NCBI RefSeq assembly: GCF_010731895.1
Contig: NZ_AP022596.1
Span: forward strand, 5,084,001 to 5,148,000
Length of the DNA stretch: 64,000 bases
Origin: Mycolicibacterium helvum
Lineage (GTDB): Bacteria > Actinomycetota > Actinomycetes > Mycobacteriales > Mycobacteriaceae
Direction of reading: 5' to 3'
A program made the translations under genes and the position numbers. This document shows, piece after piece, positions 1 to 64,000 of this stretch. Each line of letters starts with the position of its first letter. The first letter of the stretch is position 1. The notes below the pieces were generated by a model. The model searched no databases and was not told the origin of the DNA. It saw nothing but the letters and a program-made list of their open reading frames with translations.

Positions 1-51
1 GTGCGCGTAATGGTTGCGCGAGACGTACCGTCCCGGTTTGGTCTGTCAGGG

Positions 52-68
52 GCGAATATATGATTCGC
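52..68. promoter_or_regulatory. Short inverted repeat upstream of metK
   Basis: GCGAAT at 52-57 and ATTCGC at 63-68 form a perfect 6-bp inverted repeat around ATATG, about 50 bp before the metK start. It could be a small operator or an mRNA hairpin. Nothing else was recognised in bases 1-115, which appear to be non-coding leader. Confidence 0.25.
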
Positions 69-115
69 AGAACTAACTTTTTTGGGAAACTAGCCCAGGA
101 GAAGGGAATGACACT

Positions 116-1320
<1,205 letters not shown>

Positions 1321-1324
<4 letters not shown>

Positions 1325-2826
1325 TCACCCGTCGAGATCGACGTTTTGGCGGTGGTGAAGCGGTAGTCGTCGAGCGGGAAGCGCCGGCTGTGCCAGTACG
1401 CCTCGACGGTGCTGGCCGGCCGTAGCGGCACATCGCCGTTCTTGTCGAAGTAGTAGCTGTTGGCCTGCTTGCAGCTGTCCTGCCAGAAGATCTGGCGGTG
1501 CCGCTTGGCCATCATCGACGCAAAGAACCGGTCGTTGGCCTCCCGGGTCACCTCGATTCGGGTGGCCTGTGTGCGCCGGGCCTGTGTCAGGCAGCGGACG
1601 ATGTGGTGGCTCTGTGCCTCGATCAGCGCGAAGTAGGACGACCCGACATAGCCGTACGGCCCGAATACCGTGAACATGTTCGGAAAGCCCGGCACGCTGA
1701 CGCCCTCATAGGCCTGCAGCCGGTTCTCGTCCCAGAACCGCGCCAGTGACTGGCCGCCCAGACCGGTCACCGGATAGGTCGGCACGCTGTCGGTGTCCAT
1801 CACCTTGAACCCGGTGGCCAGGATCAGGACGTCAGCGTCGTAGCAGCCGCCGTCGGCGGTGGCCACCCCCGAGCCGGTGATCTTGTCGATCGGGTCGGTG
1901 ACCAATTCGACATTGTCCCGGTTGAACGTGGACAGATAGCTGTTGTGGAACCCTGGTCGCTTGCATCCGACGGCGTAGCGGGGGGTGAGCTTGCTGCGGA
2001 TCTTCTGATCGTGAACTTGGTTGCGCAGGTAGGCCTTTCCGATTTCGGACATCTGGCGGGCCATCGGGTTGATGGTGAAATAGTGCGCGGCCAATGGGAA
2101 AGTCAGCTCGACGTAGGCCTGGCTGACCAAGCGTTGCAGGGTCATGCCGCCGGGTACGCGCATCGCCCAGCGCGCGGCCCGCGAGATCGGTAGGTCCGCC
2201 TTCGGGAAGCACCAGATCGGGGTGCGCTGAAAAACGGTGAGCCGCTCCACAATCGGCGCGATCTCGGGGATCACCTGTACCGCGGATGCGCCGGTGCCGA
2301 TGACGATGACCCGTTTGCCGGCCAGATCCTGGCCGTGGTCCCAGCGCGCGGTGTGCATGGTCAGCCCGGCGAACGAGTCCACCCCGTCGATATCAGGCGG
2401 CTTGGGAATGGTCAGGACGCCGCTGGCGTTGATCAGGTACCGCGCGCTCAGAACGCCACCGGAATCCAGCTCAACCAGCCATGCGTCCTGCGCGCCGTCG
2501 AACACCGCTCCAGTCACCTTGGTGTTGAACCGGATTCGGCTGCGCAGTCCGTATTTCTCGACGCAGTGTTCGGCGTAGGCGCGCAGCTCTCGGCCCGGCG
2601 CATAAGTGCGCGACCAGTGCGGGCTCTGCTCGAAGGAGAACTGGTAGGAGAACGACGGGATGTCGACGGCGATCCCGGGATAGGTATTCCAGTACCAGGT
2701 CCCGCCGGGGCCCTCGCCGGCTTCGACGATCAGGTAGTCGCCCAAGCCCGCCTTGTCGAGCAGGATCGCCGAACCGATACCGGAGAATCCAGCGCCGACG
2801 ATCAGCGTCTCGTAGTCGGGCTTCAT
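1321..2826 (-). CDS. FAD-dependent monooxygenase, Baeyer-Villiger type
   Basis: Predicted NADPH- and FAD-dependent oxygenase of 501 residues. The FAD Rossmann motif GAGFSG is at residues 11-16, the NADPH Rossmann motif GTGASA at 177-182, and between them [12 protein letters not shown] (152-163) fits the Baeyer-Villiger fingerprint FxGxxxHxxxW(P/D). The substrate cannot be read from sequence; family members oxidise ketones, including long-chain or steroid-like ones. Its position beside metK corresponds to the monooxygenase next to metK in M. tuberculosis. The ATG at 2826 is preceded by a good GGGAGGA Shine-Dalgarno. It is likely its own transcription unit, since a strong hairpin separates it from the gene upstream. 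Confidence 0.9.
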
Positions 2827-2840
2827 TGCCCATCCTCCCG

Positions 2841-2874
2841 TGCGCGTAGGCGGCCTACCGACCGCCTACGCGCA
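2841..2874 (-). terminator. Hairpin terminator after the haemophore-like gene
   Basis: A perfect 13-bp inverted repeat (arms 2841-2853 and 2862-2874, 8-nt loop) fills the gap between the stop of the haemophore-like gene and the start of the monooxygenase gene. There is no U tract, which is common for mycobacterial terminators. The left arm is close to the monooxygenase ribosome-binding site, so it could also influence that gene. Confidence 0.6.
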
Positions 2875-2882
2875 ACGCCGGG

Positions 2883-3278
2883 CTAGCCGACGAACTGGTC
2901 GAACGCCCACTGGTACTGCGGCGGGATGACCTGAACGCCGCACTGCTTCTGCAGCGTGCCCAGCGGGGCGATGATCCCGGTGAACTCCTGGTATTCCTGC
3001 GGGTTGGCCTGCGCGTAGGCCTGCAGGGTCGCGGAGGCCTGCGCGCGCGGCTGCATGGCCGCGGTCATCAGCATTTTCTGACCGGCCGGGTGGGTGGCCA
3101 GGTAGCCCTGGATCTGGCCTTGTGCGGTCGCGACAGTCGCGTCGATGTTGCCTTGGCTGCAGTCGGGCGCGGCAACCGCGGCCGGGGCGGCGATGATCGC
3201 CGATGCCAGGCCGGCGGTGATGGCGCCGAAACAGATGCCGAGTGTTCGCCGGGTTCCGGCGGCTTCAGCAATTTTCAT
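2883..3278 (-). CDS. Secreted haemophore-type haem-binding protein
   Basis: A 131-residue exported protein. The first ~37 residues are a Sec signal peptide with a hydrophobic core ending AVAA before Pro-Asp-Cys. The mature part has two cysteines (near the mature N-terminus and near residue 113) that probably form a disulfide, plus YLATHP and YAQANPQEYQEF segments. This spacing (Cys, YLxxHP, NPxxY, Cys) is typical of the small mycobacterial haemophore family (MHB fold, M. tuberculosis Rv0203 relatives). Haem binding is inferred from family. It is followed by a hairpin terminator and preceded by a GGAGGG sequence about 12 nt before the ATG. Confidence 0.75.
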   Translation of the reverse strand: MKIAEAAGTRRTLGICFGAITAGLASAIIAAPAAVAAPDCSQGNIDATVATAQGQIQGYLATHPAGQKMLMTAAMQPRAQASATLQAYAQANPQEYQEFTGIIAPLGTLQKQCGVQVIPPQYQWAFDQFVG

Positions 3279-3373
3279 GGGGTAGATCCCTCCACATTGT
3301 GAATTCTGTTGCCATTGTGGCCTGTCCGGACGATCCCGACAAGGTTGCTCCTAGCACTGCTCTTCCAAGCTGC

Positions 3374-4348
3374 TCACGCGTGCAACGCTGCGCGCAGAGC
3401 GGCTAATCCACGTTCGGTCGCCTCAGTGGCGGCCGGAACGATCCCGGCGTAGCCGAGATAGCCATGCACCAGTGTGTCGGCCTGATGCAGGTCTACCGTT
3501 ACACCCGCCGCGGCCAACACCTCGGCATAGCGGGTGCCGTCGTCGCGTAGCGGATCGTGGCCGGCGACGGCAATGTAGGCGGGCGGCAGGCCAGCCAGGT
3601 TGCCCGCCCGGCCGGGGGCCAGGCCCGGCGGCGGGTCAGCGAGGTCGATTTCCCCGGCGTACCAGCGGCTGAAGGCGTCGACGGCGGCGTTGTCGAGTAC
3701 CGGCGCGTCGGCGTTCTCGCTGAACGACGGTAGCGAGTTGTCCCACATCGTCGACGGGTACCAGAGCAGCTGGAACGCGATCGCCGGGCCGCCGCTGTCG
3801 CGGGCCAGCTGGGCCACCACCGCCGACAGCGTGCCGCCGGCCGAGTCACCGGCGACCGCCAGCCGCGAACCGTCCGCGCCCAACCGGTCGGCATTGGCCG
3901 CGACCCACCGGGTAGCGGCCCAGACGTCGTCGACAGCGGCCGGGTAGGGATGTTCGGGGGCGAGCCGGTAGTCGACCGAGACGACCACAGTGTCTGCGGC
4001 GGCGGCGTGCAGGCGCGCCGTCCCGTCATGGGTATCGAGGTCGCCGACCGCGAAACCGCCGCCGTGGAAGTACATGGTGATCGGAGGGCAGGAGCGCCGC
4101 GACCCGGGAATTGACTCCGGCGGCGTCGTGATTTCGTCGGGCCAGTAGACCCGGACCGGGATCGGGCCGGCGGGGCCGTCGATGTGGCGATTCTCGACCC
4201 GCAGGCCGGGATGGACCGGGCGGCGCGGCAGCTCCCGGAGCCGGCGGCGCGCCTCCTCGACTCCGCCGTCCACGGTCAATTGGAACGGCACCGCTTCCAG
4301 TACCTTCTGCAGGATGGCATCCACTGGCGCTCGGTCCAAGCTCGGCAT
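3374..4348 (-). CDS. Alpha/beta-hydrolase esterase/lipase, HSL family (LipH/LipI-like)
   Basis: A 324-residue cytoplasmic carboxylesterase of the hormone-sensitive-lipase family. The oxyanion-hole motif HGGGFAVGD and the nucleophile elbow GDSAGG are both present. An Asp (in [12 protein letters not shown]) and a His (in LVHGYLGY) near the C-terminus complete the triad. Mycobacteria carry lipH/lipI esterases at this point before priA; this is the single copy here. The ATG at 4348 is preceded by TACGGT (4360-4355 on the minus strand) six nt upstream, suggesting a leaderless transcript. It overlaps head to head with the YhhN gene start. Substrate preference (short-chain acyl esters in relatives) is inferred. 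Confidence 0.88.
4301..4306 (+). promoter_or_regulatory. -10 box for the YhhN gene (leaderless)
   Basis: TACCTT fits the mycobacterial TANNNT -10 and ends 7 nt before the ATG at 4314. The box lies inside the esterase coding region. It supports the ATG at 4314, for which no convincing Shine-Dalgarno is seen. Confidence 0.4.
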
Positions 4349-5048
4349 CAGCCCACCGTACTTACGGAGCCTGACACATTGGTGGCTAGCCGGTGCGGTC
4401 GCGGCGATCGGTTACGGCATCTTTCTGGCGATCACCGCGCTGCGGCTGCCCGAGAATGCCGAGCTCACCGGCCGGTTCCCGGGCCAGCCCGCCGTCAAGG
4501 CTCTGATGGCGGTACTACTCGCGGTCGCTGCACTGTGGCACCCACTCGTCCGGGAGCGACGCTGGCTGGTCGCGGCACTGCTGTTCTCGGCCGGCGGCGA
4601 CTTCTTTCTGGCGATGCCGTGGTGGCAGCCGTCGTTCGTGCTCGGGCTGGGCTCGTTCCTGGTCGCCCACCTCTGCTACCTGGGCGCGCTGCTTCCACTG
4701 CGGGGTCCCAGCCGGCTCCGGCTGACCGCTTCGGCGGTCGTGGTCGTCGCATGCGTGGGTTTGCTGGTGTGGTTCTGGCCCCGGCTGGTCGCCGACGGGC
4801 TGACCATCCCGGTCATGGTCTACATGACGGTGCTGGCCGCGATGGTGTGCTCGGCGCTGCTGGCCCGCCTTCCGACGCCGTGGACGGCCCTAGGAGCGGT
4901 GTCGTTCGCGATCTCGGACGGCATGATCGGCATCGGCCGCTTCGTCCTGGACTCACCGGCACTGGAAGTGCCGATCTGGTGGGTGTACGCCACTTCGCAG
5001 GTGTTGATCACGGCCGGGTTCTTCTTCGGCCGGGTGGCGGCTGGCTAA
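4314..5048 (+). CDS. YhhN-family membrane protein (lysoplasmalogenase-like)
   Basis: A multi-pass inner-membrane protein of about 244 residues with seven or eight hydrophobic segments. SAGGDFFLA and [14 protein letters not shown] are the characteristic acidic motifs of the YhhN/TMEM86 family, whose members hydrolyse the vinyl-ether bond of lysoplasmalogens or act on related lipids. M. tuberculosis has a gene of this family before priA. The start is uncertain. No ATG, GTG or TTG lies in frame between 4314 and the first membrane segment, so 4314 is the last possible conventional start; it overlaps the esterase start by 35 bp, and the TACCTT box supports it. The catalytic role is family-based only. 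Confidence 0.8.
4355..4360 (-). promoter_or_regulatory. -10 box for the esterase gene (leaderless)
   Basis: On the minus strand TACGGT ends six nt before the esterase ATG at 4348, the geometry of mycobacterial leaderless transcripts. Confidence 0.4.
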
Positions 5049-5068
5049 AAGTCTGTCGGGCCCGTCGA

Positions 5069-5074
5069 TAGTCT
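5069..5074 (+). promoter_or_regulatory. -10 box for priA (leaderless)
   Basis: TAGTCT (TANNNT) followed by six nt and the priA ATG at 5081. No Shine-Dalgarno is present, consistent with a leaderless message. Confidence 0.45.
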
Positions 5075-5080
5075 TCGACG

Positions 5081-7078
5081 ATGCCGATCCGGCGCGCCGC
5101 CGAGCACGAACCCATCGCCCGGGTGTTGCCGATGCTGTCGGTGCCGCACCTGGACCGTGAGTTCGACTATCTGGTGTCGGCTGAACAATCCGACGACGCC
5201 CAGCCCGGGGTCCGGGTCCGGGTCCGGTTCCACGGACGGCTGGTCGACGCCTTCGTGCTCGAACGGCGTTCCGAGACCGACCATGTCGGTCAGCTGGGCT
5301 GGCTGGACCGGGTCATCTCAGCCGAGCCGGTGCTCACCCCGGAGGTCCGCCGCCTCGTCGACGCGGTCGCCGCCCGCTACGCCGGCACCCGACCCGACGT
5401 ACTCCGGCTGGCTATCCCACCCCGGCATGCCCGGGCGGAGAAGACCCAGGCCGACGCTCCGCTGCTCCCCGTCATCGACCCGGTCGACCCCACCGGCTGG
5501 GCTCGCTATGCCCGCGGTGAGGGATTCCTGACTGCGCTGCGCGACGGCCGGGCCGCCCGAGCGGTGTGGCAGGCGCTGCCGGGCGAGCAGTGGTGCGACC
5601 GGATCGCCGAAGCCGCCGCGGCCGCCGTGAGCGGCGGCTACGGGGTGTTGGCTGTGGTGCCCGACCAGCGCGATATCGACGCGCTGTGGCAGGCCGCGAC
5701 CGCGCGGATCGACCCGTCCGCGGTGGTCGCCCTGTCCGCCGGGCTGGGCCCCTCGGCCCGGTACCGGCGCTGGCTGGCGGCGCTACGTGGGCACGCCCGG
5801 CTGGTCATCGGCACCCGCAGCGCGGTATTCGCCCCCGTCGAGCGGCTTGGCCTGGTCATCGTCTGGGACGACGGCGATGACACCCTCGCCGAACCGCGCG
5901 CACCGTACCCGCACGCCCGCGAGGTGGCGATGCTGCGCGCCCATCAGCTGCGCTGCGCGGCGGTGATCGGGGGCTACTCCCGCACGGCCGAAGCGCAGGC
6001 GCTGGTGCAGAGCGGCTGGGCGCACGACCTGGTGGCATCCCGACCGCTGGTGCGCGCGTCCGCGCCCCGGGTGGTTGCCCTCGACGACGCCGGCTACGCG
6101 GAGGAACGCGACCCCGCCGCCCGGTCGGCCCGGTTGCCGTCGCTGGCGCTGCGCGCCGCCCGCGGCGCGCTCGAACAGGAAGCCCCGGTGCTGATCCAGG
6201 TGCCGCGGCGCGGCTATGTGCCGTCGGTGGCCTGCGCGCGCTGCCGGACGATCGCCCGCTGCCGGCACTGTATGGGGCCGTTGTCGCTGTCCGAGCGGGA
6301 TGCCGCCGGCGCGGTGTGCCGCTGGTGCGGCCGGATGGACAGCTCGCTGCGCTGCCGGCGCTGCGGCTCCGACGCAATCCGTGCCGTGGTGGTGGGGGCG
6401 CGCCGCACCGCCGAGGAAATGGGCCGGGCCTTCCCGGGGACGACGGTCATCACCTCTGCTGGGGACTCGGTGCATACCGAGATCGAGCCGGGCCCGGCCC
6501 TCGTCGTCGCCACCCCGGGAGCTGAGCCGCACGTGCCGGGCGGATATGGCGCCGCACTGCTGCTGGACAGCTGGGCGCTGCTGGGCCGCCAGGACCTGCG
6601 CGCCGCCGAGGACACCTTGCGGCGCTGGATGGCCGCCGCCGCGCAGGTCCGGCCCCGCGGCGACGGCGGTGTGGTGGCGGTGGTGGCCGAGTCGGCCATC
6701 CCGACCGTGCAAGCGCTGATCAAGTGGGATCCCGTCGGGCACGCGGAGGCCGAACTGGACGCCCGCGCCGAGGTCGCGCTGCCACCATGTGTGCACATGG
6801 CCGCCGTCGACGGCGGCTCGGATGCGGTCGGCGCGCTGCTCGAACATGCCGAGCTGCCCGAAGACGCCGACCTGCTCGGCCCCGTCGACCTGCCGCCCGG
6901 CGTCCGGCGCCCGCCCGCGACCCGGCCGGGCGAACCGGTCATCCGAATGCTGGTGCGGGTCCCCAAGGACGAGGGACTGGGCCTGGCCGCCTCGCTGCGG
7001 CATGCCATCGCCATCGCCAGCGCCCGGCACGACCACGAGGCAGTTCGGGTACAGATCGATCCGTTGCACATAGGGTGA
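5081..7078 (+). CDS. priA: Primosomal protein N' (PriA), helicase-motif-poor actinobacterial form
   Basis: Replication-restart protein of 665 residues that recognises branched DNA and reloads the replisome. The N-terminal DNA-binding domain spans about residues 1-110. A zinc-binding block near 385-435 has paired cysteines (CARCRTIARCRHC, CRWCG, CRRCG). The expected Walker A GxxGxGK(T/S) is absent: at its place the protein reads GGYGVLAVVPDQRD, and the DEAH box is replaced by VIVWDDGDD. The loss matches actinobacterial PriA as known, so the protein probably keeps a structural role without ATP-driven unwinding. It follows the YhhN gene by 32 bp and has its own -10 box. Confidence 0.9.
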   Translation: MPIRRAAEHEPIARVLPMLSVPHLDREFDYLVSAEQSDDAQPGVRVRVRFHGRLVDAFVLERRSETDHVGQLGWLDRVISAEPVLTPEVRRLVDAVAARYAGTRPDVLRLAIPPRHARAEKTQADAPLLPVIDPVDPTGWARYARGEGFLTALRDGRAARAVWQALPGEQWCDRIAEAAAAAVSGGYGVLAVVPDQRDIDALWQAATARIDPSAVVALSAGLGPSARYRRWLAALRGHARLVIGTRSAVFAPVERLGLVIVWDDGDDTLAEPRAPYPHAREVAMLRAHQLRCAAVIGGYSRTAEAQALVQSGWAHDLVASRPLVRASAPRVVALDDAGYAEERDPAARSARLPSLALRAARGALEQEAPVLIQVPRRGYVPSVACARCRTIARCRHCMGPLSLSERDAAGAVCRWCGRMDSSLRCRRCGSDAIRAVVVGARRTAEEMGRAFPGTTVITSAGDSVHTEIEPGPALVVATPGAEPHVPGGYGAALLLDSWALLGRQDLRAAEDTLRRWMAAAAQVRPRGDGGVVAVVAESAIPTVQALIKWDPVGHAEAELDARAEVALPPCVHMAAVDGGSDAVGALLEHAELPEDADLLGPVDLPPGVRRPPATRPGEPVIRMLVRVPKDEGLGLAASLRHAIAIASARHDHEAVRVQIDPLHIG

Positions 7079-7127
7079 AACCCGGTGAACCACGGGGGCG
7101 TGGACCCGACGAAACGGGGGAGGCGAG

Positions 7128-8933
7128 ATGAAGTTGACCGGCCGGGTCATCTGGTTCTCGATTGCCTTGTTGCTCATGGTCATTGGGCTGCTGTGGCCGC
7201 TGATGTTCACGGGGAGCTCGCAGGGTGCCCCGCCGTCGGACCCGGTCGTCATCACCGACTACCACGCCGAACTCGTCGTCGATGCCAACGGCAGGCTGGA
7301 TGCCACCGAGATCATCACCGGCGCTTTCCCCGGTGGGCGGCACGGAATCTTCCGGTACTGGGACGTCGCCAACCTCAACAGTCCGCATGTCCGGCAGCCA
7401 CCCCAGATCACCGAGGTCCTCCTCGATGACCGCCCGGTGCCGTACACGATGCAGTGGGAGAGCGGAAAACGCTTCCGGGTGGCCAAGATCGGCGACCCGG
7501 GCAGCTACCTCGACTACGGCAGGCACGTCTTCCGGATCCGCTACACCATCGACGGGGTCCTCGACCCGGGCGGCACCGGTGCCGACAAGAAGTTCGCGTC
7601 GTCGACCGGAGACCCGTCGGCGCGGTCGGCGTTTTTCTGGAACGTCATCGCCCCGGCGTGGAACAACACCATCGAACGCGCCGATATCTCCGTGGTCCTG
7701 CCCGGCGGTATCACCGGCGCCCAGTGCTCGGTCGGCTATGGCGTCGGGCGGGCCTGCGACGACCTGACTGTCAGTGGCGACAAGGTCCATCTGTCGGCCA
7801 GCAACCTGGCCCCTCGCACACCGGTCACGGTACGGGCCGGGGTCGACGTGCCCACGCCGCCGCGCGCCGAGCTGCCGTGGACCTACCGCTGGGACCCGGT
7901 CCTGGGCCAGTCGCTGCCCGTGGTCGTGTGGCTGGTCGGCGCCAGCCTGGCGGCTGGTCTCGGTGCCTACCTGTGGTGGCGGACCACGGTCGAGCCCCCA
8001 CCGGGTTTTCCGCTGCAGTACGCGCCGCCGCCGGGTCTGGGCCCGGTGCAGTGCGAGTACATCCGCACCGAGAAGGTGCCGGCCAATGGGCTGACCGCGA
8101 CGCTGTTTTATCTGGCTGAGCACAAGCTGATCAATCTGCTCCAGGTCAGCGGTAAGAAGTGGACCATCACCGGGAGCGCGCCCGCCGCGGCGTGGGCCGA
8201 CGTCGACCCGGTCAGCCTGGATGTCGGCGCGGCACTCAAGATCGTCGGGCCCGGCACCCGATTCGACGCGAACGGCACTGTGGCCGCCGGCAAGAAGCTC
8301 TCCAGCGCCAAAACGGATATGAGCGCGGCCGTCACGAAGTGGGCGTTCGACGGCTTCATGGTCAAACGCTCCAAGGAGCTGTGGCTGCGGTTCTTCAACG
8401 TCCTCGCGCTGACGCTGGCCGCGTGTACCTTCTTCTGGTCTCCGGTCACCCTAAGGGGTGTCCCGTTCGCGCTGTTCTTCGGTTTCTCGGCCCGATCATG
8501 GACCGCCGGGGTCGGCAGTCGGCGCACCGCCGCGGGGCGCGAACTGTGGTCGCAGGCCGGCGGTTTCTACCGGATGCTGTCCACCGACTCGGCCGAGTCA
8601 CGCTTCGACTTCGCCGCCCGCAAGGACCTCTACACCGCCTATATCCCGTTTGCCGTCGCCGGCGGGGTGGCCGCCCTGTGGGCCCGCAAGTACCAGACCT
8701 CCACCGGCGAGGTCGACCCGCGACCGGAGTGGTACCACTCGTCGTCGGGTACCAGCTGGCATGCGGCCACCATCGGTGGTGCTAGTTTCGACAGCTTCGA
8801 GTCGGCGTTGTCGTCGTCGATCGGGGCCTACACCGCCTCGCAGTCCTCCTCGTCCAGCAGTGACGGAGGAGGGGGCGGCGGTGGTGGCGGAGGCGGCGGT
8901 GGTGGTGGCGGAGGAGGAGGCGGTTCATGGTGA
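7128..8933 (+). CDS. DUF2207 membrane protein with polyglycine tail
   Basis: A 601-residue membrane protein. Residues 7-30 form a signal anchor; ~40-250 are an extracytoplasmic beta-rich DUF2207 domain (FPGGRHGIFRYWDV is typical). A transmembrane helix near 265-285 leads to a cytoplasmic winged-helix-like segment (TATLFYLAEHKLINL), then hydrophobic stretches near 420-450 and 505-520. The tail is Ser-rich followed by 20 glycines and Ser-Trp, a common ending in this family. The ATG has a strong GGGGGAGGCGAG ribosome-binding site. It overlaps lemA by 7 bases (ATGGTGA), so the two are translationally coupled. DUF2207-LemA pairs are widespread; the function is unknown. Confidence 0.85.
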   Translation: MKLTGRVIWFSIALLLMVIGLLWPLMFTGSSQGAPPSDPVVITDYHAELVVDANGRLDATEIITGAFPGGRHGIFRYWDVANLNSPHVRQPPQITEVLLDDRPVPYTMQWESGKRFRVAKIGDPGSYLDYGRHVFRIRYTIDGVLDPGGTGADKKFASSTGDPSARSAFFWNVIAPAWNNTIERADISVVLPGGITGAQCSVGYGVGRACDDLTVSGDKVHLSASNLAPRTPVTVRAGVDVPTPPRAELPWTYRWDPVLGQSLPVVVWLVGASLAAGLGAYLWWRTTVEPPPGFPLQYAPPPGLGPVQCEYIRTEKVPANGLTATLFYLAEHKLINLLQVSGKKWTITGSAPAAAWADVDPVSLDVGAALKIVGPGTRFDANGTVAAGKKLSSAKTDMSAAVTKWAFDGFMVKRSKELWLRFFNVLALTLAACTFFWSPVTLRGVPFALFFGFSARSWTAGVGSRRTAAGRELWSQAGGFYRMLSTDSAESRFDFAARKDLYTAYIPFAVAGGVAALWARKYQTSTGEVDPRPEWYHSSSGTSWHAATIGGASFDSFESALSSSIGAYTASQSSSSSSDGGGGGGGGGGGGGGGGGGGGSW

Positions 8934-9463
8934 GCTTCGTGCTGATCGTGGTGCTGGTGCTCGCGGTCTTGGTGTTGATCGGGTTCGTGTTGGGCTACAA
9001 CAAGGTTCGGGCCGCAGACGTCCGCGTCGACGAGGCGCTCGGCGGTATTGACGTGCAGCTCACCCGGCGGGCCGCCCTGATCCCCGGACTGGTGCACACG
9101 GTGCAGACCTTCGCTGCCCACGAGAAGGCGATCCTGGATCACGTTGCCGACGCGCAGACGGCGCTGGCCGCCGCGACGACGGGGAAATCAGTCGCGCAAC
9201 GCACTTCGGCGGAAAAGGAATTCGACACCGCGGTCGGTCAGGTGCTGGCGCTTGGCCAGACCTACCCGCAGCTGAACTCCTCCAACAACTTCCTGAACCT
9301 GCAGCAGAACCTGGCCGACACCGAGGACAAGCTGGCGTTCGCCCGCCAGTACTACAACGACGCGGTCGCAGGAGTGAACCGGTTGATCACCACGATTCCG
9401 ACGATGTTCGTCGCGCCGATGGCCGGGGTGTCGCAGCGTGAGTTCTACCAGGTGTCAAAGTAG
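8927..9463 (+). CDS. LemA family protein
   Basis: A 178-residue protein with one N-terminal transmembrane helix (residues 3-23) and a helical-bundle body. Hallmarks are YNKVR after the membrane segment, [20 protein letters not shown], and [27 protein letters not shown] with the ending NxFPTxFVAP-like IPTMFVAP. Most of the protein should face away from its membrane anchor as a long alpha-helical bundle. It is coupled to the DUF2207 gene and followed by fmt after 4 bp. The molecular role of LemA is not established. Confidence 0.88.
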
Positions 9464-9467
9464 CGGT

Positions 9468-10397
9468 ATGCGAATCATTTTCGCCGGTACCCCCGAGCCG
9501 GCCCTGCCGTCGTTACAGCGGCTGATCGACTCACCGCGCCACGATGTGATCGCGGTGCTCACCCGCCCGGATGCCGCGGCTGGGCGTCGCGGCAAACCCG
9601 CGCCGTCACCGGTGGCGCAGCTCGCCGCGGCAGCAGGCATTCCGGTGTTGCGCCCGTCACGGCCCAATAGCGGTGAGTTCGTCGCCGAGTTGGCTGAGCT
9701 GGCGCCGGAATGCTGCGCGGTGGTGGCCTACGGCGCGCTGCTCTCCGAGCAGTTGCTGGCGGTTCCGGCGCACGGCTGGATCAATCTGCATTTCTCGCTG
9801 CTGCCGGCGTGGCGGGGTGCCGCGCCAGTACAGGCCGCCATCGCCGCGGGCGATACCGTCACGGGCGCAACGACTTTCCTGATCGAGCCGAGCCTGGATT
9901 CCGGACCGGTTTACGGCGTGGTCACCGAGACGGTGCGCCCCGCCGACACCGCGGGCGATCTGCTGGACCGGCTGGCCGTCTCGGGCGCGGCCCTTCTGGA
10001 GGCGACGCTGGACGGTATCGCCGACGCCACCTTGACTCCGGCACCCCAACCCGCCGACGGGGTCAGCGTGGCGCCCAAGATCACCGTCGAGCAGGCGCGC
10101 ATCTCCTGGGACCTGCCCGCCCACGTGGTCGACCGCCGGATCCGCGCGGTGACCCCCAATCCCGGTGCCTGGACGATGCTCGGTGACCTGCGGGTCAAGG
10201 TCGGCCCGGTCAGTGTCGACGAGGCGGCCTTGCCCTTGGCGCCGGGGGAGATCGTGGTGGATCGGTCCGGTGTCAGGGTCGGCACCGGGTCGCAGCCGGT
10301 GATACTCGGCCAGGTGCAGCCGCCGGGCAAGAAGCTGATGAACGCCGCAGACTGGGCTCGCGGTGCCCGGCTCGACGAAACGGTGCGGGCATCATGA
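9468..10397 (+). CDS. fmt: Methionyl-tRNA formyltransferase
   Basis: Transfers a formyl group from 10-formyltetrahydrofolate to initiator Met-tRNA. The 309-residue product starts at the ATG at 9468 ([12 protein letters not shown]), the conserved N-terminus; an in-frame codon 10 residues upstream lies inside lemA and is unlikely. The folate-site motif [15 protein letters not shown] is around residues 108-122 and includes the catalytic His-Ser-Leu-Leu-Pro segment. A C-terminal OB-like domain follows from about 205. ATGA overlap with rsmB shows operon coupling. Confidence 0.95.
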
Positions 10398-11866
10398 GTG
10401 AGCGTCCGGGTAATAAGCGAAAGCCGCAGGGCGGCAAAGGCTTCCAGAAACGTGAGCGAACCGGCGCACCGCCAGGTCGTGAGCGTGCTCAGCAGCGTCC
10501 ACCGCGCCGCGCGCCACGCACCCCGCTGGATCCGGCTCGGCAGGCCGCCTTCGACGTGCTGCGTGCGGTCTCGGAACGCGACGCCTACGCAAACCTGGTG
10601 CTGCCGGCGATGCTGGCCGAGCGTGGGATCCACGGCCGCGACGCGGCGTTCGCCACCGAATTGGCCTACGGCAGCTGCCGCACCCTGGGGCTGCTCGACG
10701 CCGTCATCGCGGCCGCGGCCGGCCGTCCCATCGACCAGATCGACCCGGTTCTACTGGACCTGCTGCGCCTCGGCAGCTATCAGCTGCTGCGCACCAACGT
10801 CGCCATGCACGCCGCGGTGTCCACCACCGTCGAGCAGGCTGGTATCGAATTTGACAGTGTCAGAGCGGGTTTCGTCAACGGTGTACTGCGCACCATCTCC
10901 GGTCGCGACGAAGCGTCCTGGGTGGCAGAGCTGGCGCCATCGGCGGACACCGACCCGATAGGGCATATGGCGTTCGTCCACGCCCATCCGCGCTGGATCG
11001 CCCAGGCGTTCGGCGATGCGCTCGGCGCCGCCGCAGGCGAGCTCGACGCCACCCTGGCCGCCGACGATGCCCGCCCGGGCGTCCATCTGGCTGCTCGGCC
11101 GGGTGTGCTGAGCGCGCAGGAGCTGGCCACCGAGGTCGACGGCACCGTCGGACGGTATTCGCCGTACGCGGTGTACCTCAGTGGCGGTGACCCGGGCCGG
11201 CTCGCGGCGGTGCGTGACGGCAAGGCACTGGTGCAGGACGAGGGCAGCCAGCTGGTGGCCCAGGCGCTGACGCTGGCCCCGCTGATCGGCGACGACGGCG
11301 GGCGCTGGCTGGACCTGTGCTCGGGGCCGGGCGGCAAGACCGCGCTGATCGCCGCTATCGCCGCGCAGCACGGTGGCAGCGTGACCGCGATCGAACCCAC
11401 ACCGCGCCGCGCGGAGCTGGTCGAGCAGAACACCCGCGGCCTGCCGGTCGAGGTGCTGCGGGTCGACGGGCGCGAATCGGGGCTGGCGCCGGGCAGCTTC
11501 GACCGGGTGCTGGTCGACGCGCCGTGTACCGGGCTGGGTGCGTTGCGGCGCCGGCCGGAGGCCCGCTGGCGGCGAACCCCGGGCGACGTTCCGGTGCTCG
11601 CCAAGCTGCAGCGTGAGCTGCTGGCCGCCGCGATCGCCTTGACCCGCCCCGGTGGGGTGATCCTCTACGCCACCTGCTCGCCGCACCTGGCCGAGACGGT
11701 GGGGGTGGTCTCCGATGCGCTGCGCCGCCAGCCGGTGACCGCTCTGGACGCCCGGCCGCTGTTCGCCCCGACTGAAGGGCTGGGTGACGGTCCGTACGTG
11801 CAGCTTTGGCCACATCGGCACGGCACCGACGCGATGTTCGCGGCTGCGCTGCAAAAGACTGTTTAA
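10394..11866 (+). CDS. rsmB: 16S rRNA m5C methyltransferase, RsmB/Fmu family
   Basis: Predicted to methylate 16S rRNA cytosine 967 (E. coli numbering) with SAM. The 490-residue protein begins with a basic, disordered ~45-residue stretch, then a NusB-like RNA-binding domain (~50-185) and a Rossmann methyltransferase domain. SAM-binding [19 protein letters not shown] is near 308-326. The catalytic cysteine motifs are [15 protein letters not shown] and [11 protein letters not shown]. It sits between fmt and rpe exactly as in other mycobacteria, with 4-base overlap to fmt. Confidence 0.93.
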
Positions 11867-11869
11867 GGT
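11864..11869 (+). promoter_or_regulatory. Possible -10 box for rpe
   Basis: TAAGGT overlaps the rsmB stop codon and ends 7 nt before the rpe ATG at 11877, allowing a leaderless transcript in addition to read-through from rsmB. The match is short and could be chance. Confidence 0.3.
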
Positions 11870-11876
11870 TGCAGCC

Positions 11877-12563
11877 ATGGTGACACCGCCCCGTCCACTG
11901 ATCGCGCCGTCGATCCTGTCCGCCGACTTCGCTCACCTCGCCGACGAAGCGGCCGCTGTCGAGGGCGCCGACTGGCTGCACGTCGATGTGATGGACGGCC
12001 ACTTCGTGCCGAACCTCACGCTCGGCCTGCCGGTGGTGGAGAGCCTGCTGGCGGCCACCGACATCCCGATGGACTGCCACCTGATGATCGACAACCCGGA
12101 CCGCTGGGCCCCCGGATACGCCGAGGCCGGGGCCTACAACGTCACCTTCCACGCCGAGGCCACCGACAACCCGGTCGGCGTCGCCCGCGATATCCGCGCC
12201 GCCGGCGCCAAGGCGGGTCTTGCGGTGAAGCCGGGCACCCCGCTGGAGCCGTACCTGGAGATCCTGCGCGATTTCGACACGTTGCTGGTGATGTCGGTCG
12301 AGCCGGGCTTCGGCGGGCAGAGCTTCATCGCCGAGGTGCTCTCCAAAGTCGCGACGGCGCGGCGGCTGGTCGATTCCGGCGAGCTGACGATCCTGGTGGA
12401 GATCGACGGCGGCATCAATGCCGACACCATCGAGCTGGCCGCCGAGGCCGGCGTGGACTGCTTCGTCGCGGGTTCGGCCGTGTATGGCGCGCAGGACCCC
12501 GCTGCCGCGGTGGAGGCGCTGCGTCGCCAGGCGGCGAGCACCTCGCAGCATCTGCGGATATGA
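11877..12563 (+). CDS. rpe: Ribulose-phosphate 3-epimerase
   Basis: Interconverts ribulose-5-phosphate and xylulose-5-phosphate in the pentose phosphate pathway; 228 residues, a TIM barrel of standard length. Metal and catalytic motifs are present: APSILSADF near the N-terminus, [25 protein letters not shown] and EIDGGIN. The chosen start follows the rsmB stop by 10 bp; an earlier in-frame codon lies within rsmB and lacks homology. The ATGA overlap with ribD links pentose phosphate supply to riboflavin synthesis, which consumes ribulose-5-phosphate. Confidence 0.95.
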
Positions 12564-13579
12564 CGGTAGCCACGCCGGCGGCGGTGGAGGCCGCGATGGG
12601 GCTGGCCATCGCCCAAGCTCAACGGGTCAAGGGTTCAACGTATCCGAATCCTCCTGTGGGAGCGGTCATTCTGGATGCTGCGGGCGAAGTCGTTGGTGTC
12701 GGCGGCACTCAACCGGCGGGCGGTCCGCACGCCGAAGTGGTGGCGCTGCGGGCGGCGGGGGAGCGTGCTGCCGGTGGCACCGCCGTCGTCACCCTCGAGC
12801 CGTGCAATCACCATGGCCGCACTCCGCCGTGCGTCGACGCCCTGATCCAGGCCGGCGTGGCTTCGGTGGTCTACGCCGTCGCCGATCCCAATCCGGTCGC
12901 CGCGGGCGGCGCCGACCGCCTGCGCGGCGGGGGGATCGCAGTGACCGCCGGGGTGTGCGCCGACGAGGTGTCGGGTGGCCCGCTGCGTGAATGGCTGCAC
13001 AAACAACGGACCGGCCGGCCGCACGTCACCTGGAAGTACGCCACGAGCGTCGACGGGCGCAGCGCCGCCGCCGACGGCTCTTCCCAATGGATCACCAGCG
13101 ACGCGGCGCGCGCCGATCTGCATGTGCGCCGCGCGGCGTGCGACGCGATCGTGGTCGGCACGGGCACAGTCTTCATCGATGACCCGACGCTGACCGCCCG
13201 GCTGCCCGGCGGGGGACTGGCGCAGCGCCAGCCGCTTCGGGTGGTCGTCGGCATGCGGGAGATCTCCCCGGAAGCTAAGGTGCTCAACGATGATTCGCGC
13301 ACAATGGTGATTCGCACCCACGATCCGAACGAGGTGATCCAGGCGCTGTCGGATCGTACCGATGTGCTCGTCGAGGGTGGCCCGACGCTCGCCGGCGCCT
13401 TTTTGCGGGCTGGGGCGATCGACCGAATCCTGGCCTATGTCGGCCCGATTCTGCTGGGCGGTCCGGTCACCGCCGTCGATGACGTCGGCGTGTCGAGCAT
13501 CGCGCGGGCGCTGCGCTGGCGGTACGACGGTGTCGACCGGATCGGGCCCGATCTGCTGCTGAGTCTGGTGCCGGGCTAG
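12560..13579 (+). CDS. ribD: Bifunctional riboflavin deaminase/reductase
   Basis: Performs the second and third steps of riboflavin synthesis: deamination of the pyrimidinone and NADPH reduction of the ribosyl side chain. In 339 residues the N-terminal deaminase has the zinc motif HAEVVAL and [11 protein letters not shown]. The C-terminal reductase (from ~150) has [30 protein letters not shown] and [12 protein letters not shown]. Overlaps rpe by 4 bases. It is followed after only 5 bp by the convergent end of the catabolic island; in M. tuberculosis the next gene is the convergent P55 gene. Confidence 0.95.
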
Positions 13580-13584
13580 CGGGT

Positions 13585-14604
13585 TTATGGCCGGGTCAGC
13601 AGCGACGCCGGCGTTTTGACGAACATTGTGGTGATGGTCTCCGGGTCCACGCCGTAGTGGTCGCGCAGGAGCGGCATGATGGTCCGGGGGAGATGGCCGT
13701 AACCAAGTCCGCCGTAGTGTCGTTGGTTGATCTTCATCCAGACATCGCAGCCGAGCACGAGTTGCTCACCGAACCCCTCGCCGATGAGCGTGGTGAGATC
13801 CGCCAGCCGCTGTTGATCGGTCGCATCCCGGTGGAAATCGCCCCAATAGAATTCCGCGCCGAAGGTGTCGTACTCGAGTATCGCGCCCGACGCCGCGACG
13901 TCGCGGTGATAGGGCAGATCGAGGTGTTCGTCCATGTGGCTGAAGACGACCCGACTGGCAGTCATGCCCTCACTGAGCAGAACATCCAGGATGGACAAGG
14001 CGTGGGTGCCGAATGGGTCCAGATGGATATTCACCGCCGTTCCGGTTGCCGCGCCCGCGGCACCTGCGGCCCGTACCACTCGCCATTCGCGATCGGTGAT
14101 GGTTGCGCTAGTCCCGATTTCGCCGATGATCGCCGGACGGATACCCGTTCCTTCGATGCCGTCGCGCAGCTCGGTGAGGAAGAAGTCGGCCACCGCGTCG
14201 ACATCGGCCGACTCGACCCACTGCGGATGCGCATCGTGGACGTAGATGCCGGTGGACACGACGATGTTGACGCCCGTCCGGCGGGCGAGCGCCGGCAGGT
14301 CCGACACACGCCGGCCGAGATTGACCGGGGTGAGGTCGACCAGCGTCTGTCCACCTGCTTGGGCGAAGTCGTAGAGTTCGGTCTCGGTGACAGCGGGGTC
14401 ATCGAGGACCAGGTTGTCCTCGGAGCCATGGATGTGCCAACGCAGCCATCCGAGGTTGTCCATCGTGACCGCGACCGGATCGCAACGATCGGGCGGCGCC
14501 GAATACCAGACACGCGCATCGGAGAACAGGTGCTCGTGCATGCTTGTCACACCGAGTGACGCCGCCGGCACTGGGCCACCGACTGTGTGGATGTAACCCG
14601 TCAT
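13585..14604 (-). CDS. Phosphotriesterase-family metal hydrolase (PHP/lactonase-like)
   Basis: A 339-residue TIM-barrel amidohydrolase. Metal ligands are visible: HEH at residues 23-25, Glu162 in GEIGT as bridging ligand, His in NIHLDPF and FSHMDEH, and Asp in LGCDVW. A bridging glutamate in EIGT instead of carboxylated Lys resembles E. coli PHP rather than the organophosphate-degrading PTE. Likely substrates are lactones or similar esters, perhaps of a sugar acid, given the sugar ABC genes ahead. The start at 14604 overlaps the permease stop (ATGA) and is the family's N-terminus; an open frame continues upstream but is a shadow of the permease. Last gene of the minus-strand operon. Confidence 0.85.
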   Translation of the reverse strand: MTGYIHTVGGPVPAASLGVTSMHEHLFSDARVWYSAPPDRCDPVAVTMDNLGWLRWHIHGSEDNLVLDDPAVTETELYDFAQAGGQTLVDLTPVNLGRRVSDLPALARRTGVNIVVSTGIYVHDAHPQWVESADVDAVADFFLTELRDGIEGTGIRPAIIGEIGTSATITDREWRVVRAAGAAGAATGTAVNIHLDPFGTHALSILDVLLSEGMTASRVVFSHMDEHLDLPYHRDVAASGAILEYDTFGAEFYWGDFHRDATDQQRLADLTTLIGEGFGEQLVLGCDVWMKINQRHYGGLGYGHLPRTIMPLLRDHYGVDPETITTMFVKTPASLLTRP

Positions 14605-15437
14605 CGTTCGATGCCAGCCGTCAGACCGCGAACGATGTACCGCTGGACGAATACTGCGAACAGCAGGACGGGGGCGCTGGTCAACAGGGCGGCGGCGGCA
14701 AGCTGATCCCAGTGCACTGACGCATATCCCTTGTATCGGGAGGCGAGAATGGGAATGGTCGGATTCGCCGATGTCAGGGCAAGGGCGATGGTGACCTCGT
14801 TCCACATGTTCACCGCGAGAATGATTGCCGTGGTGGCAATTCCGGGAATCACCAGCGGTAGCGACACATAGCGCAAAGTACGCCAGGTGCTGCAGCCATC
14901 GAGCGTCGCCGCTTCGGAAAGCTCGGGCGGCAGTGCGCGGAAAAAGGCCAGCATCAGCCACATCGCCAGTGGCACAGCCGCGGTCTGGTAGGCCAGGGCG
15001 AGTCCGAGCGCGGTGTCGTAGAGCCCGATGCTCTGCAGCACTGAATACAGCGGAATGGCCACCAGGAAGTCGGGAAACAGGTACGCGACGAACAGCCATG
15101 CGAGTAACCCGGTGCGTGCACGCACCTCACGGCGGGTGAGGATGAAGGCCGCCGGAATCACCACGACCATGGTGATCACCAGGGTAATTCCGACGGTCAG
15201 GGCGCTCATACCCAGTGCTTGGATGAATCCTTGGTCATTCCATACGGTTTCGAACGCGGAAAACCGGGGGGTGAAGATGAATCGCGGCTCGCCGAAGGTC
15301 GCCACCGGATCCTGGGTAGCGATGCAAAATGTCCAGTACAAGGGGAAGAGGGTCAGTAGGACCGCCATTCCCAGGAATGTCCACTTGCCCAGCGATGCGA
15401 CGCGGCTAAGCACGGGAGCCCCTGAGTCCACGGACAC
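14601..15437 (-). CDS. Carbohydrate ABC permease, MalG type
   Basis: Inner-membrane subunit of a sugar-type (CUT1) importer, 278 residues and six predicted helices. The cytoplasmic EAA loop reads EAATLDGCSTWRTLRYVSLP and docks on the ATPase. GTG start, overlapping the end of the partner permease by 32 bp; a later start inside the first residues is possible. Operon order (minus strand) is binding protein, MalF-type permease, MalG-type permease, hydrolase. No ATPase is in this group; the MsmK/UgpC-type ATPase gene just upstream is the likely motor. Confidence 0.9.
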   Translation of the reverse strand: MSVDSGAPVLSRVASLGKWTFLGMAVLLTLFPLYWTFCIATQDPVATFGEPRFIFTPRFSAFETVWNDQGFIQALGMSALTVGITLVITMVVVIPAAFILTRREVRARTGLLAWLFVAYLFPDFLVAIPLYSVLQSIGLYDTALGLALAYQTAAVPLAMWLMLAFFRALPPELSEAATLDGCSTWRTLRYVSLPLVIPGIATTAIILAVNMWNEVTIALALTSANPTIPILASRYKGYASVHWDQLAAAALLTSAPVLLFAVFVQRYIVRGLTAGIER

Positions 15438-16326
15438 CCAGCACGATGACTACGGCGGCGCCGATCAACAGTGCGAACACCACCATCATTGTCATGCCCA
15501 TGCTCATCTCGTGCGCCCGGAATGCGGTGCGATACGCCAACATCTGGGTGAATTCGGTCGCCTGGCCCGGGCCCCCGTTTGTCGTGCCAAAGGCCAGGGC
15601 GAAGACCTTGAGACAGTCGATCGACCTGATGCCGGCAACAACGAGGAGCAGCGGGGTGATCATCGGCAGGGTGAGGTATCGGAACCGCTGCAGATAGTTC
15701 GCGCCGTCGAGTGCGGCTGCTTCGAACGGTTCCGCAGGAAGAGCCTGCAAGCCCGCCTGCAGGATCACGAACACGAATCCGGTTTGCCACCAGGCATCGA
15801 TCATCGCCAATGCCGGCAATGCCAGATTGGAGTCGCCGAGAAGATTGACGCCGTCGATACCGATTCGTGCTGCCAGCCAGGGGACGACGCCCAGCGTCGG
15901 ATCCAGCATGGCCTTCCAGATCATCGAGACCACGATGCCTGACACCATGAGTGGGGCGATGAAGATCGTGCGCAGCCAGGGGATGTTGCGCCCGGCCCGT
16001 TCGACAGCGAGAGCCAGGACCAGCCCGAGTACCAATTCGGACCCGACTGCCAGGACTGTGAAGACCCCGGTTCGGGCAAGTGATGCCCAATACTCCGAAC
16101 TGGTCAGGACCGTGAAGTAGTTGGCAAGCCCGACGAAGCTGAACCTGCTGCCCCAGTTCCAGTTGAAGAGGCTCAGGTAGATGGCGTAACAAAGGGGGAA
16201 CAGCGTTGCCAGCGCGAGCACGGCGAGCAGCGGGCCAAGGAAGGTGATTGACGCTCCGTCGGTTCGGTCGCGGGCACGCGCGCCGACGGCGGCTGCCTCA
16301 TCGGTACCGGTCAACGTATCCCTCAC
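15406..16326 (-). CDS. Carbohydrate ABC permease, MalF type
   Basis: The other membrane subunit of the CUT1 importer, 306 residues with six helices and a ~30-residue cytoplasmic N-terminus. The EAA loop is FEAAALDGANYLQRFRYLTLP. GTG start, overlapping the binding-protein stop by 4 bases (GTGA), so translation is coupled. With the following permease it should form the heterodimeric channel. Substrate cannot be assigned from the permease alone. Confidence 0.9.
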   Translation of the reverse strand: MRDTLTGTDEAAAVGARARDRTDGASITFLGPLLAVLALATLFPLCYAIYLSLFNWNWGSRFSFVGLANYFTVLTSSEYWASLARTGVFTVLAVGSELVLGLVLALAVERAGRNIPWLRTIFIAPLMVSGIVVSMIWKAMLDPTLGVVPWLAARIGIDGVNLLGDSNLALPALAMIDAWWQTGFVFVILQAGLQALPAEPFEAAALDGANYLQRFRYLTLPMITPLLLVVAGIRSIDCLKVFALAFGTTNGGPGQATEFTQMLAYRTAFRAHEMSMGMTMMVVFALLIGAAVVIVLGVRGLRGSRA

Positions 16327-17702
16327 GGATAGAGGGAGGCCATCTTGGTCTGAGCGTCGGTCATGACGGCCGAGGGATCCTTGCCTTGAGCCATCGCCAG
16401 AACCGCGTCGACGATGACGAGTAGGGCAGGGTCGGCGTCTTCCTTGATGACTGCCGTGGGCCGTGCTGTAGCGAGTGACTGTTTCACCGCGCTGACGTAT
16501 TCCGGCACGAAAGCCGATGTGTAGACCGGCATGTCGGTTGAGGATTGCCGCGGCGCCCCACCGGTGGCCGCGCCGATCTCAGCAGTGCGCTGCTTGTCGG
16601 TGAACCACTGGGTGAAGAGCCATGCCGCACCCTTGTTGTGACTCGCAGAGGGGATCGACAACGCCCAACTCCACAGTCCGCTGGTTCCGCCCTTGGCGGC
16701 CGGCGGTAGGGGGGCGTAGCCCACTTTGCCGACGATGGCCGACTGGTCGGGCTTCTCGAAGTTCGGTCCAAAGACACTGGCGTCAAGGTAGAAGGCGGCT
16801 TTGCCCTGGCTGAACAGAGCGCTCGCATCCGACCAGTCCAGGGCGAATTTGTTGGGTGGCCCCGCGGCGATCAACTGGGCATAGTCGTCAAGCCCTTGCC
16901 GGATCGCCGGATCGGTCATCCGCGGCTTGTTCCAGGCGCCGTTGAAATAGACGTTGTACGGCAGTGTGATGGGAGGGTTGGTCGCAGGCCACTCGTTGAA
17001 CACCATCGCGGTCGGGGTGTCGACGATGGAGGTGGCCCGAACACCGCGGACGACCGAACCGAATACCTCACCGTTTCCTTGCTCGGTAATGAGTTTGGCC
17101 CCCGCGATCAGGTCAGCCATCGTCGCGGGAACCTTGCCGCCGAGGTACTTCCCGACGAGATCCTTGTTGTAGAAAAGGATGTAGGTCTCAGTCGAGATCG
17201 GTACTCCGTATAGGGCCGCGTTGGAGTCGCCGGAGGGTAGGGTCGCGGGCTCGACGATGCCCTTCGGGAAGTCTGCCAGGTCGTAGCCGGAGGCCGTCAG
17301 CGACGCGTTGTTGATCATCGGGGTGAGGGGCTCCACCAGACCGGCTGCTTGCAGCGTCGCAAGATTGGTGTCGAGTCCGGTCATGACCACGTCCGGAGCG
17401 TCGGGTGTGCGGACGGCCTGATCGAGCTTGTCGAAGTAGAGGTCCTCGGCATAGGACTGGGCGTCGACCTTGATGCCCGTCGCGCTCTCGAAGTCCGCCA
17501 GCTTCGTCTTGACGGCCTCGGTCCACGGATGTTGGTCAAGCATGACGTGAATTGTCGTGCCGGAGAACCGTTTCCAGTCGAATGCGCCTTCAGCCGATAC
17601 GCTGGATGATTCCTTTGGAGTGTTGCCCATGCCGGCGCATGCGGACACCGCCAGCATGACACACGCACATAAGGCCGCTAGGACAATTCTTGTCTTGGTC
17701 AT
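16323..17702 (-). CDS. Sugar ABC transporter substrate-binding lipoprotein
   Basis: Extracellular solute-binding protein of the UgpB/MalE cluster, 459 residues. The signal peptide (residues ~4-21) ends in the lipobox AVSAC, so the mature protein is membrane-tethered through Cys. The body has typical FESATGIKVDAQSYAEDLYFDKLDQ and late WSWALSIPSASHNKGAAWLFTQWF elements. The ATG at 17702 has a strong GGAGG 5-9 nt upstream; an upstream in-frame codon (17753) lacks one and would precede the signal peptide by 17 residues. First gene of the importer operon; its promoter region carries a 14-bp perfect palindrome (17772-17785), the proposed GntR operator. Confidence 0.9.
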   Translation of the reverse strand: MTKTRIVLAALCACVMLAVSACAGMGNTPKESSSVSAEGAFDWKRFSGTTIHVMLDQHPWTEAVKTKLADFESATGIKVDAQSYAEDLYFDKLDQAVRTPDAPDVVMTGLDTNLATLQAAGLVEPLTPMINNASLTASGYDLADFPKGIVEPATLPSGDSNAALYGVPISTETYILFYNKDLVGKYLGGKVPATMADLIAGAKLITEQGNGEVFGSVVRGVRATSIVDTPTAMVFNEWPATNPPITLPYNVYFNGAWNKPRMTDPAIRQGLDDYAQLIAAGPPNKFALDWSDASALFSQGKAAFYLDASVFGPNFEKPDQSAIVGKVGYAPLPPAAKGGTSGLWSWALSIPSASHNKGAAWLFTQWFTDKQRTAEIGAATGGAPRQSSTDMPVYTSAFVPEYVSAVKQSLATARPTAVIKEDADPALLVIVDAVLAMAQGKDPSAVMTDAQTKMASLYP

Positions 17703-17771
17703 CGCGCCTCCGTGGGCTTTGGGCAGGTGGGAGGCGTTGATTACGCCGAGCACAGCTCCTTGAATACGATT

Positions 17772-17785
17772 CTTAGTATACTAAG
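17772..17785. promoter_or_regulatory. Predicted GntR operator, site A
   Basis: CTTAGTATACTAAG is a perfect 14-bp palindrome 70-83 bp upstream of the sugar-binding lipoprotein start. Related sequences lie before the first aminotransferase (20473-20486) and before the peptide-binding protein (21635-21648). The GT-A/T-AC core fits operators of GntR-family regulators, and one GntR gene sits in the middle of the island. On the minus strand TAGTAT inside it could serve as the -10 box, so binding would block transcription. Confidence 0.6.
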
Positions 17786-17881
17786 CACACTTAGTTCTTG
17801 TATGGCTGTTTTCGCGTTTTTAACACAGAGGTAACTCTGGCCGTTCGGCAGCGTCAACTCGGTTTGCCGCACACTGCGCAC

Positions 17882-18976
<1,095 letters not shown>

Positions 18977-19069
18977 AACGGGACCACCTTCTGAGTCAAG
19001 GGTGTGGCAGGTTCGCCGAACGAGTCAAGTATGCGGCGCTCCGTGTGAGCGCGCAGTACCTGGTCAACG

Positions 19070-20434
19070 TTAAGCCAGCCCAGGGCTTTGGCGCTCCTTG
19101 GCGATGACGGACAGTGCATCGGCTGCCGCAGTGAGGGTTTCGTCGATGTCCTCGTCGGTGTGTACGAGCGACACGAAAAGGTTCTCGAACTGCAGGGGGT
19201 GGAAGAGGACACCACGTACGACCATCTCCTGATACCAGCGAGTGAACAGCGCTTCATCGGCGTGGGTGACGGCATCTCGCCAATTCCGGATGGGAGCGTC
19301 GGCGAACCAGAGTTGGAATACGGTGCCCAGGCCCTCTACGTAGGCATCGAGGCCGTGGTCGGCAGCCAACACGGAAAGGCCCTCGGCGAGTCGGGTGCCG
19401 CGGGCGCGGGCTCGCTCGTAGAGTCCGGGCTCGGCGAGCGCGTCCATGGTGGCGGATACTGCCGCGCACTGAACGACGTTGGCGTTGTAGGTGCCCGAAT
19501 GCGAATACGTGCCGTCAGCCACCAACCGCATTGCGTCGGCGCTGCCGCCGACGGCCGCGACCGGAAAACCGCCGCCCAGGCCTTTTGCGAAGGTGGTGAG
19601 ATCGGGGTTGACCCCGAACCACTCCTGAGCTCCGCCCCGCGCAAATCGGAACCCGGTGATCACCTCGTCGAAAATGAGCATTGCGCCGTATTTGTGAGTC
19701 TCGGAGCGCAGCAGCTCGAGATAGCCAGGTTCGGGCAGGATGCAGCCGGTGTTGAAAACTGCGGGTTCGGTCAACACCGCCGCGACTTCGTGGCCTCGTT
19801 GTGCCATGAACTGAGTGAACAGGTCGGCGTCGTTCCAGGTGAGCACTGCCAGCGTCGACTCCAATTCCGCTGGGACACCGGGGCCCATCGCGACGGGTCT
19901 CGGGCTGTCGGCCGGCCCGGCCAGTGCGGGATCAACGTGGTTGGACCAGTAAACCGTGTCCTGCCAGCCGTGATAATGCCCTTCGAAACGGACTATGAGT
20001 CGGCGCCCGGTGGTCGCTCGTGCCAGGCGAACCGCGGTGCCGACCGCCTCGGAACCTGAGTTGGTGAAGCGAACCTGTTCAACGCTGGGAACGGCGGCGA
20101 CAACCTTCTCGGCAGCTTCGATCTCGAGTTCGTAGGGCAGCCCGAAGCAGGTGCCGAGTTCGTCGATGGCGGCTGACACGGCGCGGGTGATATCGGGGTG
20201 GCGGTGCCCGAGGATCATCGGCCCCAGTCCCAGGAGGTAATCGACGTACTCGTTGCCGTCCACGTCGGTGATGCGCGATCCGCGCCCCTGGGTGATGAAG
20301 AGCGGGTACGGCCGCCAACCGTTGCGGGGGAGTCGCGCTGTGCTGCCGGCTCCCCCCGGTACGGTGCGCCGTGCTCGCTCAAACATCCGGGCTGAACCAC
20401 TCGTCCGCGCCCGGAAGGCCTGCTCGAAACCCAT
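19070..20434 (-). CDS. Class III PLP aminotransferase (glutamate-1-semialdehyde aminomutase-like), copy A
   Basis: Fold-type I PLP enzyme of 454 residues. Expected active-site features are SGSEA (126-130), the GHYHGW segment that packs on the cofactor, FDEVITGFR with Asp256 binding the pyridine nitrogen, and Lys284 (TFAKGLGGG) forming the Schiff base. It resembles glutamate-1-semialdehyde aminomutase and beta-amino-acid or amino-alcohol aminotransferases; haem-type biosynthesis is unlikely in this context. A close paralogue of exactly the same length lies at 28399-29763. First gene of the minus-strand operon, with a predicted GntR operator over its -10 region (TATACT on the minus strand). Substrate unknown. 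Confidence 0.88.
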   Translation of the reverse strand: MGFEQAFRARTSGSARMFERARRTVPGGAGSTARLPRNGWRPYPLFITQGRGSRITDVDGNEYVDYLLGLGPMILGHRHPDITRAVSAAIDELGTCFGLPYELEIEAAEKVVAAVPSVEQVRFTNSGSEAVGTAVRLARATTGRRLIVRFEGHYHGWQDTVYWSNHVDPALAGPADSPRPVAMGPGVPAELESTLAVLTWNDADLFTQFMAQRGHEVAAVLTEPAVFNTGCILPEPGYLELLRSETHKYGAMLIFDEVITGFRFARGGAQEWFGVNPDLTTFAKGLGGGFPVAAVGGSADAMRLVADGTYSHSGTYNANVVQCAAVSATMDALAEPGLYERARARGTRLAEGLSVLAADHGLDAYVEGLGTVFQLWFADAPIRNWRDAVTHADEALFTRWYQEMVVRGVLFHPLQFENLFVSLVHTDEDIDETLTAAADALSVIAKERQSPGLA

Positions 20435-20463
20435 GACTATCCCTCGTTCGCCGTTTCCGGCAA

Positions 20464-20486
20464 CTTATCATAATAAGTATACAAAG
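20464..20486. promoter_or_regulatory. Predicted GntR operator, site B (two overlapping palindromes)
   Basis: ATAAGTATACAAAG (20473-20486) matches site A at 11 of 14 positions. It overlaps a second inverted repeat, CTTAT-CATA-ATAAG (20464-20477). On the minus strand the element contains TATACT, an ideal -10 box for the aminotransferase A gene, whose ATG is 39 bp downstream of the -10. Confidence 0.5.
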
Positions 20487-20562
20487 AGCCTCGAATTTCG
20501 GCCGCGCCCGCCATCACAGTCGAACTCGCCGTCGGTAGGCATACCGAGCATGACCGCGATGC

Positions 20563-20568
20563 TAGACT
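20563..20568 (+). promoter_or_regulatory. Candidate -10 box for the gntR-type gene
   Basis: TAGACT (TANNNT) about 73 bp before the regulator start, giving a leader of roughly 65 nt. It is separate from site B, so the regulator may not be strongly autoregulated. Confidence 0.3.
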
Positions 20569-20641
20569 CGTTGACTCGTACATGCCGGGCGGACGGGCAA
20601 GTTCCCGCCACCAAAGGTGGCTAGGCAAGGGGTGGAGGCCT

Positions 20642-21484
20642 ATGACTTCGAAGGCTCAGAAGTCCGCGCAGCCTCGCAAACGCCACGAGCGAAAGCTCCG
20701 GTATCAGCACGTCTACGACATGATCGAAGCCATGATCCGGGAGCAGGGTTTGCAACCGGGCGATAAGCTCCCGAGCACGGCCGAGCTGGCTGAGATGGCC
20801 AAAGTCAGCGTCATCTCGGTGCGCCGCGCCCTCGACGAATTGGCGCATCAACAGAAGATCACCCGCCACCAGGGTGTTGGTACGTTCGTTGCGCCGCATC
20901 GCATCACGAGCGAACTGACGCGGTCGGGAAGTCTGCTGCAAATGATGCGAGGGCCGGCCGGCGAGGTTGAGTTGCATACCGACCTGGTCAGCGTGCTCGT
21001 CGGGCTCGCCGGAGATCAGCATGCAATTGCACTGGGGGTGCAATCGGGATCTCCGGTGTGGGAAGTGACTCGGGTTCGCAGGGTCGGCGCCACTCCTAAG
21101 GTGCTGGAGCGGGCCGTTTTGCCGCTGGCCGTGGTCCCCTCGCTTGATCAAGAGCACCTGGCGGCCGGCGGATCGCTCTACGACTTCCTGCGTGACCAGT
21201 ACGGCCTCAGTGACGACCTCGTCGAGCAAGCGATGGAGGTCGTCGAGCCGAGCGCGTGGGAGCGTGAACACCTGAACTTGACCGGTCGCGACGACGTCGT
21301 GCGGATCAGGGGTACGAGCATCCGTGCCGACGGCGTCGTGTTCGACAGCTTCCAACAGACCTACTTGGCACACGATTTCGTGTTCTATGTTTCTGCATCG
21401 TCGCGGTCGCGGCTCATCGAGCCACGTGACGACAAATTCTGGGCTGTCCAGCCGCTAGGCCCGACGGCTCGTTCCGTCAACTGA
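20642..21484 (+). CDS. GntR-family regulator with UTRA domain (HutC subfamily)
   Basis: A 280-residue transcription factor. After a basic ~20-residue lead-in, residues ~22-90 are a GntR winged helix (PGDKLPSTAELAEMAKVSVI, then SVRRALDEL and HQGVGTFV). Residues ~105-270 are a UTRA effector domain of the chorismate-lyase-like fold, which usually binds a small metabolite such as a phosphosugar or histidine intermediate. The ATG at 20642 follows a GGAGG ribosome-binding site. It is divergent from aminotransferase A and points toward the peptide importer operon, so it most likely controls both arms through the GTATAC-type sites. The effector is unknown. Confidence 0.92.
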   Translation: MTSKAQKSAQPRKRHERKLRYQHVYDMIEAMIREQGLQPGDKLPSTAELAEMAKVSVISVRRALDELAHQQKITRHQGVGTFVAPHRITSELTRSGSLLQMMRGPAGEVELHTDLVSVLVGLAGDQHAIALGVQSGSPVWEVTRVRRVGATPKVLERAVLPLAVVPSLDQEHLAAGGSLYDFLRDQYGLSDDLVEQAMEVVEPSAWEREHLNLTGRDDVVRIRGTSIRADGVVFDSFQQTYLAHDFVFYVSASSRSRLIEPRDDKFWAVQPLGPTARSVN

Positions 21485-21504
21485 CCACGGCCCCGTTCCG
21501 GTAA

Positions 21505-21526
21505 CCACGGCGCCGTTCCGGCGTGG
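21505..21526 (+). terminator. Possible terminator after the GntR gene
   Basis: CCACGGCG and CGGCGTGG pair with one mismatch around a short loop 20 bp after the regulator stop. The same stretch also holds an 18-bp direct repeat (21484-21501 and 21504-21521, one mismatch). No T tract follows. Confidence 0.3.
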
Positions 21527-21634
21527 TGTGCCCAACGCTGTCTGGGGCTGCCGCCCGCTGTGCCCGAACCGGCTGTGCGGAAATCTAGCGGTAATAATCG
21601 CGCAATCGATCAGCAATACCTTCCACTCATACTA

Positions 21635-21648
21635 CTTTGTATATAAAG
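21635..21648. promoter_or_regulatory. Predicted GntR operator, site C
   Basis: CTTTGTATATAAAG, a near-perfect palindrome (one mismatched pair) extended by an outer A/T pair, 22 bp upstream of the peptide-binding protein start. It matches site A at 11 of 14 positions. This position, just before the ribosome-binding site, fits repression of the peptide importer operon. Confidence 0.5.
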
Positions 21649-21669
21649 TGCTCCTTGGGAAGGATTGCC

Positions 21670-23313
21670 ATGACAGGTGCGATGGATCGTCGGAAGTTTC
21701 TTCGGACGTCGGCGGTTGTTGCCGCCGCCCTCGGTGGCGCGGCCGCCCTCGCGGCGTGTGCGCCGGAAACGGCGAGTAGCACGGTGTTGAGGGTCGGCTC
21801 GACCACCGACATCGACTCGCTGAACCCATTCACCGCGGACTCCACCCAATCCGATGACGTGCTGCAGCTCGTCTACGACCGACTGATGGCTTACGACGCT
21901 CAGCTCAATATCCAACCCTCGCTGGCCACCGATGTGCAGGTGACCGATGGCGGCAAGACCTTCACCTACACACTGCGGTCCGGCGTGAAGTGGCACGACG
22001 GCAAAGACTTCAGCGCCGACGATGTTGTGTTCACCTTTCTGATGGTGCGGGACAACGACTACGGCACATACGGGGCGTACCTCAAGAACTTGACCGATGT
22101 GACGAAGGTGGGGGACAACCAGATCCGGCTGACCTACTCGCAGCCGCAGACCCTGGAACCCGGCGTCATCATGCCGATCGCTCCCAAGCATCTCTGGGAG
22201 GGTGTCGCCAAGGGCGACTTGCCCAAATATGCCAACGAAAAGCCAGTCGGCACCGGGCCATTCAGCTTCGTATCGTGGGACAAGGGCAGCGTCGCCACCG
22301 TCGTCCGCAACGACTCGTGGTGGGGTACCAAGCCCGCGGCGCAGAAAGTCACCTGGACGAAGTTCGGGTCCGACGACATCGTCACGCAGGCGTTGCGCAC
22401 CGGCGACATCGACATCGTCCCCGAGGTGCCGCCCACGATCTACACCGGTCTGCAGAACGCCACCGACGTCAAAACCACTGCGATGGAATCGTTCTCGTTC
22501 CACATGATCGGATTCAACTGTTCGGCCGCCCCCGGTTCGAAGGGCAACCCGATCTTGCGTGATCCGGTGGTCCGCCAGGCGTTGTCATGTGCCGTCAGCC
22601 GCCAGCAGCTCGTGGAGCTGGCTTTGGCGGGTTACGGAGAACCCGGGACCGATCTGCTGCCGCCGGCCTTCGGCGACTTCCACTTCGTCCCCGCACCCGA
22701 CGCGGTGCTCGACAACAACCCGGCCAAGGCCAAGGAACTCTTGGACAAGGCCGGCTACACCGATCGCAACGGCGACGGCATTCGAGAGTCTAAAGATGGT
22801 GCGCCACTGGAGTTTCGGCTCTTGGTTATCGCCGACACCACAGTGGACATGAAGGCCGCAGATCTGTTCGTCAGTGCGGCTAAGGCCATCGGGGTCAACT
22901 TCAAGCTGTCCAGCACCGACGCCGACAGTATGGGGGCCACCGTCTACAACGCCGACACTCCCGACTGGGACGTGATGATCTGGGGTTGGGACTCCTCGTT
23001 CTATGACCCGTCATACCTGCTGGGGCTGGCCACCACCGATCAGATCGGGGGCAACAACGACACCTTCTGGACCGACCCCCGCTATGACGAGCTCTACCAA
23101 CAACAGGCGACCACCATCGACCGTGCCGCCCGGGTCAAGCTGGTCCAGGAGATGCAGGCGATCCATTACGCCGCGTGCCCCTACATCGTGATGTGGTATC
23201 AGAAGAAGCTGACCGGGACCCGGACGAACACCTGGACGGGCTGGCAGCCGATGAACGGCGGCATGATTCTCAACTTCCCGCGGGTGAACTACCTCGACGT
23301 GAAGCCGGCCTGA
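21670..23313 (+). CDS. Peptide/nickel-type ABC substrate-binding lipoprotein (SBP_bac_5), Tat signal
   Basis: A 547-residue extracellular binding protein of the DppA/OppA family. The N-terminus has a twin-arginine motif (DRRKFLRT, Arg7-Arg8) and lipobox ALAAC with Cys30, so it is likely exported folded and lipid-anchored. The mature part has the family opening DIDSLNPFT, FTLRSGVKWHDGK-like sequence (TYTLRSGVKWHDGKDFSADD) and the late FWTDPRYDEL element. The ATG at 21670 has a GGAAGGA ribosome-binding site. It leads an operon of overlapping genes through the LysA-like gene and is preceded by predicted operator C. The ligand may be a peptide, but this family also binds sugars and amino compounds. 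Confidence 0.9.
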   Translation: MTGAMDRRKFLRTSAVVAAALGGAAALAACAPETASSTVLRVGSTTDIDSLNPFTADSTQSDDVLQLVYDRLMAYDAQLNIQPSLATDVQVTDGGKTFTYTLRSGVKWHDGKDFSADDVVFTFLMVRDNDYGTYGAYLKNLTDVTKVGDNQIRLTYSQPQTLEPGVIMPIAPKHLWEGVAKGDLPKYANEKPVGTGPFSFVSWDKGSVATVVRNDSWWGTKPAAQKVTWTKFGSDDIVTQALRTGDIDIVPEVPPTIYTGLQNATDVKTTAMESFSFHMIGFNCSAAPGSKGNPILRDPVVRQALSCAVSRQQLVELALAGYGEPGTDLLPPAFGDFHFVPAPDAVLDNNPAKAKELLDKAGYTDRNGDGIRESKDGAPLEFRLLVIADTTVDMKAADLFVSAAKAIGVNFKLSSTDADSMGATVYNADTPDWDVMIWGWDSSFYDPSYLLGLATTDQIGGNNDTFWTDPRYDELYQQQATTIDRAARVKLVQEMQAIHYAACPYIVMWYQKKLTGTRTNTWTGWQPMNGGMILNFPRVNYLDVKPA

Positions 23314-23319
23314 GACTCG

Positions 23320-24288
23320 ATGCTCCGGTACCTCGGCCAGAAGATCTCCTACCTGGTCCTCACGCTCGTTGCGGTGGTGGCGACGAATTTCGTTCTCTTC
23401 CATCTGATGCCGGGAGATCCGGTGACTCATATCGCACGCGGTCAGCACCTGGATGCCGACGCGATCGCACGGCTGCGCAGCTACTACGGACTCGATCAGC
23501 CCATGGCGTCGCAGTTCCTCACGTATCTGCAGAACCTCATCAAAGGTGACCTCGGCTTCTCCTATACCTATCAGGCCGCCGTCGGGCCGATCGTGGTGAA
23601 AGCCCTTGCCAACACGCTGATCCTGGTGACGATCTCCACGCTCTTGGTGATCATCCTCGGTGTGCTGATCGGTGTGTTCGCCGCGTCCCGGCGCGGCTCA
23701 CGCACCGACGGGGGACTGGTGATCGGATCGTTGGTGTTCTGGAGCCTGCCTACGTTCTGGGTCGGCATGCTGCTGATATTCGTCTTCGCCGTTTCACTCG
23801 GCTGGTTCCCGATCGCCGGGATGTACACCGCTGACGCGCTCTACCCCACGGTGTTCACCCGAATCGCCGACCTGGGACGCCATCTCGTGTTGCCCACGAT
23901 CGCCATGGTCCTGGTCGACATCGCTCAGTTCGTCCTGATCACCCGCAGTTCACTGCTGGCGACCCTGTCCGAGGACTACATGACCACAGCCCGGGCCAAA
24001 GGCCTGACCCCGCGGCGGGTGCTCTGGCGGCACGGCGTCCGCAATGCGCTGCTGCCGGTGGTGACCGCCACCACGCTGTACGCCAGCGCAACTGTCGGCG
24101 GCACAATCCAGGTGGAAACGGTGTTCTCCTGGCCCGGTATGGGGCAGTTGATCTACTTGTCGGTCATCCGGCGGGACTATCCGGTGATGGAAGCCTGCTT
24201 CCTGATCTTCGCGGTGGTCGTCGTGTTGGCCAACTTCGCCAGCGATCTGCTCTACCGGATCCTTGATCCACGGGTTCGGCTGACATGA
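23320..24288 (+). CDS. Dipeptide-type ABC permease, DppB/OppB family
   Basis: Inner-membrane permease of 322 residues. An N-terminal helix (10-30) precedes a periplasmic loop with GDPVTHIARGQHLDADAI, then five further helices. The cytoplasmic loop has EDYMTTARAKGLTPRRVLWRH, the DppB hallmark. The start is 6 bp after the binding-protein stop and its end overlaps the next permease by 4 bases (ATGA). Partner of the DppC-type protein. Confidence 0.92.
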   Translation: MLRYLGQKISYLVLTLVAVVATNFVLFHLMPGDPVTHIARGQHLDADAIARLRSYYGLDQPMASQFLTYLQNLIKGDLGFSYTYQAAVGPIVVKALANTLILVTISTLLVIILGVLIGVFAASRRGSRTDGGLVIGSLVFWSLPTFWVGMLLIFVFAVSLGWFPIAGMYTADALYPTVFTRIADLGRHLVLPTIAMVLVDIAQFVLITRSSLLATLSEDYMTTARAKGLTPRRVLWRHGVRNALLPVVTATTLYASATVGGTIQVETVFSWPGMGQLIYLSVIRRDYPVMEACFLIFAVVVVLANFASDLLYRILDPRVRLT

Positions 24289-25199
24289 CCCGCCCGCTAC
24301 ACGACCCCAACCAGGAACCCGAACCTGCCGCCGCGCACGTGGCGGGCGGATGGCGGGGGGTGCTACGCCAGCTCGTCGCCGACCCGATGGGCCGTATCGG
24401 CCTGCTCACCGTCGCCGTCGTCATGCTGGTGGCAATCCTCGGACCGCTCCTCGCACCGTACGACCGTACCGACGTCGCCGAGTCGCGGACCGGAATCCTG
24501 TTGCCGCCCAGTGCCGCCCACTGGCTGGGCACCGATGAACTTGGCCGAGACGTGTTGCGTCAGGTCTTGGCCGGCACGTCGGTGTCGCTGGAGATCGGAT
24601 TGATCGCCACCCTGATCACGGTGCTGATCGGGACGCTGGTCGGGGTGCTGGCGGGCTGGTTCACCGGTTTCGTCGACGCTGTCCTGATGCGCATCACCGA
24701 TTTTTTCCTGGTGCTGCCCAACCTGCCCTTGATGATTGCGCTCGGGGCAATCATCGGGCAGAGCCTGCCGATGATCGTGCTCGTCATCGCGATCACCAGC
24801 TGGCCCAGCACCGCGCGTATCGTTCGCTCCCAAGCTCTCGCGCTACGGGAGCGCGAGGTAGTGGCCCGCGCCAAAACCGTTGGGCTGTCGTCGGCGGGCA
24901 TCCTGTGGCGCCTGATCCTGCCCGGGGTGATGGCACTGGTCATCGCGAACGCGGTGCTGGTGATCGCCGGGTCGATCCTCGCCGAGGCCACATTGTCGTT
25001 CCTCGGCCTCGGCGATCCGGCCCGCACCTCATGGGGCCAGATCCTGCACAACGCCTTCGCGGCCGGCGCGGTGGGCAACGGCTTCTGGTGGTACTTTCTG
25101 CCCCCCGGTGTCGGCATTGTGCTGGTGGTGCTGGCCTTCTCGCTGGTCGGGCAGAGCCTGGAACGTATCCTCAACCCGCGGCTGGCGGTGGTCGAATGA
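24285..25199 (+). CDS. Dipeptide-type ABC permease, DppC/OppC family
   Basis: The second membrane subunit, 304 residues. A cytoplasmic ~40-residue lead precedes the first helix, then the DppC signature HWLGTDELGRDVLRQVLAGT, and the ATPase-docking loop with REVVARAKTVGLSSAGILWR. AEATLSFLGLGDPARTSWGQ near the end is highly typical. Overlaps the genes on both sides by 4 bases (ATGA). Confidence 0.92.
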   Translation: MTRPLHDPNQEPEPAAAHVAGGWRGVLRQLVADPMGRIGLLTVAVVMLVAILGPLLAPYDRTDVAESRTGILLPPSAAHWLGTDELGRDVLRQVLAGTSVSLEIGLIATLITVLIGTLVGVLAGWFTGFVDAVLMRITDFFLVLPNLPLMIALGAIIGQSLPMIVLVIAITSWPSTARIVRSQALALREREVVARAKTVGLSSAGILWRLILPGVMALVIANAVLVIAGSILAEATLSFLGLGDPARTSWGQILHNAFAAGAVGNGFWWYFLPPGVGIVLVVLAFSLVGQSLERILNPRLAVVE

Positions 25200-26167
25200 G
25201 CCTGCTGAGCATCCGCAATCTGACCGTCACCTACGGTGGCGGCGTGCGTGCGGTCGACGGTGTCGACCTGGACGTCTCAGCCGGCGAGGTGGTCGGGCTG
25301 GCTGGTGAATCCGGCTGCGGGAAAAGCACGCTGGCGCTTGCGGTGGCGCGTTTGCTTCCGCACGGAGCTGTCACGGCCGCCGACGAGATGGTTTTCGCCG
25401 GCACCGATCTGCGCACAGTCGAGGAAGCCGAATTGCGGACGCTGCGGTGGCGGCGGCTGTCGCTGGTGTTCCAGGGCGCGATGAACGGCTTCAACCCGGT
25501 CATGACAGTCGGTGCTCAAATCGGCGAGGCGATCCGCGCGCATGAGCCGGACGTCACCCGCAAGGCGGTGCGCCTGCGGGTCGCGGAGCTGCTGACCCAG
25601 GTCGGTATCGCCGCGGGCCGGGCCGCCGACTATCCCCACCAGCTGTCCGGCGGTATGAAGCAGCGGGCGATGATCGCCATGGCGCTGGCCTGCCGCCCCG
25701 ATCTGGTGATCGCCGACGAGCCGACGACCGCACTCGACGTCATGACCCAGGCGCAGATCCTCGAGCTGATCCGCGGTCTGGCTGACGAACTGGGGCTTGC
25801 CATGCTGATCATCTCCCACGACCTGACCGTGCTGTCCGAGCTGTGTGACCGGGTCGCGGTCATGTACGCCGGGCGGATCGTCGAGCGCGGAACTGCCGAG
25901 GAGATCCTGGGTTCCCAATCGCAGCCGGCCCATCCTTACACCCGCCGGTTGCTGGACTGCTATCCCCGCTTGGACGCGGGACAGGCGTCGATCAGTGGAA
26001 TCCCGGGCAGTCCACCCGATCTCGCGCATCCCCCGGTCGGCTGCCGCTTCCACGACCGCTGCGCCGAGAAGTTACCGCGCTGTGTGAGCGACGATCCGGC
26101 CCCGCGTCTGGTGCCTGGCGCCTCCGATCATGTCGCGGCATGTCATCTGGTGGGGGTGTCCGCATGA
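25196..26167 (+). CDS. Dipeptide-type ABC ATPase, DppD/OppD family
   Basis: A 323-residue ATPase. Walker [10 protein letters not shown] is near residues 38-46, signature [15 protein letters not shown], Walker [13 protein letters not shown], and switch His in IISHDLTVL. The C-terminal oligopeptide-transporter extension contains cysteines ([14 protein letters not shown]) that in DppD/OppD relatives bind an iron-sulfur cluster. The ATG at 25196 overlaps the permease stop; an upstream in-frame codon lies in the permease gene and is rejected. Works with the next ATPase as a heterodimer. Confidence 0.92.
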
Positions 26168-27186
26168 CCAAGCCGGTGGTCGCCGAGGTCAGCGACCTGC
26201 ATGTGCACTTCCCGGTCCGGCACGGTCGTCAGCGCCTGACCGCGCGCGCCGTCGACGGTGTCGACCTGTCCGTGAGTGAAGGCGAGATCGTGGCCCTGGT
26301 AGGTGAATCCGGGTGCGGCAAGACGACGGTGGCCCGCACCATCATGCGGCTCGTCGAAGCGAGCTCGGGGTCGGTAGCGGTCGGCGGTGTCGATATCACC
26401 CACGCCCGTGGCGCGGCTCTGCGAAGACAGCGCCAGGACTTCCAGATGATCTTCCAGGATCCGTTCGAGAGCCTTCCGGTCAACGCCACCGCGATCGATG
26501 TCGTCAGTGAAGGTCTCGGCATCCACCGTAAGGACCTGGACGCGGCAGCACGGCACTCGGTGGCGCTGGGGGCGTTGGAGATGTGCGGGCTCACGCCGGC
26601 GACGGCCATTGCGCAGCGGCGGATCTTCCAGCTGTCCGGCGGGCAGCGCCAGCGCGTGGCCATCGCAGCCGCGCTCGCTCTCGAGCCCCGGCTGCTGGTG
26701 GCCGACGAGCCGGTTTCCATGCTGGACGTCTCGTTGCGCGCCGGCGTCATCCGGGTGCTGCTGGATATGCGTGAACGGCTCGGTGTGGCAATCCTTTTCA
26801 TCACGCACGACTTGGCGCTGGCCGGTGTTTTCGCCGACCGGGTGGCCGTGCTTTACTTGGGCCGGGTGGTCGAGCAGGGTCAGGCCTCGGATGTCATCGG
26901 GACTCCCCGGCACCCCTACACCCGCGCACTGGTGGACGTCATGCCGAAGGCTGGCGGCGGCCGGCGAGCGGCGCGCACGCTGCTGAGCGGTGAGCCGCCC
27001 AACGCGACCGCCACCGCGACGGGCTGTCGCTTCGCGCCGCGTTGCCCGCTGTACCGGCAGCTCGGCCAACCCGAACGCTGTCGCGCGGAGCAACCACTGC
27101 TGACCGCCGTCACTCCGGAACACGCTGTGGCGTGCCATTTTTCCGACCTTGAAGTATCACCGACACCGAAGGAGAACACCATATGA
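26164..27186 (+). CDS. Dipeptide-type ABC ATPase, DppF/OppF family
   Basis: The partner ATPase, 340 residues. Walker [11 protein letters not shown]-loop in IFQDPFESLPVNAT, signature LSGGQRQRVAIAAAL, Walker B LVADEPVSMLDVSLR and switch His in ITHDLALAG are all intact. The C-terminal CRFAPRCPLYRQ...RC segment parallels that of the preceding ATPase. The start at 26164 overlaps the previous stop (ATGA) and the end overlaps the peptidase start (ATGA), so this set of genes is very likely one transcript. Confidence 0.92.
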   Translation: MTKPVVAEVSDLHVHFPVRHGRQRLTARAVDGVDLSVSEGEIVALVGESGCGKTTVARTIMRLVEASSGSVAVGGVDITHARGAALRRQRQDFQMIFQDPFESLPVNATAIDVVSEGLGIHRKDLDAAARHSVALGALEMCGLTPATAIAQRRIFQLSGGQRQRVAIAAALALEPRLLVADEPVSMLDVSLRAGVIRVLLDMRERLGVAILFITHDLALAGVFADRVAVLYLGRVVEQGQASDVIGTPRHPYTRALVDVMPKAGGGRRAARTLLSGEPPNATATATGCRFAPRCPLYRQLGQPERCRAEQPLLTAVTPEHAVACHFSDLEVSPTPKENTI

Positions 27187-28367
27187 CCGTCACTCGCGAG
27201 GAAGCGATCGAGCTGCTTGAGGCGATGGTTCGAATCGACTCCGTGACGCCCTGGCTGATCCCGGGCGGGGCGGGCGAGGGTGAGGTCGCCCGGTTCACGC
27301 GTGACTGGCTCGCCGATCTGGGCCTGGACGCGACGTTGGAGGAAGTGGAGCCTGGCCGGCCCAACGTGCTGGCGTGGCTGCGGGGCAGCGCGCCCGGCCC
27401 GACGATCTGCCTGTCCGCACACAGCGACACCGTCGGCTACGCGAACTGGCCCGACCGCGCACTGCACCCGGTGATCGAGGGTGACCGGATGATCGGGCTG
27501 GGTGTGGCCGACGACAAGGGCGGCTGCGCGGCGGCCATGCTGGCGGTGCGCGAATTAGTGCGCTCTGGAGCCGAATTGGCGGGCAACATCCTGGTGGCAC
27601 TGGTGATCGACGAGGAGGGCATCAGCATCGGCACCGAGCATCTGGTCGCCCATCACGCGGCCGAGATCGACCTGGCCATCAACCTCGAACCCGACGGTTC
27701 TCACACCATCTTCGGCGAGCACCAGGGATTCGGGTGGATCGACATCGTGGTGCACGGCGAACCGGCCCACGGTTCGGCTCCGGACAAAGGTGTGGATGCG
27801 ATCGTGCACATGGCTGAGGTGGTGACCCGCCTGCATCGACTCGATGAGACTCGGTGGAAGCCGAACCCTGATCCGAAGAACGGGCGCACCGTGTTCCACA
27901 CCGGGACCATCAGCGGCGGAACCGATTACGCCACGTATCCGAATCAGGCGGTGTTGGGTATCGAGATCGGCACCCAACCGGGCGAGACGCTGGCCGACCG
28001 GGTGGCCGAGATCGAGGCGATCTTCGCCGAAGTGAAGGAATCCGAGCCGCGTTTCCGGGGCGAGGTCATCGTCCGTCTGGACCGCGATCCCTTCACCGGC
28101 GAAGGTAACGAGGCGCTGCTCGACGCACTCGCCGACGCGACGGAGGCGGTCAACGGAGTGCGTTCACCGATCACCGGCCTCAACGCCTGGACCGATGCCG
28201 CGTTGTTCCAGAGCGCCGGCATCCCGACTGTGCTGTTCGGCCCCGAGGGCGGCAACTATCACGCCGCAGAGGAATGGGTGTCCATCCCGGACGTGATCGC
28301 CACCACCGAGATCCTCCGCCGCACTCTGGTGACCATGTTGGGCACCTCCGTTTCCCCCGCACAGTGA
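27183..28367 (+). CDS. M20-family metallopeptidase/amidohydrolase
   Basis: A 394-residue co-catalytic zinc hydrolase of the ArgE/DapE/ACY1/CPG2 group. Zinc ligands and base are visible: His80 and Asp82 (SAHSD), bridging Asp110 (VADDKGG), Glu144-Glu145 (DEEG), and a C-terminal His in GGNYHAAEEW. A small dimerisation domain occupies ~180-290. These enzymes cleave N-acyl amino acids, dipeptides or N-succinyl-diaminopimelate; which applies here is not shown. Placement right after a peptide-type importer suggests it cleaves the imported substrate in the cytoplasm. ATGA overlap with the ATPase gene. Confidence 0.9.
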   Translation: MTVTREEAIELLEAMVRIDSVTPWLIPGGAGEGEVARFTRDWLADLGLDATLEEVEPGRPNVLAWLRGSAPGPTICLSAHSDTVGYANWPDRALHPVIEGDRMIGLGVADDKGGCAAAMLAVRELVRSGAELAGNILVALVIDEEGISIGTEHLVAHHAAEIDLAINLEPDGSHTIFGEHQGFGWIDIVVHGEPAHGSAPDKGVDAIVHMAEVVTRLHRLDETRWKPNPDPKNGRTVFHTGTISGGTDYATYPNQAVLGIEIGTQPGETLADRVAEIEAIFAEVKESEPRFRGEVIVRLDRDPFTGEGNEALLDALADATEAVNGVRSPITGLNAWTDAALFQSAGIPTVLFGPEGGNYHAAEEWVSIPDVIATTEILRRTLVTMLGTSVSPAQ

Positions 28368-28398
28368 CATGAAAACGACTGCAAAGAAAGAGAGTTCG

Positions 28399-29763
28399 AT
28401 GTCGTTCGCCGACGCGTTCGCCACCCGTACGCCCGCCACCGCCGCCATGTACGACCGGGCGAAACGAACGATCCCCGGCGGTGCGGGCTCGACAGCCCGG
28501 TTACCGCGCAACGGGTGGAAGCCGTACCCGATTTTCATGGCTGAGGGCAGCGGATCGCGCCTTACCGATGTGGACGGCAACACCTACATCGACTATCTGC
28601 TGGGGCTGGGCCCGATGATCCTGGGTCACCGGCACCCGGTGGTGACCAATGCTGTCACCGAGGCGGTGCGTGATCTGGGCACCTGCTTCGGACTTCCCTA
28701 CGAGCTGGAGATCGAGGCTGCCGAGAAGGTGGTGGCTGCGGTGCCGGGTATCGAGCAGGTGCGGTTCACCAACTCCGGATCCGAAGCGGTCGGCACCGCG
28801 GTCCGGCTGGCTCGGGCGACCACCGATCGACGCATCGTGGTCCGGTTCGAGGGGCACTACCACGGCTGGCAGGACACCGTGTATTGGTCGAACCACGTTG
28901 ATCCGGTGCTGGCCGGGCCGGCCGACCATCCACGTCCAGTCGCCATGGGGCCCGGGGTTCCAGCCGAATTGGAGGACACCCTGGTTGTGCTGACCTGGAA
29001 CGATCCCGACAGCTTCGTCGAGTTGATGAATCGGCGCGGTCACGAGATCGCCGCGGTGCTTACTGAACCCGCCGTGTTCAATACTGGCTGCATCCTGCCC
29101 GAACCCGGCTATCTCGAACTGCTGCGCAGCGAGACCCGCAAGCACGGTGCCCTGTTGATCTTCGACGAGGTGATCACCGGGTTCCGGTTTGCCCGCGGCG
29201 GAGCCCAGGAGTGGTTCGGCGTGACACCGGATTTGACGACCCTGGCCAAGGGGCTTGGCGGCGGTTTTCCGGTGGCCGCGGTGGGCGGGTCAACGGAGGC
29301 GATGCGGCTGGTCGCCGAAGGCCGTTATTCACACTCGGGCACCTACAACGCCAATGTCGTTCAGTGTGCGGCAGTCTCGGCCACCATGGATCTGCTGGCC
29401 GAGCCGGGACTCTACGAGCGGCAGCGTGCTTTGGGACACCGGCTTGCCGCAGGTCTTGGCGAACTGGCTGCCGACCGGGGGCTTGACGCCTACTGTGAGG
29501 GGCTGGGCACGGTGTTCCAGCTGTGGTTCGCCAACGGTCCGATCCACAACTGGCGTGATGCGGTTGCCCGCGCCGACGAGGCCTTGTTCACCCGGTGGTA
29601 CGAGGAGATGGTCGTTCGCGGAGTGCTGTTCCACCCCCTTCAGTTCGAGAACCTCTTCGTATCGCTCGTGCACGACGACCGCGATATCGACGAGACGCTG
29701 CAGGCTGCTGCCGACGCACTGACCGTCGTCGCCCGCACCCGGACTCCCGCCGCCAAGTCGTGA
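28399..29763 (+). CDS. Class III PLP aminotransferase (GSA aminomutase-like), copy B
   Basis: 454 residues, colinear without gaps with copy A at 19070-20434 and about four residues in five identical by eye. The same catalytic residues are present: SGSEA (126-130), Asp256 in FDEVITGFR and Lys284 in TLAKGLGGG. The start at 28399 (AAAGAGAG ribosome-binding site) gives the same N-terminus as copy A; an ATG ten codons earlier (28369) is possible but has no homologous extension. It overlaps the kinase gene by 4 bases (GTGA). The two copies probably handle the same or closely related amino compounds in the two arms of the island. Confidence 0.88.
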   Translation: MSFADAFATRTPATAAMYDRAKRTIPGGAGSTARLPRNGWKPYPIFMAEGSGSRLTDVDGNTYIDYLLGLGPMILGHRHPVVTNAVTEAVRDLGTCFGLPYELEIEAAEKVVAAVPGIEQVRFTNSGSEAVGTAVRLARATTDRRIVVRFEGHYHGWQDTVYWSNHVDPVLAGPADHPRPVAMGPGVPAELEDTLVVLTWNDPDSFVELMNRRGHEIAAVLTEPAVFNTGCILPEPGYLELLRSETRKHGALLIFDEVITGFRFARGGAQEWFGVTPDLTTLAKGLGGGFPVAAVGGSTEAMRLVAEGRYSHSGTYNANVVQCAAVSATMDLLAEPGLYERQRALGHRLAAGLGELAADRGLDAYCEGLGTVFQLWFANGPIHNWRDAVARADEALFTRWYEEMVVRGVLFHPLQFENLFVSLVHDDRDIDETLQAAADALTVVARTRTPAAKS

Positions 29764-31181
29764 CCGGACCGGTAGTCATCGGCGTCGATCTCGGCACCTC
29801 GGCAATCAAGATCGTCGCGGTCGGCCGCGACGGCGATGTCGTCGCGACAGCCCGGTGCGGGTATCCGACACGCCGGCCCGAACCCGAAGCAGCCGAACAG
29901 GATACGCAGCACTGGTGGGAGGCGCTCGGCACCGCCGGTGACGCGATCGCCGGTATGGTGGCGCCCCAGCGATGGCGCGCGATCGGACTGAGTGCGATGC
30001 TGCCGACCCTGGTGGAGCTGGACGCGGCGGGCAAGGCGGTGGGATCGGCGATCACCTGGGAGGACGCCAGGGCTGAGCCGCAGGCCGATGCGCTGCGCGC
30101 CACGATCGGCGACGACGTGCTGTATCAGATCACCGGCCAACGCGTCGACGGCCGGTACCTGGCGCCGATGCATGCGCGGCTGCGTGGGCTGGGCCGCACC
30201 GGCGCAATCGTCGCGGGGGCCAAGGACGTGCTGTTCCACCAGCTGACCGGACACTTGCTCACCGATCCCAGCACTGCTGCCGGCAGTGCCGTCTTCGACC
30301 TCGAGCAGGGCTGCTGGAGTGCCGAACTAGTCGCGGCGTCAGGCGGTTTCGAGGTACCCGAGGTGGCCGATGCCGCCACGGCGCTACCGCTGGTGTCGTC
30401 GTGGCGGCAGCGCTGGGGGGTGGCCGGCGACCTGCCCGTGGTACTCGGGGCGGCGGATTCGGTGCTCGGCGCACTAGGGGTTGGCGCGGTCGCCCACGGT
30501 GACGTCGGGGTCATCGCCGGAACCAGCGCGGTGGTGCTGGGCATTTCCGACCGGCCGGTCCGCGACCCGGCCAGGCGGTACTTGGTAACCCCGCTGGCCG
30601 GATCCGGGTGGGGGCTCGAAATGGATCTACTGGCAATGGGCTCGGCATTCGACGCAGTCGCCGCCCTGTTCGGCCTTGGCGGTCCGGCGGACCTACTCGA
30701 GCTGGCCGGCGCCGTCCCAGTTGAGGAGGCGCCGCTGTTTCTGCCGTACCTGTCACCGGGGGAGCAGGGGGCGCTGTGGGATCCGGGTCTGACCGGCACC
30801 CTGCAGGGTCTCCGGCTCGGGATGGGAGTCGGTCACATCGGCCGGGGGTTGCTGACCGGGATCGTGGTCGAACTGCGCCGCTGTATCGATGTGTTGGCCA
30901 TGACGACAGGCCGGTCGGGTCCGGTACGGCTCGGCGGCGGCAGCGCGGTCAGCCCGCTGATGTGGCAGGACATCGCCGACGCGACGGGCCGTGAGGTGTG
31001 GGTGGACCCGGTAGTGACTGATCATTCGACAGTGGGTGCGGCGTTGTTCGCCGCCGCTGCCACCGGCGACCCGATCGTGCGCGACGATGCGCCGCGGATC
31101 ATCGAGCCGCGCGCCGAGCGGTACGCCTGGTGGACGGATTGCCTTGTGCGCCATGACGACGCGCGGCTCGGACGGAGGTAG
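29760..31181 (+). CDS. FGGY-family carbohydrate kinase
   Basis: A 473-residue ATP-dependent sugar or polyol kinase. The N-terminal phosphate loop GVDLGTSAIKIV is at residues 6-17. WEDARAE resembles the sugar-contacting motif of xylulokinases, GAADSVLGALGVGA marks the second domain, and GGGSAVSPLMWQDIADATGR is the FGGY adenine-site signature. The GTG start at 29760 overlaps the aminotransferase stop; earlier in-frame codons are inside that gene. The family phosphorylates xylulose, glycerol, ribulose, erythritol and others; the exact sugar cannot be read. Its product may feed the NagB-type deaminase that follows 4 bp later. Confidence 0.9.
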   Translation: MTGPVVIGVDLGTSAIKIVAVGRDGDVVATARCGYPTRRPEPEAAEQDTQHWWEALGTAGDAIAGMVAPQRWRAIGLSAMLPTLVELDAAGKAVGSAITWEDARAEPQADALRATIGDDVLYQITGQRVDGRYLAPMHARLRGLGRTGAIVAGAKDVLFHQLTGHLLTDPSTAAGSAVFDLEQGCWSAELVAASGGFEVPEVADAATALPLVSSWRQRWGVAGDLPVVLGAADSVLGALGVGAVAHGDVGVIAGTSAVVLGISDRPVRDPARRYLVTPLAGSGWGLEMDLLAMGSAFDAVAALFGLGGPADLLELAGAVPVEEAPLFLPYLSPGEQGALWDPGLTGTLQGLRLGMGVGHIGRGLLTGIVVELRRCIDVLAMTTGRSGPVRLGGGSAVSPLMWQDIADATGREVWVDPVVTDHSTVGAALFAAAATGDPIVRDDAPRIIEPRAERYAWWTDCLVRHDDARLGRR

Positions 31182-31185
31182 GGCG

Positions 31186-31911
31186 ATGAAGGTGAGGGTT
31201 GTTGACGACGAGATGTTCGCCACCACCGCCGCCACCGCGTTGCTGGTGAATCTGCCGCCGGACAGACCCCGGCTCGGGGTCGCAACCGGCGGTACGCCGA
31301 TGCGCCTGTACGACGAGCTGGCCCGGCGCAGTAGCCGCGGGGAGATCGATCTGTCGGGCGCCGTCGTAATCGCCCTGGATGAGTACCTTGGGCTGGCCGA
31401 CGGTGACCCGCACAGCTATGCCACCTATGTGGATGAGCACATCGCCGGCCCGCTTGGTATTCCGGCCGCCAACGTCCATGTACCCCAAGGCTATGGTGAC
31501 GATCCGGCGCCCGGGGCGGCGGAATTCGAGGACCGTATCGCCGAAGTCGGCGGTGTCGATGTCCAGATCGTCGGTATCGGCTCCAACGGTCACCTGGCCT
31601 TCAACGAGCCAGGCTCGGCACTCGACTCGCTGACCCGCGTGGTGGAGTTGTCCGAACAGACCCGGAACGACAATGCGCGGTTCTTCGGTGGCCGGGTCGA
31701 TGCCGTCCCTCGGCGGGCGATCACCCAGGGATTGGCGACGATCTGCCGCGCCCGCTCGATCCTGCTGTTGGCTGCCGGCCAGACGAAGGCCGCCGCGCTG
31801 GCCGCCGCGCTGCGGGGACCGGTCGGCAGCGATGTTCCGGCCTCCGTCTTGCAGCGACATGGCGACGTGACGGTGATTGCGGATCGGGCGGCGTGGAGCA
31901 GGATGTCCTGA
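31186..31911 (+). CDS. Glucosamine-6-phosphate deaminase-like protein (NagB family)
   Basis: A 241-residue sugar isomerase/deaminase. The catalytic Asp is in ALDEYLGL (Asp65) and the ring-opening His and Glu are in GIGSNGHLAFNEPGS (His136, Glu141). N-terminal ATGGTP binds phosphate. NagB converts glucosamine-6-phosphate to fructose-6-phosphate and ammonia. The start has GGAGG upstream; a longer in-frame reading starts inside the kinase gene and is rejected. No N-acetylglucosamine-6-phosphate deacetylase (nagA) is nearby, so a free amino sugar or a different amino-phosphosugar is more likely than GlcNAc. Overlaps the next gene by one base. Confidence 0.88.
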   Translation: MKVRVVDDEMFATTAATALLVNLPPDRPRLGVATGGTPMRLYDELARRSSRGEIDLSGAVVIALDEYLGLADGDPHSYATYVDEHIAGPLGIPAANVHVPQGYGDDPAPGAAEFEDRIAEVGGVDVQIVGIGSNGHLAFNEPGSALDSLTRVVELSEQTRNDNARFFGGRVDAVPRRAITQGLATICRARSILLLAAGQTKAAALAAALRGPVGSDVPASVLQRHGDVTVIADRAAWSRMS

Positions 31912-33173
31912 TGAGTGATTCCCAGGTGTTGGGCTTGTTCCCGCCCGGTTCAGTTGTCGATCACGGCATGCTGAGCGTCGGTGGCTGCCGACTGGACGAC
32001 ATCGCGGCCGAGTTCGGCACTCCGGTCATGGTGGTCGCCGAGGACGCGGTGCGTCAGCGGGCCAGGGATTATCTGGCGGCGTTCCGCAGCCGCTGGGCTC
32101 GCGCCGATGTGGCGTTCGCGTCAAAAGCGTTCCCGTGTACTACGATTCAACGTCTGGCTAGCGAGGAGGGGCTGCTGCTCGACGTCGCGGGCGGGGGCGA
32201 GATCATCACCGCGCTGGCGGCGGGCGCTGACCCGGCCCGGATGTTGTTGCACGGTAACGCCAAGACCGACGAGGAACTCGAACTGGCCGTCGCCAAGGGC
32301 GTCGGTCTGATCGTCGTCGACAACTTCGACGACATCGACCGGCTGGAGCGCATCGTCGAACCGGGCCACCGGCAGGCCTGCCTGGTGCGGGTGGTGCCCG
32401 GTATCGAGGCCGATACCCACGCGGCCGTCGCGACCGGGCATGCCGGCTCGAAGTTCGGTCTGCTGCCCGAGGACGCACGCGTGGCGATCGACCGGATCCG
32501 CCGCAGCAGGGTGTTGCGCTGCGACGGCGTGCATACCCACGTCGGCTCCCAGCTGCTCGATGCCGAGCAGCTGGCCGCCGCCGTGGCTCCGGTCGCCGCG
32601 CTCGGCAGCTTCGACGTCTACGACTTCGGCGGTGGGCTCGGTGTCCGCTATACGTATGCCGATCAGCCACCTGAGGTGGACGTCTACGCCCAGACCATGA
32701 TTGACAAGGCTCGCGGGCTGGTCCCCGCCGATGCCCGCATCATCGTTGAACCGGGCCGGTCGATGACCGCCACCGCGGCGTGCACGGTCTACCGGGTCAC
32801 CACCGTCAAGCGCGGCAAGGTCATCCATGTCGCGGTCGACGGCGGGATGGGGGACAACCTCGAGGTGTCGCTATACGGGCAGCGGTTCGAGGCCACGCTC
32901 GTCGACCGGCTCGGCGGCGGCGAGAGCGTCACAGTGGTGGGCCGGCACTGCGAGTCCGGCGATCAGCTGATCGACGTTGTGCCCCTTGATAATCCAGCCG
33001 TCGGCGACCTGCTGGCGGTGCCCGTCACCGGGGCGTATTGCTACACGATGTCCAACCAGTACAACGGCGCGCGCCGCATCCCGGTGGTGTTCGCCACGGG
33101 CGGCGATGCCCGCCTCGTCGTGCGTCGGGACACCTGGGCCGACCTACTGGCGCGTGACGTGGAGCTACCGTGA
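31911..33173 (+). CDS. Fold-type III PLP decarboxylase, diaminopimelate decarboxylase-like
   Basis: A 420-residue paralogue of LysA. The Schiff-base lysine is Lys72 in FASKAF (YAxKAN in canonical LysA). Other landmarks are [19 protein letters not shown], the phosphate-binding EPGRS loop, VDGGMGDN, and CESGDQL with the dimer-interface Cys. This points to a decarboxylase of DAP, or of a D-configured or related diamino acid, rather than an alanine racemase. Mycobacterial lysine synthesis normally uses a lysA elsewhere, so this copy is probably catabolic. Last gene of the plus-strand operon; its end overlaps the convergent P55 gene by 9 bp. Confidence 0.85.
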
Positions 33174-34730
33174 GGCCGGCAGCGTAGCTTCAGCTTTGGC
33201 GTCGTCGGCGTGTATCTGCTTGCTGCCGATGAACAGTGCCAGCGCGGCACCCACCAGGCACACGATGACCGTGATGAAGAAGATCGAGCCGTACTGCATG
33301 GCGAACGCGGTGCGATAGCGCTCGGCCTCGCCGGCGAGTTTGGCGGCCAAGCTGTTGCCGCCCGGGCTGGGCAAGGTGGCCAGGATCTGGTTGAACCGGT
33401 ACAAGCCCCATGCGCTCAGCGCCGCGACACCGATGAGCATGCCCGTCATCCGGGCCACCACGACCAGTGATGACGCGATGCCGTGCTGGGCTGCCGGCAC
33501 CACGCGCAGCGCGGCCGAGGTGAGCGGACCGATCACCAGCCCGAGCCCGAGGCCGGCCAGCGCCAGATCCGTGTCGATCACCGGCAGCGACACGAAGCCC
33601 AGATCGTGGTGCGCGCTGGCCACATTGGTTCCCCAGTGCGACACCAGCCAGTAGGCGCCCGCGGAGATCAGCATGCCGGTCACCGCGACGATCCGGTCGC
33701 CAATCCGGGTGGCGACCCAGCCGCCGATCAGCGCGCCGATCGGCAGCGCGATCAGGAAGTGCAGCAGCAGGAAGGCTGCCTGGGTCTGGTCCTTGCCCAA
33801 CACGCCCTGACCGAACAACTCGACATTGACCAGGGTGACCATCAGTGCGGCGCCTGCGCACAGCGAGGTGCCCAGTGCGGCCAGAAAGGGGACGAACCGG
33901 ACGCCGGCCGGTTCGATCAGCCGGGTGCGGGCAAAGCGCTCCCACACCGCGAATGCGATCGCCGCGACGATCGCCCCGCCGACCAGGACCAGGCCGTGCG
34001 GCGGCAGGAGCTGCTTGCCGTCGGGGGACGGGTTGTACAGGCCGATGACGGCCAGGCCCAACGCGATCGCGAGCAGGATGCCGCCGATCAGATCGACCTT
34101 CTCGGGGTTAGCGGTGCGGTCGTGGCCAGGCAGGCTGAAATGGATCAGAACCATCGCGATCACGGTCAGCGGCAAGTTGATCCAGAACACGTCTTGCCAC
34201 TTGCCCAGCAGTAGCACCACGCCGATGCCGTACAGCGGACCGAGCACGCTGCCCAGCTCCTGGGCGGCGCCGATGCCGCCGAGCACCGTGGCCCGGCTGC
34301 GGGCCGCCCAGAGGTCAGCGGCCAGCGCCAGCGTGACAGGCAGCAGGGCACCGCTGGCCACACCCTGGATCAGCCGGCCGATGACCAGCATGGTCAGGTC
34401 GGTGGACAGTGCCGTCACCACCGAGCCCACCGCGAAGGTGACCAGGGACAGCTGCAGCACGAGTTTGCGGCCGAAGCGGTCGGACAATCGGCCCAGCAGC
34501 GGCATGGCCGCGATGTAGCCCAGCAAGTACCAGGTGATGATGGGGGTGACCTGCTGGAGCTTGTTCACCGGGATGCCGACGGTCGACATGATGTCGACCA
34601 TGATCGTGACGACGACATAGGTGTCGAGCGCGCCGAGCAGAACCGCCAGGCTGCCCGCGCCGATCGCGATCCGGCGGCTGCGGCCGGAGGTCTGTGCCCG
34701 GTGGGCGGCGGTGTCCAGAGACTCAGCCAT
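33165..34730 (-). CDS. MFS efflux protein P55 (Rv1410c-like)
   Basis: A 521-residue major-facilitator drug:H+ antiporter-type membrane protein with about 14 helices. The MFS motif A-like [10 protein letters not shown] is in the first cytoplasmic loop, and [12 protein letters not shown] is the usual DHA2 helix-1 start. Together with LprG it forms the conserved mycobacterial lprG-p55 operon, which in M. tuberculosis moves triacylglycerides to the cell envelope and affects drug tolerance. The start is 11 bp after the lprG stop. Its convergent partner in other mycobacteria is ribD, here displaced by the island. Confidence 0.93.
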
Positions 34731-34741
34731 GACTCAGGCCG

Positions 34742-35440
34742 TCAGACGGCGGGCTTGGTGACGGTGACGGGCTTGTCCCACTCCGACAGCGTGATCTGAA
34801 TGCTGCCGCCGTTGCCTGTGTCGGCCTTGGCCTGCACCAGCTGATGGGGGTCGGCCTTCTGGATCCAGACGGTGGCGGGCAGCGGGGTGGTCGCCTTGAG
34901 CGGGATCAGTTTGTTCATGGCGTCGGCGCTGACCTTGCCGGAGATCCGCACCGTGTCAACACCATTGATGGTCTCGCTGGCCTCCGACTTGGCGTCGGTG
35001 ATGCTGGCCAGCCAGTTACCCAGACCGTTGTCGGGGTTGAGGACCACCGACGGGTCGTAGATGTCCTTGGCTGGGCCCATGTCCAGCCAGTTGTTGGGGG
35101 TCAACGCGGCATACAGGGTGCCGTCCTGGACCACCAGCTGGATGTCGACATCCGAGCCGCCCATCGAGATCGTGGAGTTTCCGGCCACCGCGACGGTCGG
35201 GATGTTGGTCAGGTCGCCGGTGAGCTTCTTGACGGGCAGGCCCTCGATCTTGCCGTTCACGGCGATGTCGAGGTGGGCACTCTTGAGGCCCTTGGTGACT
35301 GCGATGGACTGCTGCAGCAGTCCGGCGGCATCCGGTAGCGGCTCAGAGGGCTTCGAGGATGACGAGCAGCCCGCGACGAACAGGGCTGCTGTGGCGAAGA
35401 GGGCGACAAGGACGGCAAACATTCGGCGGCACGTCGGCAT
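34742..35440 (-). CDS. lprG: Lipoprotein LprG
   Basis: A 232-residue lipid-binding lipoprotein. The signal peptide (residues 7-23) ends in the lipobox VAGC. The mature protein begins [20 protein letters not shown] and has the LprG fold with a large hydrophobic pocket that carries triacylated lipids across the periplasm. The ATG at 35440 is preceded by a TACGAT -10 box exactly six nt upstream, which favours this start over an in-frame codon 24 residues earlier (35512). First gene of the operon with P55; divergent from ribE across 130 bp. Confidence 0.93.
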
Positions 35441-35446
35441 AGGTGC

Positions 35447-35452
35447 ATCGTA
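35447..35452 (-). promoter_or_regulatory. -10 box for lprG (leaderless)
   Basis: TACGAT on the minus strand, six nt before the ATG at 35440. Confidence 0.45.
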
Positions 35453-35558
35453 GAGGGTCAGCCCGACCAACTTTGTCCTACCACGGCGGGTGGGACCCGA
35501 CAAATGCGACATGACCTGCGTTTTTAGTGGGGCTAAGTGAGTGTCGTCGGGGCCGGAC

Positions 35559-35564
35559 TAGATT
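35559..35564 (+). promoter_or_regulatory. -10 box for ribE (leaderless)
   Basis: TAGATT followed by six nt and the GTG at 35571. No Shine-Dalgarno and no FMN-riboswitch-like sequence is seen in the 130-bp gap. Confidence 0.45.
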
Positions 35565-35570
35565 AAGTGC

Positions 35571-36167
35571 GTGTTCACTGGAATCGTCGAGGAGCTGGGC
35601 GAGGTGGTCGGCAAGGATGAACTGGCCGACGCCGCCCGATTCGTGATCAGCGGGCCCGTCGTCACCACCGACGCCCGGCATGGCGATTCGATCGCGGTCA
35701 ACGGCGTATGCCTGACCGTGGTCGACGTGCTGCCCGACGGGCAGTTCAGTGCCGACGTGATGGCCGAGACGCTCAACCGGTCCAGCCTGGCGGCTGTCGG
35801 GGTCGGTAGCGCGGTGAACCTGGAGCGGGCCGCTGCGGTCAACAGTCGACTCGGCGGCCACATCGTGCAGGGCCACGTCGACGGCACTGGTCGGGTGGTG
35901 TCCCGGACGCCGTCCGAGCACTGGGAAGTCGTGCGAGTCTCGCTGCCGCCCGAGCTGTCGCGTTACGTCGTGGAGAAGGGCTCGATTACCGTCGACGGGA
36001 TTTCGCTGACGGTCTCCGGCCTGGGTGACGACTGGTTTGAGGTGTCGTTGATTCCGACGACGTTGGCGCTGACCACGCTGGGTCGCGCCGCCGTCGGGAC
36101 GCCGGTGAATCTTGAGGTGGATGTCATCGCGAAATACGTGGAACGGCTTCTGCAGCAGAGAACCTAG
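35571..36167 (+). CDS. ribE: Riboflavin synthase, alpha chain
   Basis: Joins two lumazine molecules to give riboflavin, the last step of the pathway. The 198-residue protein consists of two lumazine-binding repeats: FTGIVEELGEV at residues 2-12, and the second repeat starting near residue 98 with GHIVQGHVDGTG. Conserved CLTV and VDGISLTV motifs are in the two halves. GTG start with a leaderless -10. In mycobacteria ribA2 (ribBA) and ribH usually lie two genes downstream; here a ~14.8-kb block intervenes. (Named ribC in some mycobacterial annotations.). Confidence 0.95.
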   Translation: MFTGIVEELGEVVGKDELADAARFVISGPVVTTDARHGDSIAVNGVCLTVVDVLPDGQFSADVMAETLNRSSLAAVGVGSAVNLERAAAVNSRLGGHIVQGHVDGTGRVVSRTPSEHWEVVRVSLPPELSRYVVEKGSITVDGISLTVSGLGDDWFEVSLIPTTLALTTLGRAAVGTPVNLEVDVIAKYVERLLQQRT

Positions 36168-36689
36168 CTGAACTGCATTTTTGTGTGTCGAGTCGAAGAT
36201 GAGCGACACGCACAGTGCTGTATGTCCAAACAATTGCGTGGCGTCCAACACGCCGGCCGACCTGCTTCCGTTGTGGCAGCTCATCTCCGTGCCGAGCGGA
36301 AATCGCCTTAACGAATCGGATGCCGTTGTCCGGAAGACGGCGATCCCTCGTAGGCACCTGCCTGAGTGGTACGGCGCTGTGATCGCCTACCCAAGGGGTG
36401 GGCAGAGCAAGGTTCAGCTGTGATTGACAGCGGCATACTCGAGCACCTTGGTAACCCTCGCCGACATGCTTGACCTGTACGTAGTGAAGCAGTAGAGGAC
36501 CCAGTTGCCACAGTCCTACGTGTGCAAGTCAATAACAGCGAGGAAAACAAAGCGAGGAAAACAAAGAGCGGATCTGGCATCCGTTGATGACGAATTTCGT
36601 CTGGCCGTCCGCCGTCAACCTGTTGGCCGCGATCCCTTTCCGGGCGCTGGTAATGCTTGCGCTCACGCAGGGCAGCGGGGCAACGGGAT
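36168..36689. other. Gene-poor gap after ribE
   Basis: No convincing gene is seen. Open frames of up to about 80 codons (such as 36181-36423 on the plus strand) lack a ribosome-binding site and recognisable motifs, and the base composition is less GC-rich than in neighbouring genes. A perfect 14-bp tandem repeat lies within it. It may be decayed sequence at the edge of the inserted block. Confidence 0.5.
36538..36565. repeat. 14-bp perfect tandem repeat, two copies
   Basis: GCGAGGAAAACAAA occurs at 36538-36551 and again at 36552-36565. No function is apparent. Confidence 0.7.
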
Positions 36690-37103
36690 TCATCGGACTT
36701 TACGACCATTGGCATCGGGTATGGCTCCGGCGATCATCATGATTCCCTCGATGAATACCCAGATCCCCAAAGGTGCGAGGATCACCAGCCCTAGAAAGCA
36801 GAACACTGTGAGGAAGAGTCCGAGAAGGCCAAGCCCGAGCTGGATTCCTCCGATGGAGGTGTACCCGAGGTAAAAGCGGCCGAGGCCGAAGTAGCCAAGG
36901 AAGAGTTGCAGTAGTCCCGCAGCTAAGCCTGACTTGGCTGGCTCGTCTCCCGCGTAGGCGATCTGGTCGGTCCATCGGCTGCCGTCGAAGTAGCGTTTTC
37001 CGTTGCCCCCGCGGGGGTCGGCGTACCAGCCCGGGGCTGGCTTTGGCGGCGGCGGTGTTTCGCCGGAGCGCCAGCCATGTTTGCGGGAAACGAGACGTCG
37101 CAT
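36690..37103 (-). CDS. DUF2510/TM2-domain membrane protein
   Basis: A 137-codon frame encoding a short PAPGWYADPRGGNGKRYFDG motif (DUF2510, residues ~22-50) followed by two hydrophobic helices with GYFGLGRFYLGYTSIGGIQLG between them, the TM2 domain. It is a small inner-membrane protein of unknown function, frequent in actinobacteria. The ATG at 37103 has no ribosome-binding site, and the residues before the DUF2510 motif read poorly. A zinc-ribbon segment in another frame lies directly upstream, so the natural gene probably began there and carries a frameshift. Confidence 0.65.
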   Translation of the reverse strand: MRRLVSRKHGWRSGETPPPPKPAPGWYADPRGGNGKRYFDGSRWTDQIAYAGDEPAKSGLAAGLLQLFLGYFGLGRFYLGYTSIGGIQLGLGLLGLFLTVFCFLGLVILAPLGIWVFIEGIMMIAGAIPDANGRKVR

Positions 37104-37201
37104 ATGGCGCAGCGGATACGTGGCGCCGTGGAGTCAGCCGATATGTTGAGGTGCGCACCGCATGCTGGGCACGCAATCAAGCGTTTGGGTGCCGTCACCA
37201 C
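37085..37201 (-). pseudogene. Zinc-ribbon 5' part of the TM2 gene, out of frame
   Basis: From a GTG at 37201 (AGAGGGGCG upstream) the frame encodes a zinc ribbon: IACPACGAHL and IRCAICDVSFPA, two CxxC pairs as in short N-terminal zinc ribbons. After about 40 residues the frame turns into Arg/Pro-rich sequence, while the DUF2510/TM2 domain continues in a different frame. A shift of one frame near 37080-37095 would join zinc ribbon, DUF2510 and TM2 into one ~170-residue protein. Either a real mutation or a sequencing error. Confidence 0.5.
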
Positions 37202-37822
37202 CGCGCCCCTCTGACGGCAATGACTGGCTCACGGTCCCTCATTTGTCCCCCCCGGCGAATGAGCAATTCGGTGGCCCCCCTGTCTGTGCCGACCTGGGAG
37301 TGTAACGAGGCCACCCGATCATGTCCCCGCGATTGGGACGCCACCTACATTCCGATGTCGCGCCTGGGAGATCGCTTCGAAGGGACGGCAAAGGGAACGG
37401 AAACCCGCCCGCGTCGCGTGATACCGGGTGGTTCTCTGGCCGCGGCAGAGAGGGCGTCGACCAACCTGGGCCACAGCGCTCTGATCTGGCCTTTATCTAG
37501 GCGGGTCGAGCGCAGCGCTGACTGGGAGACAATCGCCAAATACGACGTGGAACGGTTGCTGGCCGATCGCGAGCGGTGACTCGCCCACGCTAATCGCTTG
37601 ATCAGTACGAGACGTTGCTGCATAGTGCTCGCTAAGCGAGTGCTCAGCACGATCTGTGATCCTCGGTGTGCCAGAAACGCCGCCGAATGCGCTGGTCGAT
37701 GTATTCGCAGAAATTTGGCTGAGACACGCTTCGGTAGAAGTCACAGCTAAATCCACGTTGCGGGCAGTCCGGATGAGCGGAGCGAACAGTGCGTTCATTG
37801 CAGTGCACAGCGAAGACCGGTC
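37202..37822. other. Non-coding stretch before giant gene 1
   Basis: No supported gene. Near 37532-37579 a 16-codon run resembles the ribE C-terminus (separate entry). About 37684-37775 resembles the leader of giant gene 3 (blocks CGCTGGTCG, GCTTCGGT and CGTTGCG in the same order). The promoter of giant gene 1 should lie here, but no clear -10/-35 pair was recognised. Confidence 0.5.
37532..37579 (+). pseudogene. Possible remnant of the ribE 3' end
   Basis: The frame reads IAKYDVERLLADRER then stop; the true ribE ends IAKYVERLLQQRT (36126-36167). At DNA level about 24 of 27 aligned bases agree, with one inserted GAC codon. The match is short, and GC-biased codon use raises the chance of coincidence, so this is tentative. 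Confidence 0.35.
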
Positions 37823-40800
37823 ATGTCCGCGGCTAGCCCACGGAAAGCGCGGCGCGCGAAGGGGCGTCACCGCAAACAGGCGGCTCGCAACCGGCAGCGC
37901 GCGGCTCGCAACGGAATCCTCGCAGCGGCGGTGGGGGTCAGCCTGGCGGTGGCCGCCGGTCAAGGAGTGGCGGCGGCCGCCCCGGACCGCGAATCGTCGG
38001 GTTCCGTATCGAAGGGGAGTTCGGCCAGTGACGCCGGAACTCCCTCGAAATCCACCGGTGCAACCGGCACGGCTGGACCAGCGCGCAAGCGTGCCTCAAC
38101 CAAGCAATCGTCAGGGGCTCCTCGCGCCTCTTCTGGCGTAAGTGCACCGAGTTCGAGCACCGCTACTACTACTGCTGCTGACTCACCCACTGCCGCCGCC
38201 GACTCAACTACTACCGCCGCTACCTCACCGAAGACCGCGACTAGCTCTGCGACCTTCGTGGAGACAACCGCCAGCGCGCCGCAAACCGAGAAGTCGACGA
38301 CGGCCGCGGCCAAAGCAGCTCCGGCCGCATCGGCCACGCCGACGGCCGCTGCGACCCCGGCAGCGGGGACGGCGGCGTGGTATTTCATGGGCGCCTTGAC
38401 CAGAGCGGTCAACCGGCTCGCCGGCTGGCCCGGTTTACCGCACAACTTCGTCACTATTACCAACCATCAAACCGACCAGAGCCTCGACGCCGTTGACGAT
38501 CAGCTCGAAGCCTTGATCGCCGGCGCAGTCGCGGGCAGCCCAGCACGGTGGATTCCAGATCTCAACAGCATCCTCGGCCTTTTCGTCAAGTCGGCGATCC
38601 CCAACTATTCGTTCACGGACACCCTCAACGCGTGGGGCGACTTCCTGAACCGGGTCGTGCCGCCATTCACTATCGCCCCAGGGGCAGGGACTTTCGGCAT
38701 CATCACGCCGTACAAGATCATGGGCGCTGCGGTGGTCGGCACCGCAACGGTCTTGACCGACATGCTCAATGGCATTTACGACCCGGCCCAGTGGGAGATC
38801 GATGTCATAAAGGCGACCACCGGCGCCGTCGTCACCAGGTCTGACCTCACAAACGCCGCTAGTCTCGACACCAAGATTGCTGCGGCGCAGGCCGCGGCCA
38901 CCCTGACGTTCGGGCTCAGCGACGGTGGCGCTTTCTACGACCCGACGAGGGCGTGGAATATAACGCTGCCGACCTGGACCGCCGCGCAGGTCAATCCATT
39001 CACGATCGTGGCCTATGTCGCGCTGGTTGCCATGTACAAGCGGTTCCAGGAGATGGCCGCCCTCACGACCTTCACGACCAGCACGACCTACGACGGTTGG
39101 CTCTACACGCTGAGCTTGGGCAGTGACAGCACACGCTCTGAGTACGCAGCGGGCACGTTCCACGCGGTGGATCCCGATGGCAGATCGGTGGATTTCGGGA
39201 CGTCGCTACTCGGGACCTTTGTCTCGGCAGGCGGTGGGCTGGTCACCATCAACACCAGCGATGGTGGATTCACGTATACGAACACGCTTCCCGGCCAGGC
39301 GTTCTTCCAACGGGCAACGTCAGAAAATGAGGCGGACAGATACGACACCGTGAAGATCCCGGTGACGTCCGCGGACGGCGTCAAATACACCGTCACCTTC
39401 AGCATCAAGATCATCGACGGGTCGAACAGCGCGCCCACATCGTCTCCGACGATGGGCGCTGCCGACGGCCTGGGCGTCGTGCGTGGCAGCGTCGGAGGCG
39501 CCGACTCTGACGGTGACACCTTGACCTACTCGCTGGTCGGCTCATCGGTCAACGGCCTGACTAACAACTCCGCCTATACCAAGAATGGCGCAGGGAACGG
39601 CGGCATCCTCACCCTGAACTCGACCACCGGCGCCTTTACCTATGTTTCGTCGGCGACCGCCGGCGCCACGCAGAGCTTCCAGGTGCAGATCACCGACGGC
39701 CACGGTGGCACCACGATCGCGACGGTTACGGTCGCCAACACCACGTCGATCACCCCGGGCAATCTCAACACCTCGACGCCGTACGTCGTGACAGGTTCTG
39801 TGCCGGTCCCGAGTGGTGATGCGGGCATCTTCACCAGTTATGCGCTGGGCGCCAGCCCGACGAAGGGCACCGTGACGTCCTTCGACCCGACCACCGGCGC
39901 GTTCACCTATACCTCGAGCGTCGGCCGCACTCCGGCCAATAGCGATGTGGTCACCGTGATTGCCACCGACGCCAACGGCCGCACAGTCACCCTGAATCTG
40001 GCCGTCAAACCTGCGGTGGTCAACAGCGCGCCGGTGGGTAGCGGTGTGACAGTGGCCAGTTCGGCGCTGACCCGCATATTTGGCCCGTACGATCGGCAGG
40101 ATACCAGCGGCACGCTGAAAGCTACTGACGCAGAGGGTGATCCGATCACCTGGGCGGCTGGGACATACACCACCACAAACGGCGGTTCGATCACAGTCTC
40201 TGCCAGCGGCATATTCACCTACTCGTTACAGAAGTACGCGTGGTTCGGCGTCTCGGACAGCTACTGGCACGACCACGCTGTCGCCGGTGATCCTGGCGAC
40301 ACGTTCACGATCGCGGTCAGCGACGCGTTTGGCGGTACCACCAACGTGACCTACTCGATCCCGATCGAAAAGCAAAATGCAGCACCGACTTTGAGTGGAT
40401 CGGTGAGCAGTTCGAGCACCAGCGGCCTTGGCGTCGTGCGTGGCATCATCTCGGGTGGCTCCGATAGTGACGGCGACAGCCTGACCTACCGCCTGCTCAA
40501 TACAAGCGGCGGGTCGGCATACACCGCAGGCGGTGGCATCGTCACGATGAGCGGTACCTCGTTCACCTACGTCCCCAAGGTGGGCGTCACCTCGGATTCG
40601 TTCCAGGTTCAGGTCGATGACGGTCATGGCGGCGTCACGACAGCGACAGTCAACCTGGGCGGGCTGACGGCGGCGTCGCCGCAGACGAACACCAACACCT
40701 CGATTGGTGTGGTCAACGGCCAGCTGAACATCCCGGTCGGCGACATGGGACTGGGGTTGACCTACAGCTTGGGTACCGGCCCGTCGAAGGGCACCGTCAC

Positions 40801-41617
40801 CGTCAACGCCAACGGTTCCTACACCTACACCCGGACCGCCGGCCTGGGGCACACCACGATCCCGAATGATTCCTTCACGATCAAAGCCACTGATGCCAGC
40901 GGCAAGTCGGTGATCATCGCCACGATCAACGTCACCCCGACCGTTACCAACGCAGCCCCGACGCCCGGCACGACCACGATCGGCACCTCGACCCTGCAAG
41001 ACAACCGCATCCTGGGCATCGGCACCCTCAAGCAGTCCGTCACCGGCGCACTGCATGCCACCGACGCCGACGGCGACCCCCTGACCTACACCGCCGGCAG
41101 TTACACCACGGTCAACGGCGGCACGGTGGTGATCAACGCCGACGGGACCTTCAGCTACAGCATCGACAAGGGGTATTCGTACTACCACGCTGCAGCCAAG
41201 ATCGGTGCCACCGGCAGCGCGGTCGGTGACACCTTCACCGCGACGGTCAATGACGCTTTCGGTGGGACCACCACATATACAAGTGTCATACCCATCTACG
41301 CCGCCAATACCGCCCCAACGCTGTCCAACGGAATCCGCTGGGCCGGAAGCAGCATCCTAGGCACGTACACCTACTGGACATCGGTTTCCGGCAGCGACGG
41401 CGACAGCGACTCCACGACGTACGCCATCACCCAGCAGCCGGCGCACGGCAGCGCCAGCTACGACTCCTTCCTCAACATCCTCAGCACCAGTGGCACCCAC
41501 ACCGGCGACACCATCGTCCTCACCGTCTACGACGGCTACTACGTCGTGAACAACGGCGTGGTGAGCAGCACGCCGGCCAGCTACTCCGTGACGTATACGG
41601 CTCAACAGAACTTCTAA
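37823..41617 (+). CDS. Giant secreted repeat protein 1 (cadherin/VCBS-like)
   Basis: A 1264-residue predicted surface or secreted protein. Residues 6-30 are Arg/Lys/His-rich (GRHRKQAARNRQRAARNG), followed by a hydrophobic core and an AAA/P cleavage region near 52: an unusually long signal peptide. About 55-185 is a Ser/Thr/Ala/Pro linker. About 185-400 is a helical domain (SPARWIPDL, NRVVPPFTI, GIITPYKIMGAA). One SEYAxGxFxAVD module (~415-530) and roughly six beta-repeats follow, with acidic D-x-D-x-D motifs such as DSDGD and DAEGD suited to calcium. The end holds the shared YDGYYVVNNGVV motif. The first half resembles giant gene 3 and the second half giant gene 2. Function unknown; adhesion is only a guess. 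Confidence 0.85.
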   Translation: MSAASPRKARRAKGRHRKQAARNRQRAARNGILAAAVGVSLAVAAGQGVAAAAPDRESSGSVSKGSSASDAGTPSKSTGATGTAGPARKRASTKQSSGAPRASSGVSAPSSSTATTTAADSPTAAADSTTTAATSPKTATSSATFVETTASAPQTEKSTTAAAKAAPAASATPTAAATPAAGTAAWYFMGALTRAVNRLAGWPGLPHNFVTITNHQTDQSLDAVDDQLEALIAGAVAGSPARWIPDLNSILGLFVKSAIPNYSFTDTLNAWGDFLNRVVPPFTIAPGAGTFGIITPYKIMGAAVVGTATVLTDMLNGIYDPAQWEIDVIKATTGAVVTRSDLTNAASLDTKIAAAQAAATLTFGLSDGGAFYDPTRAWNITLPTWTAAQVNPFTIVAYVALVAMYKRFQEMAALTTFTTSTTYDGWLYTLSLGSDSTRSEYAAGTFHAVDPDGRSVDFGTSLLGTFVSAGGGLVTINTSDGGFTYTNTLPGQAFFQRATSENEADRYDTVKIPVTSADGVKYTVTFSIKIIDGSNSAPTSSPTMGAADGLGVVRGSVGGADSDGDTLTYSLVGSSVNGLTNNSAYTKNGAGNGGILTLNSTTGAFTYVSSATAGATQSFQVQITDGHGGTTIATVTVANTTSITPGNLNTSTPYVVTGSVPVPSGDAGIFTSYALGASPTKGTVTSFDPTTGAFTYTSSVGRTPANSDVVTVIATDANGRTVTLNLAVKPAVVNSAPVGSGVTVASSALTRIFGPYDRQDTSGTLKATDAEGDPITWAAGTYTTTNGGSITVSASGIFTYSLQKYAWFGVSDSYWHDHAVAGDPGDTFTIAVSDAFGGTTNVTYSIPIEKQNAAPTLSGSVSSSSTSGLGVVRGIISGGSDSDGDSLTYRLLNTSGGSAYTAGGGIVTMSGTSFTYVPKVGVTSDSFQVQVDDGHGGVTTATVNLGGLTAASPQTNTNTSIGVVNGQLNIPVGDMGLGLTYSLGTGPSKGTVTVNANGSYTYTRTAGLGHTTIPNDSFTIKATDASGKSVIIATINVTPTVTNAAPTPGTTTIGTSTLQDNRILGIGTLKQSVTGALHATDADGDPLTYTAGSYTTVNGGTVVINADGTFSYSIDKGYSYYHAAAKIGATGSAVGDTFTATVNDAFGGTTTYTSVIPIYAANTAPTLSNGIRWAGSSILGTYTYWTSVSGSDGDSDSTTYAITQQPAHGSASYDSFLNILSTSGTHTGDTIVLTVYDGYYVVNNGVVSSTPASYSVTYTAQQNF

Positions 41618-41713
41618 GCCCGGGCTTTGGCCATCCTTACGCCCCCAATATGCCCCAGTGGCGACACCGTGACCGACACCGTCTACGTCAGTTACGACGG
41701 CCTGCTGCCCTAG
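41618..41713 (+). pseudogene. In-frame tail fragment after giant gene 1
   Basis: Past the TAA of giant gene 1 the same frame stays open for 31 codons and ends SGDTVTDTVYVSYDGLLP-stop. This resembles the protein's own C-terminal GDTIVLTVYDGYY sequence. It looks like a leftover end of an older version of the gene or of a lost paralogue. Confidence 0.4.
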
Positions 41714-42034
41714 GGGGCCTTCTTGAGACCCGCGACCCGCGACGGTCTGCGGCCGTGACCTGTGCGAAGGCTGTGTACATACCTGATCTTTGCGCGACGC
41801 GTGTGTAAATTTGCTGATTCATAAACTAGAACATGTTCTCTCTCATTTGAGACACATGAGCACAGTCTGTCGCACCATCAAAGCTGCAGCTCACTAGGTT
41901 ATGACACACGCGGGCTGGCGAAATCTTGGCGAAAATTCGAATGGAGTGTTACGTTGCGGCATCAACAAAGTGGTGCGCGTCTCTAGACCTGTGGGGGCAT
42001 GAGTTGCGCCACGTTTCACGTGTCGGGAGAGTCG
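41714..42034. other. Intergenic leader of giant gene 2
   Basis: No gene. AT-richer than the surroundings, with a palindrome (41828-41839) and, at about 41914-41962, a stretch resembling the leaders of giant genes 1 and 3. The giant gene 2 ribosome-binding site GGGAGA is at 42025-42030. Confidence 0.5.
41828..41839. promoter_or_regulatory. AGAAC-AT-GTTCT palindrome (KstR-like)
   Basis: A perfect 12-bp palindrome preceded by T. It fits the TnnAACnnGTTnn part of the KstR operator consensus but ends in C where A is expected. About 200 bp upstream of giant gene 2. Tentative. Confidence 0.3.
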
Positions 42035-45000
42035 GTGGCTTCGAAGAAGAAGCAGGCAGGTCGTCACAGGAAGCAGGCTGCGCGACATAGGAAGGTCGTC
42101 GCCCGCAACCGGAAACGTGCTGCACGCAACGGTATCTTCGCCGCCGCGGTTGGGCTGAGTCTGGCGGTCGGCGTCGGTCAAGGAGTGGCCGCAGCCTCCA
42201 CTGACGGCAGCTCGTCGGATTCCGGATCCGCATCGCATTCACCGAGCAATTCGGGAAGTAATTCCGGCCAGTCCGCGGCCGCCAACCGCACCAACGGATC
42301 TGCCGGACCTGCGCGGACTCGCTCGACAGCAAAGCCGCCTGCGGCCGGCTCCAACGGCGGTTCCTCGGTGTCCGTACGGTCGCCGGGATCGGCTCGCTCC
42401 GTCGCCACGGGCAGCGATACAGACCCGACCCCTCAACCGGCATCCTCGACTCCGACACCAACGTCGACCGATGACGCCACAACGACCGAAACATCGGCCA
42501 CCGGCGGGACGTTGACGACGCCGTCGACCGCCCCTGCGGCGACTGACTCATCGGCGCCGACGGCCGCCAGTCCGTCGAGCGACAACCCAACGGGTGGAGG
42601 CAATTCGACGACGGCGAAGGCTACCGCGGCCAGGGCCGTGGCTGCTGCCGCCGTGGCACCCTCTGCGGCTGCGTCTTCGATGGACGGCGACCTGTCCGCC
42701 GTTCAGGAGGGCGCGGGCCCAATCACCACCCCAGCGCACTACGCCATCCAGACAACGCTGGACGCCTGGGCTGCGCAACTCGACGCGCTGATGGCGGCCC
42801 CGCTCACCGCGGTCAACGGATGGCTCAAATTCCCGCTGACCTTCTTGAACGCGTTCTTCAAGCCCTCGATCGTGGTCGACAGGCTGTCGTATGGGCTCAA
42901 CGGGCTCGCTACCCTCATCAACGAGTTCGTGCCACCGTTCAAGATGGTGGATGGCGCACCGTCGACCATCACCCAGGCATCCGTCACCGCGGCAGTGCTC
43001 GCGGGCGCCATTGAGATCATGAACATCGCGCAGACCCCCGACCCGATGCTGTGGGTGACCGAGGCGGTGGCGCTAGCCGGTGCGTTGCACGATCTCGCCG
43101 GCGGAGACCTCACCGCGATCGGGGACAGCCGGATCGTATCGGCCGCCAGTGGTGCGTTCCTCTCCCCGAAGACGGTGCTGGACAAGGTAATTGACCTCAA
43201 GGCTCCGAATCCGGTTTCGCTCACCATGTACGTCTTCGTGGTCGCCATCTTCCGGCGGTTTGCCGACGTTGCCAGGGATCACGCCCCGGTGGTCACCGAC
43301 ATGAAGCAGACCAGTCAGCATCTGCCGAACGGAAGCGGGACGACCGTCTCGGGTTACGTGCAGTTCTACGATGCCGACGGCGACCCAATCACCTCGTTCG
43401 GATTCACCGAGCCCAACGACAGCCGGTTCACGGTCACCGTTGTCGACGCCGGTAACGGGCGGATGAACTGGACGGTGTGGGACTGGAATCCGTTGTCCAG
43501 CGACAAGTCACCGAAGACCTTGACATTCACCATGACAGTCCTCGCGCAGGGCGACGGCCAGATCAGCGTGTCGAAGCCGTACATGCCGAACGGTGACGAA
43601 ACCAAGAAAACCGTCACCGTCACGGTCTGGTACAACCAGCCGGCGATGTCTATGAACAACACGGTCGGCAGCACCTCGCCGCTGGGCGTGGTTCGTGGCA
43701 CCGTCTCTGCGCCGACGAACCCGGACAACCCGATGAGCTTCGCGCTGGTCGGCGCCAGTAGCGGGGGATCGGCGTACACCGCCAACGGCGGCATCGTGAA
43801 AATGACCAACGGGCAGTACACCTACATCCCGAACCGGGCATCGAGCGCCACCTCCGACTCGTTCCAGGTTCAGGTCACCGATGCCTACGGCAACACCTCG
43901 ACGACAACCGTCACGGTTCCGGTGAGCGCGACATCGCCGGTGACGAACATCAACACCGCCACGCCGGGCAAGGTCACCGGCAACCTCGCCAACGGCAGCG
44001 ACGCCGGGCTGATGACTTACAGCATCGGTACCGCCCCAAATCCTCTGCGGGGCACCGTCACTCTCAACGCCGACGGCAGTTTCACTTACACGAGGACCGC
44101 GGCCGGCCACTCTCAGCCAACGGACGACTCGTTCACGATCCTTGGCACCGACAGCACCGGAAAGACCGTCACCATCGCGGTGGTCAACGTCAACCCGACG
44201 GTGGGGAACAGCCCACCGGTGGGTAACGGTGTGACAGTGGCTAGTTCGGCGCTGACGCGCATCGTGGGTCCCTACGACCGGCAGGACACGTCGGGCACGC
44301 TTCGTTACACGGACGCCGATGGCGACCCGGTTACCTTTGCAGCCGGGACCTACACCACCGCCAACGGCGGCACGGTGACGGTGAACGCCAACGGGACATT
44401 CAGCTACACCTTGCAGAAGTACGCCTGGTTCGGCGTCTCGGACAGTTACTGGCACGACCATGCGGTCGCTGGTGACCCCGGTGACACGTTCACTGTCAAC
44501 GTCAGCGACGCCTTCGGCGGTACCACCGCGGTGACCTACTCGATCCCGATCGAGAAGCAGAATGCGGCACCGACGTTGAGCGGAAATGTGAGCAATAGCA
44601 GCAGTTCCGGCATGGGCGTGGTGCGTGGCACCATCGCGAGCGGCTCCGATGGCGACGGCGACAGCCTGACCTACACCCTGGTCGGCGCGACGGGTGGCTC
44701 GGTATACGGCTCCAACGGCGGCATCATCACGATGAATGGCACTTCGTTCACCTACATCCCGAAGGCTGGGGTCACCTCGGATTCGTTCCAGGTGAAGGTT
44801 GACGACGGCCACGGTGGCACCACCACGGCGACCGTCACCCTGACCGGGCTGACGACGCCGTCGCCGCAGACCAACACCAACACCACCGCCGGTGTCGTGA
44901 CCGGCCATCTGAATGTTCCGTCGGGTGATAGCGGCCTTGGGCTCACCTACAGCCTGGGCAGCGGCCCATCCAAGGGCAGTGTGGTCGTCAATTCCGACGG

Positions 45001-45742
45001 CACCTACACCTACACGCGGACTGGCGGCCTTGGTCACAGCACGACCCCGAACGATTCGTTCACCATCAGGGCCACCGATTCCACCGGTAAGTCGGTGATC
45101 ATTGCGACGATCAATGTTGCCCCGTCGGTGTCCAACAACGCACCTGCGGTATCGCTGGTCACCCAACCGACGGTCGGAACTCGTAGCGGGACAACGCAGA
45201 CCACCACCGGCAAGATCCAATGGAGCGACGCCGACGGTGACCCGATATCGATCAACGGGCAGGCCGCCCCGACTGGCACCAACACCATCACCCTGAGCAC
45301 GAGAAACGGCGGCACCGTAGTCCTCAAGGGCGACGGCACCTTCACTTACACCCGAACCGTGAGCAACGCGCAGTCCCATCAGGCGGCCAAGATTGGCGCG
45401 GCTGATAGCGATGTGAACGACTACATCGACATCACGGTCGATGACGGCTACGGCGGCACCACCGCCCTCGCGGTGAAGGTGGCGGTCTACGCGACCAACA
45501 GTGCGCCGACCATCTCCGGTGGCGGCAAGTTCGCCGGCAACGTCAACACGATCAAGGTGGATGATGCTGACGGAGACAGTCTTTCGTTCACGCACAACGG
45601 GTCGAGCTTCACCTTCGGTGGCCGCGGCGTCTCCACCAGCACGCTGTGGGGTGGAAATACGCTCACGGTGACCGACGGTTACTACACCGTCATCAACGGC
45701 GTGGTCCAGACGACGCCCTCCAGCGTAACGAAGACCTGGTAG
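42035..45742 (+). CDS. Giant secreted repeat protein 2 (cadherin/VCBS-like)
   Basis: About 1235 residues. The GTG at 42035 follows GGGAGA by 4 nt and begins at the SKK-x-AGRHRK sequence shared with protein 3; an ATG at 41999 in the same frame is an alternative. The N-terminus has tandem RHRKQAARHRK-type basic repeats, a hydrophobic core ending near AAAS, then ~150 residues rich in Ser/Thr/Pro. A helical domain (~200-400, INEFVPPFKM) differs in sequence from that of protein 1. Six or so beta-repeats with DADGDP calcium-type motifs follow, then the shared TDGYYTVINGVV ending. The block around PYDRQDTSGTL and YAWFGVSDSYWHDHAVAGDP is nearly identical to protein 1, also in DNA. Confidence 0.83.
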   Translation: MASKKKQAGRHRKQAARHRKVVARNRKRAARNGIFAAAVGLSLAVGVGQGVAAASTDGSSSDSGSASHSPSNSGSNSGQSAAANRTNGSAGPARTRSTAKPPAAGSNGGSSVSVRSPGSARSVATGSDTDPTPQPASSTPTPTSTDDATTTETSATGGTLTTPSTAPAATDSSAPTAASPSSDNPTGGGNSTTAKATAARAVAAAAVAPSAAASSMDGDLSAVQEGAGPITTPAHYAIQTTLDAWAAQLDALMAAPLTAVNGWLKFPLTFLNAFFKPSIVVDRLSYGLNGLATLINEFVPPFKMVDGAPSTITQASVTAAVLAGAIEIMNIAQTPDPMLWVTEAVALAGALHDLAGGDLTAIGDSRIVSAASGAFLSPKTVLDKVIDLKAPNPVSLTMYVFVVAIFRRFADVARDHAPVVTDMKQTSQHLPNGSGTTVSGYVQFYDADGDPITSFGFTEPNDSRFTVTVVDAGNGRMNWTVWDWNPLSSDKSPKTLTFTMTVLAQGDGQISVSKPYMPNGDETKKTVTVTVWYNQPAMSMNNTVGSTSPLGVVRGTVSAPTNPDNPMSFALVGASSGGSAYTANGGIVKMTNGQYTYIPNRASSATSDSFQVQVTDAYGNTSTTTVTVPVSATSPVTNINTATPGKVTGNLANGSDAGLMTYSIGTAPNPLRGTVTLNADGSFTYTRTAAGHSQPTDDSFTILGTDSTGKTVTIAVVNVNPTVGNSPPVGNGVTVASSALTRIVGPYDRQDTSGTLRYTDADGDPVTFAAGTYTTANGGTVTVNANGTFSYTLQKYAWFGVSDSYWHDHAVAGDPGDTFTVNVSDAFGGTTAVTYSIPIEKQNAAPTLSGNVSNSSSSGMGVVRGTIASGSDGDGDSLTYTLVGATGGSVYGSNGGIITMNGTSFTYIPKAGVTSDSFQVKVDDGHGGTTTATVTLTGLTTPSPQTNTNTTAGVVTGHLNVPSGDSGLGLTYSLGSGPSKGSVVVNSDGTYTYTRTGGLGHSTTPNDSFTIRATDSTGKSVIIATINVAPSVSNNAPAVSLVTQPTVGTRSGTTQTTTGKIQWSDADGDPISINGQAAPTGTNTITLSTRNGGTVVLKGDGTFTYTRTVSNAQSHQAAKIGAADSDVNDYIDITVDDGYGGTTALAVKVAVYATNSAPTISGGGKFAGNVNTIKVDDADGDSLSFTHNGSSFTFGGRGVSTSTLWGGNTLTVTDGYYTVINGVVQTTPSSVTKTW

Positions 45743-45750
45743 GGCAGAGG

Positions 45751-45815
45751 CCCGCGAGTTGGGGCAGTGCGGAATGGGCGATCAGGAAGTAGATGATCAG
45801 CCCGGTGCCGTCGAC
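45751..45815. repeat. Displaced copy of the mgtE 3' end
   Basis: 65 bp that match 49338-49402, the last ~20 codons of mgtE on the minus strand, at 61 of 65 positions. Flanking bases do not match. The fragment sits 9 bp after the stop of giant gene 2, just as the real mgtE end sits just after giant gene 3. It indicates that a gene-plus-mgtE-end junction was copied or recombined when the cluster grew. Confidence 0.85.
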
Positions 45816-46085
45816 AACTGACTCGCGTCAGTGCTAGCAATGCCAGCACGAGGTGAGCCGGATCGTCGAATGTTCCCGCAGTGTGCGCAAATTCGGGTGA
45901 TCTCTTTGTGAATGTGCTGTCAGTCGCGCGCTCAACGCCACATCGCGACACGAATCCGGGATAATTTTGCCGAACACGCTGGTCGGCAGGTTTCTCCAAG
46001 GCCTGACTGAAACTGGCTTCGGTGAAGAGTTGTGAGCGATGTTGCGTTGCCGGTGGGTGGCGTGACGTGTCAGTCGGGAGATTCG
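45816..46085. other. Leader of giant gene 3
   Basis: No gene seen. 45965-46050 contains the block CGCTGGTCGG, then TGGCTTCGGTGAAG and GTTGCGTTGC, in the same order as upstream of giant gene 1 and partly upstream of giant gene 2. The ribosome-binding site GGGAGA (46076-46081) precedes the TTG start. Confidence 0.5.
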
Positions 46086-49000
46086 TTGAGTTCCAAGAAG
46101 GGCGCGGGTCGCCACCGGAAGCATGCGGCTCGCCACCGGAAACAGGTAGCTCGTAACCGGAAGCGCTTGGCTCGCAACGGGATTCTCGCCGCTGCGGTGG
46201 GGCTCGGTCTGGCGGTATCCGCCGGTCAAGGAGTGGCGTCGGCTGCCGCAGACGGCGGTTCGTCGGATTCCGGATCCAAGCCGAGCTCAACGAATGATTC
46301 CGGGAATTCCTCGAACTCCAAGAGCACGGCCAGATCTGCGCGTACGCGCCCGTCAAGTAAGCAATCGTCGGCGGCCCCCTCCTCGTCGGCCGCCAGTGCA
46401 TCCGGTTCGACCCGAACCACCGCCGCGGGTGCCGCCTCGACGCCCTCGACCACCCCCGCCACCGCAACCTCGACCAGAACGGAAACGTCGAGCACCGTCC
46501 AGCCCATCGCTGACGCGCCGAAGACTGCCGTATCGGCTGCGGCCGTTGCGGCGGCCTCGCCCGCCGCGTCCGCGGTGCCGGCCGCCGCTGCGACGGCCGA
46601 CAACACTGTGTGGGTCGCTACCGTGCAGAGGGCGCTCAAAAGACTCATCGGCTGGCCCGGAACGCCGCACAACTTCGTCGCAGTGACCAATTACAAAATT
46701 GATCAGAGTCTCGACACCATCGACAATCAGCTCGACGCCTTGGTCGCGAATCCGGTCGCAGGCAGTCCGGCGCGGTGGGTTCCCGATCTCATCGGCATAC
46801 TGCACCTTTTCGTCACCTCGGCGATCCCCGGCTATTCGTTCAGTGACACCCTCAACGCGTGGGGCGACTTCCTGAACCGGGTAGTGCCGCCGTTCACCAT
46901 CGACTCAGCGGCGAGCACCTTCGGCATCATCACGCCGTACAAGATCATGGCTGCAGCCGTCGCCGGGACGGCGACGGTCTTCACGGACATGCTGAACGGC
47001 ACCTATGACCCGGCCCAGATCGAGATTGACGTCATCAAGACGACCACCGGGGCGACCGTCACCAGGTCTGACCTCAGTGACTCCACCAGTCTGGACACCA
47101 AGATCGCCGCTTCGGTAGCCCTCGGCGGTGGCGTGTACAGCAGCCCGGCAGAGGCGTGGAATACGGTGTTGCCGACTTGGACTGCCGCCCAGGTGAATCC
47201 GTTCACGATCGTGACCTACGTGGTGCTGGTCGCCTTGTACAAGCGGTTCCAGGAGATGGCCGCCCTACAGACCTTTACGGTCGGTACTCAGTACAACTCC
47301 GGAACCCCTTACACCCTCGGGTTGACCCCCGAGACGGCTTCCGAGTACGCGAACGGATCGTTCAGTGCGGTCGATGAGAACGGGAACTCGGTGAGCTTCG
47401 CGCCCGCGGACGGGAACACGTACACGTCGGCGTGGGGGGGATTGGTCACGATCAACACCTACGGCGGTGGATACACGTACACCAACACGCTTCCCGGCGT
47501 GGCCTTCTTCGCGGCGGGCGCGGCCGGTCAGTCCGACACGGTGAGCATTCCGGTGACGTCCGTGGACGGTGCTCCCTACACGCTGACCTTCCAGATCAAG
47601 ATCCTCACTGTTGCGAACACTCCGTCGCCCGGGGACAGCACTTTCACCACGAGCACCACCTACAACTCCGGCTATCCGTCGACCATCGATTTGGGCAGCG
47701 TGGGAACGCGTTCGGAGTACGCGTACGGCACGTTTCATGCGGTCGATCAGAATGGCGTCGCGGCGAGCTTCTCGCCGGCGTCCGGGAACACCTACACATC
47801 GGCCTGGGGTGCCCTGGTCACGATCAACAGTGCGACCGGCGGTTTCTCGTACACCCAGACAACTCCCGGTGCCGCGTACTTCCACGCGGGAACCTCGGCC
47901 AACCCGTACGACACCGTCCAGGTGACCGTACAGGGGGCCGACGGCAAGAACTACCTGGTCACCGAGAAGATTCAGATCGTCGGAGGGGTGAACAGCGCCC
48001 CAACCGTGTCCAGCACTGTCGGCAGCGCGGACACGCTGGGCGTGGTGCGCGGCACCGTCAACGGTAGTGACTCCGACGGCGATACCCTCACGTACTCCCT
48101 GGTGGGTTCGTCGGTCAACGGACTGAGCGGCAACTCCGCCTACACCAAAAACGGCGCCAACAACGGCGGCATCGTCACGCTCAACTCGACGACCGGCGCC
48201 TTCACCTACGCATCGACGTCGACAGCCGGCGCCTCCCAGAGCTTCCAGGTGCAGGTCGCCGACGGCCACGGTGGCAATACCGTCACGACGGTTACGGTGC
48301 CCAACACCAGCTCGATCACTCCGTCCAACGTCAACACCTCCACGCCGAACGTCGTCACCGGCTCGGTGCCGGCCCCGACCGCGGACACCGGAATGTTCAC
48401 CTACAGTCTGGGCACCGCCCCGACGAAGGGAACGGTGACGTTCAACTCGACCACCGGCGCCTTCACTTACACGCGCAACTCGGGTCTGGGGCACACCGGT
48501 GGGCTTGCCGACTCGTTCACCGTGATCGCCACCGACGCCAACGGCCGCGCGGTCACCCTGACCGTGCCCGTCACTCCGACTGTCACCAACACCGCGCCCA
48601 CATTGACGCTCACCAACGCCCCGACCGTGGGGTCGTTGTCCGGGTCCACGAACGACACTGGCTCAGCTACGTCGACGCAGACCAGCACCGGGAAGTTCAC
48701 GGCAACCGACGCGGACGGCGACACGCTGACGTACAGCGCGACCACCGGCTCCCAGGGCGGCACGCTCACGTTCAACTCGGACGGCAGCTTCACCTACACC
48801 GGGACCCTGTCAAACACAGTCCGTCACGCGGCCGCCAAGATCGGTGCCACTTCCGCGGGCATGAATGACACATTCACCGTCACGGTCAGCGACGGCTATG
48901 GCGGCACTGCCAACTACACACTCAGTGTGCCGATCTACGCGATCAATAGCGCGCCCGTGATAACCGGCTTCGGCGGGATTACCTGCGCCTTCTACGCCTG

Positions 49001-49301
49001 CACGGTGGGCACGATGACGATCAGCGATCCCGATGGCGACAGCATTCCCAACACGAAGATAACCGCCGGGACAGGTGCTGGGTACACCCTCGCCACCGGA
49101 TCTGTCACTGTCTGGGGCTCCGGCACGACCACCATCTCGTGGAGCGCCGGCGGCACGTTCGGTACTACAGCGACTGCCAACACCTTCACCGTTTACGACG
49201 GCTACTACACCGTCACCAACGGTGTGGTCAACGTCGGCACCCCGTCGAAGTTCTGGGCGCAATGGGCCGCCGGCTCGGGCACCAGGACCACCGGCAACTG
49301 A
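46086..49301 (+). CDS. Giant secreted repeat protein 3 (cadherin/VCBS-like)
   Basis: About 1071 residues from the TTG at 46086, chosen because GGGAGA lies 4 nt upstream exactly as in gene 2 and because SSKKGAGRHRK aligns; an ATG at 46032 in frame is the alternative. The N-terminus has RHRKHAARHRKQVARNRK, a hydrophobic core and an ASAAA cleavage region. A Ser/Thr/Ala linker is followed by the same helical domain as protein 1 (SPARWVPDL, NRVVPPFTI, GIITPYKIMAAA). Two tandem SEYAxGxFxAVD modules come next (protein 1 has one), then about four beta-repeats with DSDGD and DADGD motifs, and the YDGYYTVTNGVV ending. Convergent with mgtE, 29 bp away. Confidence 0.83.
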   Translation: MSSKKGAGRHRKHAARHRKQVARNRKRLARNGILAAAVGLGLAVSAGQGVASAAADGGSSDSGSKPSSTNDSGNSSNSKSTARSARTRPSSKQSSAAPSSSAASASGSTRTTAAGAASTPSTTPATATSTRTETSSTVQPIADAPKTAVSAAAVAAASPAASAVPAAAATADNTVWVATVQRALKRLIGWPGTPHNFVAVTNYKIDQSLDTIDNQLDALVANPVAGSPARWVPDLIGILHLFVTSAIPGYSFSDTLNAWGDFLNRVVPPFTIDSAASTFGIITPYKIMAAAVAGTATVFTDMLNGTYDPAQIEIDVIKTTTGATVTRSDLSDSTSLDTKIAASVALGGGVYSSPAEAWNTVLPTWTAAQVNPFTIVTYVVLVALYKRFQEMAALQTFTVGTQYNSGTPYTLGLTPETASEYANGSFSAVDENGNSVSFAPADGNTYTSAWGGLVTINTYGGGYTYTNTLPGVAFFAAGAAGQSDTVSIPVTSVDGAPYTLTFQIKILTVANTPSPGDSTFTTSTTYNSGYPSTIDLGSVGTRSEYAYGTFHAVDQNGVAASFSPASGNTYTSAWGALVTINSATGGFSYTQTTPGAAYFHAGTSANPYDTVQVTVQGADGKNYLVTEKIQIVGGVNSAPTVSSTVGSADTLGVVRGTVNGSDSDGDTLTYSLVGSSVNGLSGNSAYTKNGANNGGIVTLNSTTGAFTYASTSTAGASQSFQVQVADGHGGNTVTTVTVPNTSSITPSNVNTSTPNVVTGSVPAPTADTGMFTYSLGTAPTKGTVTFNSTTGAFTYTRNSGLGHTGGLADSFTVIATDANGRAVTLTVPVTPTVTNTAPTLTLTNAPTVGSLSGSTNDTGSATSTQTSTGKFTATDADGDTLTYSATTGSQGGTLTFNSDGSFTYTGTLSNTVRHAAAKIGATSAGMNDTFTVTVSDGYGGTANYTLSVPIYAINSAPVITGFGGITCAFYACTVGTMTISDPDGDSIPNTKITAGTGAGYTLATGSVTVWGSGTTTISWSAGGTFGTTATANTFTVYDGYYTVTNGVVNVGTPSKFWAQWAAGSGTRTTGN

Positions 49302-49330
49302 CACCGATGCTTTGCGTCTGAGCTGATCGG

Positions 49331-50716
49331 CTACAGCCCCGCGAGTTGGGGCAGTGTGGCGTGGGCGATCAGGAAATAGATGATCAGCCCGGTGCCGTCG
49401 ACGATCGTGGCGATCATCGGCCCCGACACCACCGCCGGATCCACCCGGCACTTCTTGAGCAACGGCGGCAGCACCGAGGCCACGAGCGATGCCCACAGCA
49501 CGATTGCGGCGACCGTCAACGACACCGTGACGGTGACTTCCGGCCCGACCCCCAGCGTCCATGCGCGGATGATGGCGGCTGCGGCCATCGTCGCGGCGAT
49601 GAGGAAGCCTGTCGACATTTCTTTGGCCAGGATTCGCGGCAGATCACGCAGGCGTACCTGGCCGGTTCCCATGGCACGCACAAGCGTCGTGGTGATCTGG
49701 GTCCCGGTGTTGCCGCCCGTGCCGATCAGCAGTGGGATGAAGAAAGCCAAGGCGACGACGGCTTCCATCTCGTCCTCGAACGCGCGCAACACCGTGCCGG
49801 TGTACGCTTCGGCGGCGAACAGTACGAGTAGCCACACAATGCGCTTGCGCCACAGCCGAAATGGTGATGCGCGAAGGTACGGGACCTCGAGTGGTTCGGA
49901 GCCGCCCTGGCGTTCGGCGGCCCTGGTCGCCTCGGTGTCGATGATGTCGGCCGCCGCGTCGGCCGTGAGCACACCGAGCAGCCGGCGCTGGTCGTCGATG
50001 ACGGGCAGCGCCGCGAGGTCGTAGTCGACCAGCGACTGGGCGGCCTGCTCGGCGTCGACCAGAGGACGGACCCAGACGGGGTCCTGGCTGCTCAGTTCCG
50101 CGATCGGCTGGTCTGGGTGAGCCAGCACCAGATCCTGGAAATCCAGAAAGCCGATCAGGCGGCGTTCGGCGTCGGTCACGTAGATCAGTGCACCGTGCCG
50201 GGCCCTGCCCCGCACCTGGGCGCTCTGGGTGCGGACCAACTCCTCCGCCTCGGCGGCTGTGATCGAGTCCGGGATGGTGAACACGTCGGGAAGCATGTGC
50301 GCGGCAACCGAGGTCGGCGGCCACCGCAGCACCTCGCGCAGGACCTCCGCCTGTGGACCACCGATCTGGTCCAGCAACGTGTCACGGGTCGAATTACTCA
50401 GCCGCCGAAGGATTTCGGCGGCTTCGTCGGTTTCGATGGCCTTCATCCAGCGGGCCGCTTGCGCGGTGTCCGCTGCACCGACGATGCGGGTCGCCAGGTC
50501 GGTGTCGATCGAGCCGAGCAGTTCGGGGCCCGTCGTGGCATCGAGCAGCGACACGAAGCTGGTCAGCCTCGCCCGGGACATGGCGCCGACTTGGCGGCTC
50601 CGCTCGACGGATCCCGCCGAGCGTAGCCATGCGTCGACCGCCTCGGGGGAGTCCAATTGGGCGGCCCGCACCGGCAGAACACCGAGCACGCCGACATCGA
50701 GACCGGGACTCTTCAT
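49331..50716 (-). CDS. mgtE: Magnesium transporter, MgtE family
   Basis: A 461-residue Mg2+ channel/transporter. Domain order is normal: an N-terminal helical superhelix (~10-135, with RRLSNSTRDTLLDQ), a CBS pair (~140-260), then five transmembrane helices (~290-460) with the GTGGNTGTQ pore signature. The ATG at 50716 has GAGGAG upstream; a longer in-frame start (50800) lacks support. The CBS and N domains sense cytoplasmic Mg2+ and gate the pore in characterised members. The last 65 bp are duplicated at 45751-45815. M. tuberculosis has its mgtE elsewhere, so this placement beside the riboflavin genes differs. Confidence 0.92.
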   Translation of the reverse strand: MKSPGLDVGVLGVLPVRAAQLDSPEAVDAWLRSAGSVERSRQVGAMSRARLTSFVSLLDATTGPELLGSIDTDLATRIVGAADTAQAARWMKAIETDEAAEILRRLSNSTRDTLLDQIGGPQAEVLREVLRWPPTSVAAHMLPDVFTIPDSITAAEAEELVRTQSAQVRGRARHGALIYVTDAERRLIGFLDFQDLVLAHPDQPIAELSSQDPVWVRPLVDAEQAAQSLVDYDLAALPVIDDQRRLLGVLTADAAADIIDTEATRAAERQGGSEPLEVPYLRASPFRLWRKRIVWLLVLFAAEAYTGTVLRAFEDEMEAVVALAFFIPLLIGTGGNTGTQITTTLVRAMGTGQVRLRDLPRILAKEMSTGFLIAATMAAAAIIRAWTLGVGPEVTVTVSLTVAAIVLWASLVASVLPPLLKKCRVDPAVVSGPMIATIVDGTGLIIYFLIAHATLPQLAGL

Positions 50717-51000
50717 CACACTCCTCAGCGTTGGGATCTTGTTCGGAGGTATAAGACCGCACATCCGGCTGGTGGAAGCCGTCGAGGCGGCGGTGCGCAC
50801 CCAGAGTTCATCTGCAATTCACCCCCTGAGTCCGTCCTGTCACGTACGTCACACCGCGTGGCTGGCCTGCAGATATTCACCATCGGGGTTGGCGGGAGAG
50901 GGCGGACTGGGCCGCTGAACAGGACAGGCAATAGTCGCCGGTCTGGGGTGGTTCATACTGTCTACAGCAGCATCACGCGAGAAATGGGCAGGCAGCAAGG
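50717..51000. promoter_or_regulatory. Divergent promoter region mgtE/ribBA
   Basis: 284 bp without a gene between divergent mgtE and ribBA. I looked for the FMN riboswitch core and saw none. No clear operator was recognised apart from an ACGTACGT core near 50841-50848. Confidence 0.35.
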
Positions 51001-53236
<2,236 letters not shown>

Positions 53237-53250
<14 letters not shown>

Positions 53251-53701
53251 GTCTCATCACCACTTCGCCCGCGGCGCCGCCGGTGGGCACTTCGGTGAAT
53301 CCGAGGCCCTCGTACACCGTGCGCGCCGCGGTGTTGTCGGGGGCCATGCGCAGTGTCGCGGTGCGCACCCCGCGCCGGCGCGCCCAGTCCAGCGCCGCGA
53401 CCACCAGGCGGCGGCCAAACCCGCGCCCGCGCGCCACGGGGTCGACCCACAGTGAGTACACGTAGGCCGTCTCAGTGCTCTCCTGGTAGGCGGCGACCAT
53501 GCCGACGGGCCGACCGGCCAGGACCACCACGAACTGGGCGTGATCGCGCAGCCGCCTGCGCCAGTCGGCGGCGGTGAAGCGCGCCTCGACAAGGTATTGC
53601 TGGTCCGCTGCGCCGAACGTGTCGGTGAGTGCCCGCAGTCGAAGTTCGGCGAACTGCTCCCAGTCCGACTCGGTGAGGCGGGTGATCCGCGTCATGGGCA
53701 C
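53237..53701 (-). CDS. GNAT-family N-acetyltransferase
   Basis: A 154-residue single-domain acetyl-CoA-dependent acetyltransferase. The acetyl-CoA pyrophosphate loop is VDPVARGRGFGRRLV (motif A, R/QxxGxG/A), followed by LRMAPDNTAARTVYEGLGF (motif B). Substrate unknown. Two starts are close: GTG at 53701, seven nt after a TACCGT -10 box, and ATG at 53695; I used the GTG because the box favours a leaderless message. A long open frame continuing upstream is a shadow of uvrC. Confidence 0.87.
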
Positions 53702-53708
53702 GCCGTCG

Positions 53709-53714
53709 ACGGTA
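53709..53714 (-). promoter_or_regulatory. -10 box for the GNAT gene
   Basis: TACCGT on the minus strand ends seven nt before the GTG at 53701. Confidence 0.35.
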
Positions 53715-53746
53715 ATGCTTGTGGCCGGCCAGTCGGACGCGCCGAC

Positions 53747-53752
53747 TAACCT
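53747..53752 (+). promoter_or_regulatory. -10 box for uvrC (leaderless)
   Basis: TAACCT followed by six nt (GGGAGC) and the GTG at 53759. Confidence 0.4.
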
Positions 53753-53758
53753 GGGAGC

Positions 53759-55819
53759 GTGCCCGATCCCGCCACGTACCGCCCGGCGCCCGGGTCGATT
53801 CCAGTCGAGCCGGGGGTCTATCGATTCCGGGATCCGCACGGCCGAGTGATCTACGTCGGCAAGGCCAAGAGCCTGCGTAGCCGGCTGACGTCGTACTTCC
53901 AGGACATCTCCGCCCTGCACCCGCGCACTCGTCAGATGGTGACCACGGCGGCCAAAGTCGAGTGGACGGTGGTCAACACCGAGGTCGAGGCGCTGCAGCT
54001 GGAATACAACTGGATCAAGGAGTTCGACCCGCGGTTCAACGTCCGATACCGCGACGACAAGTCCTATCCGGTGCTGGCCGTCACGCTCAACGAGGAGTAC
54101 CCGCGGCTGTTCGTCTACCGCGGGCCGCGGCGTAAGGGCGTCCGCTACTTCGGCCCGTACTCGCATGCCTGGGCCATCCGGGAAACCCTCGACCTGCTGA
54201 CCCGGGTGTTTCCCGCCCGCACCTGCTCGGCCGGAGTGTTCAAGCGGCACAGCCAAATCGAACGTCCGTGCTTGCTGGGCTACATCGATAAATGCTCGGC
54301 ACCGTGCGTCGGCCGGGTCAGCGCCGAAGAGCACCGCAAGATCGTCATGGATTTCTGCGACTTCCTGTCCGGCAAGACCGACCGCTTTGCCCGCGAACTG
54401 GAACACCAGATGAACGCGGCGTCGGCCGAGCTCGAATTCGAACGGGCCGCCCGGCTGCGCGACGATATCGCCGCACTCAAGCGTGCGCTGGAGAAGCAGG
54501 CCGTCGTGCTCGGCGACGGCACCGACGCCGACGTCGTCGCGTTCGCCGACGATGACCTGGAGGCCGCCGTTCAGGTCTTCCATGTCCGCGGTGGCCGGGT
54601 GCGTGGCCAGCGCGGCTGGGTGGTCGAAAAGCCCGGAGATCCAGGCGATTCCGCAGAGGCCCAGCTGGTCGAGCAGTTCCTCACTCAGTTCTACGGTGAG
54701 CAGGCCGAATTGGGCGGCGCCGCAGACGAAGCCACCAACCCGGTGCCGCGCGAGGTGCTGGTGCCGTGCCTGCCGCCCAACGCCGACGAGCTAGGCGATT
54801 GGCTTTCGGGGTTGCGCGGCTCGCGGGTTGTGCTGCGGGTGCCGCAGCGCGGCGACAAGAAGGCACTTGCCGAGACGGTGCACCGCAATGCCCAGGAGGC
54901 GCTGCAGCAGCACAAGCTCAAGCGCGCTGGCGACTTCACCGCCAGATCGGCTGCGCTGCAGAATATTCAGGAATCCCTGGGACTGGCCGATGCGCCGTTG
55001 CGCATCGAGTGCGTCGACATCAGCCACGTCCAGGGCACCGATGTGGTGGCCTCCCTGGTGGTGTTCGAGGATGGCCTGCCGCGCAAGTCGGACTATCGGC
55101 ATTTCGCGATCCGCGAGGCCGCCGGCCAGGGCCGTTCCGACGACGTGGCCTCGATCGCGGAGGTGACCCGCCGCCGCTTCACCCGTCACGTCCAGGAGCA
55201 GCAGCGGCCCATTGAGGAATTCTCTGCTCGCTTCGATGTCGCCGGCCCGGCGGCTCCGCAGCTCGATGTCGCCGGCCCAGCGGCTCCGCCAGGCAAGTCC
55301 CGCAAGTTCGCCTACCCGCCCAACCTTTACGTCGTCGACGGGGGTGCCCCTCAGGTCAATGCCGCCCAGGCGGTGCTCGACGACCTCGGTGTCACCGATG
55401 TCGCCGTCATCGGTTTGGCCAAACGCCTCGAGGAGGTGTGGGTGCCCATGGAAACAGATCCGGTCATTCTGCCCAGGAACAGTGAGGGCCTCTACTTGCT
55501 GCAGCGGGTCCGCGACGAAGCCCATCGCTTCGCGATCACCTACCACCGCAGCAAGCGGTCCAAGCGAATGACGGCCTCGGCGCTGGACGCGGTACCCGGG
55601 CTCGGGGACATCAGGCGCAAGGCGCTGGTGACCCACTTCGGGTCGCTGGCCAGGCTGCGGCAGGCCAGTGTCGAGGAGATCACCTCGGTGCCGGGGATCG
55701 GGGCCGCGACCGCCGCCGCGGTGCTGGAAGCGCTAGGCGTGACTGTGGATTCGGTGGGATCGGCTGCGCAGGGCGACGCCGTCAGTGAAGATCAGTCTGC
55801 TGAACAGGCGACGCGATGA
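53759..55819 (+). CDS. uvrC: Excinuclease ABC subunit C
   Basis: Makes the 3' and 5' incisions in nucleotide excision repair with UvrAB. 686 residues. The GIY-YIG nuclease is at ~16-95 ([20 protein letters not shown]), a cysteine cluster near 150-180 ([20 protein letters not shown]), the UVR motif near 215-250 for UvrB, the RNase H-like nuclease ~380-570 with [15 protein letters not shown], and two C-terminal helix-hairpin-helix motifs ([27 protein letters not shown]). A short inserted linker near 493-512 contains a duplicated DVAGPAAP unit (55234-55288). Overlaps rapZ by 4 bases. Confidence 0.96.
55234..55288. repeat. 30-bp-period tandem duplication inside uvrC
   Basis: A 25-bp unit at 55234-55258 is repeated at 55264-55288 with one mismatch, encoding DVAGPAAP twice in the linker before the conserved [14 protein letters not shown] segment. 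The frame is kept. Confidence 0.8.
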
Positions 55820-56733
55820 CAGAAAACAGCACAGGCGAACACATGCACACCGGAGCGACCGGTGAAGAATCGGGTATCGATGTGGTGTTGGTGACAGGCC
55901 TGTCAGGGGCCGGCCGGGGCACCGCGGCGAAGGTGCTCGAAGATCTCGGCTGGTATGTCGCCGACAACCTGCCGCCCGAACTCATCGCCCGGATGGTGGA
56001 CTTCGGCCTCGCCGCCGGCTCGCGGATCACCCAGCTGGCGGTGGTGATGGACGTGCGGTCCCGGGGTTTCACCGGTGACCTGGACTGGGTGCGCAACGAG
56101 CTGGCGACCCGCGACATCCACCCGCGCGTGCTGTTCATGGAGGCCTCCGACGACATCCTGGTGCGCCGGTACGAGAACAATCGGCGCAGTCATCCGCTGC
56201 AGGGAAACCAGACCCTGGCGGAGGGCCTTGCCGCGGAGCGGACGATGCTGGCCCCGGTGCGGGCATCGGCGGATCTGGTCATCGACACCTCGACTCTGTC
56301 GGTGCGCGCCTTGCGGGAGAGCATCGAGCGGGCCTTTGGTGGGGAAGCTGTCGCGCAGACCAGCGTGACCGTCGAGTCGTTCGGCTTCAAGTACGGCCTG
56401 CCGATGGACGCCGATATGGTGATGGACGTCCGCTTCCTGCCCAATCCGCACTGGGTCGACGAGCTCCGGCCGCACACCGGCCAGCATCCTGCGGTTCGTG
56501 ATTACGTCCTGGGCCAACCTGGTGCCGCGGAGTTTCTGCAGACCTACCATCAGCTGCTGAGGCTCGTCGTTGACGGCTACAGCAGGGAAGGGAAGCGATA
56601 CATGACCGTGGCCATCGGCTGCACCGGCGGCAAGCACCGCAGTGTCGCCATGGCCGAAGCGCTCGCCGGACTGCTGGAGCACAACGAGCAACTGTCCGTG
56701 CGCGTGCTGCACCGGGATCTGGGTCGCGAATGA
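55816..56733 (+). CDS. rapZ: RNase adapter protein RapZ family (YvcJ-like nucleotide-binding protein)
   Basis: A 305-residue nucleotide-binding protein. The N-terminal P-loop reads GLSGAGRGT (~28-36) with Arg where Lys is usual. C-terminal landmarks are [25 protein letters not shown] in two adjoining blocks and the [10 protein letters not shown] motif of the RapZ C-domain. In E. coli RapZ directs RNase E to the GlmZ small RNA; actinobacteria lack that system, so the role here is unsettled. It is part of the conserved uvrC-rapZ-yvcK-whiA operon with 4-base overlaps on both sides. Confidence 0.92.
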
Positions 56734-57791
56734 GTCGTATCGTCGCCCTCGGTGGTGGACACGGATTGTATGCGACGCTATCGGCGGCGCGCCGCCTCAC
56801 GCCCCATATCACTGCGGTGGTGACCGTCGCCGACGATGGCGGATCGTCGGGACGGTTGCGCAGTGAGCTCGACATTGTGCCCCCGGGTGATCTGCGAATG
56901 GCATTGGCCGCCTTGGCTTCTGACAGTCCGCACGGTCGGCTATGGGCGACCATCCTGCAGCACCGGTTCGGTGGCAGCGGCGCGTTGGCCGGGCACCCGA
57001 TCGGCAACCTGTTGCTCGCGGGGCTCAATGAGGTGCTGGCCGATCCGGTGGCCGCGCTCGACGAACTGGGCCGGATCCTGGGCGTCATGGGCAGGGTCCT
57101 GCCGATGTGCCCGATCGCCCTGCAGATCGAAGCCGACGTGTCGGGTCTGGACGGCGACCCGAGGATGAGCCGGGTGATCCGCGGTCAGGTGGCGGTGGCC
57201 ACCACCCCGGGCAAGGTGCGTCGGGTGCGTCTGCTGCCCGGCGATCCGCCGGCGACCCGCCAGGCGATCGATGCCATCATGACCGCCGATCTGGTGGTGT
57301 TAGGCCCGGGTTCCTGGTTCACCAGTGTGATCCCGCACGTGCTGGTGCCGGAACTGGCGGCCGCGCTGAAAGCCACCACCGCGAGCCGCGCCCTGGTGCT
57401 GAACCTGGCCGCCGAGCCGGGGGAGACTGCCGGCTTCTCCGCCGAGCGTCACTTGCACGTTCTGGCCCAGCATGCGCCGGGATTCGTCGTCGACGAGATA
57501 ATAGTGGACGCCGCTCGTGTCCCGTCTGACCGGGAGCGTGACCAACTTCGGCGCACCGCAAGCCAGCTGGAAGCTTCAGTTCGGTTTGCTGACGTCTCAA
57601 GACCTGGTACACCTTTACATGACCCGGCGAAGCTGGCTGCAGCGCTTGACGGTGTGCGTAGTCGGAATACGATTCCCGCGGCATCTTCCCTCCCGTCTGC
57701 TGCGTCCATGCCAGCTGGAGGGACTCGACAGGGGGATGGGGTGCAGGGAACTGCTGGCAACGGACCGAGAGGTGACGACCCGTGGCGATGA
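56730..57791 (+). CDS. YvcK/CuvA family protein (gluconeogenesis/cell-shape factor)
   Basis: A 353-residue protein of the CofD-like fold. N-terminal [31 protein letters not shown] and [10 protein letters not shown] are signature motifs for nucleotide-sugar binding. YvcK binds UDP-sugars and supports cell-wall synthesis on gluconeogenic carbon; the M. tuberculosis relative is called CuvA. The last ~50 residues are low-complexity (Ser/Gly/Ala), poorly conserved. Overlaps rapZ and whiA by 4 bases each. Confidence 0.92.
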
Positions 57792-58765
57792 CTGCTGAGG
57801 TGAAGGACGAACTCAGCCGGTTGGCCGTCAATTCTGTGACTGCCCGCCGCGCCGAGGTGGCCTCGCTGTTGCGCTTCGCCGGCGGCTTGCACATCGTGTC
57901 GGGCCGAGTGGTCGTCGAGGCCGAAGTGGACCTGGGCATCATCGCCCGGCGGCTGCGCAAGGACATCTACGACCTCTACGGCTACAACGCGGTGGTGCAC
58001 GTTCTGTCGGCCAGCGGCATCCGCAAGAGCACCCGATATCTGGTGCGGGTCGCCAAGGACGGTGAAGCGCTGGCCCGGCAGACCGGCCTTCTGGACATGC
58101 GTGGCCGGCCGGTGCGGGGGTTACCCGCCCAGGTGGTCGGCGGCAGCGTCGGCGACGCCGAGGCGGCCTGGCGCGGTGCGTTCCTGGCGCACGGCTCGCT
58201 GACCGAGCCCGGGCGGTCCTCAGCGCTCGAAGTCAGTTGTCCCGGACCGGAAGCCGCGCTGGCCCTGGTTGGCGCGGCCCGTCGGCTCGGGGTGAGCGCG
58301 AAGGCGCGTGAGGTGCGGGGGACCGACCGGGTTGTGGTGCGCGACGGCGAGGCCATCGGTGCGCTGCTGACCCGGATGGGCGCTCAGGACACCCGGCTGA
58401 CGTGGGAGGAACGGCGGATGCGCCGCGAGGTGCGGGCCACGGCCAACCGGCTGGCCAACTTCGACGACGCGAATCTGCGCCGCTCAGCCCGCGCCGCGGT
58501 GGCGGCCGCGGCCCGCGTCGAACGGGCATTGGAAATCCTGGCTGACACCGTGCCCGACCACCTGGCCGCCGCGGGCAAGCTGCGGGTCGAACATCGTCAG
58601 GCCTCCCTGGAGGAGCTGGGCCGACTGGCCGACCCGCCGATGACCAAAGATGCTGTGGCCGGGCGTATTCGGCGACTCTTGTCGATGGCCGACCGCAAGG
58701 CTAAGCAGGATGGCATCCCCGACACCGAGTCGGCCGTTACCCCTGATCTGCTGGAAGACGCTTAG
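57788..58765 (+). CDS. whiA: Sporulation-type regulator WhiA
   Basis: A 325-residue DNA-binding protein with a degenerate LAGLIDADG homing-endonuclease-like N-domain (~10-200) and a C-terminal helix-turn-helix (~230-310, [20 protein letters not shown]). In Streptomyces WhiA works with WhiB to start septation; in mycobacteria the target set is not settled. The ATG at 57788 overlaps the yvcK stop (ATGA); a GTG two codons earlier is an alternative. Very close to the M. tuberculosis protein as remembered. Its end overlaps the convergent MOSC gene by 29 bp. Confidence 0.95.
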
Positions 58766-59411
58766 ATACGTAGGCCTTGAGTTCGGCGGACAGCGCGTCG
58801 GCGGCCAGCAGCTGGGGCAACAGGCTGGGATCCGACATCTTGGCGCGATAGACCAGGTTGATCGTCACGTCGTGGTCGGGCCGGTGCTCGATGTCGATCA
58901 TGTCGCCGGCCCGTACGGTTCCCGGCGAGATAACCCGCAGATAGGCGCCGGGTTTGCCGGCCTCGGTGAACGTCTTGATCCAGCCGTCGATGTCCAGGAA
59001 CTTAGCGAAGGTCCGGCATGGGGTGCGGGGAGCCGAGACTTCGAGCAGCAGTCCAGCCGTGCCAACCCGCCAGCGGTCGCCGATGCGCGCTCCTGTGACG
59101 TCGATGCCCGTGGTGGTGAGGTTCTCCCCGAACATCCCGTTGGCCAGCGGGCGCGACAGCCGGCCTTCCCACTCGTCGAGGTCCTCGCGGGCATAGGCGT
59201 AGACGGCTTGGTCGTCACCGCCGTGTAGTTTCTGGTTGCCGATGGTGTCACCAACCAGACCGCTGCCCAGGCCCTCGCGCATCGGGCCCGGCGCACGAAC
59301 CAGCACTGCTTGCGTGGTGCTTGCCTTGTCGATGCCCGTCGGTTTCGGCGCCTTCGCATCCGGGTTCGTCCGCGCGCAAGCCGACAGATTGACCGACAAA
59401 ACACGTGCCAT
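58737..59411 (-). CDS. MOSC-domain protein (YiiM-like)
   Basis: A 224-residue protein with a MOSC beta-barrel (~40-165). The conserved Cys is in APRTPCRTF, and [14 protein letters not shown] is the family core. Such proteins handle molybdenum-cofactor-linked reduction; YiiM of E. coli reduces N-hydroxylated purines. A C-terminal ~50-residue helical tail follows, as in the YiiM (3-alpha) group. The ATG at 59411 was chosen because the domain begins [10 protein letters not shown]; an in-frame upstream extension has no homology. In M. tuberculosis a different gene set lies between whiA and gap. Confidence 0.85.
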
Positions 59412-59744
59412 CACAACAGGGTAATGGCGATGCGGCATTCGAACCGGCTGACGCCGGCCGTGATCGTCGCCGCACGCAACGACGCCACCGCGTAACCGGA
59501 CACCCTGGCGCTGCTGCTCGACCAGAGCGCCCCGCCGAAATGCTCTGTGGGAATCATGGTTTCGCAGCTCGTCCGGACGGCCTACCCGGACGTGGTCTTG
59601 GCCGTCGACGCTGGCACCGTGCCGGATTGCGGGTGATCGGTGCAGTGCGCCAACCTTTTTCGCGTGAACCACAACTGGTCGCCGTGACCGGCGGGTGGAT
59701 GGGAGTCGATTGCCCGCAGGTGATCTCCGGGCTAGCGTTGCGCC
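59412..59744. other. Gap without a supported gene, possibly decayed coding sequence
   Basis: From 59423 a plus-strand frame reads about 24 codons, hits a stop (TAA near 59492), then continues for about 50 more codons to another stop near 59636. The codon use looks coding-like, so an old gene fragment is possible, but no family was recognised. Confidence 0.3.
59733..59738 (+). promoter_or_regulatory. -10 box for the solute-binding gene (leaderless)
   Basis: TAGCGT followed by six nt and the ATG at 59745. Confidence 0.4.
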
Positions 59745-60467
59745 ATGTCCGGTGGTGAACTGCTGCGCGTCGGTGCGGCTTTTCCGGACCCGCCCTTCAA
59801 CGACGTGAAGCAGTCAGGGCTGGACATCGAGCTCATGACGGCCATCGGCGAGCAGCTCGGCGCCGAGGTGCGGTTCGTCGGCTATGAGGGCCGCGACTTC
59901 AACGGCATCTTCGATGCGCTGGACTCCGGCGACTTCGACTGCGTCGCCTCGGGCACCACCATCACCGGTTCGCGCGCGTTGAAGGCAGCGTTCTGCGACC
60001 CTTACCTGATCTCTGGTCAGGCACTGGCTGTCGACGCCACTCGGCTGCCTGACGTCAAGTCGATCGATGACCTCGACGGCCTGACGATCGGCGTGCAGCA
60101 GGGCAACACCAGCCAGCCGATCGCCAACCGGCTGCTAGCCGACGGCAAGATCGCCCGGGTCCGGGTCTACGACTACGGCAATATCCGCAGCGCGCTGCGC
60201 GATCTGACCACGGGCCGCTGTGACGCGTTCATGAAACTGGACCCGGTGCTCAGCCGGCTGGCCGACGCGGCGCCCGGCGTCACGGTCGTTCAGCGCGGCA
60301 TCACCACTGAGAAGATTGCGATCGCGGTGTCAACGACGGCCACCGCGCTACTGGGCCGGATCAACGTCGCCCAGGCCACGCTCGAGCGGGACGGCACGCT
60401 GCCCGCACTCCGAGAACGCTGGACCGGCTCGCCCCGCGCGGACCAGAGCGGGCCCCAGATCGAGTGA
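59745..60467 (+). CDS. Amino-acid-type solute-binding protein (SBP_bac_3) without signal peptide
   Basis: A 240-residue periplasmic-binding-protein fold: LRVGAAFPDPPFNDVKQSGLDIELM at the N-terminus, DFDCVASGTTITGSRALKAAFCDPY, then DGLTIGVQQGNTSQP and GRCDAFMKLDPVLSRL, the classic polar amino-acid-binding layout. There is no signal peptide or lipobox: the fold begins within the first 8 residues, and the -10 box fixes the start here. No permease or ATPase is next to it. It may therefore bind a ligand in the cytoplasm, or export may need a factor not seen. Lies between whiA/MOSC and gap, 79 bp before gap. Confidence 0.82.
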   Translation: MSGGELLRVGAAFPDPPFNDVKQSGLDIELMTAIGEQLGAEVRFVGYEGRDFNGIFDALDSGDFDCVASGTTITGSRALKAAFCDPYLISGQALAVDATRLPDVKSIDDLDGLTIGVQQGNTSQPIANRLLADGKIARVRVYDYGNIRSALRDLTTGRCDAFMKLDPVLSRLADAAPGVTVVQRGITTEKIAIAVSTTATALLGRINVAQATLERDGTLPALRERWTGSPRADQSGPQIE

Positions 60468-60525
60468 CCCTCCGGGCGGTCGCGCACGCTGGTGAGCACG
60501 CTATTAGGCTGGGCACGGGTACTGA

Positions 60526-61569
<1,044 letters not shown>

Positions 61570-61572
61570 GCG

Positions 61573-62784
61573 ATGGCCGTCAAGACTCTCGCTGACCTGC
61601 TGGCCGAGGGTGTTGAGGGTCGGGGTGTTCTTGTTCGCTCCGACCTCAATGTCCCGCTCGACGATTCGGGCGCCATCACCGATCCCGGACGGATCATCGC
61701 GTCGGTTCCCACGCTGAAGGCACTGGCCGACGCCGGGGCCAAGGTCGTGGTGACCGCTCACCTGGGCCGCCCGAAGGGCGGAGCCGACCCGAAGTTCTCG
61801 CTGGCGCCGGTCGCCGCCGCGCTCGGCGAGAAGCTGGGCCGGCACGTTCAGCTGGCCGGTGATGTGGTCGGCACCGACGCGCTGGCTCGTGCCGAGGGGC
61901 TGACCGACGGCGATGTCCTGCTGCTGGAGAACATCCGGTTCGATCCGCGTGAGACTAGCAAGGACGACGCCGAGCGGCTGGCGCTGGCCAAGGCGCTGGT
62001 CGAATTGGTAGGGGATGACGGCGCTTTCGTGTCTGACGGCTTTGGGGTGGTGCACCGCAAGCAGGCCTCGGTGTACGACGTGGCCACGCTGCTGCCGCAC
62101 TACGCCGGCACGCTGGTGGCGACCGAGGTCAAGGTCCTCGAGCAGCTGACCAGCTCCAGCGAGCGGCCCTATGCCGTCGTGTTGGGCGGCTCCAAGGTGT
62201 CGGACAAGCTGGCGGTGATCGAGAACCTCGCCACCAAGGCGGACAGCATCGTTATCGGCGGTGGCATGTGCTTCACCTTCCTTGCCGCGCAAGGGGTTTC
62301 GGTGGGCACCTCGCTGCTGCAGGAGGAGATGATCGACACCTGCCGGCAGCTGCTGGAGACCTACGGTGATGTCATCCACCTGCCGGTGGACATCGTCGTC
62401 ACCGAGAAGTTCGCGGCTGATTCCGCGCCGGAAACCGTTTGGGCTGACCAGATCCCGGCCGACAAGATGGGTCTGGACATCGGGCCTGAGTCGGTGAAGC
62501 GGTTCACCACGCTGCTGTCCAATGCGCGCACCATCTTCTGGAACGGCCCGATGGGGGTCTTCGAGTTTCCGGCGTTCGCGGCGGGCACCAAGGGGGTGGC
62601 CGAGGCCATCGTCGCCGCCACCGCGAAGGGCGCGTTCAGTGTTGTCGGCGGTGGCGATTCGGCCGCCGCGGTGCGTCAGCTGGGGCTGCCGGACGACGGT
62701 TTCTCGCACATTTCCACCGGCGGCGGTGCTTCGCTGGAATACCTTGAGGGCAAAGCTCTGCCCGGCATTGATGTTCTGAATTAG
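61573..62784 (+). CDS. pgk: Phosphoglycerate kinase
   Basis: Transfers phosphate from 1,3-bisphosphoglycerate to ADP; 403 residues, two Rossmann-like lobes. [10 protein letters not shown] (near 22-31), [29 protein letters not shown] and the C-terminal [13 protein letters not shown] are the standard substrate and nucleotide motifs. Between gap (3 bp) and tpiA (7 bp) in the usual actinobacterial order. Confidence 0.97.
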
Positions 62785-62791
62785 GAGTCTT

Positions 62792-63577
62792 GTGTCCCGT
62801 AAACCGCTGATCGCGGGCAACTGGAAGATGAACCTCAACCACTTCGAGGCCATCGCGCTCGTCCAGAAGATCGCGTTCTCGTTGCCCGACAAGTACTTCG
62901 ACAAGGTCGACGTCACGGTCATCCCACCGTTCACCGATCTGCGCAGTGTGCAGACCCTGGTAGACGGTGACAAGCTGCGGCTGACCTACGGCGGACAGGA
63001 TCTGTCCCAGCACGATTCGGGCGCCTACACCGGTGATATCAGTGGTGCGTTCCTGGCCAAGCTGGGCTGCACGTTCGTGGTGGTCGGCCACTCTGAGCGG
63101 CGTACCTATCACCACGAGGACGATGCGGTGGTCGCCGCGAAGGCGGCTGCGGCGTTCCGGCACGGGCTGAGGCCGATCGTCTGCATCGGCGAGCAACTCG
63201 AGGTGCGGGAGGCCGGCGACCACGTCGAGTTCAACGTGAATTCGCTGCGCGGCTCGCTGGCTGGGCTGACCAACGAGCAGCTGACCGACGTGGTGATCGC
63301 CTACGAGCCGGTGTGGGCCATCGGTACCGGTCGGGTGGCCAGTGCCGCCGACGCCCAGGAGGTTTGTGGCGCCATCCGCAAGGAAATTGGGGCGCTGGCC
63401 TCCGCTGAGATCGCCGCCGGCGTCCGGGTGCTCTACGGCGGCTCGGTGAACGCCAAGAATGTGGGTGAGCTGATCGCACAGAAGGACGTCGATGGCGCCT
63501 TGGTCGGCGGTGCTTCGCTGGACGGCGAGCAGTTCGCGACGCTGTCGGCGATCGCTGCAGGCGGGCCCCTTCCCTGA
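62792..63577 (+). CDS. tpiA: Triosephosphate isomerase
   Basis: Interconverts dihydroxyacetone phosphate and glyceraldehyde-3-phosphate; 261 residues, TIM barrel. AGNWKMN holds the catalytic Lys, VVGHSERR the catalytic His, [10 protein letters not shown] the catalytic Glu and LYGGSVN the phosphate loop. GTG start with TAGGAG ribosome-binding site. Third gene of the glycolytic operon. Confidence 0.97.
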
Positions 63578-63606
63578 CCCAAACCAAGTCAGCGCTCTAG
63601 AGCAGG

Positions 63607-63612
63607 TATTCT
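63607..63612 (+). promoter_or_regulatory. -10 box for secG
   Basis: TATTCT followed by seven nt and the secG ATG at 63620, next to a GCTCTAGAGC palindrome (63594-63603). No Shine-Dalgarno is seen, consistent with a leaderless message. Confidence 0.4.
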
Positions 63613-63619
63613 GGGCGCC

Positions 63620-63853
63620 ATGGTTTTGACCCTGCAGATCATCCTGGTTGTCACCAGCGTGCTGGTGGTGTTGCTGGTGCTGCTGCACCGCGCCAAGGGT
63701 GGTGGTCTGTCGACGCTGTTCGGCGGCGGTGTGCAGTCGAGCCTGTCCGGGTCGACCGTGGTGGAGAAGAACCTCGACCGCCTGACGCTGTTCGTCACCG
63801 GTATCTGGGTGGTGTCCATCGTCGGCATGGCCCTGCAGATCAAGTACAGCTGA
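63620..63853 (+). CDS. secG: Preprotein translocase subunit SecG
   Basis: A 77-residue membrane protein of the SecYEG channel, with two helices (~5-25 and ~53-73). HRAKGGGLSTLFGGGVQSSL between them is the SecG signature, and LTLFVTGIWVVSI is the second helix. It follows tpiA in the usual order. Confidence 0.95.
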   Translation: MVLTLQIILVVTSVLVVLLVLLHRAKGGGLSTLFGGGVQSSLSGSTVVEKNLDRLTLFVTGIWVVSIVGMALQIKYS

Positions 63854-63872
63854 GAAGTCAGGGCGTGACGTG

Positions 63873-64000
63873 TCAGGGCGTGAAAACGACCCGCTGACCG
63901 TTCTCCGGCTGCTGCCACACCTGTTCCACGTCCGAGAGCGGGACGGCTCGTGCCTGCGTCCGCAGGGTGCCGTTCGAGATTGCGACCGCGAGCTGCGGTA
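63873..64000 (-). CDS. C-terminal end of an oxidoreductase, probably zinc-type alcohol/quinone dehydrogenase (partial)
   Basis: Minus-strand frame open from the window edge to a TGA at 63873-63875. The ~41 visible residues include VPLSDVEQVWQQPENGQRVV before the final F-T-P, the usual last helix and strand of medium-chain dehydrogenases (ADH/QOR), where a conserved GRVVF-like strand ends the protein. Most of the gene, including catalytic motifs, is beyond the window, so the call is tentative. Confidence 0.55.
   Translation of the reverse strand, partial: PQLAVAISNGTLRTQARAVPLSDVEQVWQQPENGQRVVFTP

Follow-up and report, generated by a model that had tools for sequence, protein, structure and literature searches.

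A recurrent aminotransferase–FGGY kinase core in a putatively GntR-regulated two-importer island of Mycolicibacterium helvum

In a 64-kb stretch of the Mycolicibacterium helvum genome (hereafter, the window), two ABC importer operons, each with its own class-III aminotransferase, lie on either side of a single gene for a GntR/UTRA regulator, which raises the question of whether they form one catabolic system and what kind of compound that system would degrade. A sequence-only reading had taken the block for one pathway without a name, and our literature search likewise found no described pathway with such a gene set. We consider it rather probable that the island encodes one co-regulated catabolic system, in which a fixed core, made up of the aminotransferase and an FGGY kinase of a new subfamily, is combined with exchangeable front ends. 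If so, the island offers a testable pathway, corrected names for proteins whose relatives in other actinobacteria carry doubtful database names, and a readable case in which one regulator replaced another and the operator changed to match.

Gene content and putative regulon of the island

The island occupies positions 13585–33173 of the window, as had been proposed, between ribD on one side and a transporter/LprG-type pair on the other. Matches to Pfam and NCBIfam profiles identified 16 structural genes, rather than the fourteen counted earlier, and one GntR/UTRA gene. The minus-strand arm (arm A) encodes a PTE-family hydrolase (13585–14604; PF02126, E = 7.7e-56), the CUT1-type ABC permeases A2 (14601–15437) and A1 (15406–16326; both PF00528), the sugar-type solute-binding protein A (16323–17702; PF01547, E = 3.3e-32), an MsmK/UgpC-type ABC ATPase (17882–18976; NF008653, 473.6 bits with a cut-off of 432) and the class-III (GSA-like) aminotransferase A (19070–20434; PF00202, E = 4.8e-69). 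The regulator gene (20582–21484, plus strand; PF00392 and PF07702), whose start may be at 20642, is followed by the plus-strand arm (arm B), which encodes the Opp/Dpp-type solute-binding protein B (21670–23313; PF00496, E = 3.9e-89), the Opp-type permeases B1 (23320–24288; PF00528 and PF19300) and B2 (24285–25199; PF00528 and PF12911), the Opp-type ATPases B1 (25196–26167) and B2 (26164–27186; both PF00005 and PF08352), an M20 (ArgE/DapE-type) hydrolase (27183–28367; PF01546, E = 8.1e-28), the class-III (GSA-like) aminotransferase B (28369–29763; PF00202, E = 2.6e-65), which is the conserved core enzyme, an uncharacterised FGGY kinase (29760–31181; PF00370 and PF02782), a NagB-like amino-sugar-phosphate deaminase/isomerase (31186–31911; PF01182) and a LysA-like PLP-dependent decarboxylase (31911–33173; TIGR01048). 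Nearly all of the earlier family assignments agreed with these profiles; the exception is the enzyme described as 'PHP-like', which belongs to the phosphotriesterase family PF02126 and is not of the polymerase-histidinol-phosphatase type. No RNA families or tRNAs were found in the 64-kb window. Low GC content is a weak sign of arm A, as the stretch at 14–24 kb (0.62–0.63) takes in the start of arm B and similar values (0.61–0.66) are found at 36–50 kb.

The palindrome CTTAGTATACTAAG, known from relatives of the island, occurs at five places with up to three mismatches in the 6.4-Mb genome, and four of these are at island promoters. All three promoters carry operator-like sites: CTTAGTATACTAAG before the operon of solute-binding protein A (17772–17785), two overlapping sites (20464–20477 and 20473–20486) in the gap between aminotransferase A and the GntR gene (20464–20486), and CTTTGTATATAAAG before the arm-B operon (21635–21648), a position that is occupied by CTCTGTATACAGAG in five relatives. 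In a tree of the regulators, the window GntR groups with those of loci L014–L019, L021 and L026. The palindrome precedes the aminotransferase gene exactly in L014, L016, L018 and L026 and with one or two mismatches in L015, L017, L019 and L021, so that an operator of this type is present in all eight loci of the window regulator's clade versus one of the 22 other loci scanned. Judging from these putative operators, the two arms look like one regulon, which agrees with the earlier suggestion of a single regulator and speaks against arms that respond to different effectors.

The second arm may have a separate history. Locus L171 contains arm A alone, with open frames for the importer, ATPase, PTE-family hydrolase and GntR regulator and a remnant of the FGGY gene; no aminotransferase was found at this arm, and the only one in that genome lies, together with an FGGY gene, 1.77 Mb away. 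The L171 regulator is 73% identical to the window GntR, and the operator was not found at this locus with up to two mismatches. Proteins of the arm-A solute-binding type are rare, being present in two of the 198 genomes of the genus and unlinked in one of them; more distant ones (52–54% identity) are encoded in genomes G754 and G717, where the fetched stretches (L172 and L173) yielded no aminotransferase, FGGY or PTE gene of the island kind. The missing operator at L171 and the lone solute-binding proteins of G754 and G717 tell against a single co-regulated system. It seems that an older arm B was later joined by arm A together with its regulator.

Recurrence of the aminotransferase–FGGY kinase core

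The chance that these genes had come together in one strain only was assessed by comparing 48 distinct loci whose aminotransferase is at least 60% identical to that of the island (25 of them mycobacterial, which are not independent, and 23 from outside the Mycobacteriaceae) with 51 more distant class-III aminotransferases as controls. An FGGY kinase gene is found near the aminotransferase in 47/48 relatives versus 1/51 controls and a GntR gene in 46/48 versus none of the 51; outside the Mycobacteriaceae the respective counts are 23/23 and 22/23. A hydrolase gene (M20, M17, S12 or PTE) is nearby in 46 of the relatives. The core thus recurs well beyond this strain. The only relative without FGGY (L011) comes from a species for which another aminotransferase and an FGGY kinase are recorded as well, both on one 506,975-base contig (a species-level match). 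Three loci with 45–55% identity (L037, L038 and L132) combine importers and the aminotransferase with no FGGY gene at a 40% identity cut; L038, whose FGGY protein is 27% identical, is the single control counted with FGGY, and the other two were dropped before the count of 48. In the wider search, 1,815 aminotransferase homologs, not all of them assured members of the subfamily, were found at E ≤ 1e-100 among 8,000 candidates scored.

The remaining parts are exchanged or absent. NagB is near the aminotransferase in 24/48 relatives and a SIS-type, NagB-II-like protein in 7/48, never both. This mutual exclusion largely follows taxonomy, as NagB is found in 23 of the 25 Mycobacteriaceae and in one of the 23 others, and SIS only in the latter. 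In locus L149 the SIS gene lies between FGGY and LysA, the place taken by NagB in the window; the best profile matches of the two SIS proteins scanned were to GlmS and NagB-II models, below cut-off. LysA is near the aminotransferase in 23/48 relatives. Because neither NagB nor SIS is nearby in 17 loci and LysA is missing from 25 (some contigs being short), these enzymes may be side branches. The importers vary between loci too, and the hydrolases likewise alternate, with M20 in 28/48 loci, M17 in 12/48 and both in none.

Substrate pockets of the core and accessory enzymes

The two aminotransferases are 82% identical, and the description of them as twins is correct to that extent. They are not recent local duplicates, as B pairs with the L009 sequence (support 100/98) and A branches, with modest support (90/70 and 80/76), outside the sampled arm-B sequences, without grouping with the arm-A-type L015. 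Neither is a HemL by the TIGR00713 equivalog (398.8 bits for A and 392.3 for B, cut-off 527.3); both pass the broader subfamily model PRK00062 (419.7 and 412.1 bits, cut-off 398). Ser21 and Arg24 of Escherichia coli HemL, which we take to have substrate roles, are present in 48 of 49 aligned rows, the remaining row having a gap, and this hints at a carboxylate on the aminotransferase substrate. In the presumably functional gate loop of HemL, all 13 island-type rows shown differ, by eye, from L004, a paralog in the same genome that has HemL-like motifs.

The FGGY kinase, at 209 bits versus the 380.25 of the XylB equivalog, does not look like a xylulokinase. The column of E. coli XylB His78, to which we ascribe a substrate role, contains proline in all 46 FGGY rows, and the catalytic Asp233 is kept in all 46. 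The NagB-like protein falls below the cut-off of the nagB model (215.3 bits versus 236.9). Of the E. coli NagB residues that we take to be catalytic, Asp72, His143, Glu148, Arg158 and Lys208 are retained in 24/24 sequences and Asp141 is replaced by Asn in 24/24. The LysA-like protein does satisfy the lysA equivalog TIGR01048 (360 bits versus 297.9). By alignment count, its Glu318 falls in the column of Mycobacterium tuberculosis LysA Arg344, presumably the residue that binds the distal carboxylate of diaminopimelate (DAP); this column contains Glu in 24/24 island-type sequences; the two further LysA paralogs that the genome encodes have Arg there. The DAP decarboxylase identity is accordingly doubtful, and so is the decarboxylation of DAP as the diamino-acid step of the earlier proposal. 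The automatic names of both the LysA-like enzyme and the FGGY kinase look wrong.

Candidate pathway and competing readings

The best reading is that the island probably serves the breakdown of an amide-linked amino (sugar or polyol) compound. In the pathway that we infer, as to step order, amide chemistry and substrate class (an aminoacyl- or acyl-amino-sugar or -polyol), each front end would import a conjugate and its hydrolase would cleave the amide bond inside the cell; front end A comprises the CUT1 importer, the MsmK-type ATPase and the PTE-family hydrolase, and front end B the Opp-type importer and the M20 hydrolase (M17 and/or S12 in relatives). Of the products released, one would lose an amino group to the aminotransferase and a sugar- or polyol-like one would be phosphorylated by the FGGY kinase; NagB (in some relatives, the SIS-type enzyme instead) would deaminate or isomerise the resulting amino-sugar-like phosphate for entry into central metabolism. 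The LysA-like enzyme would probably decarboxylate an amino-acid part other than DAP, and the GntR/UTRA protein is predicted to bind and repress the promoters until an intermediate binds to it. Hydrolysis, deamination, phosphorylation and amino-sugar-phosphate chemistry, as proposed earlier for a single pathway with two importers and one regulator, all fit the conserved and exchangeable parts. Two points weigh against this reading: we know of no FGGY kinase that acts on an amino sugar, and the retained HemL-like Ser and Arg hint at a substrate with a carboxylate. The solved-structure relatives of the solute-binding proteins are too mixed to decide on a substrate: those of solute-binding protein A are labelled sugar ABC transporter, trehalose/maltose and sorbitol (4rya), and those of solute-binding protein B include AgaA (6hlx) and AccA. 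Structural relatives of the PTE-family hydrolase include the phosphotriesterase-related 3k2g and 9efa and the amidohydrolase Pmi1525.

Several other readings deserve consideration. The recurrence of M17, M20 and D-peptidase-like S12 hydrolases with LysA- and NagB-like enzymes could point to catabolism of peptidoglycan fragments, in which Opp would import muropeptide-like peptides, peptidases would trim them, and LysA and NagB would act on DAP and glucosamine-6-phosphate; we regard this as unlikely, since the island has no muropeptide-specific enzyme among its Pfam matches, the DAP-binding Arg is replaced, the CUT1/PTE arm does not fit and, to our knowledge, no role of an aminotransferase–FGGY core in peptidoglycan recycling has been reported. 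The altered LysA-like pocket and the sorbitol-labelled relative of solute-binding protein A would also suit a pathway that degrades a polyhydroxylated amine or a D-amino acid, in which decarboxylation comes first, the resulting aminopolyol is the substrate of the aminotransferase and the FGGY kinase, and NagB serves as an isomerase only; FGGY kinases do act on open-chain polyols and ketoses. Given that LysA is near fewer than half of the aminotransferases and that almost all of the deaminase residues compared are intact in NagB, this is unlikely. That the arms are unrelated transport operons brought together at one site is suggested by the rarity of the arm-A solute-binding protein and by nine fetched loci in which arm B adjoins ribD without arm A; this is very improbable in view of the operator-like sites at three promoters, the similarity of the aminotransferases of the two arms and locus L157, whose single cluster contains CUT1 genes similar to those of arm A as well as an Opp-type importer (26–42% identical).

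Breakdown of glycated amino acids (Amadori or Heyns compounds), with FGGY as the fructosamine kinase and NagB or SIS as the deglycase, draws on the likeness to the frl operons of E. coli and Bacillus subtilis and to fra and gfr, which share with the island and its relatives the same architecture classes: GntR/UTRA control, a CUT1 importer with an MsmX-type ATPase or an APC permease, a sugar kinase and a SIS-type enzyme. However, the matching parts are only 24–28% identical (SIS protein of L027 to FrlB, 24%; GntR to FrlR, 25%; APC permease to FrlA, 28%), the SIS proteins best match GlmS and NagB-II models, and the amide hydrolases and aminotransferase are left unexplained, which makes this a poor candidate. 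The island itself is not an frl-type operon: FrlB-like deglycase and FrlD-like kinase have no match in it, no SIS or PfkB gene being among its Pfam matches, and in place of FrlD it has an FGGY kinase, alongside the conserved aminotransferase, the amide hydrolases and the NagB alternative.

Other known systems overlap in part with the island that we read as conjugate-degrading. N-acetylglucosamine catabolism (NagA/NagB) uses a NagB-like enzyme, a GntR/UTRA regulator and a CUT1 importer, but no NagA- or NagK-type gene is among the island matches, which have FGGY and the aminotransferase instead. Ectoine degradation employs a deacylase followed by a class-III aminotransferase; unlike it, the island has FGGY and NagB and no ectoine hydrolase among its matches. 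Opine uptake systems have family-5 solute-binding proteins related to that of arm B, and their downstream enzymes differ.

A fuller scenario is possible, and we offer it tentatively: an undescribed pathway for amino-acid–amino-sugar (or aminopolyol) conjugates, moved among actinobacteria, would use a GSA-type aminotransferase and then a new FGGY kinase on an amino sugar or polyol, with the unrelated NagB and NagB-II-like deaminases able to replace each other and a LysA-like enzyme, once a DAP decarboxylase, turned to a different amino acid; the second importer–hydrolase arm would have brought a regulator of its own, and this would have gained control of the resident arm while the operator there changed at three bases. 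Among the 120 matches listed, those aminotransferases that carry a name are called glutamate-1-semialdehyde 2,1-aminomutase, aspartate aminotransferase family protein or generic class-III aminotransferase, and the kinases xylulokinase, sugar kinase or FGGY kinase.

Layout of the island and conservation of its core

The window is one part of a 6.4 Mb host genome that its neighbours mark as mycobacterial, with Mycolicibacterium as the best relatives. The island comprises 17 genes, flanked by ribD (12560-13579) on one side and on the other by an MFS transporter gene (33165-34730; known as P55) that is paired with an LppX_LprAFG lipoprotein gene. Arm A, on the minus strand, encodes a phosphotriesterase-family (PF02126, PTE) hydrolase, two CUT1 permeases, a solute-binding protein, an MsmK/UgpC-type ATPase and aminotransferase A. 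Arm B, on the plus strand, encodes a five-gene Opp-type importer, an M20 hydrolase, aminotransferase B, an FGGY kinase and NagB-like and LysA-like enzymes, and the GntR/UTRA gene lies between the arms. The gene lists of both arms give 16 structural genes, not the 14 of the sequence-only reading. The window also carries three large tandem paralogs (37823-49301; ORFs of 1264, 1247 and 1089 aa), which are 41-43% identical in their best matches. They contain Big_9/cadherin-like repeats, and their N-terminus is basic and, by eye, secreted-looking.

We fetched 60 family loci, 50 of them distinct at the class-III aminotransferase gene; 48 showed at least 60% identity (the window itself left out; L037 and L132 removed by the cut). 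Within 13 kb of the aminotransferase, 47 of these 48 loci encode the FGGY kinase and 46 a GntR regulator. Among the 27 loci with at least 7 kb on either side, FGGY and GntR are each found in 26, and a hydrolase and an importer in all 27. Around 51 control class-III aminotransferases (39-46% identity, contigs varying in length), FGGY was found once and GntR and LysA never. The single locus lacking FGGY is that of M. komossense (L011); the species-level listing also includes an 82% identical aminotransferase and a 52% identical FGGY kinase, both located on a contig of 506,975 bases. What these data establish is a core of aminotransferase and FGGY kinase, with which a GntR regulator is associated. 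Near two GntR-aminotransferase clusters there are 2-oxoacid dehydrogenase E1 and E2 genes (L156, 4160-7545, from Pfam) and ORFs equal to them in length (L161, 12629-16014), which may represent the lower end of the pathway or merely neighbours.

Exchangeable parts and proposed enzyme re-assignments

Importers and hydrolases are interchangeable parts around this core. Among the 48 loci, 42 carry an Opp importer (at least three of five genes), two a CUT1 importer (at least three genes) and seven an APC permease. Some hydrolase is present in 46 (M20 in 28, M17 in 12, S12 in 22, PTE in one), M20 and M17 never sharing a locus (0/48). A single cluster in L157 combines GntR, aminotransferase, FGGY and M20 genes with CUT1 genes 59-64% identical to arm A and an Opp-type importer 26-42% identical to arm B.

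NagB is found in 24 loci, an SIS-type NagB-II-like enzyme (SIS) in seven, the two together in none, and LysA in 23. The 25 Mycobacteriaceae loci include 24 with FGGY, 24 with GntR, 23 with NagB, none with SIS and 20 with LysA; the corresponding numbers for the 23 loci outside this family are 23, 22, 1, 7 and 3. Since the choice between NagB and SIS tracks taxonomy, their exchange may be a single old event. The gene order is FGGY-SIS-LysA-S12 in L149 versus FGGY-NagB-LysA in the window. The two SIS proteins scanned (L027, L032) had GlmS and NagB-II as top models, with scores below the curated cut-offs, and that of L027 matched FrlB weakly (24%). In L154 (12860-15390), a DeoC/LacD-family aldolase and an aldehyde dehydrogenase are encoded close to the SIS gene. 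That unrelated amide-capable hydrolases replace one another, as do NagB and NagB-II-like enzymes, suggests that the substrate is an amide-linked conjugate and that one step acts on an amino-sugar phosphate. Members of the PTE family can act as amidases; mammalian PTER, for one, cleaves N-acetyltaurine (PMC11374699). The third-best solved relative of the island PTE hydrolase is a PDB entry named phosphotriesterase-related protein.

The LysA-like enzyme retains the PLP lysine and the Cys-Glu-Ser motif, and its Glu318 aligns to Arg344 of M. tuberculosis LysA; this column is Glu in 24/24 island-type rows (window and 23 relatives) and Arg in the two other LysA paralogs of the host genome. These paralogs (G000 C1:4895676-4896953 and 721131-722408) are each 44% identical to the island protein. 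In the FGGY alignment (window and 45 relatives, loci with <80% coverage excluded), catalytic Asp233 is retained, with Pro at XylB His78 and GEQGA for GERTP in 46/46 rows; a survey of this family relies on five specificity positions (PMC3245297). The NagB-like enzyme keeps the tested residues except for Asp141, replaced by Asn in 24/24 rows. In the aminotransferase, the HemL Ser and Arg are retained in 48/49 rows, the remaining row being a gap, and the gate-loop sequence differs, by eye, from that of a paralog in the host genome with HemL-like motifs.

Candidate operator and a predicted single regulon

Both arms and the GntR gene would form one regulon under the predicted operators. The pattern CTTWGTATAYWWAK, derived from the island's own three promoter regions, matches only those three places in the genome (reversed control, 0); at up to two mismatches it gives six window matches (three places, both strands) against a mean of 0.18 in window shuffles. 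A fairer genome test used the perfect palindrome CTTAGTATACTAAG, which L014, L016, L018 and L026 all carry without a mismatch upstream of their aminotransferase. With three mismatches allowed, it was found at five genome places (reversed control, 27), four of them in the island (17772, the overlapping 20464 and 20473, and 21635) and one outside (genome position 1855383). Loci L009-L038 were scanned with CTTWGTATAYWAAG at up to two mismatches. In the clade of the window regulator, 8/8 loci retrieved have a site upstream of the aminotransferase; of the remainder, 1/22 has a site (L009, at the Opp operon). The control loci L039-L088 had two sites in a total of 814,885 bases. Counting against the regulon, L171, whose regulator is 73% identical, has operator sites at three mismatches only. 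Counting mismatches weakens the operator comparison between relatives and the window; the unbiased CTTAGTATACTAAG genome scan is the stronger result.

Distribution and history at the ribD site

By a strict E-value cut, the aminotransferase is present in 18/198 genomes of the genus, 11/394 of the class and 4/396 of the phylum, and in 7/17, 4/201 and 2/17 genomes of three families, a patchy distribution that fits the expectation for mobile or often-lost genes. The arm A solute-binding protein is found in 2/198 genus and 4/394 class genomes. In the second genus genome with arm A (L171), 1.77 Mb separates this arm from the sole aminotransferase; the arm-A locus has none, and its importer, ATPase and PTE frames are open. 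Between its GntR and MsmK genes (6795-7616) lies a remnant of an island-type FGGY gene that covers 17% of the full length, and inspection by eye suggests a NagB-like C-terminal tail there as well. Two of these class genomes (L172, L173) encode solute-binding protein relatives (52-54%) with no island-kind aminotransferase, FGGY or PTE nearby, so the arm A importer family has uses elsewhere too.

Arm B without arm A adjoins ribD in L009, L115-L120, L124 and L127, where the regulator is from a different clade; the window GntR clusters apart from these, with the regulators of L014-L019, L021 and L026. Five relatives (L009, L115-L118) share CTCTGTATACAGAG at the arm-B promoter, and the window has CTTTGTATATAAAG, three changes away within a well-conserved stretch; further variants are found in L122, L013, L034 and L033. 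Relative to CTTAGTATACTAAG, the relatives' form has four mismatches and the window form three, with outer triplets CTT/AAG. This operator step is small, and it is therefore only as a suggestion, not a demonstration, that we propose that the regulator of arm A took over the promoter of a resident arm B through operator change.
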